Source: Albugo candida (lineage: Eukaryota; Oomycota; Peronosporomycetes; Albuginales; Albuginaceae). From it: a stretch of DNA of 64,000 bases. Below, one piece after another: positions 1-64,000 of the stretch; within the stretch, counting starts at the first letter, position 1, and every line of letters starts with the position of its first letter. The notes beneath the pieces were generated by a model. It was not told where the DNA came from, did no database searches, and saw nothing but the letters and a program-made list of their open reading frames with translations. The stretch spans positions 1 to 64,000 of the forward strand of contig CAJNAR010000195.1 in NCBI GenBank assembly GCA_905220665.1, given 5' to 3'. Position numbers and translations under genes: made by a program.

Positions 1-341
1 ATACTGTGCGATCTTTACTCAAATCGCTCCGAAAGCCCAAGACAGGTTTTTGGATTATCCATCAGGAGTTGTGCTACGCCATCAAGGTAAGGTTGCCACG
101 CCCGGGTGTAACTTTGCTGAGGTAGCATATATACGTATTTATCGAAGAAGTAGATCCTACTAGTTCTAGTTTATTAGCAGCATTCTTGGAATATCCTCTT
201 CTTTAGTTTTGATTCTAGACACTACGCTCGCTATAGCAACCCCACCAGAAAGAAAGAACAGGTTTTTCTGATATTATACGCCAGCTTGTTGGAGAGCTTA
301 AGAACACAACGTTTAAGCAGAATATCTGAAAAGTAATCTTT

Positions 342-3108
342 TATGTTGTCTTCGAGTGATCAAAACTTACAATATCGAGGTTTCAGATCATATTTTCGAC
401 TCTAATGTAGTCTCCAACTTTCAAATCGGGGAATTGATTATATTGCGTACATCAACAAATACTGTGCGATCTTTACTCAAATCGCTCCGAAAGCCCAAGA
501 CAGGTTTTTGGATTATCCATCAGGAGTTGTGCTACGTTATCAAGGTAAGGTTGCCACGCCCGGGTGTAACTTTGCGGAGGTAGCATATATACGTATTTAT
601 CGAAGAAGTAGATCCTACTAGTTCTAGTTTATCAGCAGCATTCTTGGAATATCCTCTTCTTTAGTGTTGATTCTATACACTACGCTCGTTATAGCAACCC
701 CACTATGAAAAGAAACGGCTTTTCTGATATTATACGCCAGCTTGTTGGAGAGCTTAAGAACACTACGTTTAAGCATAATATCTGAAACGAAATCTTATAT
801 GTCGTCTTTGATTGATCAAAACTTACAATATTGAGGTTTCAAGTCATATTTTCGAATTTCCTGTACTTTCAAATCGGGGGATTGATTATATTGCGTACAT
901 CAACAAATACTGTGCGATCTTTACTCAAATCGCTCCGAAAGCCCAAGACAGGTTTTTGGATTATCCATCAGGAGTTGTGCTACGCCATCAAGGTAAGGTT
1001 ATCACGCCCGGGTGTAACTTTGCTGAGGTAACATATATACGTATTTATCGAAGAAGTAGGTCCTACTAGTTTTAGTTGATAAGCAGCATTCACGCAATAT
1101 ACTCTTCTGTCGTGTTTAGTCTATAGACTACGCTCGTTATAGCAACCCCACTAAGAAAAGAAACGGCTTTTCTGATATTATACGCCAGCTTGTTGGAGAG
1201 CTTAAGAACACTACGTTTAAGCATAATATCTGAAACGTAATCTAATATGTCGTCTTCGATTGATCAAAACTTACAATTTCGAGGTTTCAGATCATATTTT
1301 CGACTTAAATGTAGTCTCCAACTTTCAAATCGGGGAATTGATTATATTGCGTACATCAACAAATACTGTGCGATCTTTACTCAAATCGCTCCGAAAGCCC
1401 AAGACAGGTTTTTGGATTATCCATCAGGAGTTGTGCTACGCCATCAAGGTAAGGTTGCCACGCCCGGGTGTAACTTTGCTGAGGTAGCATATATACGTAT
1501 TTATCGAAGAAGTAGGTCCTACTAGTTCTAGTTTATTAGCAGCATTCTTGGAATATCTTCTTCTTTAGTGTTGATTCTATACACTACGCTCCTTAGAGCA
1601 ACCCCACCAGAAAGAAAGAAAGAGCTTTTCTGATATTATACGCCAGCTTGTTGGAGAGCTTAAGAACACTACGTTTAAGCAGAATATCTGAAACGTAATC
1701 TTATATGTCGTCTTCGATTGATCAAAACTTACAATATTGAGGTTTCAAGTCATATTTTCGAATCTCATGTAGTCTCCAACTTTCAAACCGAGGGATTGAT
1801 GAAATTGCGTACATTACAAATTCTGTACCATTTTTTACCCAAATGGCTCCGAATGCCTAATATAGGTTTTTGCATTACCAATCAGGAGTTGTGCTGCGCC
1901 ATCAAGGTAAGGTTATCACGCCCGGGTGTAACTTTGCTGAGGTAGCATATATACGTATTTATCGAAGAAGTAGGTCCTACTAGTTTTAGTTGATAAGCAG
2001 CATTCACGCAATATACTCAGTTGTAGTTGATAAGCAGCATTCACGCAATATACTCTTCTGTCGTGTTTAGTCTATAGACTACGCTCGTAATAGCAACCTC
2101 ACTTAGAAACAAACGGCTTTTCTTATATTATACGCCAGCTTGTTGGAGAGCTTAAGAACACTACGTTTAAGCATAATATCTGAAAAGTAATCTTTTATGT
2201 TGTCTTCGAGTGATCAAAACTTACAATTTCGAGGTTTCAGATCATATTTTCGACTCTAATGTAGTCTCCAACTTTCAAATCGGGGGATTGATTATATTGC
2301 GTACATTAACCAATTCTGTACCATTTTTTACCCAAATGGCTCCGAATGCCTAATATAGGTTTTTGCATTATCCATCAGGAGTTGTGCTGCGCCATCAAGG
2401 TAAGGTTATCACGCCCGGGTGTAACTTTGCTGAGGTAGCATATATACGTATTATCGAAGAAGAAGATCCTACTAGTTGTAGTTGATAAGCAGCATTCACG
2501 CAATATACTCTTCTGTCGTGTTTAGTCTATAGACTACGCTCGTTATAGCAACCCACTATGAAAAGAAACGGCTTTTCTGATATCATACGCCAGCTTGTTG
2601 GAGAGCTTGAGAACACTACGTTTAAGCATAATATCTGAAACGTAATCTTATATGTCGTCTTCGATTGATCAAAACTTACAATATTGAGGTTTCAAGTCAT
2701 ATTTTCGACTTTAATGTAGTCTCCAACTTTCAAATCGGGGAATTGATTATATTGCGTACATCAACAAATACTGTGCGATCTTTACTCAAATCGCTCCGAA
2801 AGCCCAAGACAGGTTTTTGGATTATCCATCAGGAGTTGTGCTACGCCATCAAGGTAAGGTTGCCACGCCCGGGTGTAACTTTGCTGAGGTAGCATATATA
2901 CGTATTTATCGAAGAAGAAGATCCTACTAGTTCTAGTTTATTAGCAGCATTCTTGGAATATCCTCTTCTTTAGTTTTGATTCTAGACACTACGCTCGCTA
3001 TAGCAACCCCACCAGAAAGAAAGAACAGGTTTTTCTGATATTATACGCCAGCTTGTTGGAGAGCTTAAGAACACAACGTTTAAGCAGAATATCTGAAAAG
3101 TAATCTTT
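342..3108 (+). repeat. Satellite higher-order repeat, copy 1 (six units)
   Basis: Six units in the order type 1, 1, 1, 2, 2, 1 form a higher-order repeat. Equivalent positions recur 2766-2767 bp later in the first four units, and 2730 bp later after a 37-bp duplication that is present only in this copy (1982-2055). Variant letters unique to each monomer position are matched between copies 1 and 2. Confidence 0.85.
1982..2055 (+). repeat. 37-bp tandem duplication inside one satellite unit
   Basis: A 37-bp segment running from AGTT-TAGTTGATAAG to GCAATATACTC occurs twice back to back (1982-2018 and 2019-2055), with one base difference. It lengthens this unit to about 493 bp and marks this copy of the higher-order repeat. 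Confidence 0.9.
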
Positions 3109-5838
3109 TATGTTGTCTTCGAGTGATCAAAACTTACAATATCGAGGTTTCAGATCATATTTTCGACTCTAATGTAGTCTCCAACTTTCAAATCGGGGAA
3201 TTGATTATATTGCGTACATCAACAAATACTGTGCGATCTTTACTCAAATCGCTCCGAAAGCCCAAGACAGGTTTTTGGATTATCCATCAGGAGTTGTGCT
3301 ACGCCATCAAGGTAAGGTTGCCACGCCCGGGTGTAACTTTGCGGAGGTAGCATATATACGTATTTATCGAAGAAGTAGATCCTACTAGTTCTAGTTTATC
3401 AGCAGCATTCTTGGAATATCCTCTTCTTTAGTGTTGATTCTATACACTACGCTCGTTATAGCAACCCCACTATGAAAAGAAACGGCTTTTCTGATATTAT
3501 ACGCCAGCTTGTTGGAGAGCTTAAGAACACTACGTTTAAGCATAATATCTGAAACGTAATCTTATATGTCGTCTTTGATTGATCAAAACTTACAATATTG
3601 AGGTTTCAAGTCATATTTTCGAATTTCCTGTACTTTCAAATCGGGGGATTGATTATATTGCGTACATCAACAAATACTGTGCGATCTTTACTCAAATCGC
3701 TCCGAAAGCCCAAGACAGGTTTTTGGATTATCCATCAGGAGTTGTGCTACGCCATCAAGGTAAGGTTGCCACACCCGGGTGTAACTTTGCTGAGGTAGCA
3801 TATATACGTATTTATCGAAGAAGAAGATCCTACTAGTTGTAGTTGATAAGCAGCATTCACGCAATATACTCTTCTGTCGTGTTTAGTCTATAGACTACGC
3901 TCGTTATAGCAACCTCACTTAGAAACAAACGGCTTTTCTTATATTATACGCCAGCTAGTTTGAGAGCTTAAGTGTCCTGCGTTTTAGCATAATATCTGAA
4001 ACGTAATCTAATATGTCGTCTTCGATTGATCAAAACTTACAATTTCGAGGTTTCAGATCATATTTTCGACTTTAATGTAGTCTCCAACTTTCAAATCGGG
4101 GAATTGATTATATTGCGTACATCAACAAATACTGTGCGATCTTTACTCAAATCGCTCCGAAAGCCCAAGACAGGTTTTTGGATTATCCATCAGGAGTTGT
4201 GCTACGCCATCAAGGTAAGGTTGCCACGCCCGGGTGTAACTTTGCTGAGGTAGCATATATACGTATTTATCGAAGAAGTAGGTCCTACTAGTTCTAGTTT
4301 ATTAGCAGCATTCTTGGAATATCTTCTTCTTTAGTGTTGATTCTATACACTACGCTCCTTAGAGCAACCCCACCAGAAAGAAAGAAAGAGCTTTTCTGAT
4401 ATTATACGCCAGCTTGTTGGAGAGCTTAAGAACACTACGTTTAAGCATAATATCTGAAACGTAATCTTATATGTCGTCTTCGATTGATCAAAACTTACAA
4501 TATTGAGGTTTCAAGTCATATTTTCGAATCTCATGTAGTCTCCAACTTTCAAACCGAGGGATTGATGAAATTGCGTACATTACAAATTCTGTACCATTTT
4601 TTACCCAAATGGCTCCGAATGCCTAATATAGGTTTTTGCATTACCAATCAGGAGTTGTGCTGCGCCATCAAGGTAAGGTTATCACGCCCGGGTGTAACTT
4701 TGCTGAGGTAACATATATACGTATTTATCGAAGAAGTAGGTCCTACTAGTTTTAGTTGATAAGCAGCATTCACGCAATATACTCTTCTGTCGTGTTTAGT
4801 CTATAGACTACGCTCGTTATAGCAACCTCACTTAGAAACAAACGGCTTTTCTTATATTATACGCCAGCTTGTTGGAGAGCTTAAGAACACTACGTTTAAG
4901 CATAATATCTGAAAAGTAATCTTTTATGTTGTCTTCGAGTGATCAAAACTTACAATTTCGAGGTTTCAGATCATATTTTCGACTCTAATGTAGTCTCCAA
5001 CTTTCAAATCGGGGGATTGATTATATTGCGTACATTAACCAATTCTGTACCATTTTTTACCCAAATGGCTCCGAATGCCTAATATAGGTTTTTGCATTAT
5101 CCATCAGGAGTTGTGCTGCGCCATCAAGGTAAGGTTATCACGCCCGGGTGTAACTTTGCTGAGGTAGCATATATACGTATTTATCGAAGAAGAAGATCCT
5201 ACTAGTTGTAGTTGATAAGCAGCATTCACGCAATATACTCTTCTGTCGTGTTTAGTCTATAGACTACGCTCGTTATAGCAACCCACTATGAAAAGAAACG
5301 GCTTTTCTGATATCATACGCCAGCTTGTTGGAGAGCTTGAGAACACTACGTTTAAGCATAATATCTGAAACGTAATCTTATATGTCGTCTTCGATTGATC
5401 AAAACTTACAATATTGAGGTTTCAAGTCATATTTTCGAATTTCATGTAGTCTCCAACTTTCAAATCGGGGAATTGATTATATTGCGTACATCAACAAATA
5501 CTGTGCGATCTTTACTCAAATCGCTCCGAAAGCCCAAGACAGGTTTTTGGATTATCCATCAGGAGTTGTGCTACGCCATCAAGGTAAGGTTGCCACGCCC
5601 GGGTGTAACTTTGCGGAGGTAGCATATATACGTATTTATCGAAGAAGAAGATCCTACTAGTTCTAGTTTATTAGCAGCATTCTTGGAATATCCTCTTCTT
5701 TAGTTTTGATTCTAGACACTACGCTCGCTATAGCAACCCCACCAGAAAGAAAGAACAGGTTTTTCTGATATTATACGCCAGCTTGTTGGAGAGCTTAAGA
5801 ACACAACGTTTAAGCAGAATATCTGAAAAGTAATCTTT
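3109..5838 (+). repeat. Satellite higher-order repeat, copy 2 (six units)
   Basis: This is the second copy of the six-unit block, about 2730 bp long. A third copy starts at 5839 but departs from the pattern after its second unit: the unit at 6296 is repeated at 6746 with 450-bp spacing, and a type 2 stretch begins at about 7196. Confidence 0.85.
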
Positions 5839-7650
5839 TATGTTGTCTTCGAGTGATCAAAACTTACAATATCGAGGTTTCAGATCATATTTTCGACTCT
5901 AATGTAGTCTCCAACTTTCAAATCGGGGAATTGATTATATTGCGTACATCAACAAATACTGTGCGATCTTTACTCAAATCGCTCCGAAAGCCCAAGACAG
6001 GTTTTTGGATTATCCATCAGGAGTTGTGCTACGCCATCAAGGTAAGGTTGCCACGCCCGGGTGTAACTTTGCGGAGGTAGCATATATACGTATTTATCGA
6101 AGAAGTAGATCCTACTAGTTCTAGTTTATCAGCAGCATTCTTGGAATATCCTCTTCTTTAGTGTTGATTCTATACACTACGCTCGTTATAGCAACCCCAC
6201 TATGAAAAGAAACGGCTTTTCTGATATTATACGCCAGCTTGTTGGAGAGCTTAAGAACACTACGTTTAAGCATAATATCTGAAACGTAATCTTATATGTC
6301 GTCTTTGATTGATCAAAACTTACAATATTGAGGTTTCAAGTCATATTTTCGAATTTCCTGTACTTTCAAATCGGGGGATTGATTATATTGCGTACATCAA
6401 CAAATACTGTGCGATCTTTACTCAAATCGCTCCGAAAGCCCAAGACAGGTTTTTGGATTATCCATCAGGAGTTGTGCTACGCCATCAAGGTAAGGTTGCC
6501 ACGCCCGGGTGTAACTTTGCTGAGGTAGCATATATACGTATTTATCGAAGAAGTAGGTCCTACTAGTTCTAGTTTATTAGCAGCATTCTTGGAATATCTT
6601 CTTCTTTAGTGTTGATTCTATACACTACGCTCCTTAGAGCAACCCCACCAGAAAGAAAGAAAGAGCTTTTCTGATATTATACGCCAGCTTGTTGGAGAGC
6701 TTAAGAACACTACGTTTAAGCATAATATCTGAAACGTAATCTTATATGTCGTCTTTGATTGATCAAAACTTACAATATTGAGGTTTCAAGTCATATTTTC
6801 GAATTTCCTGTACTTTCAAATCGGGGGATTGATTATATTGCGTACATCAACAAATACTGTGCGATCTTTACTCAAATCGCTCCGAAAGCCCAAGACAGGT
6901 TTTTGGATTATCCATCAGGAGTTGTGCTACGCCATCAAGGTAAGGTTGCCACGCCCGGGTGTAACTTTGCTGAGGTAGCATATATACGTATTTATCGAAG
7001 AAGTAGGTCCTACTAGTTCTAGTTTATTAGCAGCATTCTTGGAATATCTTCTTCTTTAGTGTTGATTCTATACACTACGCTCCTTAGAGCAACCCCACCA
7101 GAAAGAAAGAAAGAGCTTTTCTGATATTATACGCCAGCTTGTTGGAGAGCTTAAGAACACTACGTTTAAGCATAATATCTGAAACGTAATCTTATATGTC
7201 GTCTTTGATTGATCAAAACTTACAATTTCGAGCTTTCAAGTCATATTTTCGAATTTCATGTAGTCTCCAACTTTCAAATCGAGGGATTGATGATATGCGA
7301 ACATTAACAAATTCTGTACCATTTTTTACTCAAATGGCTCCGAATGCCTAATATAGGTTTTTGCATTATCCATCAGGAGTTGTGCTGCGCCATCAAGGTA
7401 AGGTTATCCCGCCCGGGTGTAACTTTGCTGAGGTAGCATATATACGTATTTATCGATGAAGTAGATCCTACTAGTTCTAGTTTATTAGCAGCATTCTTGG
7501 AATATCTTCTTCTTTAGTGTTGATTCTATACACTACGCTCCTTAGAGCAACCCCACCAGAAAGAAAGAAAGAGCTTTTCTGATATTATACGCCAGCTTGT
7601 TGGAGAGCTTAAGAACACTACGTTTAAGCAGAATATCTGAAACGTAATCT

Positions 7651-9842
7651 TATATGTCGTCTTCGATCGATCAAAACTAACAATATTGAGGTTTCAGTTC
7701 ATATTTTCGACTTCAATGTAGTCTCCAACTTTCAAATCGGGGGATTGATTTTATTGCGTACATTCACAAATTCTGTACCATTTTTTACTCAAATGGCTCC
7801 GAATGCCTAATATAGGTTTTTGCATCATCCATCAGGAGTTGTGCTGCGCCATCAAGGTAAGGCTTTCACGCCCGGGTGTAACTTTGCTGAGGTAGCATAT
7901 ATACGTATTTATCGAAGAAGTAGATCCATATCGTCTTGGATCGATCAAAACTTACAATATTGAGGTTTCAAGTCATATTTTCGACTTTCATGTAGTCTCT
8001 AACTTTCAAATCGGGGGATTGATTTTATTTCGTACATTAACAAATTCTGTACCATTTTTTACCCAAATGGCTCCGAATGCCTAATATAGGTTTTTGCATT
8101 ATCCATCAGGAGTTGTGCTGCGCCATCAAGGTAAGGTTATCACGCCCGGGTGTAACTTTGCTGAGGTAGCATATATACGTATTTATCGAAGAAGAAGATC
8201 CTACTAGTTGTAGTTGATAAGCAGCATTCACGCAATATACTCTTCTGTCGTGTTTAGTTTATAGACTACGCTCGTTATAGCAACCTCACTTAGAAACAAA
8301 CGGCTTTTCTTATATTATACGCCAGCTAGTTTGAGAGCTTGAGTGTCCTGCGTTTTAGCATAATATCTGAAACGTAATCTAATATGTCGTCTTCGATTGA
8401 TCAAAACTTACAATTTCGAGGTTTCAGTTCATATTTTCGACTTTAATGTAGTCTCCAACTTTCAAAGGGATTGATGATATTTCGTACATTAACAAATTCT
8501 GTACCATTTTTTACCCAAATGGCTCCGAAAGCCCAAGACAGGTTTTTGGATTATCCATCAGGAGTTGTGCTGCGCCATCAAGGTAAGGTTATCACGCCCG
8601 GGTGTAACTTTGCTGAGGTAGCATATATACGTATTTATCGAAGAAGTAGATCCATATCGTCTTGGATCGATCAAAACTTACAATATTGAGGTTTCAAGTC
8701 ATATTTTCGACTTTCATGTAGTCTCTAACTTTCAAATCGGGGGATTGATTGTATTGCGTACAGTAACAAATTCTGTACCATTTTTACTCAAATGGCTCCG
8801 AATGCCTAATATAGGTTTAGCATTATCCATCAGGAGTTGTGCTGCGCCATCCAGGTAAGGTTATCACGCCCGGGTGTAACTTTGCTGAGGTAGCATATAT
8901 ACGTATTTATCGAAGAAGTAGATCCTACTAGTTCTAGTTTATTAGCAGCATTGTTGGAATATCCTCTTCTGTAGTGTTGATTCTAGACACTACGCTCGTT
9001 ATAGCTACCTCACTTAGAAAAGAAACGGCTTTTCTGATATTATACGCCAGCTTGTTGGAGAGCTTAAGAACACTACGTTTAAGCAGAATATCTGAAACGT
9101 AATCTTATATGTCGTCTTCGATCGATCAAAACTAACAATATTGAGGTTTCAGTTCATATTTTCGACTTTCATGTAGTCCCCAACTTTCAAATCGGGGGAT
9201 TGATTTTATTGCGTACATTCACAAATTATGTACCATTTTTTTACTCAAATGGCTCCGAATGCCTAATATAGGTTTTTGCATCATCCATCAGGAGTTGTGC
9301 TGCGCCATCAAGGTAAGGCTTTCACGCCCGTGTGTAACTTTGCTGAGGTAACATATATACGTATTTATCGAAGAAGTAGATCCTACTAGTTCTAGTTTAT
9401 TAGCAGCATTCTTGGAATATCTTCTTCTGTAGTGTTGATTCTAGACACTACGCTCGTTATAGCTACCTCACTTAGAAAAGAAACGGCTTTTCTGATTTTA
9501 TACGCCAGCTTGTTGGAGAGCTTAAGAACACTACGTTGAAGCATAATATCTGAAACGTAATCTTATATGTCGTCTTGGATCGATCAAAACTTACAATATT
9601 GAGGTTTCAGTTCATATTTTCGACTTCAATGTAGTCTCCAACTTTCAAATCGGGGGATTGATTTTATTGCGTACATTAACAAATTCTGTACCATTTTTTA
9701 CTCAAATGGCTCCGAATGCCTAATATAGGTTTTTGCATCATCCATCAGGAGTTGTGCTGCGCCATCAAGGTAAGGCTTTCACGCCCGGGTGTAACTTTGC
9801 TGAGGTAGCATATATACGTATTTATCGAAGAAGTAGATCCAT
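7651..9842 (+). repeat. Satellite segment with recurrent 275-bp short units
   Basis: Three units (about 7651-7925, 8382-8656 and 9568-9842) are only about 275 bp long. Each runs from the phase mark to AGTAGATCC and then jumps directly to ATATCGTCT of the next unit, so the whole second module (about 180 bp) is missing. All three share the same junction, so one deletion was probably amplified. Confidence 0.85.
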
Positions 9843-12570
9843 ATCGTCTCGGATCGATCAAAACTTACAATATTGAGGTTTCAAGTCATATTTTCGACTT
9901 TCATGTAGTCTCTAACTTTCAAATCGGGGGATTGATTGTATTGCGTACAGTAACAAATTCTGTACCATTTTTACTCAAATGGCTCCGAATGCCTAATATA
10001 GGTTTTTGCATTATCCATCAGGAGTTGTGCTGCGCCATCCAGGTAAGGTTATCACGCCCGGGTGTAACTTTGCTGAGGTAGCATATATACGTATTTATCG
10101 AAGAAGTAGATCCTACTAGTTCTAGTTTATTAGCAGCATTGTTGGAATATCCTCTTCTGTAGTGTTGATTCTATACACTACGCTCGTTATAGCAACCCCA
10201 CTATGAAAAGAAACGGCTTTTCTGATATTATACGCCAGCTTGTTGGAGAGCTTGAGAACACTACGTTTAAGCATAATATCTGAAACGTAATCTTATATGT
10301 CGTCTTCGATTGATCAAAACTTACAATATTGAGGTTTCAAGTCATATTTTCGACTTTCATGTAGTCTCCAACTTTCAAACCGAGGGATTGATGATATTGC
10401 GTACATTAACAAATTCTGTACCATTTTTTACCCAAATGGCTCCGAATGCCTAATATAGGTTTTTGCATTACCAATCAGGAGTTGTGCTGCGCCATCAAGG
10501 TAAGGTTATCACGCCCGGGTGTAACTTTGCTGAGGTAACATATATACGTATTTATCGAAGAAGTAGGTCCTACTAGTTTTAGTTGATAAGCAGCATTCAC
10601 GCAATATACTCTTCTGTCGTGTTTAGTCTATAGACTACGCTCGTTATAGCAACCTCACTTAGAAACAAACGGCTTTTCTTATATTATACGCCAGCTAGTT
10701 TGAGAGCTTAAGTATCCTGCGTTTTAGCATAATATCTGAAACATAATCTTGTATGTCGTCTTCGATTGATCAAAACTTACAATTTCGAGGTTTCAGATCA
10801 TATTTTCGACTCTAATGTAGTCTCCAACTTTCAAATCGGGGGATTGATTATATTGCGTACATTAACAAATTCTGTACCATTTTTTACCCAAATGGCTCCG
10901 AATGCTTAATATAAGTTTTTGCATTATCCATCAGGAGTTATGCTGCGCCATCAAGGTAAGGTTATCACGCCCGGGTGTAACTTTGCTGAGGTAGCATATA
11001 TACGTATTTATCGAAGAAGAAGATCCTACTAGTTGTAGTTGATAAGCAGCATTCACGCAATATACTCTTCTGTCGTGTTTAGTCTATAGACTACGCTCGT
11101 TATAGCAACCTCACTTAGAAACAAACGGCTTTTCTTATATTTTACGCCAGCTAGTTTGAGAGCTTAAGTGTCCTGCGTTTTAGAATAATATCTGAAACGA
11201 AATCTTATATGTCGTCTTCGATTGATCAAAACTTAAAATATTGAGGTTTCAGATCATATTTTCGACTCTAATGTAGTCTCCAACTTTCAAATCGGGGGAT
11301 TGATTATATTGCGTACATTAACAAATTCTGTACCATTTTTTACCCAAATGGCTCCGAATGCCTAATATAAGTTTTTGCATTATCCATCGGGGGTTGTGCT
11401 GCGCCATCAAGGTAAGGTTATCACGCCCGGGTGTAACTTTGCTGAGGTAGCATATATACGTATTTATCGAAGAAGAAGATCCTACTAGTTGTAGTTGATA
11501 AGCAGCATTCTTGGAATATACTCTTCTGTAGTGTTGTTTCTATACACTACGCTCCTTAGAGCAACCTCACTTAGAAACAAACGGCTTTTCTTATATTATA
11601 CGCCAGCTAGTTTGAGAGCTTAAGTATCCTGCGTTTTAGCATAATATCTGAAACATAATCTTGTATGTCGTCTTCGATTGATCAAAACTTAAAATATTGA
11701 GGTTTCAAGTCATATTTTCGAATTTCCTGCAGTCTCCAACTTTCAAATCGGGGGATTGATTATATTGCGTACATCAACAAATACTGTGCGATCTTTACTC
11801 AAATCGCTCCGAAAGCCCAAGACAGGTTTTTGGATTATCCATCAGGAGTTGTGCTACGCCATCAAGGTAAGGTTGCCACGCCCGGGTGTAACTTTGCTGA
11901 GGTAGCATATATACGTATTTATCGAAGAAGTAGGTCCTACTAGTTCTAGTTTATTAGCAGCATTCTTGGAATATCTTCTTCTTTAGTGTTGATTCTATAC
12001 ACTACGCTCCTTAGAGCAACCCCACCAGAAAGAAAGAAAGAGCTTTTCTGATATTATACGCCAGCTTGTTGGAGAGCTTAAGAACACTACGTTTAAGCAT
12101 AATATCTGAAACGTAATCTTATATGTCGTCTTTGATTGATCAAAACTTACAATATTGAGGTTTCAAGTCATATTTTCGAATTTCCTGTACTTTCAAATCG
12201 GGGGATTGATTATATTGCGTACATCAACAAATACTGTGCGATCTTTACTCAAATCGCTCCGAAAGCCCAAGACAGGTTTTTGGATTATCCATCAGGAGTT
12301 ATGCTACGCCATCAAGGTAAGGTTGCCACGCCCGGGTGTAACTTTGCTGAGGTAGCATATATACGTATTTATCGAAGAAGTAGGTCCTACTAGTTCTAGT
12401 TTATTAGCAGCATTCTTGGAATATCTTCTTCTTTAGTGTTGATTCTATACACTACGCTCCTTAGAGCAACCCCACCAGAAAGAAAGAAAGAGCTTTTCTG
12501 ATATTATACGCCAGCTTGTTGGAGAGCTTAAGAACACTACGTTTAAGCATAATATCTGAAACGTAATCTT

Positions 12571-15309
12571 ATATGTCGTCTTTGATTGATCAAAACTTAC
12601 AATTTCGAGCTTTCAATTCATATTTTCGAATTTCATGTAGTCTCCAACTTTCAAATCGAGGGATTGATTATATTGCGTACATCAACAAATACTGTGCGAT
12701 CTTTACTCAAATCGCTCCGAAAGCCCAAGACAGGTTTTTGGATTATCCATCAGGAGTTGTGCTACGCCATCAAGGTAAGGTTGCCACGCCCGGGTGTAAC
12801 TTTGCGGAGGTAGCATATATACGTATTTATCGAAGAAGTAGATCCTACTAGTTCTAGTTTATCAGCAGCATTCTTGGAATATCCTCTTCTTTAGTGTTGA
12901 TTCTATACACTACGCTCGTTATAGCAACCCACTATGAAAAGAAACGGCTTTTCTGATATTATACGCCAGCTTGTTGGAGAGCTTGAGAACACTACGTTTA
13001 AGCATAATATCTGAAAAGTAATCTTATATGTCGTCTTTGATTGATCAAAACTTACAATTTCGAGGTTTCAGATCATATTTTCGACTTTAATGTAGTCTCC
13101 AACTTTCAAATCGGGGGATTGATTATATTGCGTACATCAACAAATACTGTGCGATCTTTACTCAAATCGCTCCGAAAGCCCAAGACAGGTTTTTGGATTA
13201 TCCATCAGGAGTTGTGCTACGCCATCAAGGTAAGGTTGCCACGCCCGGGTGTAACTTTGCGGAGGTAGCATATATACGTATTTATCGAAGAAGTAGGTCC
13301 TACTAGTTCTAGTTTATTAGCAGCATTCTTGGAATATCTTCTTCTTTAGTGTTGATTTTATACACTACGCTCCTTAGAGCAACCCCACCAGAAAGAAAGA
13401 AAGAGCTTTTCTGATATTATACGCCAGCTTGTTGGAGAGCTTAAGAACACTACGTTTAAGCATAATATCTGAAACGTAATCTTATATGTCGTCTTTGATT
13501 GATCAAAACTTACAATTTCGAGCTTTCAATTCATATTTTCGAATTTCATGTAGTCTCCAACTTTCAAATCGAGAGATTGATTATATTGCGTACATCAACA
13601 AATACTGTGCGATCTTTACTCAAATCGGTCCGAAAGCCCAAGACAGGTTTTTGGATTATCCATCAGGAGTTGTGCTACGCCATCAAGGTAAGGTTGCCAC
13701 GCCCGGGTGTAACTTTGCGGAGGTAGCATATATACGTATTTATCGAAGAAGTAGATCCTACTAGTTCTAGTTTATCAGCAGCATTCTTGGAATATCCTCT
13801 TCTTTAGTGTTGATTCTATACACTACGCTCGTTATAGCAACCCACTATGAAAAGAAACGGCTTTTCTGATATTATACGCCAGCTTGTTGGAGAGCTTGAG
13901 AACACTACGTTTAAGCATAATATCTGAAAAGTAATCTTATATGTCGTCTTTGATTGATCAAAACTTACAATTTCGAGGTTTCAGATCATATTTTCGACTT
14001 TAATGTAGTCTCCAACTTTCAAATCGGGGAATTGATTATATTGCGTACATCAACAAATACTGTGCGATCTTTACTCAAATCGCTCCGAAAGCCCAAGACA
14101 GGTTTTTGGATTATCCATCAGGAGTTGTGCTACGCCATCAAGGTAAGGTTGCCACGCCCGGGTGTAACTTTGCGGAGGTAGCATATATACGTATTTATCG
14201 AAGAAGTAGGTCCTACTAGTTCTAGTTTATTAGCAGCATTCTTGGAATATCTTCTTCTTTAGTGTTGATTTTATACACTACGCTCCTTAGAGCAACCCCA
14301 CCAGAAAGAAAGAAAGAGCTTTTCTGATATTATACGCCAGCTTGTTGGAGAGCTTAAGAACACTACGTTTAAGCATAATATCTGAAACGTAATCTTATAT
14401 GTCGTCTTTGATTGATCAAAACTTACAATTTCGAGCTTTCAATTCATATTTTCGAATTTCATGTAGTCTCCAACTTTCAAATCGAGAGATTGATTATATT
14501 GCGTACATCAACAAATACTGTGCGATCTTTACTCAAATCGGTCCGAAAGCCCAAGACAGGTTTTTGGATTATCCATCAGGAGTTGTGCTACGCCATCAAG
14601 GTAAGGTTGCCACGCCCGGGTGTAACTTTGCGGAGGTAGCATATATACGTATTTATCGAAGAAGTAGATCCTACTAGTTCTAGTTTATCAGCAGCATTCT
14701 TGGAATATCCTCTTCTTTAGTGTTGATTCTATACACTACGCTCGTTATAGCAACCCACTATGAAAAGAAACGGCTTTTCTGATATTATACGCCAGCTTGT
14801 TGGAGAGCTTGAGAACACTACGTTTAAGCATAATATCTGAAAAGTAATCTTATATGTCGTCTTTGATTGATCAAAACTTACAATTTCGAGGTTTCAGATC
14901 ATATTTTCGACTTTAATGTAGTCTCCAACTTTCAAATCGGGGAATTGATTATATTGCGTACATCAACAAATACTGTGCGATCTTTACTCAAATCGCTCCG
15001 AAAGCCCAAGACAGGTTTTTGGATTATCCATCAGGAGTTGTGCTACGCCATCAAGGTAAGGTTGCCACGCCCGGGTGTAACTTTGCGGAGGTAGCATATA
15101 TACGTATTTATCGAAGAAGTAGATCCTACTAGTTCTAGTTTATTAGCAGCATTCTTGGAATATCTTCTTCTTTAGTGTTGATTCTATACACTACGCTCCT
15201 TAGAGCAACCCCACCAGAAAGAAAGAAAGAGCTTTTCTGATATTATACGCCAGCTTGTTGGAGAGCTTAAGAACACTACGTTTAAGCATAATATCTGAAA
15301 CGTAATCTT
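12571..15309 (+). repeat. Satellite dimer higher-order repeat, 913 bp x 3
   Basis: Dimers start near 12571, 13484 and 14397. The second and third copies look almost identical; shared variants include AATCGGTCCG and AATCGAGAGATTG. The first copy is slightly different. This is the most homogeneous and presumably most recently amplified part of the array. Confidence 0.85.
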
Positions 15310-16434
15310 ATATGTCGTCTTTGATTGATCAAAACTTACAATTTCGAGCTTTCAAGTCATATTTTCGAATTTCATGTAGTCTCCAACCTTCAAATCGAGG
15401 GATTGATGATATGCGAACATTAACAAATTCTGTACCATTTTTTACTCAAATGGCTCCGAATGCCTAATATAGGTTTTTGCATTATCCATCAGGAGTTGTG
15501 CTGCGCCATCAAGGTAAGGTTATCACGCCCGGGTGTAACTTTGCTGAGGTAGCATATATACGTATTTATCGAAGAAGAAGATCCTACTAGTTGTTGTTGA
15601 TAAGCAGCATTCACGCAATATACTCTTCTGTCGTGTTTAGTCTATAGACTACGCTCGTTATAGCAACCTCACTTAGAAACAAACGGCTTTTCTTATATTT
15701 TACGCCAGCTAGTTTGAGAGCTTAAGTGTCCTGCGTTTTAGAATAATATCTGAAACGAAATCTTATATGTCGTCTTCGATCGAGTAAAACTAACAATATT
15801 GAGGTTTCAAGTCATATTTTCGACTTTCATGTAGTCTCCAACTTTCAAATCGGGGGATTGATTTTATTTCGTACATTAACAAATTCTGTACCATTTTTTA
15901 CTCAAATGGCTCCGAATGCCTAATATAGGTTTTTGCATCATCCATCAGGAGTTGTGCTGCGCCATCCAGGTAAGGTTATCACGCCCGGGTGTAACTTTGC
16001 TGAGGTAGCATATATACGTATTTATCGAAGAAGTAGATCCTACTAGTTTTAGTTTATTAGCAGCATTCTCGAAATATACTCTTCTGTAGTGTTTAGTCTA
16101 TACACTACGCTCGTTATAGGAACCTCACTAAGAAAAGAAAGGGCTTTATTGATATTATACGTCAGCCGGTTGGAGAGCTTGAGAACACTATCCCATGTTG
16201 GCATATTATTTGAACGGAATATTTTGTGTCGTGGTCGGTTTTACTAAAATTGGAATTTTGAGGTTTCAGGACATATTTTCGACTTTCATGTAGTCTCCAA
16301 CTTTCAAATCGGGGGATTGATTATATTGTGTACATCAACGAATTGTGTACGATTTTCACTCAAATGGCTCCGAATGCCCAATATAGGTTTTCGCATTATC
16401 CATCAGGAGTTGTGCTGCTACGATCAAGGTAACT

Positions 16435-17900
16435 GAATATGTTCGCTTACAGAATATAACGAATCTCCCGATTAGAAAGTTTGAGACTACGTTCAGGTCG
16501 ATGGTACTTCAAAATGTCATACTGAAGACGACAAATAAGATTCTGTTTCAAATAATACGGTAACATGCGACAGTGTTCTTAAGCTCTTGAACGGGCTGGT
16601 GTATACAACTGGAATACATTTTCTTAGAAGTGAGGTTGCTATAACGTGCGTCGCATATAGAGTCCACACTACAGAATAGTATAATCCGTGAACGCTGCAT
16701 ATACATACAACGAGTAGGGGCTACTTGTCTGATATGTAGGTGTTATCCGCTGCCGCATCAGACGCTACACATGTCGTAAAAACCTTCGTTGATCGCATCT
16801 TTACAAAACTCTTGATGGATAATGCGAAACCTGTATTGGGCAATTGCAATCATTTGACTAAGAATCGAGGAGAATCTGTTCGCTTACTCATACCTCAAAA
16901 ATTCCAATTTCTCTCCAAACAGAAGAAGACCAATAAGTCCCGTTTCAAATACAAGGCATACATGGGATAGTGTTCCTAAGATTCTCGAAGTGGCTGGCGT
17001 GTACTACTAGAAAGCCATTACTTTTCTCAGTGAGATTGCTATAACACTACAGAAGAGTATATTCCCGGAATGCTGCTTAAATACCACAACTGGTGAGGTC
17101 TACTTCATAGATATGTAGGCATATCCGCTATCGCACCGACGTTACACATGTCGTGAAAAACGTACCTTGATCGCAGCGGCACAACTTCGGTGGATAATGC
17201 GAAAATTTATATAAGGCAATCGCAACCATTTTAGATAAAATCGTTGAGAATTAGCTTGTTCACACAAATTTCAAATCAGCTGATTTGAAAGCTACAGCCT
17301 TCAATAAAGTCCCGTTAGTCACGTAATACGTCGAAATTCCAATTTTTCTAAACCAAAGACGACAAAGAACGTTACGTTTCAAATAATATGCTAACATGCG
17401 ATAGTGTTCTTAAAATCTCCAACACGCTGGCGCAAAATATCAGAAAAGCCCTTTCTTTTCTAAGTGAGATTGCTATAACTGGCGTAGTGTATAGAACCCA
17501 ACACTACAAAAGAGTATATAGCGGGAATGCTGCGTGTATACTACAATAGTACGGTCTACTTCTCCGATACGTAGGTATATCCGATATCGTACCTGACGTT
17601 ACACATCACGTAAAACACTTATCTCAATCGTAGCGGCACAACTCTTGATGGATAATGCGAAACCCAATACCGGCCAAACGCAACCATTTGAATGAAAATC
17701 GTAGAGAAGTTTTTCGTCTACAAAATATAATCAAGCCCACCCCGTACACAAGCTTGAAACTACATTCAATTCGAATATATTACTAGATACCTCTAAAGTT
17801 CAATTTTGTCAAACCAAAGTGGCCAAAGAAGGTTGCGTTTCAAGTAATGTGCTCACATGCGATAGTGTTTTTGAGCTCTCGAGAGGCTGGCGTATACTTA
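16435..17900 (-). repeat. Diverged satellite units in inverted orientation
   Basis: Read on the minus strand, this region matches the satellite with many substitutions. The reverse-complement marks of the phase region and of the segment giving GGCTGGCGTRTA occur near 16528, 16921, 17356 and 17815, so about 3.3 units are present with spacings of 393-459 bp. The last forward unit breaks off after GATCAAGGTAA at about 16434 and the inverted series starts mid-unit. The small open frame at 16740-16970 has no support as a gene. Confidence 0.85.
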
Positions 17901-18411
17901 TGTAACTTTTGCTCGCAGTGAAACCACATCGGTTGTGCCATGTAAAACTTAATGCGTTGTAAAACATTCCAATCTGTTATTGTGATGCTCTAATCCATGT
18001 GATGCCACAGTTTTAATTCGTGTTTCCACCACTACGATTTGCTCTCCCTTTATACCCTTTTGCCATGTCGATGTGGTGTGATGGTGAAGATATTTATCGG
18101 CTTGTGTGGTCCAAAAGAAGGTTGAATAAGTTGTATTAATTCCGTCGAAGCAGTTGTCCATTCGCAGGAATGATTTTCGACTCATCGGATGAGAACCCCG
18201 CTGGAGGAATTGAATACGTTGCAGCTTTAGACGTTCCACTAAAAAAGTAACTTGTAGTTCACCATCCTGTCGGCGAACATATAAAAATGCTTTGCTGATC
18301 AGGTGAACATGCTTTGAATCTTTTTTGTGGTGCCGACCAAGCACAAAAAAATTTCGATCTAACATTGACTGCCGCTGTCGAGTAATCTCTGCTGGTATAT
18401 CAACGTGCATA
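17901..18411 (-). pseudogene. LINE fragment X: ORF2 region downstream of the RT catalytic core (family I)
   Basis: The minus strand encodes a degraded stretch of LINE ORF2 (frame 18410-17949). It matches the part of element B that begins at HVDIP and includes KKDSKHVHL and KLQRIQFLQ. It extends in decayed form to the FHCEQK region and stops at about 17901, where inverted satellite begins. The upstream (5') end at 18411 abuts the 14-bp tRNA-like site used by the other LINEs, so X looks like a 5'-truncated insertion at that site whose 3' end was later lost. It has no endonuclease or RT catalytic motif and is non-functional. Confidence 0.8.
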
Positions 18412-18425
18412 GCCTTCCTAGCTCA
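18412..18425 (+). repeat. LINE target duplication = tRNA 5' stub (left copy, element A)
   Basis: GCCTTCCTAGCTCA is directly repeated at 19996-20009 on the other side of element A. It has the form of tRNA nucleotides 1-14: a seven-base acceptor strand, TA, then GCTCA of the D-stem and A14. Confidence 0.9.
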
Positions 18426-18640
18426 GTTGAAGGTGTCTATATTACTAGAATTAGACTAACTGACTTCTCTAGTCGTCTCGGCTACCTTAAATAACATATA
18501 TACATATAAACACGTTTTACAAAATACCTTTGAGAGATGATATTATTTCCCTCGTTGCTAGTCCTGCAGTGCGGTAGCGTCCACCACTACAGTTCGAGAG
18601 TGTATCCATCGTGTAACGGATAAATGTTTAAAGGTGTAAA

Positions 18641-18782
18641 AGGTTCTGAAAAATGGTCCAAAGTACCGCGTTTTATAAAAGGATCCAAAAGTACCATGCG
18701 TTGTAAGACGGTCCAAGCGTAACGTTTGTTGTAAAACGGACCAAACGTACCGTGTGCTGTAAATGGTCCAAAGTACCGTGCT
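18641..18782 (+). repeat. ~28-bp minisatellite in the LINE A 3' UTR
   Basis: About five diverged copies of a motif like TAAAANGGTCCAAAGTACCG lie in tandem. In B, B' and D the same 3' UTR position holds essentially one copy. This is a local expansion inside the 3' UTR of A. Confidence 0.75.
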
Positions 18783-18899
18783 GTGCGAATTGTTGCGCGC
18801 CCCACTACGTTGAGCATAAGCAGCCAACTGAAATAAGATCCGAGTTCAACTTGCATTTGGACTCGCCTATGGCGTAGCCGTAGCAATGATCTTCAACTT

Positions 18900-19995
18900 C
18901 TAAAAAAATCCGCGGAATGATCCATGCGTTTGAAGTTGCTCCAAAAACTTTGCAAGCCCATTGCGGTCCTCTTGTTCGTAACACTGTGTTCGATGGTATC
19001 GAACGTGCACACTAAACGTGGTGTAGATCACGGGAAGTCCTGGAACTATCGGAGTTGCTGATAGCTTATCGAACAAACGATGATTCCGATCTGTCCAGAC
19101 GAAGTGCAGTGTCACCGCTTGGAATGCAAGCCATAATTCTAATATAATCTCTAAATATTCTTTCCAATCCGACCGTACTGTTGGGACAATTCCACATGCA
19201 ATATGCGTCCAACGTGGTCGAGAGGAGAAAAACTGATCCCAACTAGGGATTAACTCCCTCCATAATTGTGCCGTGTGATCGCACTCTAAAAAGAGATGTT
19301 GATCGGATTCCACTCCCACACGAAGGCTGCGTGCATAATATAATGTCGGGCTGAATATCTTTTCAGGAACCAGAAACGAGATCGAACTGGCAGCATCCGA
19401 AAGGCTAGACGAAACCGTAAATTCTCGAAAATTGGTAATACACGTTTTCGAAGATGCCGTGATGTAGCCACAAAAGTTCGAACTCGTTCTGAATCCAGTG
19501 CGTGCGATCTCTCCCGTGATGATCAATGTGTCGCCATCGGATGAGTCTTGGTTGGTTCGGGAGGTTTCCAGACGATTTTGACAGTTGTGAACGTGGAATG
19601 GATGGAGAATATTGTTTCCTTTCCTTGTTTTTGACTCCCACATAAAATGATCTGCCACTCGTGGTTGGTTTAATCCAAGTGATGAGCCCAATCGTCGAGT
19701 GGATACGCTGTAGTATCTGAGTGACTTCATTGTTAAGTAACTCAGCAACTTTACTTCAGCCATATCGGATGTGTTTAGCTCTTCATCGTTGTAATAGTTG
19801 GCGATGAATTCATCCTTCGTTGGCCATGTCTCACTTTCACGAATAAAGTCTTGCAGACTTCGAGTCTCGAAAAGCGTAGCGAGCGATTTCCGAAATTTTC
19901 GATGTGGCTCGTCCACCTCGCCAAGATTGTACCAAACATTTTGCGTCCTGGGATGACCAGTAGCAGCTTTGTAATGTAACTGTTTCCGCAGTGAA
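18900..19995 (-). pseudogene. LINE A ORF2 C-terminal remnant
   Basis: The longest open stretch (19916-18900) begins with a genuine ORF2 C-terminal segment (EPHRKFRKSLATLF). It then reads out of frame for about 130 codons, and returns to the true frame at VESDQHLFLEC and the later WTDRN-R-FD motif. Frameshifts therefore compensate each other, and the length of the frame is misleading. In this copy the first two Cys of the CCHC zinc motif are lost in the shifted or altered part. The segment homologous to D between the upstream region and the zinc motif is present, unlike in B and B'. Confidence 0.8.
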
Positions 19996-20030
19996 GCCTT
20001 CCTAGCTCAGTTAAGAGTGTTCGCCCGTAG
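19996..20030 (+). pseudogene. Decayed tRNA 5' half next to LINE A
   Basis: The right-hand duplication GCCTTCCTAGCTCA continues as GTTAAGAGTGTTCG. GCTC can pair with GAGT to form a D-arm, and the order acceptor strand, TA, D-arm is that of a tRNA. Downstream I cannot form an anticodon arm, T-arm or acceptor partner, so this is at most a tRNA relic. In a restored locus the 3' part would follow here. Confidence 0.5.
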
Positions 20031-20089
20031 TATGTGGACACCGTTCTGTTACTACAGTATGGTGGTTATCTACCCTATCCTAATCACTT

Positions 20090-20317
20090 CTATGTAACGC
20101 TCTGAAGAGCCCGGTCCAACTCCTGTACAGTTATTTCTGGTGTAGTTGCCAAAGGTCTTGACACGTCCATATCTTCAAAGATAGGTTGATGTTCACGGGG
20201 AGGGCTCTTTGGCTCCGCCGAGGGGCCCCACCGCAGCCTTTTTTGCCACCTCCCCGGATTCGAACCGGGGTATACACCGTCGGAACACATGTGTACAAAC
20301 GCTAAGCCCCCCGACGG
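20090..20317 (-). repeat. tRNA-derived SINE-like sequence or pseudo-tRNA with extra body
   Basis: On the minus strand an A-box-like GGGCTTAGCG (20298-20307) is followed about 36 nt later by an exact B box, GGTTCGAATCC, inside a paired T-arm (CCCGG/CCGGG, around 20235-20255). That is tRNA spacing. No acceptor stem closes, because the 3' side GAGGTGG has no partner. A GC-rich body continues for well over 100 nt, with a 66-codon frame (20290-20090) whose last part, ITVQELDRALQS, faintly recalls the linker before LINE RT domains. No poly(A) tail was seen. A SINE head fused to other sequence is my preferred reading. LINE P inserted in its A box. Confidence 0.45.
20303..20317 (+). repeat. Target duplication of LINE P, left copy
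   Basis: TAAGCCCCCCGACGG (15 bp) is repeated exactly at 27146-27160. On the minus strand it ends in GGGGGGCTTA, so the insertion lies right after GCTTA of the A-box-like sequence. Confidence 0.9.
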
Positions 20318-20378
20318 ACTTCTCTATTTGTCAGCTGCTACGTACTTCTAAAACAAACTTTCTACCCTGTCGAAGATA

Positions 20379-22848
20379 ATGGTTTCTATCGACATCTCAA
20401 GCCTTCCTACCGTCACCTCACCGGTTGTTGACCACCCGTATTCTAACAACTTGTCCGTTACATCGCCGGATGTGAATAACTTGTCTCCTCGTAGCTCGTC
20501 CGTTCGTGACCCGTTACCTGTAAAGTATACGCCCACGTCCTCCCCTATACCGTCAGACCCTTTACCTGTTGACGTGATAATTGGCCAATCAGAGGCCGCT
20601 ATGGAGATTGAGACACCTCTCTCTCCCATTCCAATTCCTGCCAATCTGCTGGTCGCAATGGAGGTGGATGACGCGTTGCCGTCAGCACCTCGGAAACCGG
20701 TTGAGCAAGGCCAGAAAACCGGTAATCGGCCAAGTCTCGCCGATCTCCTGAAGGGTCATGAGGAAATCTGCAAGGATAATGCTACTAAAAAGCAAATCCT
20801 TTACCGTCAGATCTACGCGCTATTGAAAAGCTGTTAGAAGACGGCCGTTCAAGTTGCGGGGTTTTGTCTGATCACTAAACTGCAGCCAAACCTTTCGCAT
20901 TACCGAGCGCCAAATTCTCCGCTGTGTTGGAGACTGGGCAAGCGCTGGTTCGAACCACACCAGCGCACATTTTGCGATCTTTTGTGTGAGATCATGGTAA
21001 TGTGACAGTCGACGAGCTTTTCGAAGCTAGAAAAATTGGCCAAGTGGCAAAATTACCTGGTGGTAATTTGAGACTACTTGTTATCGACGAGGAAGCCTGC
21101 CAGCAATTGGCCAATGAAAAAGATACGATTCTCAGTAACATCTACTCCTTCCGAGAATTTGATATTCTGGGCTTACACTTTTTTTGAATATTTTTAGAAT
21201 TGGACCGGAAATGTCCACTCTCAACTTGCGTCGGCATTCCATCGTCTTGGTTGCGATGTTCTGTATGAGTTCGCGAAGCCACTGCTTCGCGAAGACTTTC
21301 CACGTCGACTTGGAGAGTTTATTGCTGCGGCGCAAGCTGTCCTGACCAGATCAATGTTGGTGGCAAGAAAATATGTATCTAGGGGAGATACTACTTGGCT
21401 CGAGGAAAAGCTTCTCCACTCCCGGTTGATCGGTTGAGGATGGGTCAGCGCAGTCCGCATTGCTTACTGCTGCCGGTGATGACTCCTCAACCGAATCGGC
21501 AACAAAAAAAAATCGACTTCATCGGCTGAAAGTCAGCCCGTGAAGTCACAACCGAGACAACAACCAGACAGAATCAACGTAAACATGCCTGACGTGTCTA
21601 AACAAAGTCCCACAAACAAGCTTCCTGCTCGTACAGTCCCTTCTGTTAGCTACGCTGCTGATGGAAACGTTTCCAAAGTACCCAACTCGGATCCATCCCA
21701 ACAGCATATTTCTTCTGCGGTTCCGGATGTCAACAATAATGAACAAAAACTTGCAGAAAAAGCCTCGTCACAGTCTACTGAGGATACGTGAACTCCAAGT
21801 CGAACACGCAACAAGCGCAAACACTCGATCGATCGCTTTCAGAGTTTACTAAGCAATGCCTCTCCAACATCGTCGGAAGGTTTTGCTACAAGCAATTAAT
21901 TTAATGTGCTTGGCTCGGTCGACTTGGATTTTGTGAAAATCGACGTAACAACGAAAGCCGACTTAGAAAGAGGTACCAGATTGTACCATACGAGATTGTG
22001 GTTGAAAATGATCTGGCTAATTCCAAAGAAGCGTCTCATTTCATGAAGAAGAACCACACCCGGATCGAGAAGTACGATCGTCCTACTCGAGTGGCAGAGG
22101 TGGTGAATTTCCTTACCCAAGATTTAAAAACAGCTCAAACTCCCCCTCGACTAGATACTTTATTGAAAGAGGATGTTCATGTGGCGAAAGCAAGCAAACA
22201 TGCTGGATTCATCTCCAATGGAGACAGCACTGTTCACTTTGCCATGGAACATCCGATTTCACTGCATGGAGTGCTAACTCGTAGCATGAGGTCGAATGAC
22301 TCATGCTTGGAGCAAGTGGTGCAAATACACACCATAAACCGTATACTTGAAGCCTCCGAGCTGAATTCGGACACCGCGTTCGGCAAAAAATGGTCCAAGC
22401 AAGTCGGTGGTTCCGATCCGGCCGTTCAAAAAAATATGCTCGAAATATTGGACAAATGGTGGACTTTATCAGTGGAAGTGGTAGAATTGACACCAGCAAC
22501 ATTCTCGCTCGCGTTTTTTGAGCTGATGTTGATGCGCACGGCACCAACAATATACAGTATCATAGCGATCACTGGATCCAGTACGTTACTCGTCAGCCGG
22601 TGTTGTAGATTCCAACTCACCATTGTCGTCTGCTTCACACGAATGTGTTGTTGCACATTTTGCGCTCACCGCTAGGTGCACTTTGTCTCAGCGAGTGGTT
22701 TGACGCAAAGTGGGAGATTTCAATTCTCGATGACTCGGTGCAGTTACAGTCGTCGGCCCTTCTTCTTACCGACGAAGCTTCCATGCTACAGCTGAACGAG
22801 GAAGACGAAGTTAAGAAACTCGTCGTTGGGCCCCTTTCAGTTCAATAA
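20379..22848 (+). pseudogene. LINE P ORF1 remnant
   Basis: The start MVSIDISSLP matches the ORF1 starts of C and E. The reading frame breaks near 20835, near 21187, around 21230-21540 and again after 21791. Recognisable blocks are KLPGGNLRLLV (about 21050-21085), YSFREFDILG (about 21145-21175), the C-terminal block NSKEASHF to RPTRVAEVV (about 22020-22110), and SPLGALCLSEWFDAKW (about 22664-22712). The final codons overlap ORF2. The intact homologue in C is 828 codons. The protein presumably binds the element RNA, as other LINE ORF1 proteins do, but I see no known motif. Confidence 0.85.
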
Positions 22849-25800
22849 AAAGGGCAGCTCAACGGACATTCTTTCCTGGACCAATAAAACCACTCTTTCC
22901 GTTAATACAAACGGAATAAAAAAGAATGGTCATCTATTGATACAACACACACTATCGAGAAATGTTATTTGTCGCGTACAAGAAACTCATTTTGCGACCG
23001 TCACCACATGGAGCCTTTTCCGTTTCACTTGGCTTCCACATTCCGACATCATCAGTTTTTGTCAGTGACTCTAATAGTCTTCACTCGCATCCCGTTCGGG
23101 AACGAGTAAACGGGGTTATGACAGTTATTCGTCACGATTTTCCCGGATCTGACTCTGCACAAGCTCTTACCACTGTATCCGTACCCGACCGATATTTGGT
23201 TGTACGTTGGGCGATACATGGATCTCCAGTTTATATCCATAACGTTTATGCTCCGGTGAATCCAGCAGAACGCAAAACATTTTTGGATCAACTTCCATCA
23301 GGATCTTTTGAACACAGCGCAACGCGCATCGTTTGTGGCGATTTAAACACAACATTGTGTCCCAGTTTGGATTGCTCCAGTGGTGTATATAGGCACGAGA
23401 CAAGTCGCCTCTCATTTTCCGAATGGCTTTCCAACTCGGGTGTGCTGGATGCTTGGAGTCAACATCATTCTGAAGAACGTATCTTTACTGGCCCCCACCC
23501 CAGAAAAAACCGGCTTGTTATATCCTTTTGTCGGAACCTCTTCTCCAATCAGTTTACAAGGAGTCCAGCTACGTTTCACTCCCACACACGGGTGAACATC
23601 TGGCTCATGTTGGTAAGTTCGCAAATTCATCCCAACTTCAAGGTCGTGGTCATTGGAAATGGCCTTTATCATTTTTCGACTATCCGGTAAGCAAAGAAGC
23701 GATCAAGGAGGAGGCGGGCCATATCTCAGCAAAGCTTCGTGTTTCCTCTCATCCTGGAACAGACTGGGAGAATTGGAAGAAGGAGACAAAAACGTTATTA
23801 CAACAAGTTCAAAAGAATATTCGTCGCCAGGAAGATTTGGATGTCACCCGCTCTTGTGCCGAGTTTGACGAAGCTGCAGCATCTTTTCGACAATCAAATA
23901 AAGAAAAAGAAAAACAGTTGTACGACGACGTTCTTCACTCTTATCATGACAGGGTCAGGAGCTCGTCCAAGTATAATCAAGACTCCATGTTCGATTACCA
24001 CATGAAGAGCATGGAGAAATCAACTCGCCATTTCTTTCGACCAGTGGACTCAACATGTCATCGTGTACCCTTGAAAGAAGTTCTACTTCTTAATGGACAA
24101 GTGTCTAAGAACCCTATTAATACCGCTATTCAGTTCACAGATCACTGGAATGGTATCTTGGGAGATCAACAAAGTTCAGCTGGACTTCCTTTGCGTCCAT
24201 CCCCGACACAACAACACACATTGCTTCACTCGAACACAGAAACATTATCCAGCCCTGACGAATCCTTTCTGTCTGCCCATTAACCAAACTGGAGATGGAA
24301 GAAGCAATAAAGTATTCGTGGACACTCGTCACCTGGATTGCAGGCAGCCTTCTACCAATTCGCTATGAGTGTTTTTGGTAAATGTTTACAAATTGTCTTC
24401 GAACACCAACTTCGTCGAGGCTCTTTGCTGCGTTCTCAACGTAGTTCAGGAATCACGTTTCTATACAAAAAAGGATCCCGTGCTCATCCTGTCAACTATC
24501 GTCCTATTGCCTTGATATGCGTGGATGTGAAAGTGCTGCCGAAGATACTCGCGTACGGACTTCAGCAGGTGCTTCCGAAATTGATCCACGAGGACCAAAA
24601 AGCATTTCTGCGAGGACCTTCCAGCCATGATCACATTCGGTATATGAGTGATCTACAGGATCTGGTCACTCATCGTGATGAAGAAGCATACGCAACATTC
24701 CTCGATTTTGAGAAAGCGCACGATCGAGTGGATTGGCCGTAGATGTTTGCAGTTTTATCGAAAATGAACTGTGGAAATTCGTTCATCCAGTGGACAAAGC
24801 TTCTGTACACCAACACGACTAAATCGTTGTTTCTGAATGGAACGCTTTCGCCTAAAATTACTCCGTCGAGGGGTGTTAAACAGGGTGATCCACTGTCCGC
24901 TTTGCTCTTTATCATGACGATTGAGCCTTTGGAATTTGTTGCGGAGGAAGGAAGGACCAGGAATATGCATCACTCCTACGACTACAGCAACGAGTCTGTG
25001 TTTTGCCGACGACTCGACATTATTATCGTCTTCGCTCAGTGGAGTGGAGGCGCAGCTCGAGATCGTTCAGAAGTATTGCGAGGGTTCAGGTGCAAAGCTT
25101 AAATTGTAAAAGTTCACTTTGCTCCCGCTGAATCGACAACAAGAAGGTCAACCGTTTGCACATGTGAAAGTACTCTCATCGAGCGCGTCGGTGAAATACT
25201 TGGGAGTTCCATTCAGTCAATCACCCTTTGGTGATTTGATGATCGTATTCTTCGAAGATCATTTTTATGGTGGATTCCGCCAGTGGTTTCGTCGAGCAAG
25301 AACAGTTCGTGGAAGAATACTGGTGGCACAAACTATGGTGTTATCACGTTTATGGCATCTAGCAACTCATTTCAACATCCCGCAACGTTTCGTTCGACGC
25401 TGGCAATCGATGCTCAATCGATTCGTTTTCAGTCGGAAGTATTGGTGCGATTCCATACACGTTCAACTGATCAAGTCGGACTTCTTGTACCCACCTCATT
25501 CAAAGGGTGGCTTTCAGGTTCCGTTTATATCAACCTAACTGAAGAAACAACGCTTTCCGTTTTTACAACAATTTGTACTTCATTACATTACAGCTTTACC
25601 GAGCAACTGGACACTTCTTGGAGTGGAGATCACACGATTTATTTTGCCCGATTTTGGACCATATCGATTACTCAATATCCTAACAATATCACCACGTCGG
25701 CGTAGGACCGTGGCGTATTGGAATATAGCGCCACCATGGGGGAAGCAGACATGACTTTGGTGGAACCAAAGTCATTGGGATCTTAAGGACAGAGAACAAT

Positions 25801-26973
25801 CACATCAGGAGCGATTTCTCACGATGTTGGATGCTCCCATATGGTTTCATATCGACCCTCATCTTCATTTTGAGAAGAGACAATGGTCAACGAGTGTCTC
25901 TGCTCCTCATCTATGTCTAGGAATGATGCCCGAACCAGCGTAGTTTTTGGATGCACTTCGCTCAAGCGCTACAAATACGGTCTATACGTGAAATTTTGGT
26001 GGGAGAACGGACTGGTTCGTCCCTGCTCTCGAATTCATTTTGAGTTTCAGTACAAGGGAGGTTGGGCAGCCGTCCGTTCAGTCTCAATCGTAGTCTTAAC
26101 GCCGGTTATACGTCGAAGCGACGCAAATTCTGCGACTAGCTCAACCTGCTGGCGTATTACGCTGTCCCGGAAGGGAATTAGCACACGCTTATCCGGTTCA
26201 CTTTGGCATTCAACTCTCGTACAAGAAAGTTTTCTTTCCGATGATACCTCGGAATCACCTTTATCGAGTTGTTGGGAAGGCATTGCCATCGGATAACCCA
26301 CACTCCATGTTGCTTCACATACCAGAACGTGATCGAAGTCGGACGTCGACATAGGTGAAAGCTTTTTACAAGTTATTCAAACGTCTTCGTACACCTTTGC
26401 TACCGATCTATTTGGATGTCCAGTTCCGACTATCCTTCTGTATCTTACCAGTTCGAGCACGATTTTGGTTTTTACAACAATCACATCCAGAATCATCCTG
26501 TGCACTCAGAAGCATTGTGGTGCGGTCGAAAGCTACCAGCATTTGTTTTCTCGATTGCAACAGGACAAGTCTAATTTGGGAGGAGCTCTTCTCGTAGTGG
26601 AAAATCTTCTTTTCTGATCGCCCGCGATCGTCACACATCGCTTATGCACGGATTTCTGCACTTCGTGATGTGTGGAAGCCTTTTCAAGTTGTGCTGGAGG
26701 ATATTTGGTTTACATTAGTCGCGGTCGCGAATCATTTATTTGGACAGTTCGGATTCCCAGACTTCGCGCCGAAGGCACTTCGACACCAACTCTCTAGCTG
26801 TTTCGGTGATTTATAGCACACTGAGTGCCTATATACGCTCTTTTCAACGGAAGTGCTATGATACGGAGCAGCGCGAGCAGTTGACACAATTATTAGCGAC
26901 TTATCAACATACTGGTTCAGCCAGGAGGTATTTCTCTGCTCGGCCAAGCCTGCTTCAAGTTCGACGCTGTTAG
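22826..26973 (+). pseudogene. LINE P ORF2 remnant (AP endonuclease + reverse transcriptase)
   Basis: Pieces of the endonuclease are readable: NTNGIKKNGH, VCGDLNTTLCPS and a decayed GEHLAHV. So are RT motifs: SRAHPVNYRPIALICVD, TFLDFEKAHDRVDW, GVKQGDPLSALLF and CFADDSTLLSS. They are spread over at least seven frame changes plus internal stops (for example TAG at 24740). The C-terminal part (25900-26973) is heavily eroded. It could not give a functional protein. Like B, B' and E, it has no ATG at the ORF2 start. Confidence 0.88.
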
Positions 26974-27145
26974 TGATGCCAAGTCGGTGATGCGTGGCGT
27001 TTCTAACTCAGTACTATCTTATTCCAGTCGCTAAGGCTCGCTGCGGCTTTCTCGACCAGCATTGCATTCATTTAGTGTATTTATTGTAGTTTAGGCATTA
27101 GAGAAGTCAATTACGTCTAATTCTAGTAATATAGACAACTTCAAC

Positions 27146-27160
27146 TAAGCCCCCCGACGG
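27146..27160 (+). repeat. Target duplication of LINE P, right copy
   Basis: This is the exact 15-bp partner of 20303-20317. The next five bases (GGTCA) lead straight into the tRNA-like stub at 27166. Confidence 0.9.
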
Positions 27161-27165
27161 GGTCA

Positions 27166-27179
27166 GCCTTCCTAGCTCA
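27166..27179 (+). repeat. tRNA 5' stub, left target duplication of LINE E
   Basis: GCCTTCCTAGCTCA is followed directly by the LINE E 3' terminus (GTTGCAGTTG). Its partner at 48483-48496 differs at one base (GCCTTT). It is the founding left end of the LINE array. Confidence 0.85.
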
Positions 27180-27228
27180 GTTGCAGTTGTATATATTACT
27201 AGAATTAAAAGTAAATGACTTCTTTGAA
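27180..27228 (-). mobile_element. LINE E, terminal 49 bp of the 3' end (cut off by the gypsy element)
   Basis: The plus strand reads GTTGCAGTTG then ATATTACTAGAATT and GACTTCTTTGAA, matching the conserved 3' end of the other LINEs with a few changes. The rest of the element resumes at 41680 (CTAAATGCCTAG), exactly continuing the sequence seen intact in C at 55489-55512. Confidence 0.88.
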
Positions 27229-27616
27229 TGTAACGTGGTTACACGTCGCTTAGAAACCGTTACGTAGTGTTGTATACATTTGGGACGCTTTGGGTTATTC
27301 GCTATAGGAGCTGACGCGTGTCACCCACCGGATATTGGTAACTAGGTTTGGTAGGTTTAGCGTAACGTACTCTTCGAGATAATAAAAAAAAAAAAGTTGG
27401 CCTTTAGATCAGTTAGAGACACGTCCCTGCTTCAGGCGTCTCAGATCTTGTGCACTTTGTGCTGTGTTGTCCATTCCCGGAATCGTTAGGTTCCTTGAAC
27501 AAGGACCTTAAGCTTCAAGGCTTGCTGACTCGTTCAGTCTAGTTCTTTTAAAGAACTAAGTTGCTCGTTTAGCAGATAGCATTCCTCTTGAAAGGAGTTA
27601 GAGTAGCTCCGCTACA
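27229..27616 (+). repeat. 5' LTR
   Basis: A 388-bp LTR starting TGTAACG and ending GCTACA. It includes an AATAAAAAA-type A-rich tract at about 27382 and the conserved blocks ACACATTTGGGACG-like and GGAATCGTTAGG shared with the 3' LTR. Confidence 0.93.
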
Positions 27617-27618
27617 CG

Positions 27619-27635
27619 TGGTAGCACTCGTACTC
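27619..27635 (+). promoter_or_regulatory. Putative primer-binding site
   Basis: Two bases after the LTR, TGGTAGCA could pair with a tRNA 3' end (initiator-Met type acceptors end in TGCTACCA). The match fades beyond eight bases, in keeping with decay. Confidence 0.55.
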
Positions 27636-27675
27636 AATCTACACGTGAGTTTGTGAAGACTGATCCTCTGTGAGG

Positions 27676-28636
27676 ATGGAACAGCCCACTTCCCTCTCTG
27701 AGGCACAAAGGGTTTCGCTTGACAAGCTGACCGCACCAGTGGGCCCCGAATATGTGGAGTTTCTTGTTTAGCAAGGCCCGGACGTGTTGAATGCACGTCT
27801 TGAGAGCTTCATGCAGTATGAAACGTCCCTATTAGGGCAGGTCTGAGACCAAATGGCGTCGGCTATGCCAACACGCTTTGTGTCTGTTACCAGACGAAGA
27901 GGGTAAGCCTCGTCCAGTAAAGTTGGATGTCCGTCACTTCTCCGGTAAGGAAGGTGAAACCTAGTCTTCTGGATTTGTGAGGTAGAAATGGCCATGAAGT
28001 CTGGGATGATCTCGGTTGAGCATCAGTGGGTCTCGCTGACGGTCAACAAGCTCGATGGTAGAGCTAGAGAATGGGCGCTGACGTGCGGTACGTCAGTGGG
28101 CATGGTGTTCCCCACATGGGCTCGCTGAAGTTGCAACTCACGCGCGTCTTTGCGCCGCCTAATTAGTCATATCGCGTGCGGTCACGCTTCTTGTCTAGCC
28201 GTCAGGGTAAGAGCGAATTGTCGGACTATGTCCAAGAGTCGAAAACACTCATAGCTGCTATGCAGAATGAGTCTCTTCCTGAGCTGATCCATGTGACCGT
28301 GTTAATGGAAGGGCTTCGCACTGGCGTTGAAAGAAACTAGTCTTTCAAGTTCACCCGTCTAGCTTTGATGAAGCGTTCGAAATAGCTCAGAATGCTGAGC
28401 ACAACTTTTAAGTCGGCTAGACTTGGTTAGAATGGGTATAATCCAGGTTCTGCGAGAACATGCTCTATGAGTACATCGGCTTTTTGTAAGCATGAGCCTA
28501 TGGACCTTAGCAATGCTGAAGGTGAAGCCGACCTTCAAGTTGCTAAGCAATACCGCGACATCTGTCGATGCTATTCGTGCGGGAGCACTGACCATCTGCG
28601 TCGCAGGTTCCCGTTGCGCAAACAGCGCCAGGCTCA
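27676..28636 (+). pseudogene. Gypsy gag remnant (capsid and zinc knuckle)
   Basis: The frame opens at the ATG at 27676 (MEQPTSLSEAQ) but has stops near 27765 and 27845 and frame changes before 28200. Later, readable capsid-like text includes SELSDYVQESK and LPELIHVTVLMEGLR. Near the end EPMDLSNAEGEAD precedes a CCHC knuckle (about 28568-28612) with C, C and H in place but the final Cys changed to Phe. LINE B interrupts the frame just after the knuckle at 28636. This would be the nucleocapsid end of Gag; it is non-functional here. Confidence 0.82.
28622..28636 (+). repeat. Target duplication of LINE B, left copy
   Basis: ACAGCGCCAGGCTCA is repeated exactly at 35607-35621. It ends in GGCTCA, like the tRNA stubs, but lies inside the gypsy sequence. 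Confidence 0.93.
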
Positions 28637-28955
28637 GTTGAAGGTGTCTATATTACTAGAATTAGACTAACTGACTTCTCTAGTTGCCTAGGCTATCTTA
28701 AATAACATATATACATATAAAAACGTTTCGAGAATACCTGTGAGAGTTGATAATATGTCCCTCGTTGCTAGTTCTGCAGTGCGGTAGCGTTCACCACTAC
28801 AGTACGAGAGTGTGTCCATCGTGTAACGGATAGATGTTGAAAGTTGTAAAGTTGTTAAGTGGTAAGCTTGTAAAGTTGTAAAAATGGTCCAAAAGTACCG
28901 TGGTTTGCAAATTGGTGTGCGCCACACTTCGGTGAGCATAACCAGCCAACTAGGA

Positions 28956-31900
28956 CTAGGATCCGAGTTGCACTTGCCGTTCCACTCGCCTGTGCCGGAC
29001 CCGCAGCAATGATCTTCGACTTCTGAAAAATCCACCAAATGATCCTTGCGTTTTGAGTTGATCCAGTACCTTTGCAAGCCGAATGCGTTCCTCTTGGTCG
29101 TAACACTGTCTTCGAAAGTACCGAACGTGCGCACTAAACGTGGTGTAAATGACGGAAAGTGCTGGAACTGTCGGAGTTGCTGATCGATGATCGAACAAAC
29201 GACGATTCCGATCTGTCCAGACGAAGTGCAGTGTCACCGCTTGCAATGCAAGCCATAAATCTGAGATAATTGATAAATAATCTTTCCAATCCAACCGTAG
29301 TGTTGGTACGATTGCACATGCAATATGCGTCCAACGTGGTCGAGAGGAGAAAAACTGATCCCAACTAGGGAGTAACTCTCTCCATAACTGTGCCGTGTGA
29401 TCGCACTCTAGAAAGAGATGTTGATCGGATTCCACTGCCCCACACGAAGGCTGCGTGCACAAGATTGGTAATACACGTTTTCGAAGATGCCGTGATGTAG
29501 CCATAAAAGTTCGAACTCGTTCTGAATCCAGTGCGTCCGATCTCTCCCGTGATGACCAATGTGTCGACATCGGATGACTCTTGGTTGGTTCGGGTGGTTT
29601 CCAGACGATTCGTGAGAGTTGTGAGCGTGGAATAGATGCAAAATAATGTTTCCTTTCCTTGCTTTTTACTCCCACATAACATGATCTGCCACTTGTAGTT
29701 GGTATAATCCAAGTGATGAGACCAATCGTCGAGTGGATACGCTGGAGAATATGAGTGATTTCATTGTAAAGTCGACTCAGCAACTTTTCTTCAGACATAT
29801 CCGACGTGTTCTGCTCTTCGTCGTTGTAATAGTTGGCGACGAAATCTTCCTTCGTTGGCCATGTGTCGCTTTCACGAAAAAAGTCTTGCAAACTTCGAAC
29901 GTCGAAAAGTGTAGCAAACGTTTTTCGAAATGTTCGATGTGGTTCATCCACCATGCCAAGATTGTACCAAACGTTCTGTGTACTCGGATGACGAGTAGCA
30001 GCTTCGTAATGTAATTTTTGGTCGCAGTGAAACCACATCGGCTGTTCCATGTAGTACTGACGGCGTTGTGAAACATTTAAATCTGATATTGAAATGCTCC
30101 AATCCATCTGATGCCACATTCTAAATGCTTGTTTCCACCATGATGATATGCTCTCCCATTGAACCATTTTTCCATGTCGATTTGGTGCGATGGTGAATAT
30201 ATCCATCGGCTTGTTTGGTCCAAAGGGAGGCTGGATAAGTTGTAGTAATTCCGTCGAAGCTGTTGTCCAATTCGCAGGAATAATTGTTGACGCATCGGAT
30301 GCGAACTGCTGAAGGAATTGAATACGTTGTAGCTTTAGTCGTCCCACCAAAAAAGGAACTTGTAGTCCACCATCTTGTCGGCGAAGATATAAAAACTCTT
30401 TGCTGAGTAGGTGAACATGTTTTGAATCTTTTTTGTGTTTCCGACCAAGCACAAATCGATTTAACATCGATTGCCACTGTCGAATTGTCGCTGCTGGTAT
30501 GTCTACGTGCATCGTGTAATGCCACAAACGTGATAAAATCATCGTCTGCGCAACCAGTAGTCGACCACGGACAGTTCGTGCTCCTCGAAACCATACACCA
30601 AACCCATCGTAAAAACGCTTGTCGAGAGTTGAAATAACCATCGAGTGAGTTGGTTTCTGGCCGAACGGAATACCCAAATACTTGACCGAATCCTCCGGAC
30701 CCATTATGGTCAAATTGGGAATACATGGACATGGCTTGGTCCGATTCAACGAGAGCAAAGATGATTTACTCAAGTTGAGTTTCGCACCCGATCCATCGCA
30801 ATAGACTTGGACGAGTTCGAGTTGCGTCAAAACACCATTTGGTGTCTCTGAAAGCAATGTCGAATCGTCCGCAAAAAATAATCCAGTTGCGACCGTCGTG
30901 CTATTAATCCAAATGCCATGTTCTTCATGCTGTCGAAGTAAATTTCCCAAAGGTTCGATCGTCATCAGAAAAAGTAATGCTGAGAGAGGATCACTTTGTT
31001 TCACTCCACGTTGTGGTGTAATGGACGGTGTGATATTTCCATTAATCATCAACTGCGCCTTTTTGTTTTTGTACAAAAGACGAACCCAGTCGATGAAACT
31101 TTTTCCAACGCCCATCTTTTCCAAAACGCGAAACATGTACGTCCAATTGACTCGATCATAAGCTTTCTCAAAGTCGAGAAAAGTCGCATAAGCTTCCTCC
31201 CCACGATGAGTGACCAAGTCTTGGATGTCGGTGAGATGTCGAATATGATGATGCATTGACCTTCCTCGCACAAATGCTTTTTGATCTTGATGGATCAATT
31301 TCGGCAAAAAACGTTGCAATCGATACGCCAACACTTTTGAAAGTACTTTTACATCGACACAAAGCAGTGCGATCGGTCGATAGTTGCCAGGATCACCTCG
31401 TGATCCTTTTTTGTACAATAATGTTATTGCCGAGTGACGTTGTGATCGAAGTAGAATTCCTCTTTCCAGCTGATATTCGAACACGATCTTCAGACACTCG
31501 CCAAACGTTTCCGGATCAAGCTGATAAAATGCAGCTGGTAGTCCATCCATACCTGGAGAAGAACTACTCCGCATGTGCTTGATCGCTTCCGCCATCTCGG
31601 TCGTACTTAACCGAGTGGAGAGACGGTCTTGCTCTGCTGAGGCAAGTGAAACTTGAATCGAATCGAGTAACTTTTTTTGCTTTCTTTCACTTGGAACATT
31701 TGAGTCGGTCTCTGAGCTATAAAGAGAGCCCATGACACCACCCCAATGATCTCTGAATTCGTCAATAATCTCCCTCGGGTTCGATGTCACGGTACCACAT
31801 TTTTTTGTAACATTTTCGATCGGCACGCGACGACAAGAACTATCCGGAGGGCGAAAAAAATGCTTTGAAGAGTTTTCCATATGCTTCACGTGATGGTCGA

Positions 31901-33047
31901 AGCTTTCATCTTGGTTGTATTTCGCGTTGTTTTCGACTGAAATTCGAAATTGTTGGAGACTCGATTCGTAAAAGTACCGTGACTCATTGGTGTCGTGGAT
32001 GCGATATCGAGCTGCTGCGACTTCCAAAACACGCTGGCTAGACTCAACATCGCGTCGGCTATCTTGTGCAACCTTTTTTTCGATTCCTTGAAGCTGTTTC
32101 TTGATTTTCGTCTTCCAACTTTCCCACATTTTACCGGGATTCGAAGTTGTCCGTAACTGGTTGAGCACCAAATTCGCTTCCAATTTGATTGCTTCGACAA
32201 CTTTAGGATATTCAAATAGTCGTAATGAGCATTTCCAATATCCTCGACCGGATGATTGAGTTGGATTTGCAAAAGTTTCTTTTTGTGCCAGATGATCTCC
32301 CGCATGTCGTGGACGAAAATACGCAGAGCTTTTGTATACCATATTGAATAGCTCTTCCGACATGCAGATATAATCTAATCGATTCTTGCGCGGTAATGGT
32401 CCTGTAAATACTTTTTCAGTCGGATGTTGGATTCGCCAAGCGTCTACCACACCCAACTGTGAAAGCCATTCCAAACACGCTAATCGACTTGGTTCGTGTC
32501 GAATTGTTCCACTCGAAGCATCGATAGCTGGATCGAGTGGTGTGTTGAAATCACCAAATACGATATGTGTTGCGGTCGATTCGAAAGTGTTGGAAAGCAA
32601 TAACTCATAAAAACCTACTCGTTCCTCGGCCGTGACCGGTGCATATACATTGTGAATATACACCGGTGCATCGTGAATGAGAAGACGCAGAACCAAATAA
32701 CGATTTCGAATGCTTCGATCGGTAAGTTCTTCAGCTGTTGAGTAACCGGGAAAGTCCGAACGAAGAATTGTCATGACGCCACCACTGCGGTTTTGAGTCG
32801 GATGTAGAAATGCACTGTTGTGATCATTGACAAACATTTTGTGCTGCATTTTTGAGGATAATAAAAACTGAAATGAGTCCAGTTGGTTGTGATCGTGAAA
32901 CTTGGTTTCTTGAACACAACAAATGGAGTGTTGTGATAAGATGTGGTCGATAAATAGATGACCATGTTTATGAATTCCATTAACATTCACCGTGAGTGCT
33001 GAGATATTGTTCCACGTTGAAATAATCGAGGAGCCCTTAGCATTCAC
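28956..33047 (-). CDS. LINE B ORF2: endonuclease-reverse transcriptase, open
   Basis: The frame is 1363 codons with no interruption. The AP-type endonuclease (residues about 15-260) shows NVNG at 21-24, E47 in ETKF, GDFN at 165-168, RLDY at 223-226 and DH at 251-252. The RT (about 495-790) shows SPGMDG (498-502), GNYRPIAL (554-561), LDFEKAYD (D625), GVKQSDPLS (681-689, Ser where QGDP is usual) and FADD (725-728). Near the C-terminus lie a CCHC motif (C-X4-C-X7-H-X4-C) and WTDRNRRLFD. An in-frame loss of about 30 codons just before the CCHC motif is shared with B'. There is no ATG at the start: the first possible codon is GTG at 33047, overlapping the ORF1 stop, so initiation by frameshift or reinitiation is inferred. 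It would copy LINE RNA at a nicked target. Confidence 0.9.
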   Translation of the reverse strand: MNAKGSSIISTWNNISALTVNVNGIHKHGHLFIDHILSQHSICCVQETKFHDHNQLDSFQFLLSSKMQHKMFVNDHNSAFLHPTQNRSGGVMTILRSDFPGYSTAEELTDRSIRNRYLVLRLLIHDAPVYIHNVYAPVTAEERVGFYELLLSNTFESTATHIVFGDFNTPLDPAIDASSGTIRHEPSRLACLEWLSQLGVVDAWRIQHPTEKVFTGPLPRKNRLDYICMSEELFNMVYKSSAYFRPRHAGDHLAQKETFANPTQSSGRGYWKCSLRLFEYPKVVEAIKLEANLVLNQLRTTSNPGKMWESWKTKIKKQLQGIEKKVAQDSRRDVESSQRVLEVAAARYRIHDTNESRYFYESSLQQFRISVENNAKYNQDESFDHHVKHMENSSKHFFRPPDSSCRRVPIENVTKKCGTVTSNPREIIDEFRDHWGGVMGSLYSSETDSNVPSERKQKKLLDSIQVSLASAEQDRLSTRLSTTEMAEAIKHMRSSSSPGMDGLPAAFYQLDPETFGECLKIVFEYQLERGILLRSQRHSAITLLYKKGSRGDPGNYRPIALLCVDVKVLSKVLAYRLQRFLPKLIHQDQKAFVRGRSMHHHIRHLTDIQDLVTHRGEEAYATFLDFEKAYDRVNWTYMFRVLEKMGVGKSFIDWVRLLYKNKKAQLMINGNITPSITPQRGVKQSDPLSALLFLMTIEPLGNLLRQHEEHGIWINSTTVATGLFFADDSTLLSETPNGVLTQLELVQVYCDGSGAKLNLSKSSLLSLNRTKPCPCIPNLTIMGPEDSVKYLGIPFGQKPTHSMVISTLDKRFYDGFGVWFRGARTVRGRLLVAQTMILSRLWHYTMHVDIPAATIRQWQSMLNRFVLGRKHKKDSKHVHLLSKEFLYLRRQDGGLQVPFLVGRLKLQRIQFLQQFASDASTIIPANWTTASTELLQLIQPPFGPNKPMDIFTIAPNRHGKMVQWESISSWWKQAFRMWHQMDWSISISDLNVSQRRQYYMEQPMWFHCDQKLHYEAATRHPSTQNVWYNLGMVDEPHRTFRKTFATLFDVRSLQDFFRESDTWPTKEDFVANYYNDEEQNTSDMSEEKLLSRLYNEITHILQRIHSTIGLITWIIPTTSGRSCYVGVKSKERKHYFASIPRSQLSRIVWKPPEPTKSHPMSTHWSSRERSDALDSERVRTFMATSRHLRKRVLPILCTQPSCGAVESDQHLFLECDHTAQLWRELLPSWDQFFSSRPRWTHIACAIVPTLRLDWKDYLSIISDLWLALQAVTLHFVWTDRNRRLFDHRSATPTVPALSVIYTTFSAHVRYFRRQCYDQEERIRLAKVLDQLKTQGSFGGFFRSRRSLLRVRHRRVERQVQLGS

Positions 33048-34461
33048 GCTGAAGTGGACCAGTAATCAACCTCATTTCACCCTCTTGTTGTGAGAGGTGA
33101 AGTGTTGTGTGCTCCTCTGGAAAAAAGCTGAGATTGACGGAAAGCTCAGCGATGTCACCATGGAGAAGTCCACGCCATCTACCTCCAAACCATTGCGACC
33201 AACACTTTATGCCAACGTCGGAGCGGAAGAAGGATATGATCACATTGGTTGGAAGTAAACGACAATGATGACCCGGAATCCAGATCACTGGTCCATCGGT
33301 GAGATATTGGATCCAGTGGTCGTTGGTGTAGAATGTCGGAGCAGTACACATGAATAAAAGTTCCAACAACGCGAGGGCTTTCGTTGCTCGAGTCAAACCG
33401 ATAACGATGTCCGGCACTGACGTCCACCACGACATTACTTTCTCGAACAGAACAGATCGCTTGGAGGGAACTTTTCCACCAACGTGGCGACTCCATCGCG
33501 TCGCAAACGTAACATCTTCGCCGAGATTGTGAGTTGCAAAAACGCGATTTATCATAAGTAGATGAGCCACTTCATCCAAAGCTTTATCATTCGACTCCAT
33601 ACACGAAAGTAGCACACCATTCATCGTGATCGGATGATCAAGTGCCGCTCGGATGATTTTGTCCGGATTTGTGCAGAACTGGATTAGCGTCCGCACATGA
33701 GGGATGCAAGAATCCGCTTGAACCAGCTTGTCCGGTCGGAGTGAGTGAAGGGCATTTTTCGAATCGATTTCCATCAGCTCCCCTATTTCACCAACTCGGG
33801 TTGGTCGTTCCGATTTCTCGATTGTTGTATGACGTTTTTGATAAAAGTGTGCCGCCTCTTTCGAGGTGGCCACCTCTTTTGGCATCCGTGCTTTCACGGG
33901 GATGATTTGAACGCGATTGCCATTCTCTGGATTGGCAACCGCTGTTACTTCTTCGATCTCCACCTCCATAGTTGCGAGCACGGAAAAATAGTTACTCGTC
34001 GCTAGTTTTGGAAGCGCAAGAGGTGGTGCTTTGGAGACCATTTGGTCGAACGGCTCCACCCGATTACGTTTTCCACTCGTCCAAGCCAACTTCATGGATA
34101 CATCCCCATCCCGCTCTACCCGTGGTTGGGAGTATGACTGACTGGTCAGTTGGAGGATGGGGGGTGTGGGTTGCAATAAAGCTTGTGCTCCTGGTGGTGT
34201 GATAGTGGGGGAGTGTTGAGCTCCAACGAGATTTGATCGGAGAGCTTCCGGTCGGGTTTCCTCGCTTTCAATTCTTGACTGAGAACTGGCTTCACTACTT
34301 TTTGTGGTGCCACCACGAGCTCCGTTGGCGCGTTTGTTTGTTTTGGTTGCTGGTGTGGTTTTTGTTGCGGTTGATTTTGAATGTGGTTTTGCTTTTTCTT
34401 TTGCTTGTTCGATTGTTGTTGCCGTGCTCCCGTGGTTGATATAGCGCACAAATCCAAGCAA
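33037..34461 (-). CDS. LINE B ORF1, second part (frame b, 474 codons)
   Basis: The frame opens in a Lys/Thr-rich linker and runs through the second conserved ORF1 block: SNYFSVL, TSKEAAHFYQKRHT, RPTRVGEI, LELLFMCTAPTFY, HWIQYLT, then a Trp-rich end. It stops with TAA at 33037-33039, inside the start of ORF2. The start at 34461 is only the first start-like codon; I infer that this is the C-terminal half of ORF1. B' has the same arrangement. An A-rich run (34392-34398 on the plus strand, GAAAAAG on the sense strand) lies in the overlap and is a possible slip site, unproven. Confidence 0.7.
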   Translation of the reverse strand: MLGFVRYINHGSTATTIEQAKEKAKPHSKSTATKTTPATKTNKRANGARGGTTKSSEASSQSRIESEETRPEALRSNLVGAQHSPTITPPGAQALLQPTPPILQLTSQSYSQPRVERDGDVSMKLAWTSGKRNRVEPFDQMVSKAPPLALPKLATSNYFSVLATMEVEIEEVTAVANPENGNRVQIIPVKARMPKEVATSKEAAHFYQKRHTTIEKSERPTRVGEIGELMEIDSKNALHSLRPDKLVQADSCIPHVRTLIQFCTNPDKIIRAALDHPITMNGVLLSCMESNDKALDEVAHLLMINRVFATHNLGEDVTFATRWSRHVGGKVPSKRSVLFEKVMSWWTSVPDIVIGLTRATKALALLELLFMCTAPTFYTNDHWIQYLTDGPVIWIPGHHCRLLPTNVIISFFRSDVGIKCWSQWFGGRWRGLLHGDIAELSVNLSFFPEEHTTLHLSQQEGEMRLITGPLQREC

Positions 34462-35513
34462 TAAGGACCACGTTGACCAAAACGTGGTCGTTCCGTTGGA
34501 ATAGGAGCATTCTTACCCCGTACTGGGTAGAGCTGTTTGTCGTAAGCGATTTGTTCAATCACTTTACCAACTCGAACCAGTTGTTGGGGGCACGTCAAAC
34601 TACCGAAGTAAACTCGCCAAGTCGACATCACCACTGCCTTCGTGGGAATCGTCTCGCGGAAGGTGTCATACACCACTTGACATCCTAGTTGGTGAAGAGC
34701 ACGGAGAATGTTGTTCCGTTCTTCCTCCACGCCTACGCCGAAAACATCGAGGTAGTACTTTGTTTCAAGAGTATCAAACTCCCGAAAAAAGTACTTCTCC
34801 CCAAGGATAGTCACCGGCTGACACTCCAACTGTTGGCAGGCATCCGCTGTGGTGACCATCACTCTGATGTTTCCCCCAGGCATTTTGGACACTTGAGCGA
34901 TTGACCGGCTCTCCAGTAAACTTTCAAAGACCGGATTGCCGTGGTCTCGCATCAGAGAGGATAAAATTTTCCCATTTGGAGTACGGGTCAAGGACTGGCC
35001 CGTCTCCAAGACCATCGGGAAGGTTGCTTTCCGGATTTGGAAAGGTCTTGCTGCTTCCAATTTAGCAGACAAAACCGACCAAGCCGGGTGCTCCCCATCA
35101 GCATATAGCTGCAGGATAACCTCGATATCCGAGGCTTTCGGCTTTGCGAGCTCCACGCGAAATTTCGCCCGAGCTCTAGCCTGGTCCTTACGCAAGGACT
35201 CCTGTGACATGATCAGGTCCGCAAGCGTGGGACTTTTAGTGTCGTCCACACTTGCAGTTGCCTTTGGGTCACCCTGTGACGAGGCAACGACAGTACCGCA
35301 TGTACCACCGGTATCAGATCCGACTCCGGTAGTACCGGTATGAACCTGTACCGTCACACTGGGGGTGGGGGTACTTTCCACGTCATCACACAGGGGTGAT
35401 GACTCATCAACAATCATGCAATCACCCAAGGCTGGGTGACTCATGAGGGTTGCCACGTCACTACAAGTGGACGCTAGCACCCTGGGTTGTGTCGATATGT
35501 CGACTTGAACCAT
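34146..35513 (-). CDS. LINE B ORF1, first part (frame a, 455 codons)
   Basis: It starts at an ATG (MVQVDIS) that aligns with the ORF1 starts of C, E and P. After a Ser/Thr/Pro-rich N-terminus comes the conserved block (about residues 100-360) with KMPGGNIRVMV, FFREFDTL, LGCQVVYDTFRE and MSTWRVYFGS. A Gln/Lys/Asn-rich linker follows, then a stop at 34146. In C the same protein continues without a break to 828 residues. Here the C-terminal half lies in another frame (34461-33037), requiring a net -1 shift within a 316-nt overlap. It probably binds the element RNA; no CCHC knuckle or RRM signature is visible to me. Confidence 0.75.
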   Translation of the reverse strand: MVQVDISTQPRVLASTCSDVATLMSHPALGDCMIVDESSPLCDDVESTPTPSVTVQVHTGTTGVGSDTGGTCGTVVASSQGDPKATASVDDTKSPTLADLIMSQESLRKDQARARAKFRVELAKPKASDIEVILQLYADGEHPAWSVLSAKLEAARPFQIRKATFPMVLETGQSLTRTPNGKILSSLMRDHGNPVFESLLESRSIAQVSKMPGGNIRVMVTTADACQQLECQPVTILGEKYFFREFDTLETKYYLDVFGVGVEEERNNILRALHQLGCQVVYDTFRETIPTKAVVMSTWRVYFGSLTCPQQLVRVGKVIEQIAYDKQLYPVRGKNAPIPTERPRFGQRGPYCLDLCAISTTGARQQQSNKQKKKQNHIQNQPQQKPHQQPKQTNAPTELVVAPQKVVKPVLSQELKARKPDRKLSDQISLELNTPPLSHHQEHKLYCNPHPPSSN

Positions 35514-35606
35514 TGTTTTCGAGAGGAAGGAGTTGAAAAAAGTTGTTTTTTCGAGTTGTTTTTACTAAATTGGCGGGTTACTTAGTAGCCGGCGAATTGA
35601 GAAGTC

Positions 35607-35621
35607 ACAGCGCCAGGCTCA
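35607..35621 (+). repeat. Target duplication of LINE B, right copy
   Basis: Exact 15-bp partner of 28622-28636. Gypsy sequence continues with TATGAGTCGAG. Confidence 0.93.
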
Positions 35622-36286
35622 TATGAGTCGAGTACCCGCTACTATCCTGAAACCTGGTATGGCGAAGGGAGACGTCCGGTCACAGTAGGTGCGAAGCACC
35701 CTACTGGGGAAGAACTAGGTTCTGTGGGGCCATCGGAGGTGGAGGTGAGCAGGGCTTAGCCCCAAAGAGCTCTGTGCCTGCGAGCAGGGATCGTGGATAC
35801 AAGCCAGGCTTTTTAGTCGCAGAGGCGATTGTGAAAGGCTTTCATAAGCCATTGTCGGTTTTGATCGACTCTGGAGCGTCATGCAATAACGCTCGACGTA
35901 GTTTCCTGGAAGGGAGTCAGCAATACGCTGAGGCGCATAAAGCGCATGAGGGGGATTTGATCTCTGATCGCTTAGCAGCTGGTATTCGTATCACCGTGCC
36001 TAAAGTTCCGTTGAACTTATGGTTAAAGTTTTTGGACTTCGACAGCATTGAGCACTGTCTTGTCCTAGATCTATATTCGAGATATGATCTGATTCTAGTT
36101 ATGACCTGGCTTGAACGCCATGAAACATGTATTGATTGGAGGTATAAGACATTAGGCGCAACGCACGTTGTTCCGAACGAAGCTGTGGCGAGTCACGACC
36201 CCACCTTTGCTAGGCAACAGAAGCAGTTTGGGCGCGATCCACTGACAGAGGGGTGTCTGGGTGCTGGACATTGGAGTCTGAGTTAA
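35622..36286 (+). pseudogene. Gypsy aspartic protease region
   Basis: The open part (35774-36286) contains LIDSGAS (active-site D-S/T-G, about 35861-35881) followed by a retropepsin-like fold ending with YDLILVMTWLERHE. The usual G before the second hydrophobic core (LGM) reads V here. The frame ends at 36286. The preceding sequence (35622-35770) has stops. It would process Gag-Pol; this copy is disconnected from gag by LINE B and from RT by stops. Confidence 0.8.
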
Positions 36287-36443
36287 TTAACTCCAATGCT
36301 GACGACAATAGTCCCGAGGGCAGCTCGCTAACTGCTAGTGATACGGCGTGTACTCCGTTGATTAAAAATCATTGTGATAATGAGTCATTGAATGCTGATA
36401 GCATTGGGAACCTACTTCCGGATCATTCTGAGCTGAGCTCTAA

Positions 36444-36720
36444 GGATGTGCGTGGAGTGGCACGTAAAAATTCACAGAGTGGGGTAGGCCGTGATGGCAC
36501 CACACTTAATGTCGGTAATGACATTGTTGGCGAGATGCCGAGTCATCAAGGATGTCATTCTTCTGATGCGCGTGGAGTGTCACGTAAAATTCCACAGAGT
36601 GAAGTCGGCTGAGATGGCACGACACTGAATGTCGGTAATGACATTGTTGCCGAGAAGCCAAGGCATCCAGGGTTATGTCCGGTTGATGCACGTAGAGTGA
36701 CTCGTAAACGTTCACTGGAT
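36444..36720 (+). repeat. 120-bp tandem repeat between protease and RT of the gypsy element
   Basis: Blocks starting GATGTGCGTGGAGTG (36444), GATGCGCGTGGAGTG (36565) and GATGCACGTAGAGTG (36685) give about 2.3 copies with 120-121-bp period. In the pol frame each unit would be 40 residues (for example DARGVSRKIPQSE). Stretch 36721-37328 is decayed pol linker in which I see no defined domain. Confidence 0.8.
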
Positions 36721-37328
36721 GATGAGCTCGAGTTATCTGACTCTTCATCGGATGTCGTTCGGGACATCGGCTATCGTATAGAGAAAATTAAGGTTGCAGA
36801 ACAACCTGCCCTTGAAAACAGATTTTCCTGCTTCTATGAGGTGTATGGTCTCCAAAGATGGACGGCAACGGCGCCAGATGGCGGTTGCTAGACGCAAATC
36901 ATCTGTTATGTCGCAGAGTGATGCCATCAACTAGCTGTACACAATTGTGAATAGACTGACGGGCTCAGTTTGATGGTCAAATCGGCCTTATGACTCTCCC
37001 ATCGTTGAACGTGCTGTTAGAGCTGTATGAATGTCGCATTTTGTGTTTGGAAATGCCTTAAAGGTTGGTGACTTATCCGAAGTAGTGGTCATTCGACCCG
37101 ATGTTGAGTTGAACTCATCCTCTCTAATGGATGAATCCGTTCTTGAGGAAAAGAATTCTGCACTTTCGTGCCAGTAGTAGATCAGCGATCCTGAAAGATC
37201 CTATGGATCCGTACTATCCTTTGGTTACGGAATTTCATGACGTGGTATGTCGTAATCCTCCGTCCGTCTAACCTTCCTGATAGAGGTGCTCGTCATTAAA
37301 TTGACTTGGCTCCGTAACTAAATACTGC

Positions 37329-38136
37329 GTGAAACGGCGGTGGCCATTTCCCAAAAAACAGTGTGACGTCATTGACGAGTTCTTTCGTGCAAAGCACGCG
37401 ACTCGAATGGTGCGTGAGAGTAAATCTCCTCATCCCACGCCAACATTTTGTGTAAGAAAGCCCAATGGTAAGTGGCGCATTGTCCACGCTTACAATACGA
37501 TATATGCAGCCACCATTCCGGCTCAGACGCCATTTTTTAGTAAGAATGTGCTTCAGAACGCTATGGTAGGGTGTACCATGTTCAGTGCACTTGACTTAGT
37601 CGATGGTTATTACCAATTGCTCATGCGAACTGGTGACATACGACTCACCGCATTTAGTACTCCGAGTGGTATGTTATTGGAGTGGCTTGCCATGCCCCAA
37701 GGGCTATCCTATGCTCCGGCTACGTTCAATCGTCTGGTTACGCAACTGTTCCGACCTCAGTCGGGCCATGAACGGTCGGTCTGATGTGGTAAATCACGCT
37801 GACCATTTACCAGCTGTGCTCGGGTGCATGCGCACGAACAAGTGGTATGTTAACGCCTCGAAAGGAAGCTTTGGTGCGGGAAAGATTCCCTTCTTAGGGT
37901 GCTTCATCTGGGAGCGAGGCCTTCGAGCGGGTCCCGCTACGGTGAAAGCCATAGTCGATTGGCCGAATCCTAAGAACCAAAATAATTTGCGGAAGTGGCT
38001 TGGGCTCGCCAACTACTTGCATAAGTACAGCGAGAGTTACGCTGATATGGCTCGTCCGTTGTCTCATCTCGTTAAGAAGGATGTGGAATGGTGCTGGACT
38101 AGCACACAGAACGCTGGTTTTGAGGCAGTTAAGTAG
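37329..38136 (+). pseudogene. Gypsy reverse transcriptase, catalytic box missing
   Basis: Frame 37329-37784 carries SKSPHPTPTFCVRKPNG, KWRIVHAYNTI, SALDLVDGYYQ (first catalytic Asp) and MPQGLSYAPATFNRL. The frame then changes to that of 37785-38136, which has HADHLPAVLGCM, IPFLGCFI and KWLGLANYLHKYSESYADM. The YxDD segment that should lie between FRPQ and NHADHL is absent, so a small deletion removed the active site. Non-functional. Confidence 0.85.
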
Positions 38137-38151
38137 AGTCTCCTTCATGCC

Positions 38152-38577
38152 CCGGTCCTGGCTTTGCCAGACCCTGAGCGATCATTCAATGTCGTCTGTG
38201 ACGCATCTGACTTTGCCATCGGTTGTACTCTACTTCAAGTAGATACCGATGGTCATGAGCGTGTTTTCGCGTATGAATCACACCAGCTCAAGGCTGCAGA
38301 GAGGAACTACCCAGTTCATGACAAAGCGTTACTTGCAATGAAGTATGCTCTGTTCAAATTCAGAGTTCATCTGCTAGGCTCCAGGCCTTAAGTGATTTAC
38401 AAGGATCATGCGTCATTATGCACTGCGACTCAGTCATCTCATCTCTCTCAGAGAATGGCTCGTTGCCTTTCATTCTTTGCCGAATACAACTTAGAGGTGA
38501 AGTATAGGCCTGGTAAGCAAAATGCTCCGGCCGATGCGTTGTCCTGCAGGCCTGACTATGAGCTTTATCATGTTACT
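38152..38577 (+). pseudogene. Gypsy RNase H domain
   Basis: Readable from LALPDPERSFNVVCDASDFAIG (first catalytic Asp) through NYPVHDKALLAMKYAL to YKDHASL and RPGKQNAPADALS. At the usual DKELLA position the Glu codon reads Ala (DKALLA), so an active-site acid is lost. A TAA at about 38389 interrupts it before the third acidic position. It would degrade RNA of the hybrid in an intact element. Confidence 0.82.
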
Positions 38578-39945
38578 ACACTGTCGTCTTCAATCACTGA
38601 CTTAATCTTTGGGGCTTATGCCAAGGATAAACAGTGTGTAGCATTGCTACGTGCGCTTGGAAGCGAGGAATTTAAAGACTCAGACATAGAATTGTCGGGA
38701 CGATTACGTGCGATGCTACATCATTATTCCATCGATCAAGGCCTGTTGTGCTACTGGACGGTTGTGGAGAATAGACCTCGCATCGTTGTCCCTCATGATG
38801 AGGAGTTGAAGTATCGAATCCGGTATGAGGCACATGATACTGCGTTGAGTGGTCATCTCGGTCGTGAGAAGACCTATAGCTCGGTGAGCCAATACTAATG
38901 GTGGTTAAAAAGATATAAATGGGTAGGTACGTACATGTGAAATGTGTCAACGGGTTAAACCCTCAGCGCATGCGGCTGCGCGGCTAGCTAGTTTACCAAT
39001 ACCCACAATGTGTTGGGATTCCATTAGTATGGATTTCGTGTTTGGCCTACCCAAAGATTCGGAAGGCAATACGGGTATTGTGGTCTTTGTTGAACGTTTG
39101 AGCAAGATGGATGATTTAGCGGCTGTATCGAACTCCATCGATGGTGCAGGTACAGCTGCTGTGTTTATCGATCGAGTGTTCCGTCAACACGGTTTGCCTG
39201 TGGCAATTATCTCTGATAGAGATCCTCGCTTCACGGGGCAGTTTTGGAAATACATCTTCAAGGTGCTTGGCACCCGAGTGGATATGCTCACCGCGGATCA
39301 TCCGCAGACCGATGGTGAAACTGAGCGAGTTGATCGCTTTGTTGGTGATATCTTACGAAGCATTTGCGCTGATACGCCTTGGAGTTGAAGCTCTATGCTC
39401 CCTGTGCTTGAGTTTGCTTTAAACAACTCTGTTCATGCCTCTACCGGCTAAACTCCGTTCTACGTGGACGGACTCACCCATCCTCGCGTTCCGTTAACGC
39501 TATCACTACGTGGTTCAGAGCTTAGTGGGGGAGAGATGGCCGATCGGCTTGCTGATGTAAGATCTGCTACTGTTAAAAAACAAATTCATGAGTTTCTCGC
39601 AACGCGAGTGAATTTCTTACGACATGTGCGTAACGCAATGGCTCAAAGCGAACACCGATAAAAAAAACAAGCTGATGCTAAACGCAGAAGTTGTATTGAT
39701 AGTTACGCGGCCGGAGACCAGGTATTACCTCATTACTAAAAACCTACATGCAAATGTAGTGTCCGCTGTCTTCAAGACAAAGTTGCGGCCACGCTGCATT
39801 GGGCCATTCACGGTCATGGCGAAGAAGGGCCTTGCTTACACGCTCAACCTTCAGCGCAAATTGCGCACACATCCTTTGTTTTACGTTGGCTTTCTTAAGC
39901 CCTCTCGGGATTCTTCCCATGTGAATCTGGAGGCGCTGGACCCAT
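38578..39945 (+). pseudogene. Gypsy integrase
   Basis: The H2C2 zinc-binding part is recognisable (HDTALSGHLG near 38830-38860 and CEMC at 38936-38947) but is cut by a TAA near 38896. The catalytic core keeps all three acids: SMDFVFG (about 39030), ISDRDPRF (about 39210) and DGETERV (about 39310), followed by a TGA at 39386. A C-terminal GPFTV-type fold (LRPRCIGPFTV and HPLFYVGFLKP, 39783-39900) follows in another frame. It is decayed but domain order is normal. Confidence 0.85.
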
Positions 39946-39966
39946 AGGAGGTGGCCGTGCCACGTA

Positions 39967-40353
39967 TTGCTGCATCCTCAACAGGATATCCAGCTTCCCA
40001 TCCACGCGAGATTGAACCTATCCCCGGGCTCGTACCCGGTTCTCAACCGATTCCAGACGTACCACACGCTCGCGAAAGCGTTGCACCTCGTGCTTCTGCT
40101 CTTTAATGGTCTGGCAGAGATCATCATGGGTCTACTCGATAGGCAAGGAAATCGCCATTTCCATGTGGAGAGAATTCTAAAGCGACGTCGTCGAAATGAA
40201 CAGAACCAGTACTTGGTGAATGGCGGGGGGTATCCTGACTCCGAGAACTCCTGGGAGTTTGAAACCCCACTGCGGCACGATTGCCCCTATGCCGTGGACG
40301 TTTTTGAACGCCGTGAGCAGGGCCCACCTGTAGCAGGTCACGCTTCGCACTAA
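39967..40353 (+). pseudogene. Gypsy integrase-associated chromodomain
   Basis: The frame contains HFHVERILKRRRR, then YLVNGGGYPDSENSWEFE and a DCPYAVDVFE end (about 40140-40320). This has the shape of a chromodomain at the end of chromovirus integrases, with the expected V-W-K-G core reading VNGGG here. In intact relatives it directs integration to modified histones. Here it is separated from the integrase by stops. Confidence 0.85.
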
Positions 40354-40750
40354 TTGGTGCGGGTTTGGGAGGTCTCACTGTCATATCATGACTGGATCCC
40401 GTGGCTGCCACAACCGAAGCATTGGTGTGCAATGAAGCGTCGGGTATCATTACATGTGAATGTCGATACAAGAAACTCAATCGGCTTTTGGCCTTCAACT
40501 TCGCGAAGTCATAGCGCAGTTTGCGTTCCAAACTTACATCGGCTACATCGCCACTTGCTCCAATAGCGTCTATACTGTGCAATCGACGCACGTGCTGCGC
40601 CAGTGCACAAAAGCTTCGTTATCAATATCCGACTCCCCTTGGTAAAGGAGGATAGGAACGGTCCTCAATGAGTCTACAGAGGCCCCCCGTTCTTGATCCT
40701 TTAATCTTGCTAAAGTATTGATCCATGGGTATGACTTGTGGCGTCAGATT

Positions 40751-41212
40751 TCACTCACGTAGAGCTTGACGTGTCGTCACTTCTTGATGCGTCGTTGCCT
40801 CGGGTTTTAGGATCCATCCTTCCAGTGATCGACCTGCGACTTGTCTAAGTCTTTCATCATTACTAGGTGGCGGATAATATCCGTGTCTTGCCTGCAAAGA
40901 TGGCAGGATCCTGGATCTTGTGAGAGTACTTTCATCTGTCAAGATGTCGTATATCTGTTGCTCATCGAGCGGGTTGGTGATAATGGCCTATGGCGTGCTG
41001 ATATCGCTATATTCGACGAAGGGATTTGGTGCGGGGCGGGGCTTTGATTCTGGTATAAGTGTGTCGGGAACCGTCCCTTCTTCCGCATGGACACTGGTAT
41101 CACTGCTACTGTATTCCATCCACTCACCGGACTCGCCGTACGAGGAAAGAGCCTTAGGCTCGTTGAATGGCGCCGCGATGGTGTTTGATGCTTTGGACAA
41201 CCGTGAGGTCAA
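40751..41212 (-). pseudogene. Antisense reading frame between pol and 3' LTR
   Basis: The minus strand stays in one frame from 41212 to 40751 (about 154 codons) with a single TAG at 40988-40990. It contains SYGESGEWMEYSSSD and LPSLQARHGYYPPPSNDERL. A further minus-strand frame (40591-40124) begins with a helical-looking LERKLRYDFAKLKAKSRL. I do not recognise a family. Some gypsy lineages carry antisense genes here, so a decayed accessory gene is possible, but the frame could be chance. On the plus strand 40354-41277 I see no domain. Confidence 0.35.
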
Positions 41213-41277
41213 GCGTACGCAGCACGTTCTCTTCGAGATAAAATGATTCGATTGACGTTTTGTGACAACGTCAGTCT

Positions 41278-41289
41278 GGTGGGGGAGGG
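41278..41289 (+). promoter_or_regulatory. Polypurine tract
   Basis: GGTGGGGGAGGG lies directly before the 3' LTR, with one T, as expected for the plus-strand primer of an LTR element. Confidence 0.8.
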
Positions 41290-41679
41290 TGTAACGGGGT
41301 TACACGTCGGTTAGTAACCGTTATGCAGTGTGGTACACATTTGGGACGCTTTGGGTTATTTACTTTAGGAGCTGACGCGTGTCACCCACCGGATATTGGT
41401 ACCTAGGTTAGGTACGTTTAGAGTACCGCACTCTCCGAGATAATAAAAAATAAAGAACAGTTCCCCTTTAGATCAGTTAGAGACACGTGCCTGCTTCAGG
41501 TGTCTCAGATCTTGTGTACTTTGTGCTGTGTTGTCCATTTCCGGAATCGTTAGGTCCCTTGAACAAGGACCTTAAGCTTCATAGCTTTCTGACTCGTTGA
41601 TTCTAGTTATTTAAAGAACTAAGTTGCTCGTTGATCAGATAGCATTCCTGTGGCAAGGAGCTAGAGTAGCCCCGCTATA
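41290..41679 (+). repeat. 3' LTR
   Basis: A 390-bp partner of 27229-27616, starting TGTAACG and ending GCTATA. In the first 50 bp alone about eight positions differ from the 5' LTR, which supports an old insertion. Confidence 0.93.
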
Positions 41680-41792
41680 CTAAATGCCTAGATTATAATA
41701 AACAACATATAATACATGCAGATGTGGCTTGAAAAGTCACAAATAGTAAACTTGGTGCGGCTGAAGACGGTTGAGTAGACTAGCCCCTCGAC

Positions 41793-44700
41793 TCAGACTT
41801 GTGAGCGCTCACGCCTTCGTATCTTGAGAAGATCTGATCTCCCGGAGAAATATCTTTTTGCTGAACCTGATTGCAATAAACCGAGCAAAACCGTCTGGAG
41901 CTGATCAAGCTGTGCGATATCATAGCACTGACGTTGATAAAACCGAATATGGGCGCTGAATGTGCTGTAGATCACCGAAACAGCTGGTCCTGTTGGTGTT
42001 GTAGATACTTGGTCGAAAAGTCGTCTATTCCGATCCGTCCAGATGAAGTGGATCGAAATGGCAACCAATGCAAACCAAAGATCTTCCAACACCATCCTGA
42101 ATGGCTTCCACCTATCACTAAGGTGAGGAAGTCGTAGACACGCAATGTGCGACCACTTCGGTCGAGCTGAAAAGAAAGCTATCCAAGAAGGAAATAGCTC
42201 CTCCCAAATTGGGTATGTCCTACTACAGTCGAAAAACAGATGCTGGTAACTTTCCACCTCACCACAATGCTCCTGTGTACACAGGATGATTTCCGGATGA
42301 GCTTGCTTCAGAAACCAGAACCGGGATCGCACTGGTAACATTGAATATGTAAGTCGGAGCTGAATGTCCGAGTATATTGGTACATAAACGTCCTCGAAGA
42401 CGTTTAAAACCCGTTGAGAAATCCTTTACCCAAGTCGAAGCACTTGGCCGGTCTCTCTCTGGTATGTGAAGCAGCAGTGGGTGAGGCTTGTCCGGTGGTT
42501 CTGCTTTCCCAACAACTCGAAAGAGTTGATTCCGAGGAATTGTCGGAAAGAAAACCTTCGTATCCGAAATTTGAATGCCAAACTGAACCGGATACGCCTT
42601 TGCAATGGAACGCTCTGGACACAACAAAACGCCCTCCGGTTGAATTCGACGTAAAATTTGAGTAGCTTCCACGTACAAGCGTCGTAAAAGCTTTGTCTTG
42701 GCTACTTCCGCTGAATTTCCAACTGTATGCGTACTGAAACGCAAGACAAACTCGGAAGACGAATTGAACCAAGTTGATCTTCCACCGAACAAATCACGTA
42801 GAGAACGGATGCGGAACGCTTGAGCGAACTGCATCCTAAAAGTACGCGCAGGTTCCGGGACCATTCCCATACATCGACGATGAGCAACCGCACTAGTAGA
42901 GCGTTGCCGTTGCTCAAACTGAAGATGAGAATCCACCTGCAGCCAGACAGGAGCATTTAACATAACGATGTATTGCTCCTGTGAAGACAAGGTCTGGGGT
43001 GTGAGTTCCCACTTACTCTGACTCCACCAAACGCACGTCTGCTTCCACCACGATGACGCTACATTCCAACGAACCATGGTAGCATGCCGACGAGGTGATA
43101 TCGTTAAGATATCGAGCGGCTTGAACGGTCCAAAGTTGGGTAAGATGTTCTTCACAATTTCCATACCAGTCAATGTCCAGTTGCTTGGAATAGGTGTACT
43201 GGAATGTAGTGCAAATTGTTGTAGAAATTGGAGTCGTTGTTTCATTAATTGCTTCTCGATCATCGGAACCTGTAAACCACCTTGTGAATAAGGCAGATAT
43301 AAAAGTTCCGATCGAATGAGCTGCACATGTGTTGAATCCCGCTCATACTTTCGACTCAACACAAATCGATTAAACATCGAGTGCCATCGTCGCAGTAAAT
43401 GTTTCGGGATATCAAAATGTGTCGTAAAATGCCATAATCGTGACAAAACCATGGTCTGCGCCACCAATAAACGTCCACGCACCGTTCTTGCTCGACGAAA
43501 CCACTGACGAAAACCACCATAGAAACGATCTTCTAGGAATTCAATCATCAAATCACTCACTGGTGATTGACTGAAAGGAATTCCCAAATACTTGACCGAC
43601 TCGCACTGTGATAGAACTTTCACTAAAGCGAACGGCTGACAGGCTTGATGACGGTTAAGAGGAAGTAAAGTCGACTTTGAAAGATTTAACTTTGCTCCTG
43701 AACCATCACAATAGTGTTGAACGACATCAAGCTGAGCCTCCACCCCACCGAGCGAAGACGATAACAAAGTCGAGTCGTCCGCAAAGAATAAACTGGTTGA
43801 TGTATCCATTGGAGTGATACAAATACCAGGTCCTTCATGTCTCCGCAACAAATTTCCCAACGGCTCAATAGTCATAAGAAAGAGCAATGCGGAGAGTGGA
43901 TCACCTTGTTTGACTCCACGAGAAGGAGTGATCTTTGGTGAAAGCGTTCCATTCAACAACAGCGAAACATTCGTGTTGGTGTATAGAAGCTTTGTCCACT
44001 TGATAAACGAATTTCCGCAGTTCATTTTCGAAAGCACAGCAAACATGTACGACCAATCCACTCGATCGTACGCTTTCTCAAAATCGAGAAAGGTTGCATA
44101 TGCTTCCTCGCCACGATGAGTGATCAAATCTTGTAGATCACTCATGTATCGAATGTGGTGGTGGATGGATCTGCCTCTCAGAAATGCTTTTTGGTCTTCG
44201 TGAATCAATTTCGGAAGCATTTTCTGGAGTCGATAGGCAAGTACCTTTGACAGCACTTTCACATCCACGCATATTAATGCTATAGGACGATAGTTGCCAG
44301 GATCTGCTCGAGATCCTTTTTTGTAAAGCAACGTGATTGCCGAACTACGCTGAGAGCGCAGCAGAGAGCCTCGACGAAGTTGATCGTCAAAGACAATTTG
44401 TAAACATTCACCAAAGACACTCGGAGCAAGTTGGTAGAATGCTGCCGGCAATCCATCCATTCCAGGTGATGAGTGTCCGCGCATACTTTTGATGGCTCCT
44501 TCCATTTCCGATTTAGTTAATGGAGCAGAAAGAAACGACTCATCAGAGCTGTTTAATGTTTTGGTAATTGAGTCGATAAGCGTTTGTTGTTTTTGAATGC
44601 AAGGACGGAGTGGGACTCCAGCTGAACTTTCCTTATCACCCATAATTCCACCCCAATGGTCGGTGAACTGAAGGGTGATTTCAAGTGGATTCTTTGATAC

Positions 44701-45975
44701 TTTGCCATTCGGAAGGAGGACTTCTTCCAATGGCACCCGATGACAAGTTGAATCCAGCGGACGAAAGAAGTATCTCGATGATTTCTCCACATTTCGCATC
44801 TGGTGGTCGAACGCGGAGTCTTGATTGTACTTCGACGAGCTCTTCACTCGTTCATGATAAAAATGAAGAGCGTCCTTGTAAAGTTTCTTTTCTGTGCTCT
44901 GATCTGATATTCGATAGGCGGATGCAGCATGTTCCAACTCCGATTGAGCTCGAATGAGCTCATCTTCCTCTTGACGTCGAATCATCTTTTGAATTTGCTG
45001 AAGTAAACGCTTCATATACTTCTTCCAACGCTCCCAATCCTTTCCGGGACTGGGAGAAGCACGAAGCTTTGCCAAAATGCGTTCCGCGTGCACTTCAATC
45101 GCCTCGATGATTACTGGGTACTCGAATAATGAGAGGGGACATTTCCAGTAACCACGGCCCTGAAGTTGGATCGGATTTGCAAACTTGAGTACTTGTGCCA
45201 AATGATCCCCCGTGTGAGGAAGGGTGGCATAATTTGAATCCTTATAAATTGTACGGAAGAGATGCTCCGACAAAAGGATGTAATCCAGTCGATTACGTCG
45301 TGGCTGAGGGCCAGTAAAGATACGCTCTTCGGGATGCTGGTGACGCCAAGCATCGAGAACACCCAAGTTTGAAAGCCATTCCAAACATGAGAGGCGACTT
45401 GGTTCATGACGATATGCACCACTTGAACAATCCAGACTTGGACAGAGAGCTGTATTGAGATCTCCACAAACGATATGTGATGCGTTTTCTTCGAATGATC
45501 CAATTGGAAGCTGATCGAAAAAAGGTTTTCGTTCCGTTGAATCCACCGGAGCATAAACGTTGTGGACGTATACTGGTGCTCCATGAACCACCAAACGAAC
45601 CACCAGATACCGATCTTGAACTGTGACATTGTGCACGGCTTCAGCAGTTTGAAATCCAGGAAAATCGTTCCGGATAATGGTCATAACACCGTTTACTCGT
45701 TCCCGAGAGGGGTGAGAGTGAAGACTATTCGTATCACTGATAAAGGATTTACTTTTGAATGTCGATGTCAGGTGAAAACGAAATGTCTCCAGGTGCTGGC
45801 GATCACGAAAACGAGTGTCTTGGACGCAACAGAGTGCATATTTTGAAAATGTATGTTGGATGGCAAGGTGACCATTCTTTTTGATTCCGTTTGTGTTGAC
45901 GGAAAGAATGGTCTTATTTGTCCACGAAAAAGTGGCCGTTGAGCTGCCCTTAGTATTGAACTGAAAGGGATCCAA
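41793..45975 (-). pseudogene. LINE E ORF2, one frameshift
   Basis: The frame is open from 45975 to 42259 and continues in another frame from 42341 to 41793. One extra base near 42384 (TTGGTACATAAAC versus TTGGTAATAAAC in C) causes the break, after all catalytic motifs. Present are NTNGIKKNGH, VCGDLNTAL, RLDYILLS, GDHLAQ, LDFEKAYD, GVKQGDPLS, FADDSTLL and, beyond the shift, the CCHC motif and WTDRNRRLFD. The first start-like codon is TTG; no ATG lies between the preceding stop and the endonuclease start. A single recent lesion suggests a fairly young copy. Confidence 0.88.
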
Positions 45976-48382
45976 CGACGAGTTTGTGAATACCGTCTTC
46001 TTCCTTCAATTGTAGTATAGAAGCTTCGTCGGTAAGAAAACGGTTGGATGACTGAAGCTGCACCAAGTCGTCGAAAATGGGACTTTCCCACCTTGCGTCA
46101 AACCACTCGCTGAGGCAAAGTGTACCCAACGGTGAACGCAAAATTTGCAACAACACATTCGTGTGAAGCAGACGACAGTGATGAGCTGGAATCCATACCA
46201 CTGGCTGACCAGTAACGTACTGGATCCAGTGGTCGCTGTGGTATATGGTTGGTGCCGTGCACATCAACATCAGCTCAAAGAACGCGAGCGAGTTTGTTGC
46301 TCGTGTCAATTCCTCCACTTCAGCTGACTCAGTCCACCAGTTGTCCACCGCTGCGAGCATAACTTTCCGAACAGCCGAAACGGAACCACCGACTTTCTTC
46401 GACCATTTTTTGCTAAACGTGGTATCCGAATTCGGTTCGGATGCTGCCAATACACGATTTATTGTGTGTATTCGCACCACTTGATCCAAGCATGGGTCAT
46501 TGGACCTCATGCAACGATTGAGCACTCCATGTAGTGCAATCGGATGATCTAATGCAAATTGGAGAATACTGTCTCCGTTGGATGTGAAACCAACATGTTT
46601 ACTTGCTTTCGCAACGTAAACATCCTCTTTCAACAAAGTATCCGGTCGAGGAGGAGACTGAGCTGTTTTCACATCTTGAATTAAGAAATCCACTACTTCT
46701 GCCACACGAGTCGGACGATCGTCCTTTTCAATTCGGGTGTGTTTTTTTTTGATGAAGTGAGCCGCTTCTTTAGAATTGGCCAAATCGTTTTTTACCACAA
46801 GTTTGGATGGTACAACCTGGTACCTTTTCCCAAAGTCGTCCTTCGTACTTACGTCAATTTTGACAAAGTCGACGTCGACGGAGCCGAGCACATTGAAATA
46901 ATTGCTCGTAGCCAAACCTTCCAATGATTTGGGAGGGGCATTGCTCAATAAGCTTTGAAAGCGATCAATAGATCGATTACGCTTGTTGCGATTTCGAACT
47001 GGAATCCACATGTCTTCGGCGGACTTCGACTCGTCTTGTTGGGTAATATTTGCTCCATTTTCCTCGACAGCCTGAACAGCTGAGGGAATTTTCACCTGAG
47101 TCGGAACAGAGTTTTGTAATACTGGAATTGTCGCATCGTCAGCGGTGGTACCAGGGGTGTCTTGAAGATTAGATTGCTTGTTTTCAAGACATTGTTTAGA
47201 CACTTCCGGTAATTTGCTGGTGTTTTTTTCCTGCTTTGGTGTCGTTTTCGACTTCATGGGCTGGCTTTTGACCTATGAAGCAGTTTGTTTCGTCGGTTTA
47301 TGATTCGGTTGAGGAGTTTTCACCGGCAGCAGTAAGCAGTGTGGACTGCGCTGACCCATCCTCAACCGATCAACCGGGAGGGGAGAAGCTTTCACTCGAG
47401 CCAAATAGAATCTCCCCTCGATACATATTTGCTCACAAACTTTTCCGCCAACCACTAGCTGTTCAGGACAGCTTGTGTCGCGGAAATAAACTCTCCAAGT
47501 CGACATAGCAAGTCGTCTGGAAGCCACTGCTTCACGAAAATTCTCATACAGAACATCGCACCCAAGACGATGCAAAGCCGACGCAATGTTGAGTGTGGGC
47601 ATTTCCGGTCCAATTCCGAAAATATCCAAGAAAAATCTCGAACCAAGAATATCGAATTCACGGAATGGGTATTTGTTCCCAAGAATCGTAACAGTTTCGT
47701 GGGCCAATTTATGGCAAACTTCCTCTTCGGTAACGAGGAGTCTCAAATTACCACCTGGCAATTTAGCCAATTGGCCAATTTTCCCTGCTTCGAAAAGCTT
47801 GTCGACAATCACATTACCGTGATCTCGAACGAAGGATTGCAAAATATGCGCTGGTGGGATTCGAACCAGCGCCTGACCAGTTTCCAGCACCACCGAGAAT
47901 TTTGCACTGGGTAGAGCGAAGGGTTTTGCTGCAGTCAAGTGTGCAGACAAAATCTCCCAACTTGGGCGGCCATTTTCGAAAAGCTTTTCAATAGCGCGAA
48001 GATCCGCAGCTAATGGCTTAGGCATTTCAACCTTCCATGTTGCTTTTTTAGCCGCTTTATCCTTGCGGATTTCCTCGTTGCCCTTCAGGATATCCGCCAA
48101 GGTAGCGCGGTTTTCTTGTTTAACCGGTTTTTTTACCGATACAGGAGGTAATGACGCGGTCGCGTCATCGATGTCCATAGGGATCGATGGAATCTCCTTG
48201 GGTAGAATACGAGCTGGCTCGACAGTCATGGTCACATCTGATTGGACCGTTTCAGATTCCGTGGATTCTGAGTGGCAGGTGGCCGCATCCAAAGAAACAT
48301 TTTCCGTTGGAACTGGTGCACGAGTTGTGACATCGTCGGACGACGTAACGATGGGTAAACGCGAAATGTCGATAGAAACCAT
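45950..48382 (-). pseudogene. LINE E ORF1, one in-frame stop
   Basis: ATG at 48382 (MVSIDISRLP). The frame reaches a TAG at 47273-47275 in the variable linker, then continues in the same frame to the TAA at 45950. Both conserved blocks are intact (KLPGGNLRLLV, YPFREFDILG; NSKEAAHFIKKKHT, FFELMLMCTAPT, SPLGTLCLSEWFDARW). P reads through this position with a Ser-Ala-Glu context, so the stop is private to E. Function inferred as RNA-binding ORF1 protein. Confidence 0.88.
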
Positions 48383-48482
48383 TCTGTTGGAGAGAATAGT
48401 AGTCAATAAGGGTGGTGTGGTTGAAAGTTGGTTGTTGTGTATCCAGTTTGCGAGGTGCGTAGCAGCTGGCAAATTGAGAAGT

Positions 48483-48496
48483 GCCTTTCTAGCTCA
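48483..48496 (+). repeat. tRNA 5' stub between LINE E and LINE B'
   Basis: GCCTTTCTAGCTCA serves as right duplication of E and left duplication of B'. LINE E 5' end lies directly to the left and the B' 3' terminus (GTTGAAGG) directly to the right. Confidence 0.93.
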
Positions 48497-48786
48497 GTTG
48501 AAGGTGTCTATATTACTAGAATTAGACTAACTGACTTCTCTAGTTGCCTAGGCTATCTTAAATAACATATATACATATAAAACGTTTCGTGAAATACCTG
48601 TGAGAGATGATAATATGTCTTCTCGTTGATAATCCCGTATCGCAGTAGCCTCAGCCACCTTAATACGAGACTGTGTCAAGCTTGTAGATGCTGTAAAGTT
48701 GTAAAGTTGTAAAAATGGTCCAAAGGTACAGTATTTTGAAAATTGGTGTGCGCCACACTAGGCGGAACAACGCCATCCAACTAGGA

Positions 48787-51700
48787 CTAGGATCCGAGTT
48801 GCACTTGCCGTTCCACTCGCCTGTGCCGGACCCGCAGCAATGATCTTCGACTGCTGAAAAATCCACCAAATGATCCCTGCGTTGCGAGTTGATCCAGTAC
48901 CTTTGCAAGCTGAATGCGTTCCTCTTGGTCGTAACACTGTCTTCGAAAGTACCGAACGTGCGCACTAAACGTGGTGTATATGACGGAAAGTGCTGGAACT
49001 GTCAGAGTTGCTGATCGTTGATCGAACAAACGACGATTCCGATCGGTCCAGACGAAGTGCAGTGTCACCGCTTGCAATGCAAGCCACAAATCCGATATAA
49101 TTGCTAAATATTCTTTCCAATCCGACCGTAGTGTTGGTACGATTGCACATGCAATATGCGTCCAACGTGGTCGAGAGGAGAAAAACTGATCCCAACTAGG
49201 GAGTAACTCTCTCCATAACTGTGCCGTGTGATCGCACTCTAGAAAGAGATGTTGATCGGATTCCACTGCCCCACACGAAGGCTGCGTGCACAAGATTGGT
49301 AATACACGTTTTCGAAGATGCCGTGATGTAGCCATAAAAGTTCGAACTCGTTCTGAATCCAGTGCGTCCGATCTCTCCCGTGATGACCAATGTGTCGACA
49401 TCGGATGACTCTTGGTTGGTTCGGGTGGTTTCCAGACGATTCGTGAGAGTTGTGAGCGTGGAATAGATGGAAAATAATGTTTCCTTTCCTTGCTTTTTAC
49501 TCCCACATAACATGATCTGCCACTTGTAGTTGGTATAATCCAAGTGATGAGACCAATCGTCGAGTGGATACGCTGGAGAATATGAGTGATTTCATTGTAA
49601 AGTCGACTCAGCAACTTTTCTTCAGACATATCCGACGTGTTCTGCTCTTCGTCGTTGTAATAGTTGGCGACGAAATCTTCCTTCGTTGGCCATGTGTCGC
49701 TTTCACGAAAAAAGTCTTGCAAACTTCGAACGTCGAAAAGTGTAGCAAACGTTTTTCGAAATGTTCGATGTGGTTCATCCACCATGCCAAGATTGTACCA
49801 AACGTTCTGTGTACTCGGATGACGAGTAGCAGCTTCGTAATGTAATTTTTGGTCGCAGTGAAACCACATCGGCTGTTCCATGTAGTACTGACGGCGTTGT
49901 GAAACATTTAAATCTGATATTGAAATGCTCCAATCCATCTGATGCCACATTCTAAATGCTTGTTTCCACCATGATGATATGCTCTCCCATTGAACCATTT
50001 TTCCATGTCGATTTGGTGCGATGGTGAATATATCCATCGGCTTGGTTGGTCCAAAGGGAGGCTGGATAAGTTGTAGTAATTCCGTCGAAGCTGTTGTCCA
50101 ATTCGCAGGAATAATTGTTGACGCATCGGATGCGAACTGCTGAAGGAATTGAATACGTTGTAGCTTTAGTCGTCCCACCAAAAAAGGAACTTGTAGTCCA
50201 CCATCTTGTCGGCGAAGATATAAAAACTCTTTGCTGAGTAGGTGAACATGTTTTGAATCTTTTTTGTGTTTCCGACCAAGCACAAATCGATTTAACATCG
50301 ATTGCCACTGTCGAATTGTCGCTGCTGGTATGTCTACGTGCATCGTGTAATGCCACAAACGTGATAAAATCATCGTCTGCGCAACCAGTAGTCGACCACG
50401 GACAGTTCGTGCTCCTCGAAACCATACACCAAACCCATCGTAAAAACGCTTGTCGAGAGTTGAAATAACCATCGAGTGAGTTGGTTTCTGGCCGAACGGA
50501 ATACCCAAATACTTGACCGAATCCTCCGGACCCATTATGGTCAAATTGGGAATACATGGACATGGCTTGGTCCGATTCAACGAGAGCAAAGATGATTTAC
50601 TCAACCTGAGTTTCGCACCCGATCTATCGCAATAGACTTGGACGAGTTCGAGTTGCGTCAAAACACCATTTGGTGTCTCTGAAAGCAATGTCGAATCGTC
50701 CGCAAAAAATAATCCAGTTGCGACCGTCGTGCTATTAATCCAAATGCCATGTTCTTCATGCTGTCGAAGTAAATTTCCCAAAGGTTCGATCGTCATCAGA
50801 AAAAGTAATGCTGAGAGAGGATCACTTTGTTTCACTCCACGTTGTGGTGTAATGGACGGTGTGATATTTCCATTAATCATCAACTGCGCCTTTGTGTTTT
50901 TGTACAAAAGACGAACCCAGTCGATGAAACTTTTTCCAACGCCCATCTTTTCCAAAACGCGAAACATGTACGTCCAATTGACTCGATCATAAGCTTTCTC
51001 AAAGTCGAGAAAAGTCGCATAAGCTTCCTCCCCACGATGAGTGACCAAGTCTTGGATGTCGGTGAGATGTCGAATATGATGATGCATTGACCTTCCTCGC
51101 ACAAATGCTTTTTGATCTTGATGGATCAATTTCGGCAAAAAACGTTGCAATCGATACGCCAACACTTTTGAAAGTACTTTTACATCGACACAAAGCAGTG
51201 CGATCGGTCGATAGTTGCCAGGATCACCTCGTGATCCCTTTTTTGTACAATAATGTTATTGCCGAGTGACGTTGTGATCGAAGTAGAATTCCTCTTTCCA
51301 GCTGATATTCGAACACGATCTTCAGACACTCGCCAAACGTTTCCGGATCAAGCTGATAAAATGCAGCTGGTAGTCCATCCATACCTGGAGAAGAACTACT
51401 CCGCATGTGCTTGATCGCTTCCGCCATCTCGGTCGTACTTAACCGAGTGGAGAGACGGTCTTGCTCTGCTGAGGCAAGTGAAACTTGAATCGAATCGAGT
51501 AACTTTTTTTGCTTTCTTTCACTTGGAACATTTGAGTCGGTCTCTGAGCTATAAAGAGAGCCCATGACACCACCCCAATGATCTCTGAATTCGTCAATAA
51601 TCTCCCTCGGGTTCGATGTCACGGTACCACATTTTTTTGTAACATTTTCGATCGGCACGCGACGACAAGAACTATCCGGAGGGCGAAAAAAATGCTTTGA

Positions 51701-52879
51701 AGAGTTCTCCATATGCTTCACGTGATGGTCGAAGCTTTCATCTTGGTTGTATTTCGCGTTGTTTTCGACTGAAATTCGAAATTGTTGGAGACTCGATTCG
51801 TAAAAGTACCGTGACTCATTGGTGTCGTGGATGCGATATCGAGCTGCTGCGACTTCCAAAACACGCTGGCTAGACTCAACATCGCGTCGGCTATCTTGTG
51901 CAACCTTTTTTTCGATTCCTTGAAGCTGTTTCTTGATTTTCGTCTTCCAACTTTCCCACATTTTACCGGGATTCGAAGTTGTCCGTAACTGTTCGAGCAC
52001 CAAATTCGCTTCCAATTTGATTGCTTCGACAACTTTAGGATATTCAAATAGTCGTAATGAGCATTTCCAATATCCTCGACCGGATGATTGAGTTGGATTT
52101 GCAAAAGTTTCTTTTTGTGCCAGATGATCTCCCGCATGTCGTGGACGAAAATACGCAGAGCTTTTGTATACCATATTGAATAGCTCTTCCGACATGCAGA
52201 TATAATCTAATCGATTCTTGCGCGGTAATGGTCCTGTAAATACTTTTTCAGTCGGATGTTGGATTCGCCAAGCGTCTACCACACCCAACTGTGAAAGCCA
52301 TTCCAAACACGCTAATCGACTTGGTTCGTGTCGAATTGTTCCACTCGAAGCATCGATAGCTGGATCGAGTGGTGTGTTGAAATCACCAAATACGATATGT
52401 GTTGCGGTCGATTCGAAAGTGTTGGAAAGCAATAACTCATAAAAACCTACTCGTTCCTCGGCCGTGACCGGTGCATATACATTGTGAATATACACCGGTG
52501 CATCGTGAATGAGAAGACGCAGAACCAAATAACGATTTCGAATGCTTCGATCGGTAAGTTCTTCAGCTGTTGAGTAACCGGGAAAGTCCGAACGAAGAAT
52601 TGTCATGACGCCACCACTGCGGTTTTGAGTCGGATGTAGAAATGCACTGTTGTGATCATTGACAAACATTTTGTGCTGCATTTTTGAGGATAATAAAAAC
52701 TGAAATGAGTCCAGTTGGTTGTGATCGTGAAACTTGGTTTCTTGAACACAACAAATGGAGTGTTGTGATAAGATGTGGTCGATAAATAGATGACCATGTT
52801 TATGAATTCCATTAACATTCACCGTGAGTGCTGAGATATTGTTCCACGTTGAAATAATCGAGGAGCCCTTAGCATTCAC
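48787..52879 (-). pseudogene. LINE B' ORF2, frameshifted in RT
   Basis: The frame runs 52879-51224 and resumes in another frame down to 48787. One extra C in the C-rich side of TGATCCCTTTTTTG near 51236 (B has one C fewer) breaks it at YKKG-SR, before the RT catalytic Asp residues. Apart from that the endonuclease, LDFEKAYD, GVKQSDPLS, FADD and CCHC motifs are intact. Start is GTG-like as in B. Confidence 0.9.
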
Positions 52880-55346
52880 GCTGAAGTGGACCAGTAATCA
52901 ACCTCATTTCACCCTCTTGTTGTGAGAGGTGAAGTGTTGTGTGCTCCTCTGGAAAAAAGCTGAGATTGACGGAAAGCTCAGCGATGTCACCATGGAGAAG
53001 TCCACGCCATCTACCTCCAAACCATTGCGACCAACACTTTATGCCAACGTCGGAGCGGAAGAAGGATATGATCACATTGGTTGGAAGTAAACGACAATGA
53101 TGACCCGGAATCCAGATCACTGGTCCATCGGTGAGATATTGGATCCAGTGGTCGTTGGTGTAGAATGTCGGAGCAGTACACATGAATAAAAGTTCCAACA
53201 ACGCGAGAGCTTTCGTTGCTCGAGTCAAACCGATAACGATGTCCGGCACTGACGTCCACCACGACATTACTTTCTCGAACAGAACAGATCGCTTGGAGGG
53301 AACTTTTCCACCAACGTGGCGACTCCATCGCGTCGCAAACGTAACATCTTCGCCGAGATTGTGAGTTGCAAAAACGCGATTTATCATAAGTAGATGAGCC
53401 ACTTCATCCAAAGCTTTATCATTCGACTCCATACACGAAAGTAGCACACCATTCATCGTGATCGGATGATCAAGTGCCGCTCGGATGATTTTGTCCGGAT
53501 TTGTGCAGAACTGGATTAGCGTTCCGCACATGAGGGATGCAAGAATCCGCTTGAACCAGCTTGTCCGGTCGGAGTGAGTGAAGGGCATTTTTCGAATCGA
53601 TTTCCATCAGCTCCCCTATTTCACCAACTCGGGTTGGTCGTTCCGATTTCTCGATTGTTGTATGACGTTTTTGATAAAAGTGTGCCGCCTCTTTCGAGGT
53701 GGCCACCTCTTTTGGCATCCGTGCTTTCACGGGGATGATTTGAACGCGATTGCCATTCTCTGGATTGGCAACCGCTGTTACTTCTTCGATCTCCACCTCC
53801 ATAGTTGCGAGCACGGAAAAATAGTTACTCGTCGCTAGTTTTGGAAGCGCAAGAGGTGGTGCTTTGGAGACCATTTGGTCGAACGGCTCCACCCGATTAC
53901 GTTTTCCACTCGTCCAAGCCAACTTCATGGATACATCCCCATCCCGCTCTACCCGTGGTTGGGAGTATGACTGACTGGTCAGTTGGAGGATGGGGGGTGT
54001 GGGTTGCAATAAAGCTTGTGCTCCTGGTGGTGTGATAGTGGGGGAGTGTTGAGCTCCAACGAGATTTGATCGGAGAGCTTCCGGTCGGGTTTCCTCGCTT
54101 TCAATTCTTGACTGAGAACTGGCTTCACTACTTTTTGTGGTGCCACCACGAGCTCCGTTGGCGCGTTTGTTTGTTTTGGTTGCTGGTGTGGTTTTTGTTG
54201 CGGTTGATTTTGAATGTGGTTTTGCTTTTTCTTTTGCTTGTTCGATTGTTGTTGCCGTGCTCCCGTGGTTGATATAGCGCACAAATCCAAGCAATAAGGA
54301 CCACGTTGACCAAAACGTGGTCGTTCCGTTGGAATAGGAGCATTCTTACCCCGTACTGGGTAGAGCTGTTTGTCGTAAGCGATTTGTTCAATCACTTTAC
54401 CAACTCGAACCAGTTGTTGGGGGCACGTCAAACTACCGAAGTAAACTCGCCAAGTCGACATCACCACTGCCTTCGTGGGAATCGTCTCGCGGAAGGTGTC
54501 ATACACCACTTGACATCCTAGTTGGTGAAGAGCACGGAGAATGTTGTTCCGTTCTTCCTCCACGCCTACGCCGAAAACATCGAGGTAGTACTTTGTTTCA
54601 AGAGTATCAAACTCCCGAAAAAAGTACTTCTCCCCAAGGATAGTCACCGGCTGACACTCCAACTGTTGGCAGGCATCCGCTGTGGTGACCATCACTCTGA
54701 TGTTTCCCCCAGGCATTTTGGACACTTGAGCGATTGACCGGCTCTCCAGTAAACTTTCAAAGACCGGATTGCCGTGGTCTCGCATCAGAGAGGATAAAAT
54801 TTTCCCATTCGGAGTACGGGTCAAGGACTGGCCCGTCTCCAAGACCATCGGGAAGGTTGCTTTCCGGATTTGGAAAGGTCTTGCTGCTTCCAATTTCGCA
54901 GACAAAACCGACCAATCCGGGTGCTCCCCATCAGCATATAGCTGCAGGATAGCCTCGATATCCGAGGCTTTCGGCTTTGCGAGCTCCACGCGAAATTTCG
55001 CCCGAGCTCTAGCCTGGTCCTTACGCAAGGACTCCTGTGACCTGATCAGGTCAGCCAAAGTGGGACCTTTAGTGTCGTCCACACTTGCAGTTGCCTTTGG
55101 GTCATCCTGTGACGGGGCAACGACAGTACCGCTTGTACCACCGGTACCACATCCTACACCGGTAGTACCGGTATTACCCTGTACCGTCACACAGGGGGTG
55201 GGGGTACTTTCCACGTCATCACATAGGGGTGATGACTCATCACCAATCATGCAATCACCCAAAACAGGGTGACTCATGAGGGTTGCCACGTCACTACAAG
55301 TGGACGCTAGCACCCTTGGTTGTGTCGATATGTCGACTTGGACCAT
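52869..55346 (-). pseudogene. LINE B' ORF1, two-frame plus an extra frameshift
   Basis: Frame a runs 55346-53979 and frame b 54294-53470, overlapping exactly as in B. An added T near 53521 (GCGTTCCGC versus GCGTCCGC in B) breaks frame b, whose C-terminal part continues as 53588-52869. Conserved blocks are the same as in B. The N-terminal acidic/Ser-rich segment carries several substitutions relative to B, more than elsewhere. Confidence 0.85.
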
Positions 55347-55438
55347 TGTTTTCGAGAGGAAAGAGTTGAAAAAGGTAGTTTTTCGAGTTGTTTTGTACTA
55401 ACTTGGCGGGTTACGTAGTAGCCGGCAAATTGAGAAGT

Positions 55439-55452
55439 GCCTTTCTAGCTCA
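55439..55452 (+). repeat. tRNA 5' stub between LINE B' and LINE C
   Basis: GCCTTTCTAGCTCA, identical to 48483-48496 and 62353-62366, with LINE 5' end to the left and LINE 3' end (GTTCAAGG) to the right. Confidence 0.93.
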
Positions 55453-55613
55453 GTTCAAGGTGTCTATATTACTAGAATTAGACTAACTGACTTCTCTAAA
55501 TGCCTACACTACAATAAATAACATATAATACATGCAGATGTGGCTTGAAAATCACAAAGAGTGGACTTGGTGCGGTTGAAGACGGTTGAGTAGACTAGCC
55601 ACTCAACTCAGAC

Positions 55614-58600
55614 TTATGAGCGCGCACGCCTTCGTATCTTGAGAAGATCTGATCTCCCGGAGAAATATTTTTTTGCTGAACCTGATTGCAATAGGGCGAG
55701 TAAAACCATCTGAAGCTGATCAAGCTGTGTGGGATCATAGCACTGACGTGGATAAAACCGAATATGGGCGCTGAGAGAACTGTAGATCACCGAAACAGCT
55801 GGTCCTGTTGGTGTTGAAGATACTTGGTCGAAAAGTCGTCGATTCCGATCCTTCCAGATGAAGTGGATCGAAATGGCAACCAATGCAAACCAAAGATCTT
55901 CCAACACCATCCTGAATGGCTTCCACCTATCACTAAGGTGAGGAAGTCGTAGACACGCAATGTGCGACCACTTCGGTCGAGCTGAAAAGAAAGCTATCCA
56001 AGAAGGAAATAGCTCCTCCCAAATTGGGTATGTCCTACTACAGTCGAAAAACAGATGCTGGTAACTTTCCACCTCACCACAATGCTCCTGTGTACACAGG
56101 ATGATTTCCGGATGAGCTTGCTTCAGAAACCAGAACCGGGATCGCACTGGTAACATTGAATATGTAAGTTGGAGCTGAATGTCCGAGTATATTGGTAATA
56201 AACGTCCTCGAAGACGTTTAAAACCCGTTGAGAAATCCTTTACCCAAGTCGAAGCACTTGGCCGGTCTCTCTCTGGTATGTGAAGCAGCAGTGGGTGAGG
56301 CTTGTCCGGTGGTTCTGCTTTCCCAACAACTCGAAAGAGTTGATTCCGAGGAATTGTCGGAAAGAAAACCTTCGTATCCGAAATTTGAATGCCAAACTGA
56401 ACCGGATACGCCTTTGCAATGGAACGCTCTGGACACAACAAAACGCCCTCCGGTTGAATGCGACGTAAAATTTGAGTAGCTTCCACCTACAAGCGTCGTA
56501 AAAGCTTTGTCTTGGCTACGTCCGCTGAATTTCCAACTGCATGCGTACTGAAACGCAAGACAAACTCGGAAGACGAATTGAACCAAGTTGATCTTCCACC
56601 GAACAAATCACGTAGAGAACGGATGCGGAACGCTTGAGCGAACTGCATCCTAAAAGTACGCGCAGGTTCCGGGACCATTCCCATACATCGACGATGAGCA
56701 ACCGCACTAGTAGAACGTTGCCGTTGCTTAAACTGAAGATGAGAATCCACCTGCAGCCAGACAGGAGCATTTAACATAACGATGTATTGCTCCTGTGAAG
56801 ACAAGGTCTGGGGTGTGAGTTCCCACTTACTCTGACTCCACCAAACGCACTTCTGCTTCCACCACGATGACGCTACATTCCAGCGAACCATGGTAGCATG
56901 CCGACGTGGTGATATCGTTAAGATATCAAGTGGCTTGAACGGTCCAAAGTTGGGTAAGATGCTCTTCACAATTTCCATACCAGGCAATGTCCAGTTGCTT
57001 GGAACAGGTCTACTGCAATGTAGTGCAAATTGTTGTAGAAATTGGAGTCGTTGCTTCATTATTTGCTTCTCGATCATCGGAACCTGTAAACCACCTTGTG
57101 AATAAGGCAGATATAAAAGTTCCGATCGAATGAGCTGCACGTGTGTTGAATCCCTCTCATACTTTCGACTCAACACAAATCGATTTAACATCGATTGCCA
57201 ACGTCGCAGTAAATGTTGTGGGATATCAAAATGTGTCGTAAAATGCCATAATCGTGACAAAACCATGGTCTGCGCCACCAATAAACGTCCACGCACCGTT
57301 CTTGCTCGACGAAACCACTGACGAAAACCACCATAGAAACGATCTTCTAGGAATTCAATCATCAAATCACTCACTGGTGATTGACTGAAAGGAATTCCCA
57401 AATACTTGACCGACTCGCACTGTGATAGAACTTTCACTAAAGCGAACGGCTGACAGGCTTGATGACGGTTAAGAGGAAGTAAAGTCGACTTTGAAAGATT
57501 TAACTTTGCTCCTGAACCATCACAATAGTGTTGAACGACATCAAGCTGAGCCTCCACCCCACCGAGCGAAGACGATAACAAAGTCGAGTCGTCCGCAAAG
57601 AATAAACTGGTTGATGTATCCATTGGAGTGATACAAATACCAGGTCCTTCATGTCTCCGCAACAAATTTCCCAACGGCTCAATAATCATAAGAAAGAGCA
57701 ATGCGGAGAGTGGATCACCTTGTTTGACTCCACGAGAAGGAGTGATCTTTGGTGAAAGCGTTCCATTCAACAACAGCGAAACATTCGTGTTGGTGTATAG
57801 AAGCTTTGTCCACTTGATAAACGAATTTCCGCAGTTCATTTTCGAAAGCACAGCAAACATGTACGACCAATCCACTCGATCGTACGCTTTCTCAAAATCG
57901 AGAAAGGTTGCATATGCTTCCTCGCCACGATGAGTGATCAAATCTTGTAGATCACTCATGTATCGAATGTGGTGGTGGATGGATCTGCCTCTCAGAAATG
58001 CTTTTTGGTCTTCGTGAATCAATTTCGGAAGCATTTTCTGGAGTCGATAGGCAAGTACCTTTGACAGCACTTTCACATCCACGCATATTAATGCTATAGG
58101 ACGATAGTTGCCAGGATCTGCTCGTGATCCTTTTTTGTAAAGCAACGTGATTGCCGAACTACGCTGAGAGCGCAGCAGAGAGCCTCGACGAAGTTGATCG
58201 TCAAAGACAATTTGTAAACATTCACCAAAGACACTCGGAGCAAGTTGGTAGAATGCTGCCGGCAATCCATCCATTCCAGGTGATGAGTGTCCGCGCATAC
58301 TTTTGATGGCTCCTTCCATTTCCGATTTAGTTAGTGGAGCAGAAAGAAACGACTCATCAGAGCTGTTTAATGTTTTGGTAATTGAGTCGATAAGCGTTTG
58401 TTGTTTTTGAATGCAAGGACGGAGTGGGACTCCAGCTGAACTTTCCTTATCACCCATAATTCCACCCCAATGATCGGTGAACTGAAGGGTGATTTCAAGT
58501 GGATTCTTTGATACTTTGCCATTCGGAAGGAGGACTTCTTCCAATGGCACCCGATGACAAGTTGAATCCAGCGCACGAAAGAAGTATCTCGATGATTTCT

Positions 58601-59810
58601 CCACATTTCGCATCTGGTGGTCGAACGCGGAGTCTTGATTGTACTTTGACGAGCTCTTCACTCGTTCGTGATAAGAATGAAGAGCGTCCTTGTAAATCTT
58701 CTTTTCTTTTCTCTGATCGGACATTCGATAGGCGGATGCAGCATGTTCCAACTCCGATTGCGCTCGAACGATCTCATCTTCCCCTTGACGTCGAATCATT
58801 TTTTGAATTTGCTGAAGTAAACGCTTCATATACTTCTTCCAACGCTCCCAATCCTTTCCGGGACTGGAAGAAGCACGAAGCTTTTCCAAAATGCGTTCCG
58901 CGTCGACTTCGATCGCCTCGATGATTACTGGGTACTCGAATAGTGAGAGAGGACATTTCCAGTAACCACGGCCCTGAAGTTGGCTCGGATTTGCAAACTT
59001 GAGTACATGTGCCAAATGATCCCCCGTGTGAGGAAGGGTGGCATAATTTGAATCCTTATAAATTGTACGGAATAGGTGTTCCGAAAAAAGAATGTAATCC
59101 AATCGATTACGTCGTGGCTGAGGGCCAGTAAAGATACGCTCTTCGGGATGCTGGTGACGCCAAGCATCGAGAACACCCAAGTTTGAAAGCCATTCCAAAC
59201 ATGAGAGGCGACTTGGTTCATGACGATATGCACCACTTGAACAATCCAGACTTGGACAGAGAGTTGTGTTGAGATCTCCACAGACGATATGAGATGCGTT
59301 TGCTTCGAATGATCCAATTGGAAGCTGATCGAAAAAAGGTTTTCGTTCCGTTGAATCAACCGGAGCATAAACGTTGTGGACGTATACTGGTGCTCCATGA
59401 ACCACCAAACGAACTACCAGATAACGATCTTGAACTGTGACATTGTGCACGGCTTCAGCAGTTTGAAATCCGGGAAAATCGTTCCGGATAATGGTCATAA
59501 CACCGTTTACTCGTTCCCGAGAGGGGTGAGAGTGAAGACTATTCGTATCACTGATAAACGATTTAGTTCTGAAGTTCGATGTCAGATGAAAGCGAAACGT
59601 CTCCAGGTGTTGACGATTACGAAAACGTGTATCCTGCACGCAACAAAGTGCGTATTTTGAAAATGTATGTTGGATTGCAAGGTGACCATTCTTTTTGATT
59701 CCGTTTGTATTGACTGATAGAATGGTTTTATTGGTCCAAGAATTGTAATCCGATAAGCTTCCCTTAATACTGAACCGAGAGAGCACCCACAACGAGTGTT
59801 TGTACTCCAT
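55614..59810 (-). CDS. LINE C ORF2: endonuclease-reverse transcriptase with one nonsense codon
   Basis: The frame from 59810 to 55614 (1398 codons) is interrupted only by TAG at 56487-56489, where E has TAC (Tyr in LLRRLYVEATQ). The stop follows the RT, so a product lacking the C-terminal CCHC motif (CTQEHCGEVESYQH then C) would still hold endonuclease (NTNG, ETR-type Glu as DTRF, GDLN, RLDY, GDHLA) and RT (LDFEKAYD, GVKQGDPLS, FFADDSTLL). In the DTRF position the usual Glu reads Asp, as in E. Unlike the other copies, C has an ATG at 59810, 47 nt inside the end of ORF1. Confidence 0.88.
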
Positions 59811-62250
59811 CTACTTCGCTCAGTTGCAAAATAGACACTTCATCGGGTAGAAAATTTGTCGAAAGCTGAATGGCTTCCAAATTGTCGTAAAGGGGACTAT
59901 CCCACTGCGCATCAAACCACTCACTAAGGCAAAGTGTGCCTAGTGGGGAGCGCAGTATCATAATCAGTGCATTGGTGTGTAGTAAGCGACAATGGTGTGT
60001 CGGTATCCACAGCACCGGTCGACCAGTGATGTGTTGAATCCAGTGGTCATTATGAAAAACTGCCGGAGCAGTGCACATCAGCATGAGCTCGAAGAAGGCG
60101 AGCGATTTGGTGGCTCGAGTGAGCTCTTCCACTTCAGGTGACTCCGTCCACCAACTATTGGTTGCGTCAAACATAGCTTGACGTTTTGTTGGAACTTTTC
60201 CCCCAATCTTTTTCGACCATTTTGTAATGAAAGTGGTGTCCAATTTCGGCTCGGATGCAGCAAGTATACGATTGATCGTGTGTACTTGCACCACTTCAGC
60301 TAAACACGGATCATTGAATCGCATACCCTTATTGAGCACTCCATGTAATGCAATCGGATGATTAAATGCGAACTGGAGAAGGCTATCTCCATTGGACGTG
60401 AATCCAAGATGCTTCTCCGCCTTGGACACGTGAATGTCCGCTTGGAGAAGCCGATCGGGCTTCGTTGGGATCTGTGCCGTCAGTAGATCTTCTGCCAACA
60501 AGTTCACCACTTCACCCACGCGAGTAGGACGAGAGTCCTTCACGATTTTGGTGTGCTTCTTTGTGAAAAAATGCGCCGCTTCTTTCGACGTAGCTACATC
60601 TTTAGGTACCACAACATTGGTCGGAACGATATGGTAGCGCTTTCCGAACGCTGGATTGGTCGTTACATCTATCTTTGTATATTCCACATCGATAGTGCTA
60701 AGCACATCAAAAAAATTGCTGGTGGCAAGCCCTTCCAATTTTTTTGGAGGAGCTTTACTGAGCAGGCTTTTGAAGCTGTCTAACGAGCGGTTTCTTTTGT
60801 TGTTTGAGCGAACAACTGTCCAAGAATCCGGTTGTGATTCTTCAGCTTGTTTTGATTCCTCAGCAGGTTGGGAATCACTGCTTCCAAGCTTCTCTTCCGG
60901 TTCTGAAACAGGCGACGTAGATGCCTTCTGGTGATGGTCCGATGTATTAGCTTCGGTAGTTGTCAGAGGACAGAATGTTTCGTCAGTTTTGGATGTACTT
61001 TTAGCATTACTTGAGGTAGATTTTCTTTCTTTATCTTTTATGTGTTGCTTCTCTTGAGCTGGTTTTGTTGTTTTTCCGGTGCGCTTGCTTGGCACCGATT
61101 TAGATTCAGTTGTTGGAGTCGGGGGCTTCGTCGCTCGCTGAGTCGAGTTCGGAGTGTTCACTGGCAGCAATAAGCAGTGTGGACTGCGCTGACCCATCCT
61201 CAATCGCTCAACAGGTAACGGAGCCCCTTTTCCGCGAGCCAAATAGTATCTCCCTTCGATACAAATTTGTTCGCAAACTTTTCCAGCCACGACCAGAGGT
61301 TTAGGACATGACGTGGAGCGAAAATACACTCTCCACGTAGACATGGTTAGCCGTTTAGAAGCTACAGCTTCACGAAAGTTTTCATACAAAACATCGCAGC
61401 CAAGACGATGCAATGCTGATGCAACTGTTATTGTGGACATTTCCGGTCCAATTCCGAAAACGTCCATGAAGTAGCGTGACCCGAGCACATCGAACTCTCG
61501 GAAGGAGTACTGGTTCCCCATGAGGGCAACCGTCTCATGAGCCAACTTCTGGCAAACTTCCTCGCTCGTGACGAGAAGGCGTAAATTACATCCAGGCAAT
61601 TTAGCCAGTTGGCCAATTTTCCCCGCATCAAATAACTCGTCAAGGATCTTGTTCCCATGATCTCTAACGAACGATTGTAGGATTTGGGCGGGTGGTGAGC
61701 GTACAAAAGTTTGTCCCGTCTCCAGGACAATCGAAAACTTTGCACTTGGTAGCATAAACGGCTTTGCTGCCGCCAAGTGTACAGCCAAAACATCCCAGGA
61801 CGGACGTCCGTCTTGAAAGAGTTGTTCGATAGCACGCAGATCTGATGCTAAAGGTTTTGGCATTTCAACCTTCCACTTCGCTTTTTTTACAGCTTTGTCC
61901 TTGCGTGCTTCTTCTTGACCTTTCAAGATTTCGGCTAAACTTGGACGATGGTCGGTTTCACACGCCGTTTCAACCGGTTTCGAAGCTGATGACGCGGTGT
62001 TGTCATCAACCTCCATTGGCACCGGCTGATTGGCAGAAATTGGAGTGGCAGAGAGAGGCGTCTCTATCTCCATCTCGGTCTCGGATTGGCCAATAACCCC
62101 AGCGGACGCGGTAGAGTCCGACGGTAGAGGTGTGGCAGTAGCTGTACTTTCCGCCGGTAACGTGTCAGTAACGGACACATTACATGTAGAAGTACTACCC
62201 ACATCAGGCGATGTAACGATAGGTAAGCTGGATATGTCGATAGTAACCAT
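59764..62250 (-). CDS. LINE C ORF1 protein, intact 828 codons
   Basis: ATG at 62250 (MVTIDISSLP). Residues 1-100 are Ser/Thr/Pro-rich and acidic. A conserved block follows at about 100-362 (RPSLAEILKGQEE, KFSIVLETGQ, KLPGCNLRLLV, YSFREFDVLG, LGCDVLYENFREAV, MSTWRVYF, MGQRSPHCLLLP). Residues about 363-480 are a Lys/Ser/Thr/Gln-rich linker. The second block runs to the end (TSKEAAHFFTKKHTK, RPTRVGEVV, FFELMLMCTAP, HWIQHITGRP, SEWFDAQW). I find no CCHC knuckle or known fold by eye. By analogy with other LINEs it should bind element RNA. Its last 47 nt overlap ORF2. Confidence 0.9.
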   Translation of the reverse strand: MVTIDISSLPIVTSPDVGSTSTCNVSVTDTLPAESTATATPLPSDSTASAGVIGQSETEMEIETPLSATPISANQPVPMEVDDNTASSASKPVETACETDHRPSLAEILKGQEEARKDKAVKKAKWKVEMPKPLASDLRAIEQLFQDGRPSWDVLAVHLAAAKPFMLPSAKFSIVLETGQTFVRSPPAQILQSFVRDHGNKILDELFDAGKIGQLAKLPGCNLRLLVTSEEVCQKLAHETVALMGNQYSFREFDVLGSRYFMDVFGIGPEMSTITVASALHRLGCDVLYENFREAVASKRLTMSTWRVYFRSTSCPKPLVVAGKVCEQICIEGRYYLARGKGAPLPVERLRMGQRSPHCLLLPVNTPNSTQRATKPPTPTTESKSVPSKRTGKTTKPAQEKQHIKDKERKSTSSNAKSTSKTDETFCPLTTTEANTSDHHQKASTSPVSEPEEKLGSSDSQPAEESKQAEESQPDSWTVVRSNNKRNRSLDSFKSLLSKAPPKKLEGLATSNFFDVLSTIDVEYTKIDVTTNPAFGKRYHIVPTNVVVPKDVATSKEAAHFFTKKHTKIVKDSRPTRVGEVVNLLAEDLLTAQIPTKPDRLLQADIHVSKAEKHLGFTSNGDSLLQFAFNHPIALHGVLNKGMRFNDPCLAEVVQVHTINRILAASEPKLDTTFITKWSKKIGGKVPTKRQAMFDATNSWWTESPEVEELTRATKSLAFFELMLMCTAPAVFHNDHWIQHITGRPVLWIPTHHCRLLHTNALIMILRSPLGTLCLSEWFDAQWDSPLYDNLEAIQLSTNFLPDEVSILQLSEVDGVQTLVVGALSVQY

Positions 62251-62352
62251 TGTCTTCGACAGGAAAGGGTGGAAAAGTGCGTGTTGTTGTTGAAAAGTCG
62301 CTTTGTTGTATTCGTTTTGCGGGTTACGTGGTAGCCGGCAAATTGAGAAGTT

Positions 62353-62366
62353 GCCTTTCTAGCTCA
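62353..62366 (+). repeat. tRNA 5' stub between LINE C and LINE D
   Basis: GCCTTTCTAGCTCA; right duplication of C and left duplication of D. Confidence 0.93.
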
Positions 62367-64000
62367 GTTGAAGGTGTCTATATTACTAGAATTAGACAAA
62401 CTGACTTCTCTAGTTGCCTAGGCTATCTTAAATAACATATATACATATAAAAAACGTTTCGTGAAATACCTGTGAGAGATGATAGAATGTCGTCTCGTTG
62501 ATAATCTCGTATCGTAGTAGCCTCAGCAACCTTAATACGAGACTGTGTCCAGCTTGTAAATGCTGTAAAGTTGAAAAAGTTGTTAAGTTGTAAAAATGGT
62601 CCAAAAGTACCGTGGTTTGCAAATTGGTGTGCGCCACACTACGGTGAGTAGAACCAGCCAACTAGGACTAGGATCTGAGTTGCACTTGCCGTTCCACTCG
62701 CCTGTGCCGTACCCGCAGCAATGATCTTCGACTGCTGAAAAATCCACCAAATGATCCTTGCGTTGCGAGTTGATCCAGTACCTTTGCAAGCCGAATGCGT
62801 TCCTCGTGGTCGTAACACTGTCTTCGAAAGTACCGAACGTGCGCACTAAACGTGGTGTAGATCACGGAAAGTGCTGGAACTGTCGGAGTTGCTGATCGAT
62901 GATCGAACAAACGACGATTCCGATCTGTCCAGACGAAGTGCAGTGTCACCGCTTGCAATGCAAGCCACAAATCCGATATAATTGCTAAATATTCTTTCCA
63001 ATCCGACCGTAGTGTTGGTACGATTGCACATGCAATATGCGTCCAACGTGGTCGAGAGGAGAAAAACTGATCCCAACTAGGGAGTAACTCTCTCCATAAC
63101 TGTGCCGTGTGATCGCACTCTAGAAAGAGATGTTGATCGGATTCCACTGCCCCACACGAAGTCTGCGTGCACAAGATAATGTCGGGCTGAATATCCTTTA
63201 AGAACCAGAAACGAGATCGAACTGGCAACATCCGAAAGGCGAGACGAAACTGTAAATCCTCGACAATTGGTAATACACGTTTTCGAAGATGCCGTGATGT
63301 AGCCATAAAAGTTCGAACTCGTTCTGAATCCAGTGCGTCCGATCTCTCCCGTGATGACCAATGTGTCGACATCGGATGACTCTTGGTTGGTTCGGGAGGT
63401 TTCCAGACGATTCGTGATAGTTGTGAGCGTGGAATGGATGTAAAATATTGTTTCCTTTCCTTGCTTTTAACTCCCACATAAAATGATCTGCCACTTGTGG
63501 TTGGTATAATCCAAGTGATGAGACCAATCGTCAAGTGGATACGCTGGAGAATCTGAGTGACTTCATTGTAAAGTCGACTCAGCAACTTTTCTTCATACAT
63601 ATCCGACGTGTTCAGCTCTTCGTCGTTGTAATAGTTGGCGACGAAATCTTCCTTCGTTGGCCATGTGTCGCTTTCACGAAAAAGTCTTGCAAACTTCGAA
63701 CGTCGAAAAGTGTAGCAAACGTTTTTCGAAATGTTCGATGTGGTTCATCCACCATGCCAAGATTGTACCAAACGTTCTGTGTACTCGGATGACGAGTAGC
63801 AGCTTCGTAATGTAATTTTTGGTCGCAGTGAAACCACATCGGCTGTTCCATGTAGTACTGACGGCGTTGTGAAACATTTAAATCTGATATTGAAATTCTC
63901 CAATCCATCTGATGCCACATTCTAAATGCTTGTTTCCACCATGATGATATGCTCTCCCATTGAACCATTTTTCCATGTCGATTTGGTGCGATGGTGAATA
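62367..64000 (-). mobile_element. LINE D, 3' part, runs off the window (family I)
   Basis: The 3' terminus (GTTGAAGGTGTC on the plus strand) and 3' UTR (62367-62667) are followed by the ORF2 C-terminus. The coding match to B continues to the window edge, so the 5' end lies beyond 64000. Confidence 0.93.
62668..64000 (-). pseudogene. LINE D ORF2 C-terminal part, frameshifted
   Basis: Frame 63968-63612 (IS-WWKQAFRMWHQ to FFVKATHG) switches to the frame ending at 62668 after loss of one A near 63681 (GAAAAAGTC versus GAAAAAAGTC in B). It retains the roughly 30-codon segment missing from B and B' (FRLAFRMLPVRSRFWFLK) and the complete CCHC motif (CTQTSC then H and C), then WTDRNRRLFD. It shows the ancestral state of family I here. 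The upstream part of ORF2 is not in the window. Confidence 0.88.

Follow-up and report, generated by a model that had tools for sequence, protein, structure and literature searches.

The insertion array

The window analysed here, a 64,000-nucleotide stretch of Albugo candida DNA, holds LINEs, a SINE and an LTR-retrotransposon-like element. A search of the window returned six exact copies of GCCTTYCTAGCTCA, all on the + strand, at 18412, 19996, 27166, 48483, 55439 and 62353, the positions given in the original prediction. Allowing up to two mismatches yields seven matches, whereas 100 shuffles gave 0.51 on average and never more than 3, which rules out a chance origin of the 14-mer. The features are as follows.

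18412..18425, + strand: 14-bp target duplication (tRNA nucleotides 1-14) and 3' boundary of LINE E1; exact 14-mer
18426..19995, - strand: LINE E1, 5'-truncated, flanked by two 14-mers (18761-19998 matches 62594-63835 at 88%)
19996..20009, + strand: 14-bp target duplication where the SINE 3' end and the E1 5' end meet; exact 14-mer
20010..20317, - strand: 3' part of the SINE, a tRNA-like head with a B box and a tail ending ...GAACACTCTTAAC
20318..27145, + strand: LINE E2, full length, decayed, in the SINE's own A box
27161..27165, - strand: 5'-most bases of the SINE, on the far side of E2
27166..27179, + strand: 14-bp target duplication where the SINE 5' end and the E3 3' end meet; exact 14-mer
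27180..48482, - strand: LINE E3, split by the LTR-retrotransposon-like element (RVT_1 and Exo_endo_phos in 42259-45975)
about 27229-41680: LTR-retrotransposon-like element inside E3, recognized by terminal direct repeats
28637..35607, - strand: LINE E4, within the LTR-like element, no tRNA; 98.1% identical to E5
48483..48496, + strand: 14-bp target duplication, GCCTTTCTAGCTCA; exact 14-mer, tRNA-Lys nucleotides 1-14
48497..55438, - strand: LINE E5, full length, 6942 bp
55439..55452, + strand: 14-bp target duplication; exact 14-mer
55453..62352, - strand: LINE E6, full length, 6900 bp
62353..62366, + strand: 14-bp target duplication; exact 14-mer
62367..64000, - strand: LINE E7, which extends beyond the window as far as C193:69432, where the next 14-mer lies

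An element boundary coincides with each of the six copies, as predicted, although the boundaries do not all belong to LINEs alone: the copies at 19996 and 27166 are also the two target duplications of a single tRNA-headed SINE, split by E2. Every LINE in the window except E2 lies on the - strand. The 14-mer is not used by all of them, as E2 sits in the SINE A box with a 15-bp duplication (20303-20317 and 27146-27160), and E4 lies at CAGCGCCAGGCTCA, which is duplicated at 28623 and 35608. Copies resembling the SINE segment 20010..20317 (89% identical) lie upstream of genes for tRNA-Asn, Ile and Cys. E6 represents a lineage other than that of E5, with similar ends, and the window lineages that share the 14-mer site have just 57% identity in the aligned middle columns.

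Domains and ends of the LINEs

The window LINEs are of the APE type and contain two ORFs, with AP-endonuclease-type and reverse transcriptase domains in ORF2; PF03372 and PF00078 score above cut-off in 42259-45975, 28956-33047 and 56487-59810. LINE hallmarks are present, namely 5' truncation (E1, and copies at Met on contig C3 and Ala on contig C164) and target duplication (E4). In a comparison with solved relatives that held no named Tx1 reference, the best matches were L1 ORF2p (E 4.8e-49) and then R2 (3.4e-20), and the LINEs appear nearest to L1 within that set; the endonuclease part alone gave nothing significant. No RNase H family was detected at E up to 0.001 in the 16 ORFs scanned, and no relatives with flanks were found in viral contigs. 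Relatives of ORF2 in Globisporangium, Plasmopara and Peronospora assemblies are mostly about 48-57% identical. Together with cox3, for which Plasmopara and Phytophthora at 77-78% are the best named matches, they make the host look like an oomycete and not a plant.

The LINE 3' end reads ...CTTCAAC and is joined to A14 with no poly(A). Four 3' ends were folded in search of an RNA hairpin, and none did clearly better than its shuffled versions. The GTTG that follows A14 is element sequence, and in E2 and E4 the target continues otherwise. A requirement for GTTG after the cut is ruled out by its absence from the E4 target.

The 14-mer is the start of a tRNA-Lys gene

The 14-mer was predicted to correspond to tRNA nucleotides 1-14, and comparison with the genomic tRNAs names the isotype: it is nucleotides 1-14 of tRNA-Lys from the window's own genome. 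The gene at G000:C149:458119-458191(-) is a tRNA-Lys(UUU) gene by the tRNA model (71.3 bits), in agreement with ARAGORN, and begins GCCTTTCTAGCTCAGTTG. A LINE 5' end lies one base upstream of this gene, and 7084 bp beyond it the same 14-mer occurs at a LINE 3' end. Inside the window itself, tRNA and Rfam searches gave zero matches, which would suit a piece of a non-tRNA repeat; such an origin retains almost no probability and is ruled out by the intact tRNA-Lys genes elsewhere in the same genome that open with the 14-mer.

Occupancy of tRNA genes across the genome

For the analysis of occupancy, tRNA genes were found by the tRNA model or by the A-box pattern; the list is incomplete because 63 of 1851 candidates were scored. 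The set comprises 32 genes, 31 scored by the model plus an Ile gene on C32. Mitochondrial tRNAs (contigs C134 and C196) and two loci that look organelle-like by eye (L036 and L086) were left out of the counts. Five more genes, three for Tyr and two for Ala-AGC, are all occupied and were likewise left out, having been sought after their 14-mers were seen at LINE joints; ARAGORN misreads or misses the Tyr genes without introns and reports tRNA-Tyr in 3/3 with introns.

Among the nuclear tRNA genes, 21 have a TRGCTCA A box; 16 of these carry a retroelement at nucleotide 1 (12 full LINEs, one truncated LINE and three SINEs), and for the other five no LINE or SINE sequence was matched within 300 bp. 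All three genes with a GGCYTA A box are occupied, compared with 0/8 for other A boxes (Fisher, 19/24 vs 0/8, p=1.2e-4). L036 and L086 have no LINE at nucleotide 1, and adding them gives 0/10 and p=2.3e-5. LINE sequence ends 45-49 bp upstream of two of the eight genes with other A boxes, Gln-UUG and Arg-UCU; if these are counted as occupied, p = 0.0099. Insertion after A14, inside the A box, is thus seen at many tRNA genes, as predicted. The Lys assignment holds for the window, whereas genome-wide the tRNA genes adjoined by a LINE or SINE are spread over many contigs and cover ten amino-acid types.

LINE joints across the genome

The LINE 5' end abuts antisense TRGCTCA at 85 places (none in the reversed-pattern control), which do not represent 85 independent events, as recombination or segmental copying can multiply array joints. 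The tRNA 14-mers make up 80 of these joints, 76 exact and four with one mismatch, and five are others. The LINE end is separated from nucleotide 1 by 0 bases in 40 joints, 1 base in 28, 2 bases in 16 and 3 bases in one. The octamer TRGCTCAG itself occurs 2028 times in the genome (reversed control, 3573), vs 26 tRNA genes found with a TRGCTCA A box.

The LINE 3' ends number 507, of which the 100 listed are zero-mismatch matches ending in a purine on contigs up to C170, a selection biased against array joints. A tRNA-like flank is present in 26 of these 100, and the sequence TGA(G) is conserved at the joint (T 94, G 93, A 83, G 65). The original prediction took unrelated flanks at most other copies as counter-evidence, and in part this is what was found, with 74 of the 100 listed ends having no tRNA-like flank. 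Given these 74 and the off-site window copy E4, tRNA A-box targeting is a strong preference and not a rule. The off-site copies belong to the same families as the window LINEs: of the 16 examined, 11 match a window copy at 90% identity or more (best, 98.7%).

A tRNA-headed SINE at the same site

The tRNA-headed SINE uses the insertion site of the LINEs. The copy at a tRNA-Asn gene (L118) is flanked by a 16-bp duplication and has, like the window SINE, a tRNA-like head with a B box and target duplications; the SINE head at another locus (L002) is read as tRNA-Arg by ARAGORN. The SINE and LINE 3' tails are similar only in their last bases (ACACYCTTAAC and ACACCTTCAAC). With up to two mismatches, the SINE-tail pattern gave 133 matches vs 238 in the reversed control, a count that is noise; only matches continuing into TGAG were used, which are 11 of the 13 listed with one mismatch.

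Proposed mechanism

The A-box insertion reading of the original prediction is supported. We consider the preferred landing site to be the core of the pol III A box, TRGCTCA and also GGCTTA/GGCCTA, in tRNA genes, and assign this explanation as a whole a probability of roughly 0.9. The endonuclease would nick the sense strand of the tRNA gene, between A14 and nucleotide 15, the resulting 3'-OH would prime reverse transcription of a LINE RNA ending ...CTTCAAC, and the second strand would be cleaved at nucleotide 1 or just 5' of it, 14 to about 17 bp upstream. The duplication (14 to about 17 bp) contains nucleotides 1-14, and therefore the copy at the LINE 5' end forms, together with nucleotides 15-73, a complete tRNA gene that reads away from the LINE; the other copy, at the LINE 3' end, is a 14-nt stub. 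This restoration is the main consequence that the original prediction missed. Because the rebuilt gene keeps the site, further LINEs or the tRNA-headed SINE could land there, which would account for head-to-tail arrays with one 14-mer per joint, as in the window.

It is likely that tRNA genes are reusable, self-repairing docking sites, entered after A14 in many isotypes by an APE-type LINE of at least two diverged lineages and by a SINE. The stagger would match the spacing between the cut and nucleotide 1 and rebuild the gene every time, so that arrays grow without gene loss and the LINE 5' end becomes the upstream region. Recognition probably combines a sequence preference of the endonuclease with a tRNA-gene factor, be it pol III factors or chromatin. 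The help from the tRNA gene is proposed because joints are far more numerous in tRNA A boxes than in the other TRGCTCAG octamers of the genome. Selection against harmful insertions elsewhere could contribute to the concentration at tRNA genes.

Alternative explanations

The pol III machinery (TFIIIC/TFIIIB) may recruit the LINE, in the manner of Dictyostelium TRE5, with the exact base set by the endonuclease. A TRE5-like mechanism would involve contact of ORF1 with TFIIIB and dependence on the B box. The concentration of insertions at tRNA genes, the joints in A boxes of tRNA-like repeats and the precedent of TRE5-A, for which the B box is needed (PMC5391098), favor recruitment, but E4 lies off-site with no tRNA, and A boxes of the GCGCA/GTGTA type, presumably pol III-bound too, are at a joint in 0/8 genes. 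By this last result, sequence matters. The odds of recruitment are about even. An endonuclease that simply reads RGCTCA, with insertions in tRNA genes surviving since they are harmless, is a more tentative proposal. It agrees with the TGA(G) kept at the listed 3' joints and with E4, located at GGCTCA in non-tRNA sequence with the same duplication; yet with 2028 octamers available, survival must explain all of the excess of tRNA 14-mers, 80 of the 85 TRGCTCA joints.

Targeting would be inflated if, following a small number of insertions, the arrays had grown mainly through segmental copying or unequal recombination. Single arrays alternate between joints of different tRNAs (C64, C74, C149 and C164), and two 3' ends lie 2535 bp apart in each of C164, C149 and C12, as copying would produce. 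This origin is nonetheless unlikely, given that ten amino-acid types are occupied by LINE or SINE across many contigs and that lineages as distant as those in the window have the 14-mer site in common.

Implications

Insertion in the A box accounts for the LINE/SINE arrays adjoining tRNA genes, and the immediate upstream region is now a retroelement for 16 of the 21 TRGCTCA tRNA genes found. Retrotransposons of compact genomes are thought to land beside tRNA genes as safe sites; here, the element enters the internal promoter and its own duplication reverses the damage. The restored tRNA genes parallel those of bacteria, in which phage and island integrases restore the tRNA gene. The system offers a direct test of A-box reading by an APE endonuclease and a natural model of how a pol III gene can take up an insertion without harm.

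Comparison with known systems

A literature search found no A-box LINE that restores its tRNA gene, in line with the prediction that the arrangement is undescribed for this group. Dewa from zebrafish, of the Tx1 clade, is likewise a target-specific LINE tied to tRNA genes. Dewa targets the spacer of tRNA-Leu (PMC3706591), whereas the LINEs described here insert after A14. The planarian LIN15_SM and LIN25_SM are LINEs specific for tRNA-Arg and tRNA-Glu genes, but are placed among NeSL clade relatives, with a restriction-like endonuclease in that paper's frame, and use one isotype each (PMC4640811), in contrast to the APE and many isotypes found here. Utopia, a target-specific LINE in oomycetes, has a restriction-like endonuclease and targets the U2 snRNA gene (PMC4640811), in place of APE and the tRNA A box. 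Dada elements do insert inside tRNA genes, and the A box (nucleotides 8-13, TAGCTC) is one of their two main regions (PMC8869645); they are, however, DNA transposons with a DDE transposase and 6-7 bp duplications (PMC3706591), not retrotransposons.

The Dictyostelium elements TRE5 and TRE3, listed as L1 type and tRNA-targeted, share with the window LINEs the combination of APE and RT, two ORFs and a strong preference for tRNA genes (PMC5911963, PMC5391098, PMC5006619). Their landing sites are 40-54 bp upstream or 40-150 bp downstream, and their 3' ends are poly(A) (PMC5911963, PMC5006619), whereas the window LINEs cut inside the gene after A14 and end ...CTTCAAC. The TRE5 site, about 50 bp upstream, is not matched by joints 0-3 bp from nucleotide 1, the two odd cases at 45-49 bp apart. 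The arrangement of NLTR-A from Dictyostelium purpureum could resemble that of the A-box LINEs: in 16 tabled cases the element lies upstream of the tRNA coding sequence by 2-6 bp (PMC5006619), compared with ends 0-3 bp from nucleotide 1 and duplication of nucleotides 1-14 in the window families. NLTR-A carries an RNase H domain and belongs to a separate lineage of RT (PMC5006619), which sets it apart from the window LINEs with their lack of an RNase H match.

Organization of the LINE-bearing region

The window contains six exact copies of GCCTTYCTAGCTCA on the forward strand, at positions 18412, 19996, 27166, 48483, 55439 and 62353, where the original prediction had placed them; with up to two mismatches seven matches are found, against a maximum of three in 100 shuffles. 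Self-comparison of the window shows minus-strand LINEs between these 14-mers (window copies, on either strand, are named E1–E7), in agreement with the boundaries proposed for them.

Main elements of the window
18426–19995, minus strand: LINE E1, truncated
20010–20317 plus 27161–27165, minus strand: SINE; B box GGTTCGAATCC in its tRNA-like head, tail ending GAACACTCTTAAC
27180–48482, minus strand: LINE E3, split by the LTR-like element of the next entry
27229–41680: LTR-retrotransposon-like element, terminal repeats 27229–27617 and 41290–41680 (88.8% identical)
48497–55438, minus strand: LINE E5, between 14-mers
55453–62352, minus strand: LINE E6, between 14-mers
from 62367, minus strand: LINE E7

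E5 and E6 measure 6.9 kb each. ORF2 of the window LINEs comprises an endonuclease domain (PF03372) and an RT domain (PF00078), and their named relatives are oomycete proteins (Globisporangium, Plasmopara, Peronospora, Lagenidium). The element splitting E3 is taken as an LTR retrotransposon, judged by its terminal direct repeats; it is nested in E3, and LINE E4 is nested in it. The left quarter of the window (1–17900) is a tandem satellite with a unit of approximately 456 bp (34–37 copies per repeat family reported).

The 14-mer is the 5′ end of tRNA genes

The layout of the 14-mer as tRNA nucleotides 1–14 is borne out by a gene of the same genome. A tRNA-model search of the 38.9 Mb yielded C149:458119-458191(-), with a score of 71.3 bits, which ARAGORN identifies as tRNA-Lys(UUU) and which begins with GCCTTTCTAGCTCAGTTG. 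A LINE 5′ end (...AAATTGAGAAGT) is located one base upstream of nucleotide 1. The 14-mer recurs at a LINE 3′ end at C149:465258-465275, 7084 bp, or one LINE length, from the gene. The tRNA is thus complete on the 5′ side of the LINE, with a 14-nt stub on the 3′ side. This gene confirms Lys as a target, but the Lys-like assignment was too narrow, as other isotypes are also occupied in the upstream flanks of 32 nuclear tRNA genes, a set drawn up by searching for tRNA genes, independently of the LINE joints.

The A box is TRGCTCA in 21 of these 32 genes. A full LINE 5′ end lies 0–3 bases from nucleotide 1 in 12 of them (five Lys, Met C150, Ile C42, two Thr-AGU, one Asn C29 and two Phe), a truncated LINE has this position in one (Met C3) and a SINE in three (Ile C32, Cys C185 and another Asn C29); the remaining five (Trp, Cys C158, Thr-CGU, Asn C162, Ile-UAU) have no element within 300 bp. 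All three genes with a GGCTTA or GGCCTA A box are occupied (two Thr-UGU, Arg-CCG), and none of the eight with GCGCA or GTGTA (Ala-UGC, three Gln, Val, three Arg) has an element at the A-box joint (19/24 versus 0/8; Fisher p = 1.2e-4). Two of these eight, tRNA-Gln-UUG (L025) and tRNA-Arg-UCU (L081), are preceded by same-orientation LINE sequence that stops 45 and 49 bp short of the gene, away from the A-box joint; scoring both as occupied gives p = 0.0099. Three intron-bearing Tyr and two Ala-AGC genes were searched for since their 14-mers stood at LINE joints; each of the five is occupied, in the case of one Ala gene by a truncated LINE. The original prediction is correct and its scope larger: a LINE and a SINE both land in the A box of many tRNA genes, in a way that restores the gene.

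Selectivity of insertion

Antisense TRGCTCA adjoins a LINE 5′ end at 85 places genome-wide (reversed control pattern, 0). These joints comprise 76 exact tRNA 14-mers, four with one mismatch and five others, and the LINE abuts nucleotide 1 directly in 40, stands 1 base away in 28, 2 bases in 16 and 3 bases in one. In total, the genome has 283 LINE 5′ ends at up to two mismatches (control 0) and 507 matches to the LINE 3′ end (control 20). A check on the flanks of other 3′ ends gave a divided result: among the 100 listed of the 507, a list biased against joints within arrays (head-to-tail elements with one 14-mer per joint), tRNA-like sequence flanks 26, whereas it is absent from the remainder, which mostly retain TGA or TGAG at the joint. 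Twenty listed ends were fetched and a script search recovered the LINE 3′ end in 19, with three at tRNA 14-mers and 16 off-site. The preference for tRNA A boxes is strong but leaky, because off-site copies exist, and in 11 of these 16 the aligned 3′ part shows 90% or more identity to a window LINE (best 98.7%).

The genome holds 2028 TRGCTCAG octamers on both strands (reversed control, 3573), and 26 tRNA genes with a TRGCTCA A box were found, yet tRNA 14-mers make up 80 of the 85 TRGCTCA joints. Such a proportion does not follow from sequence preference by itself, unless selection purged nearly all other insertions; recombination-driven array growth also adds joints to the 85. Pol III factors or open chromatin would be the likely contribution beyond sequence. 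Single arrays on C64, C74, C149 and C164 mix 14-mers from more than one tRNA at their joints (Tyr then Phe, Ala then Lys), which looks like an exchange of segments between arrays.

Insertion junction and LINE ends

E4 is flanked by duplications CAGCGCCAGGCTCA at 28623 and 35608 in the LTR-like element, where the target continues with TATGAG, not GTTG, and E2 (plus strand) occupies the A box of the SINE, where the target continues with CGTTTG. Because both targets lack GTTG, the GTTG following A14 (tRNA nucleotide 14) is part of the element, whose 3′ end reads ...CTTCAAC. The first nick would fall on the tRNA sense strand between A14 and nucleotide 15, since first-strand cDNA joins A14 of that strand. 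E5 and E6 differ strongly, being 57% identical over the aligned middle columns, yet reach 98% over the last 45 and 85% over the first 60, a pattern that points to ends under constraint or exchanged between lineages.

E5, E6 and E2 represent diverged LINE lineages that are almost the same over their last 45 nt and alike over the first 60. The 5′ ACTTCTC is complementary to a GAGAAGT close to the 3′ end. RNA folding of LINE 3′ ends gave no clear advantage over shuffles.

The tRNA-headed SINE

The window SINE is bounded by the 14-mers at 19996 and 27166 and split by E2. Another copy (L118), with tRNA-Asn on one side and a LINE 5′ end on the other, is bordered on both by a 16-bp stretch corresponding to tRNA-Asn nucleotides 1–14 plus two upstream bases. 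We infer that the LINE machinery mobilises the SINE. The genome-wide count of the SINE-tail pattern is noise (133 matches versus 238 for the control); 11 of the 13 one-mismatch matches listed continue with TGAG. Many SINE 3′ ends (L114, L115, L117 and others) join CCGTACCCAGCTCA; in L117 this sequence resembles, by eye, an A box belonging to a further tRNA-like repeat. At L120 and L121 (C136), SINE-tail repeats of approximately 147 bp are arranged head-to-tail with the tRNA-Lys 14-mer at every joint.

Comparison with known systems

A LINE that enters the A box and restores the tRNA by duplication has no account in the freely accessible literature searched, which agrees with the suggestion that A-box insertion with duplication of nucleotides 1–14 is undescribed. 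According to the sources cited here, TRE5 inserts 40–54 bp upstream and TRE3 40–150 bp downstream of tRNA genes, and NLTR-A 2–6 bp upstream of the tRNA coding sequence (PMC5911963); NLTR-A possesses RNase H (PMC5006619). Dewa targets the tRNA-Leu spacer (PMC3706591), and planarian LIN15/LIN25 target tRNA-Arg/Glu (PMC4640811). Papers on P. infestans and P. effusa describe tRNA genes in the thousands or clusters of tRNA-like SINEs (PMC9584435, PMC11540230). Sites inside tRNA genes are used by Dada, which are DNA transposons with 6–7 bp duplications (PMC3706591), and the A box is one of their two main insertion regions (PMC8869645).
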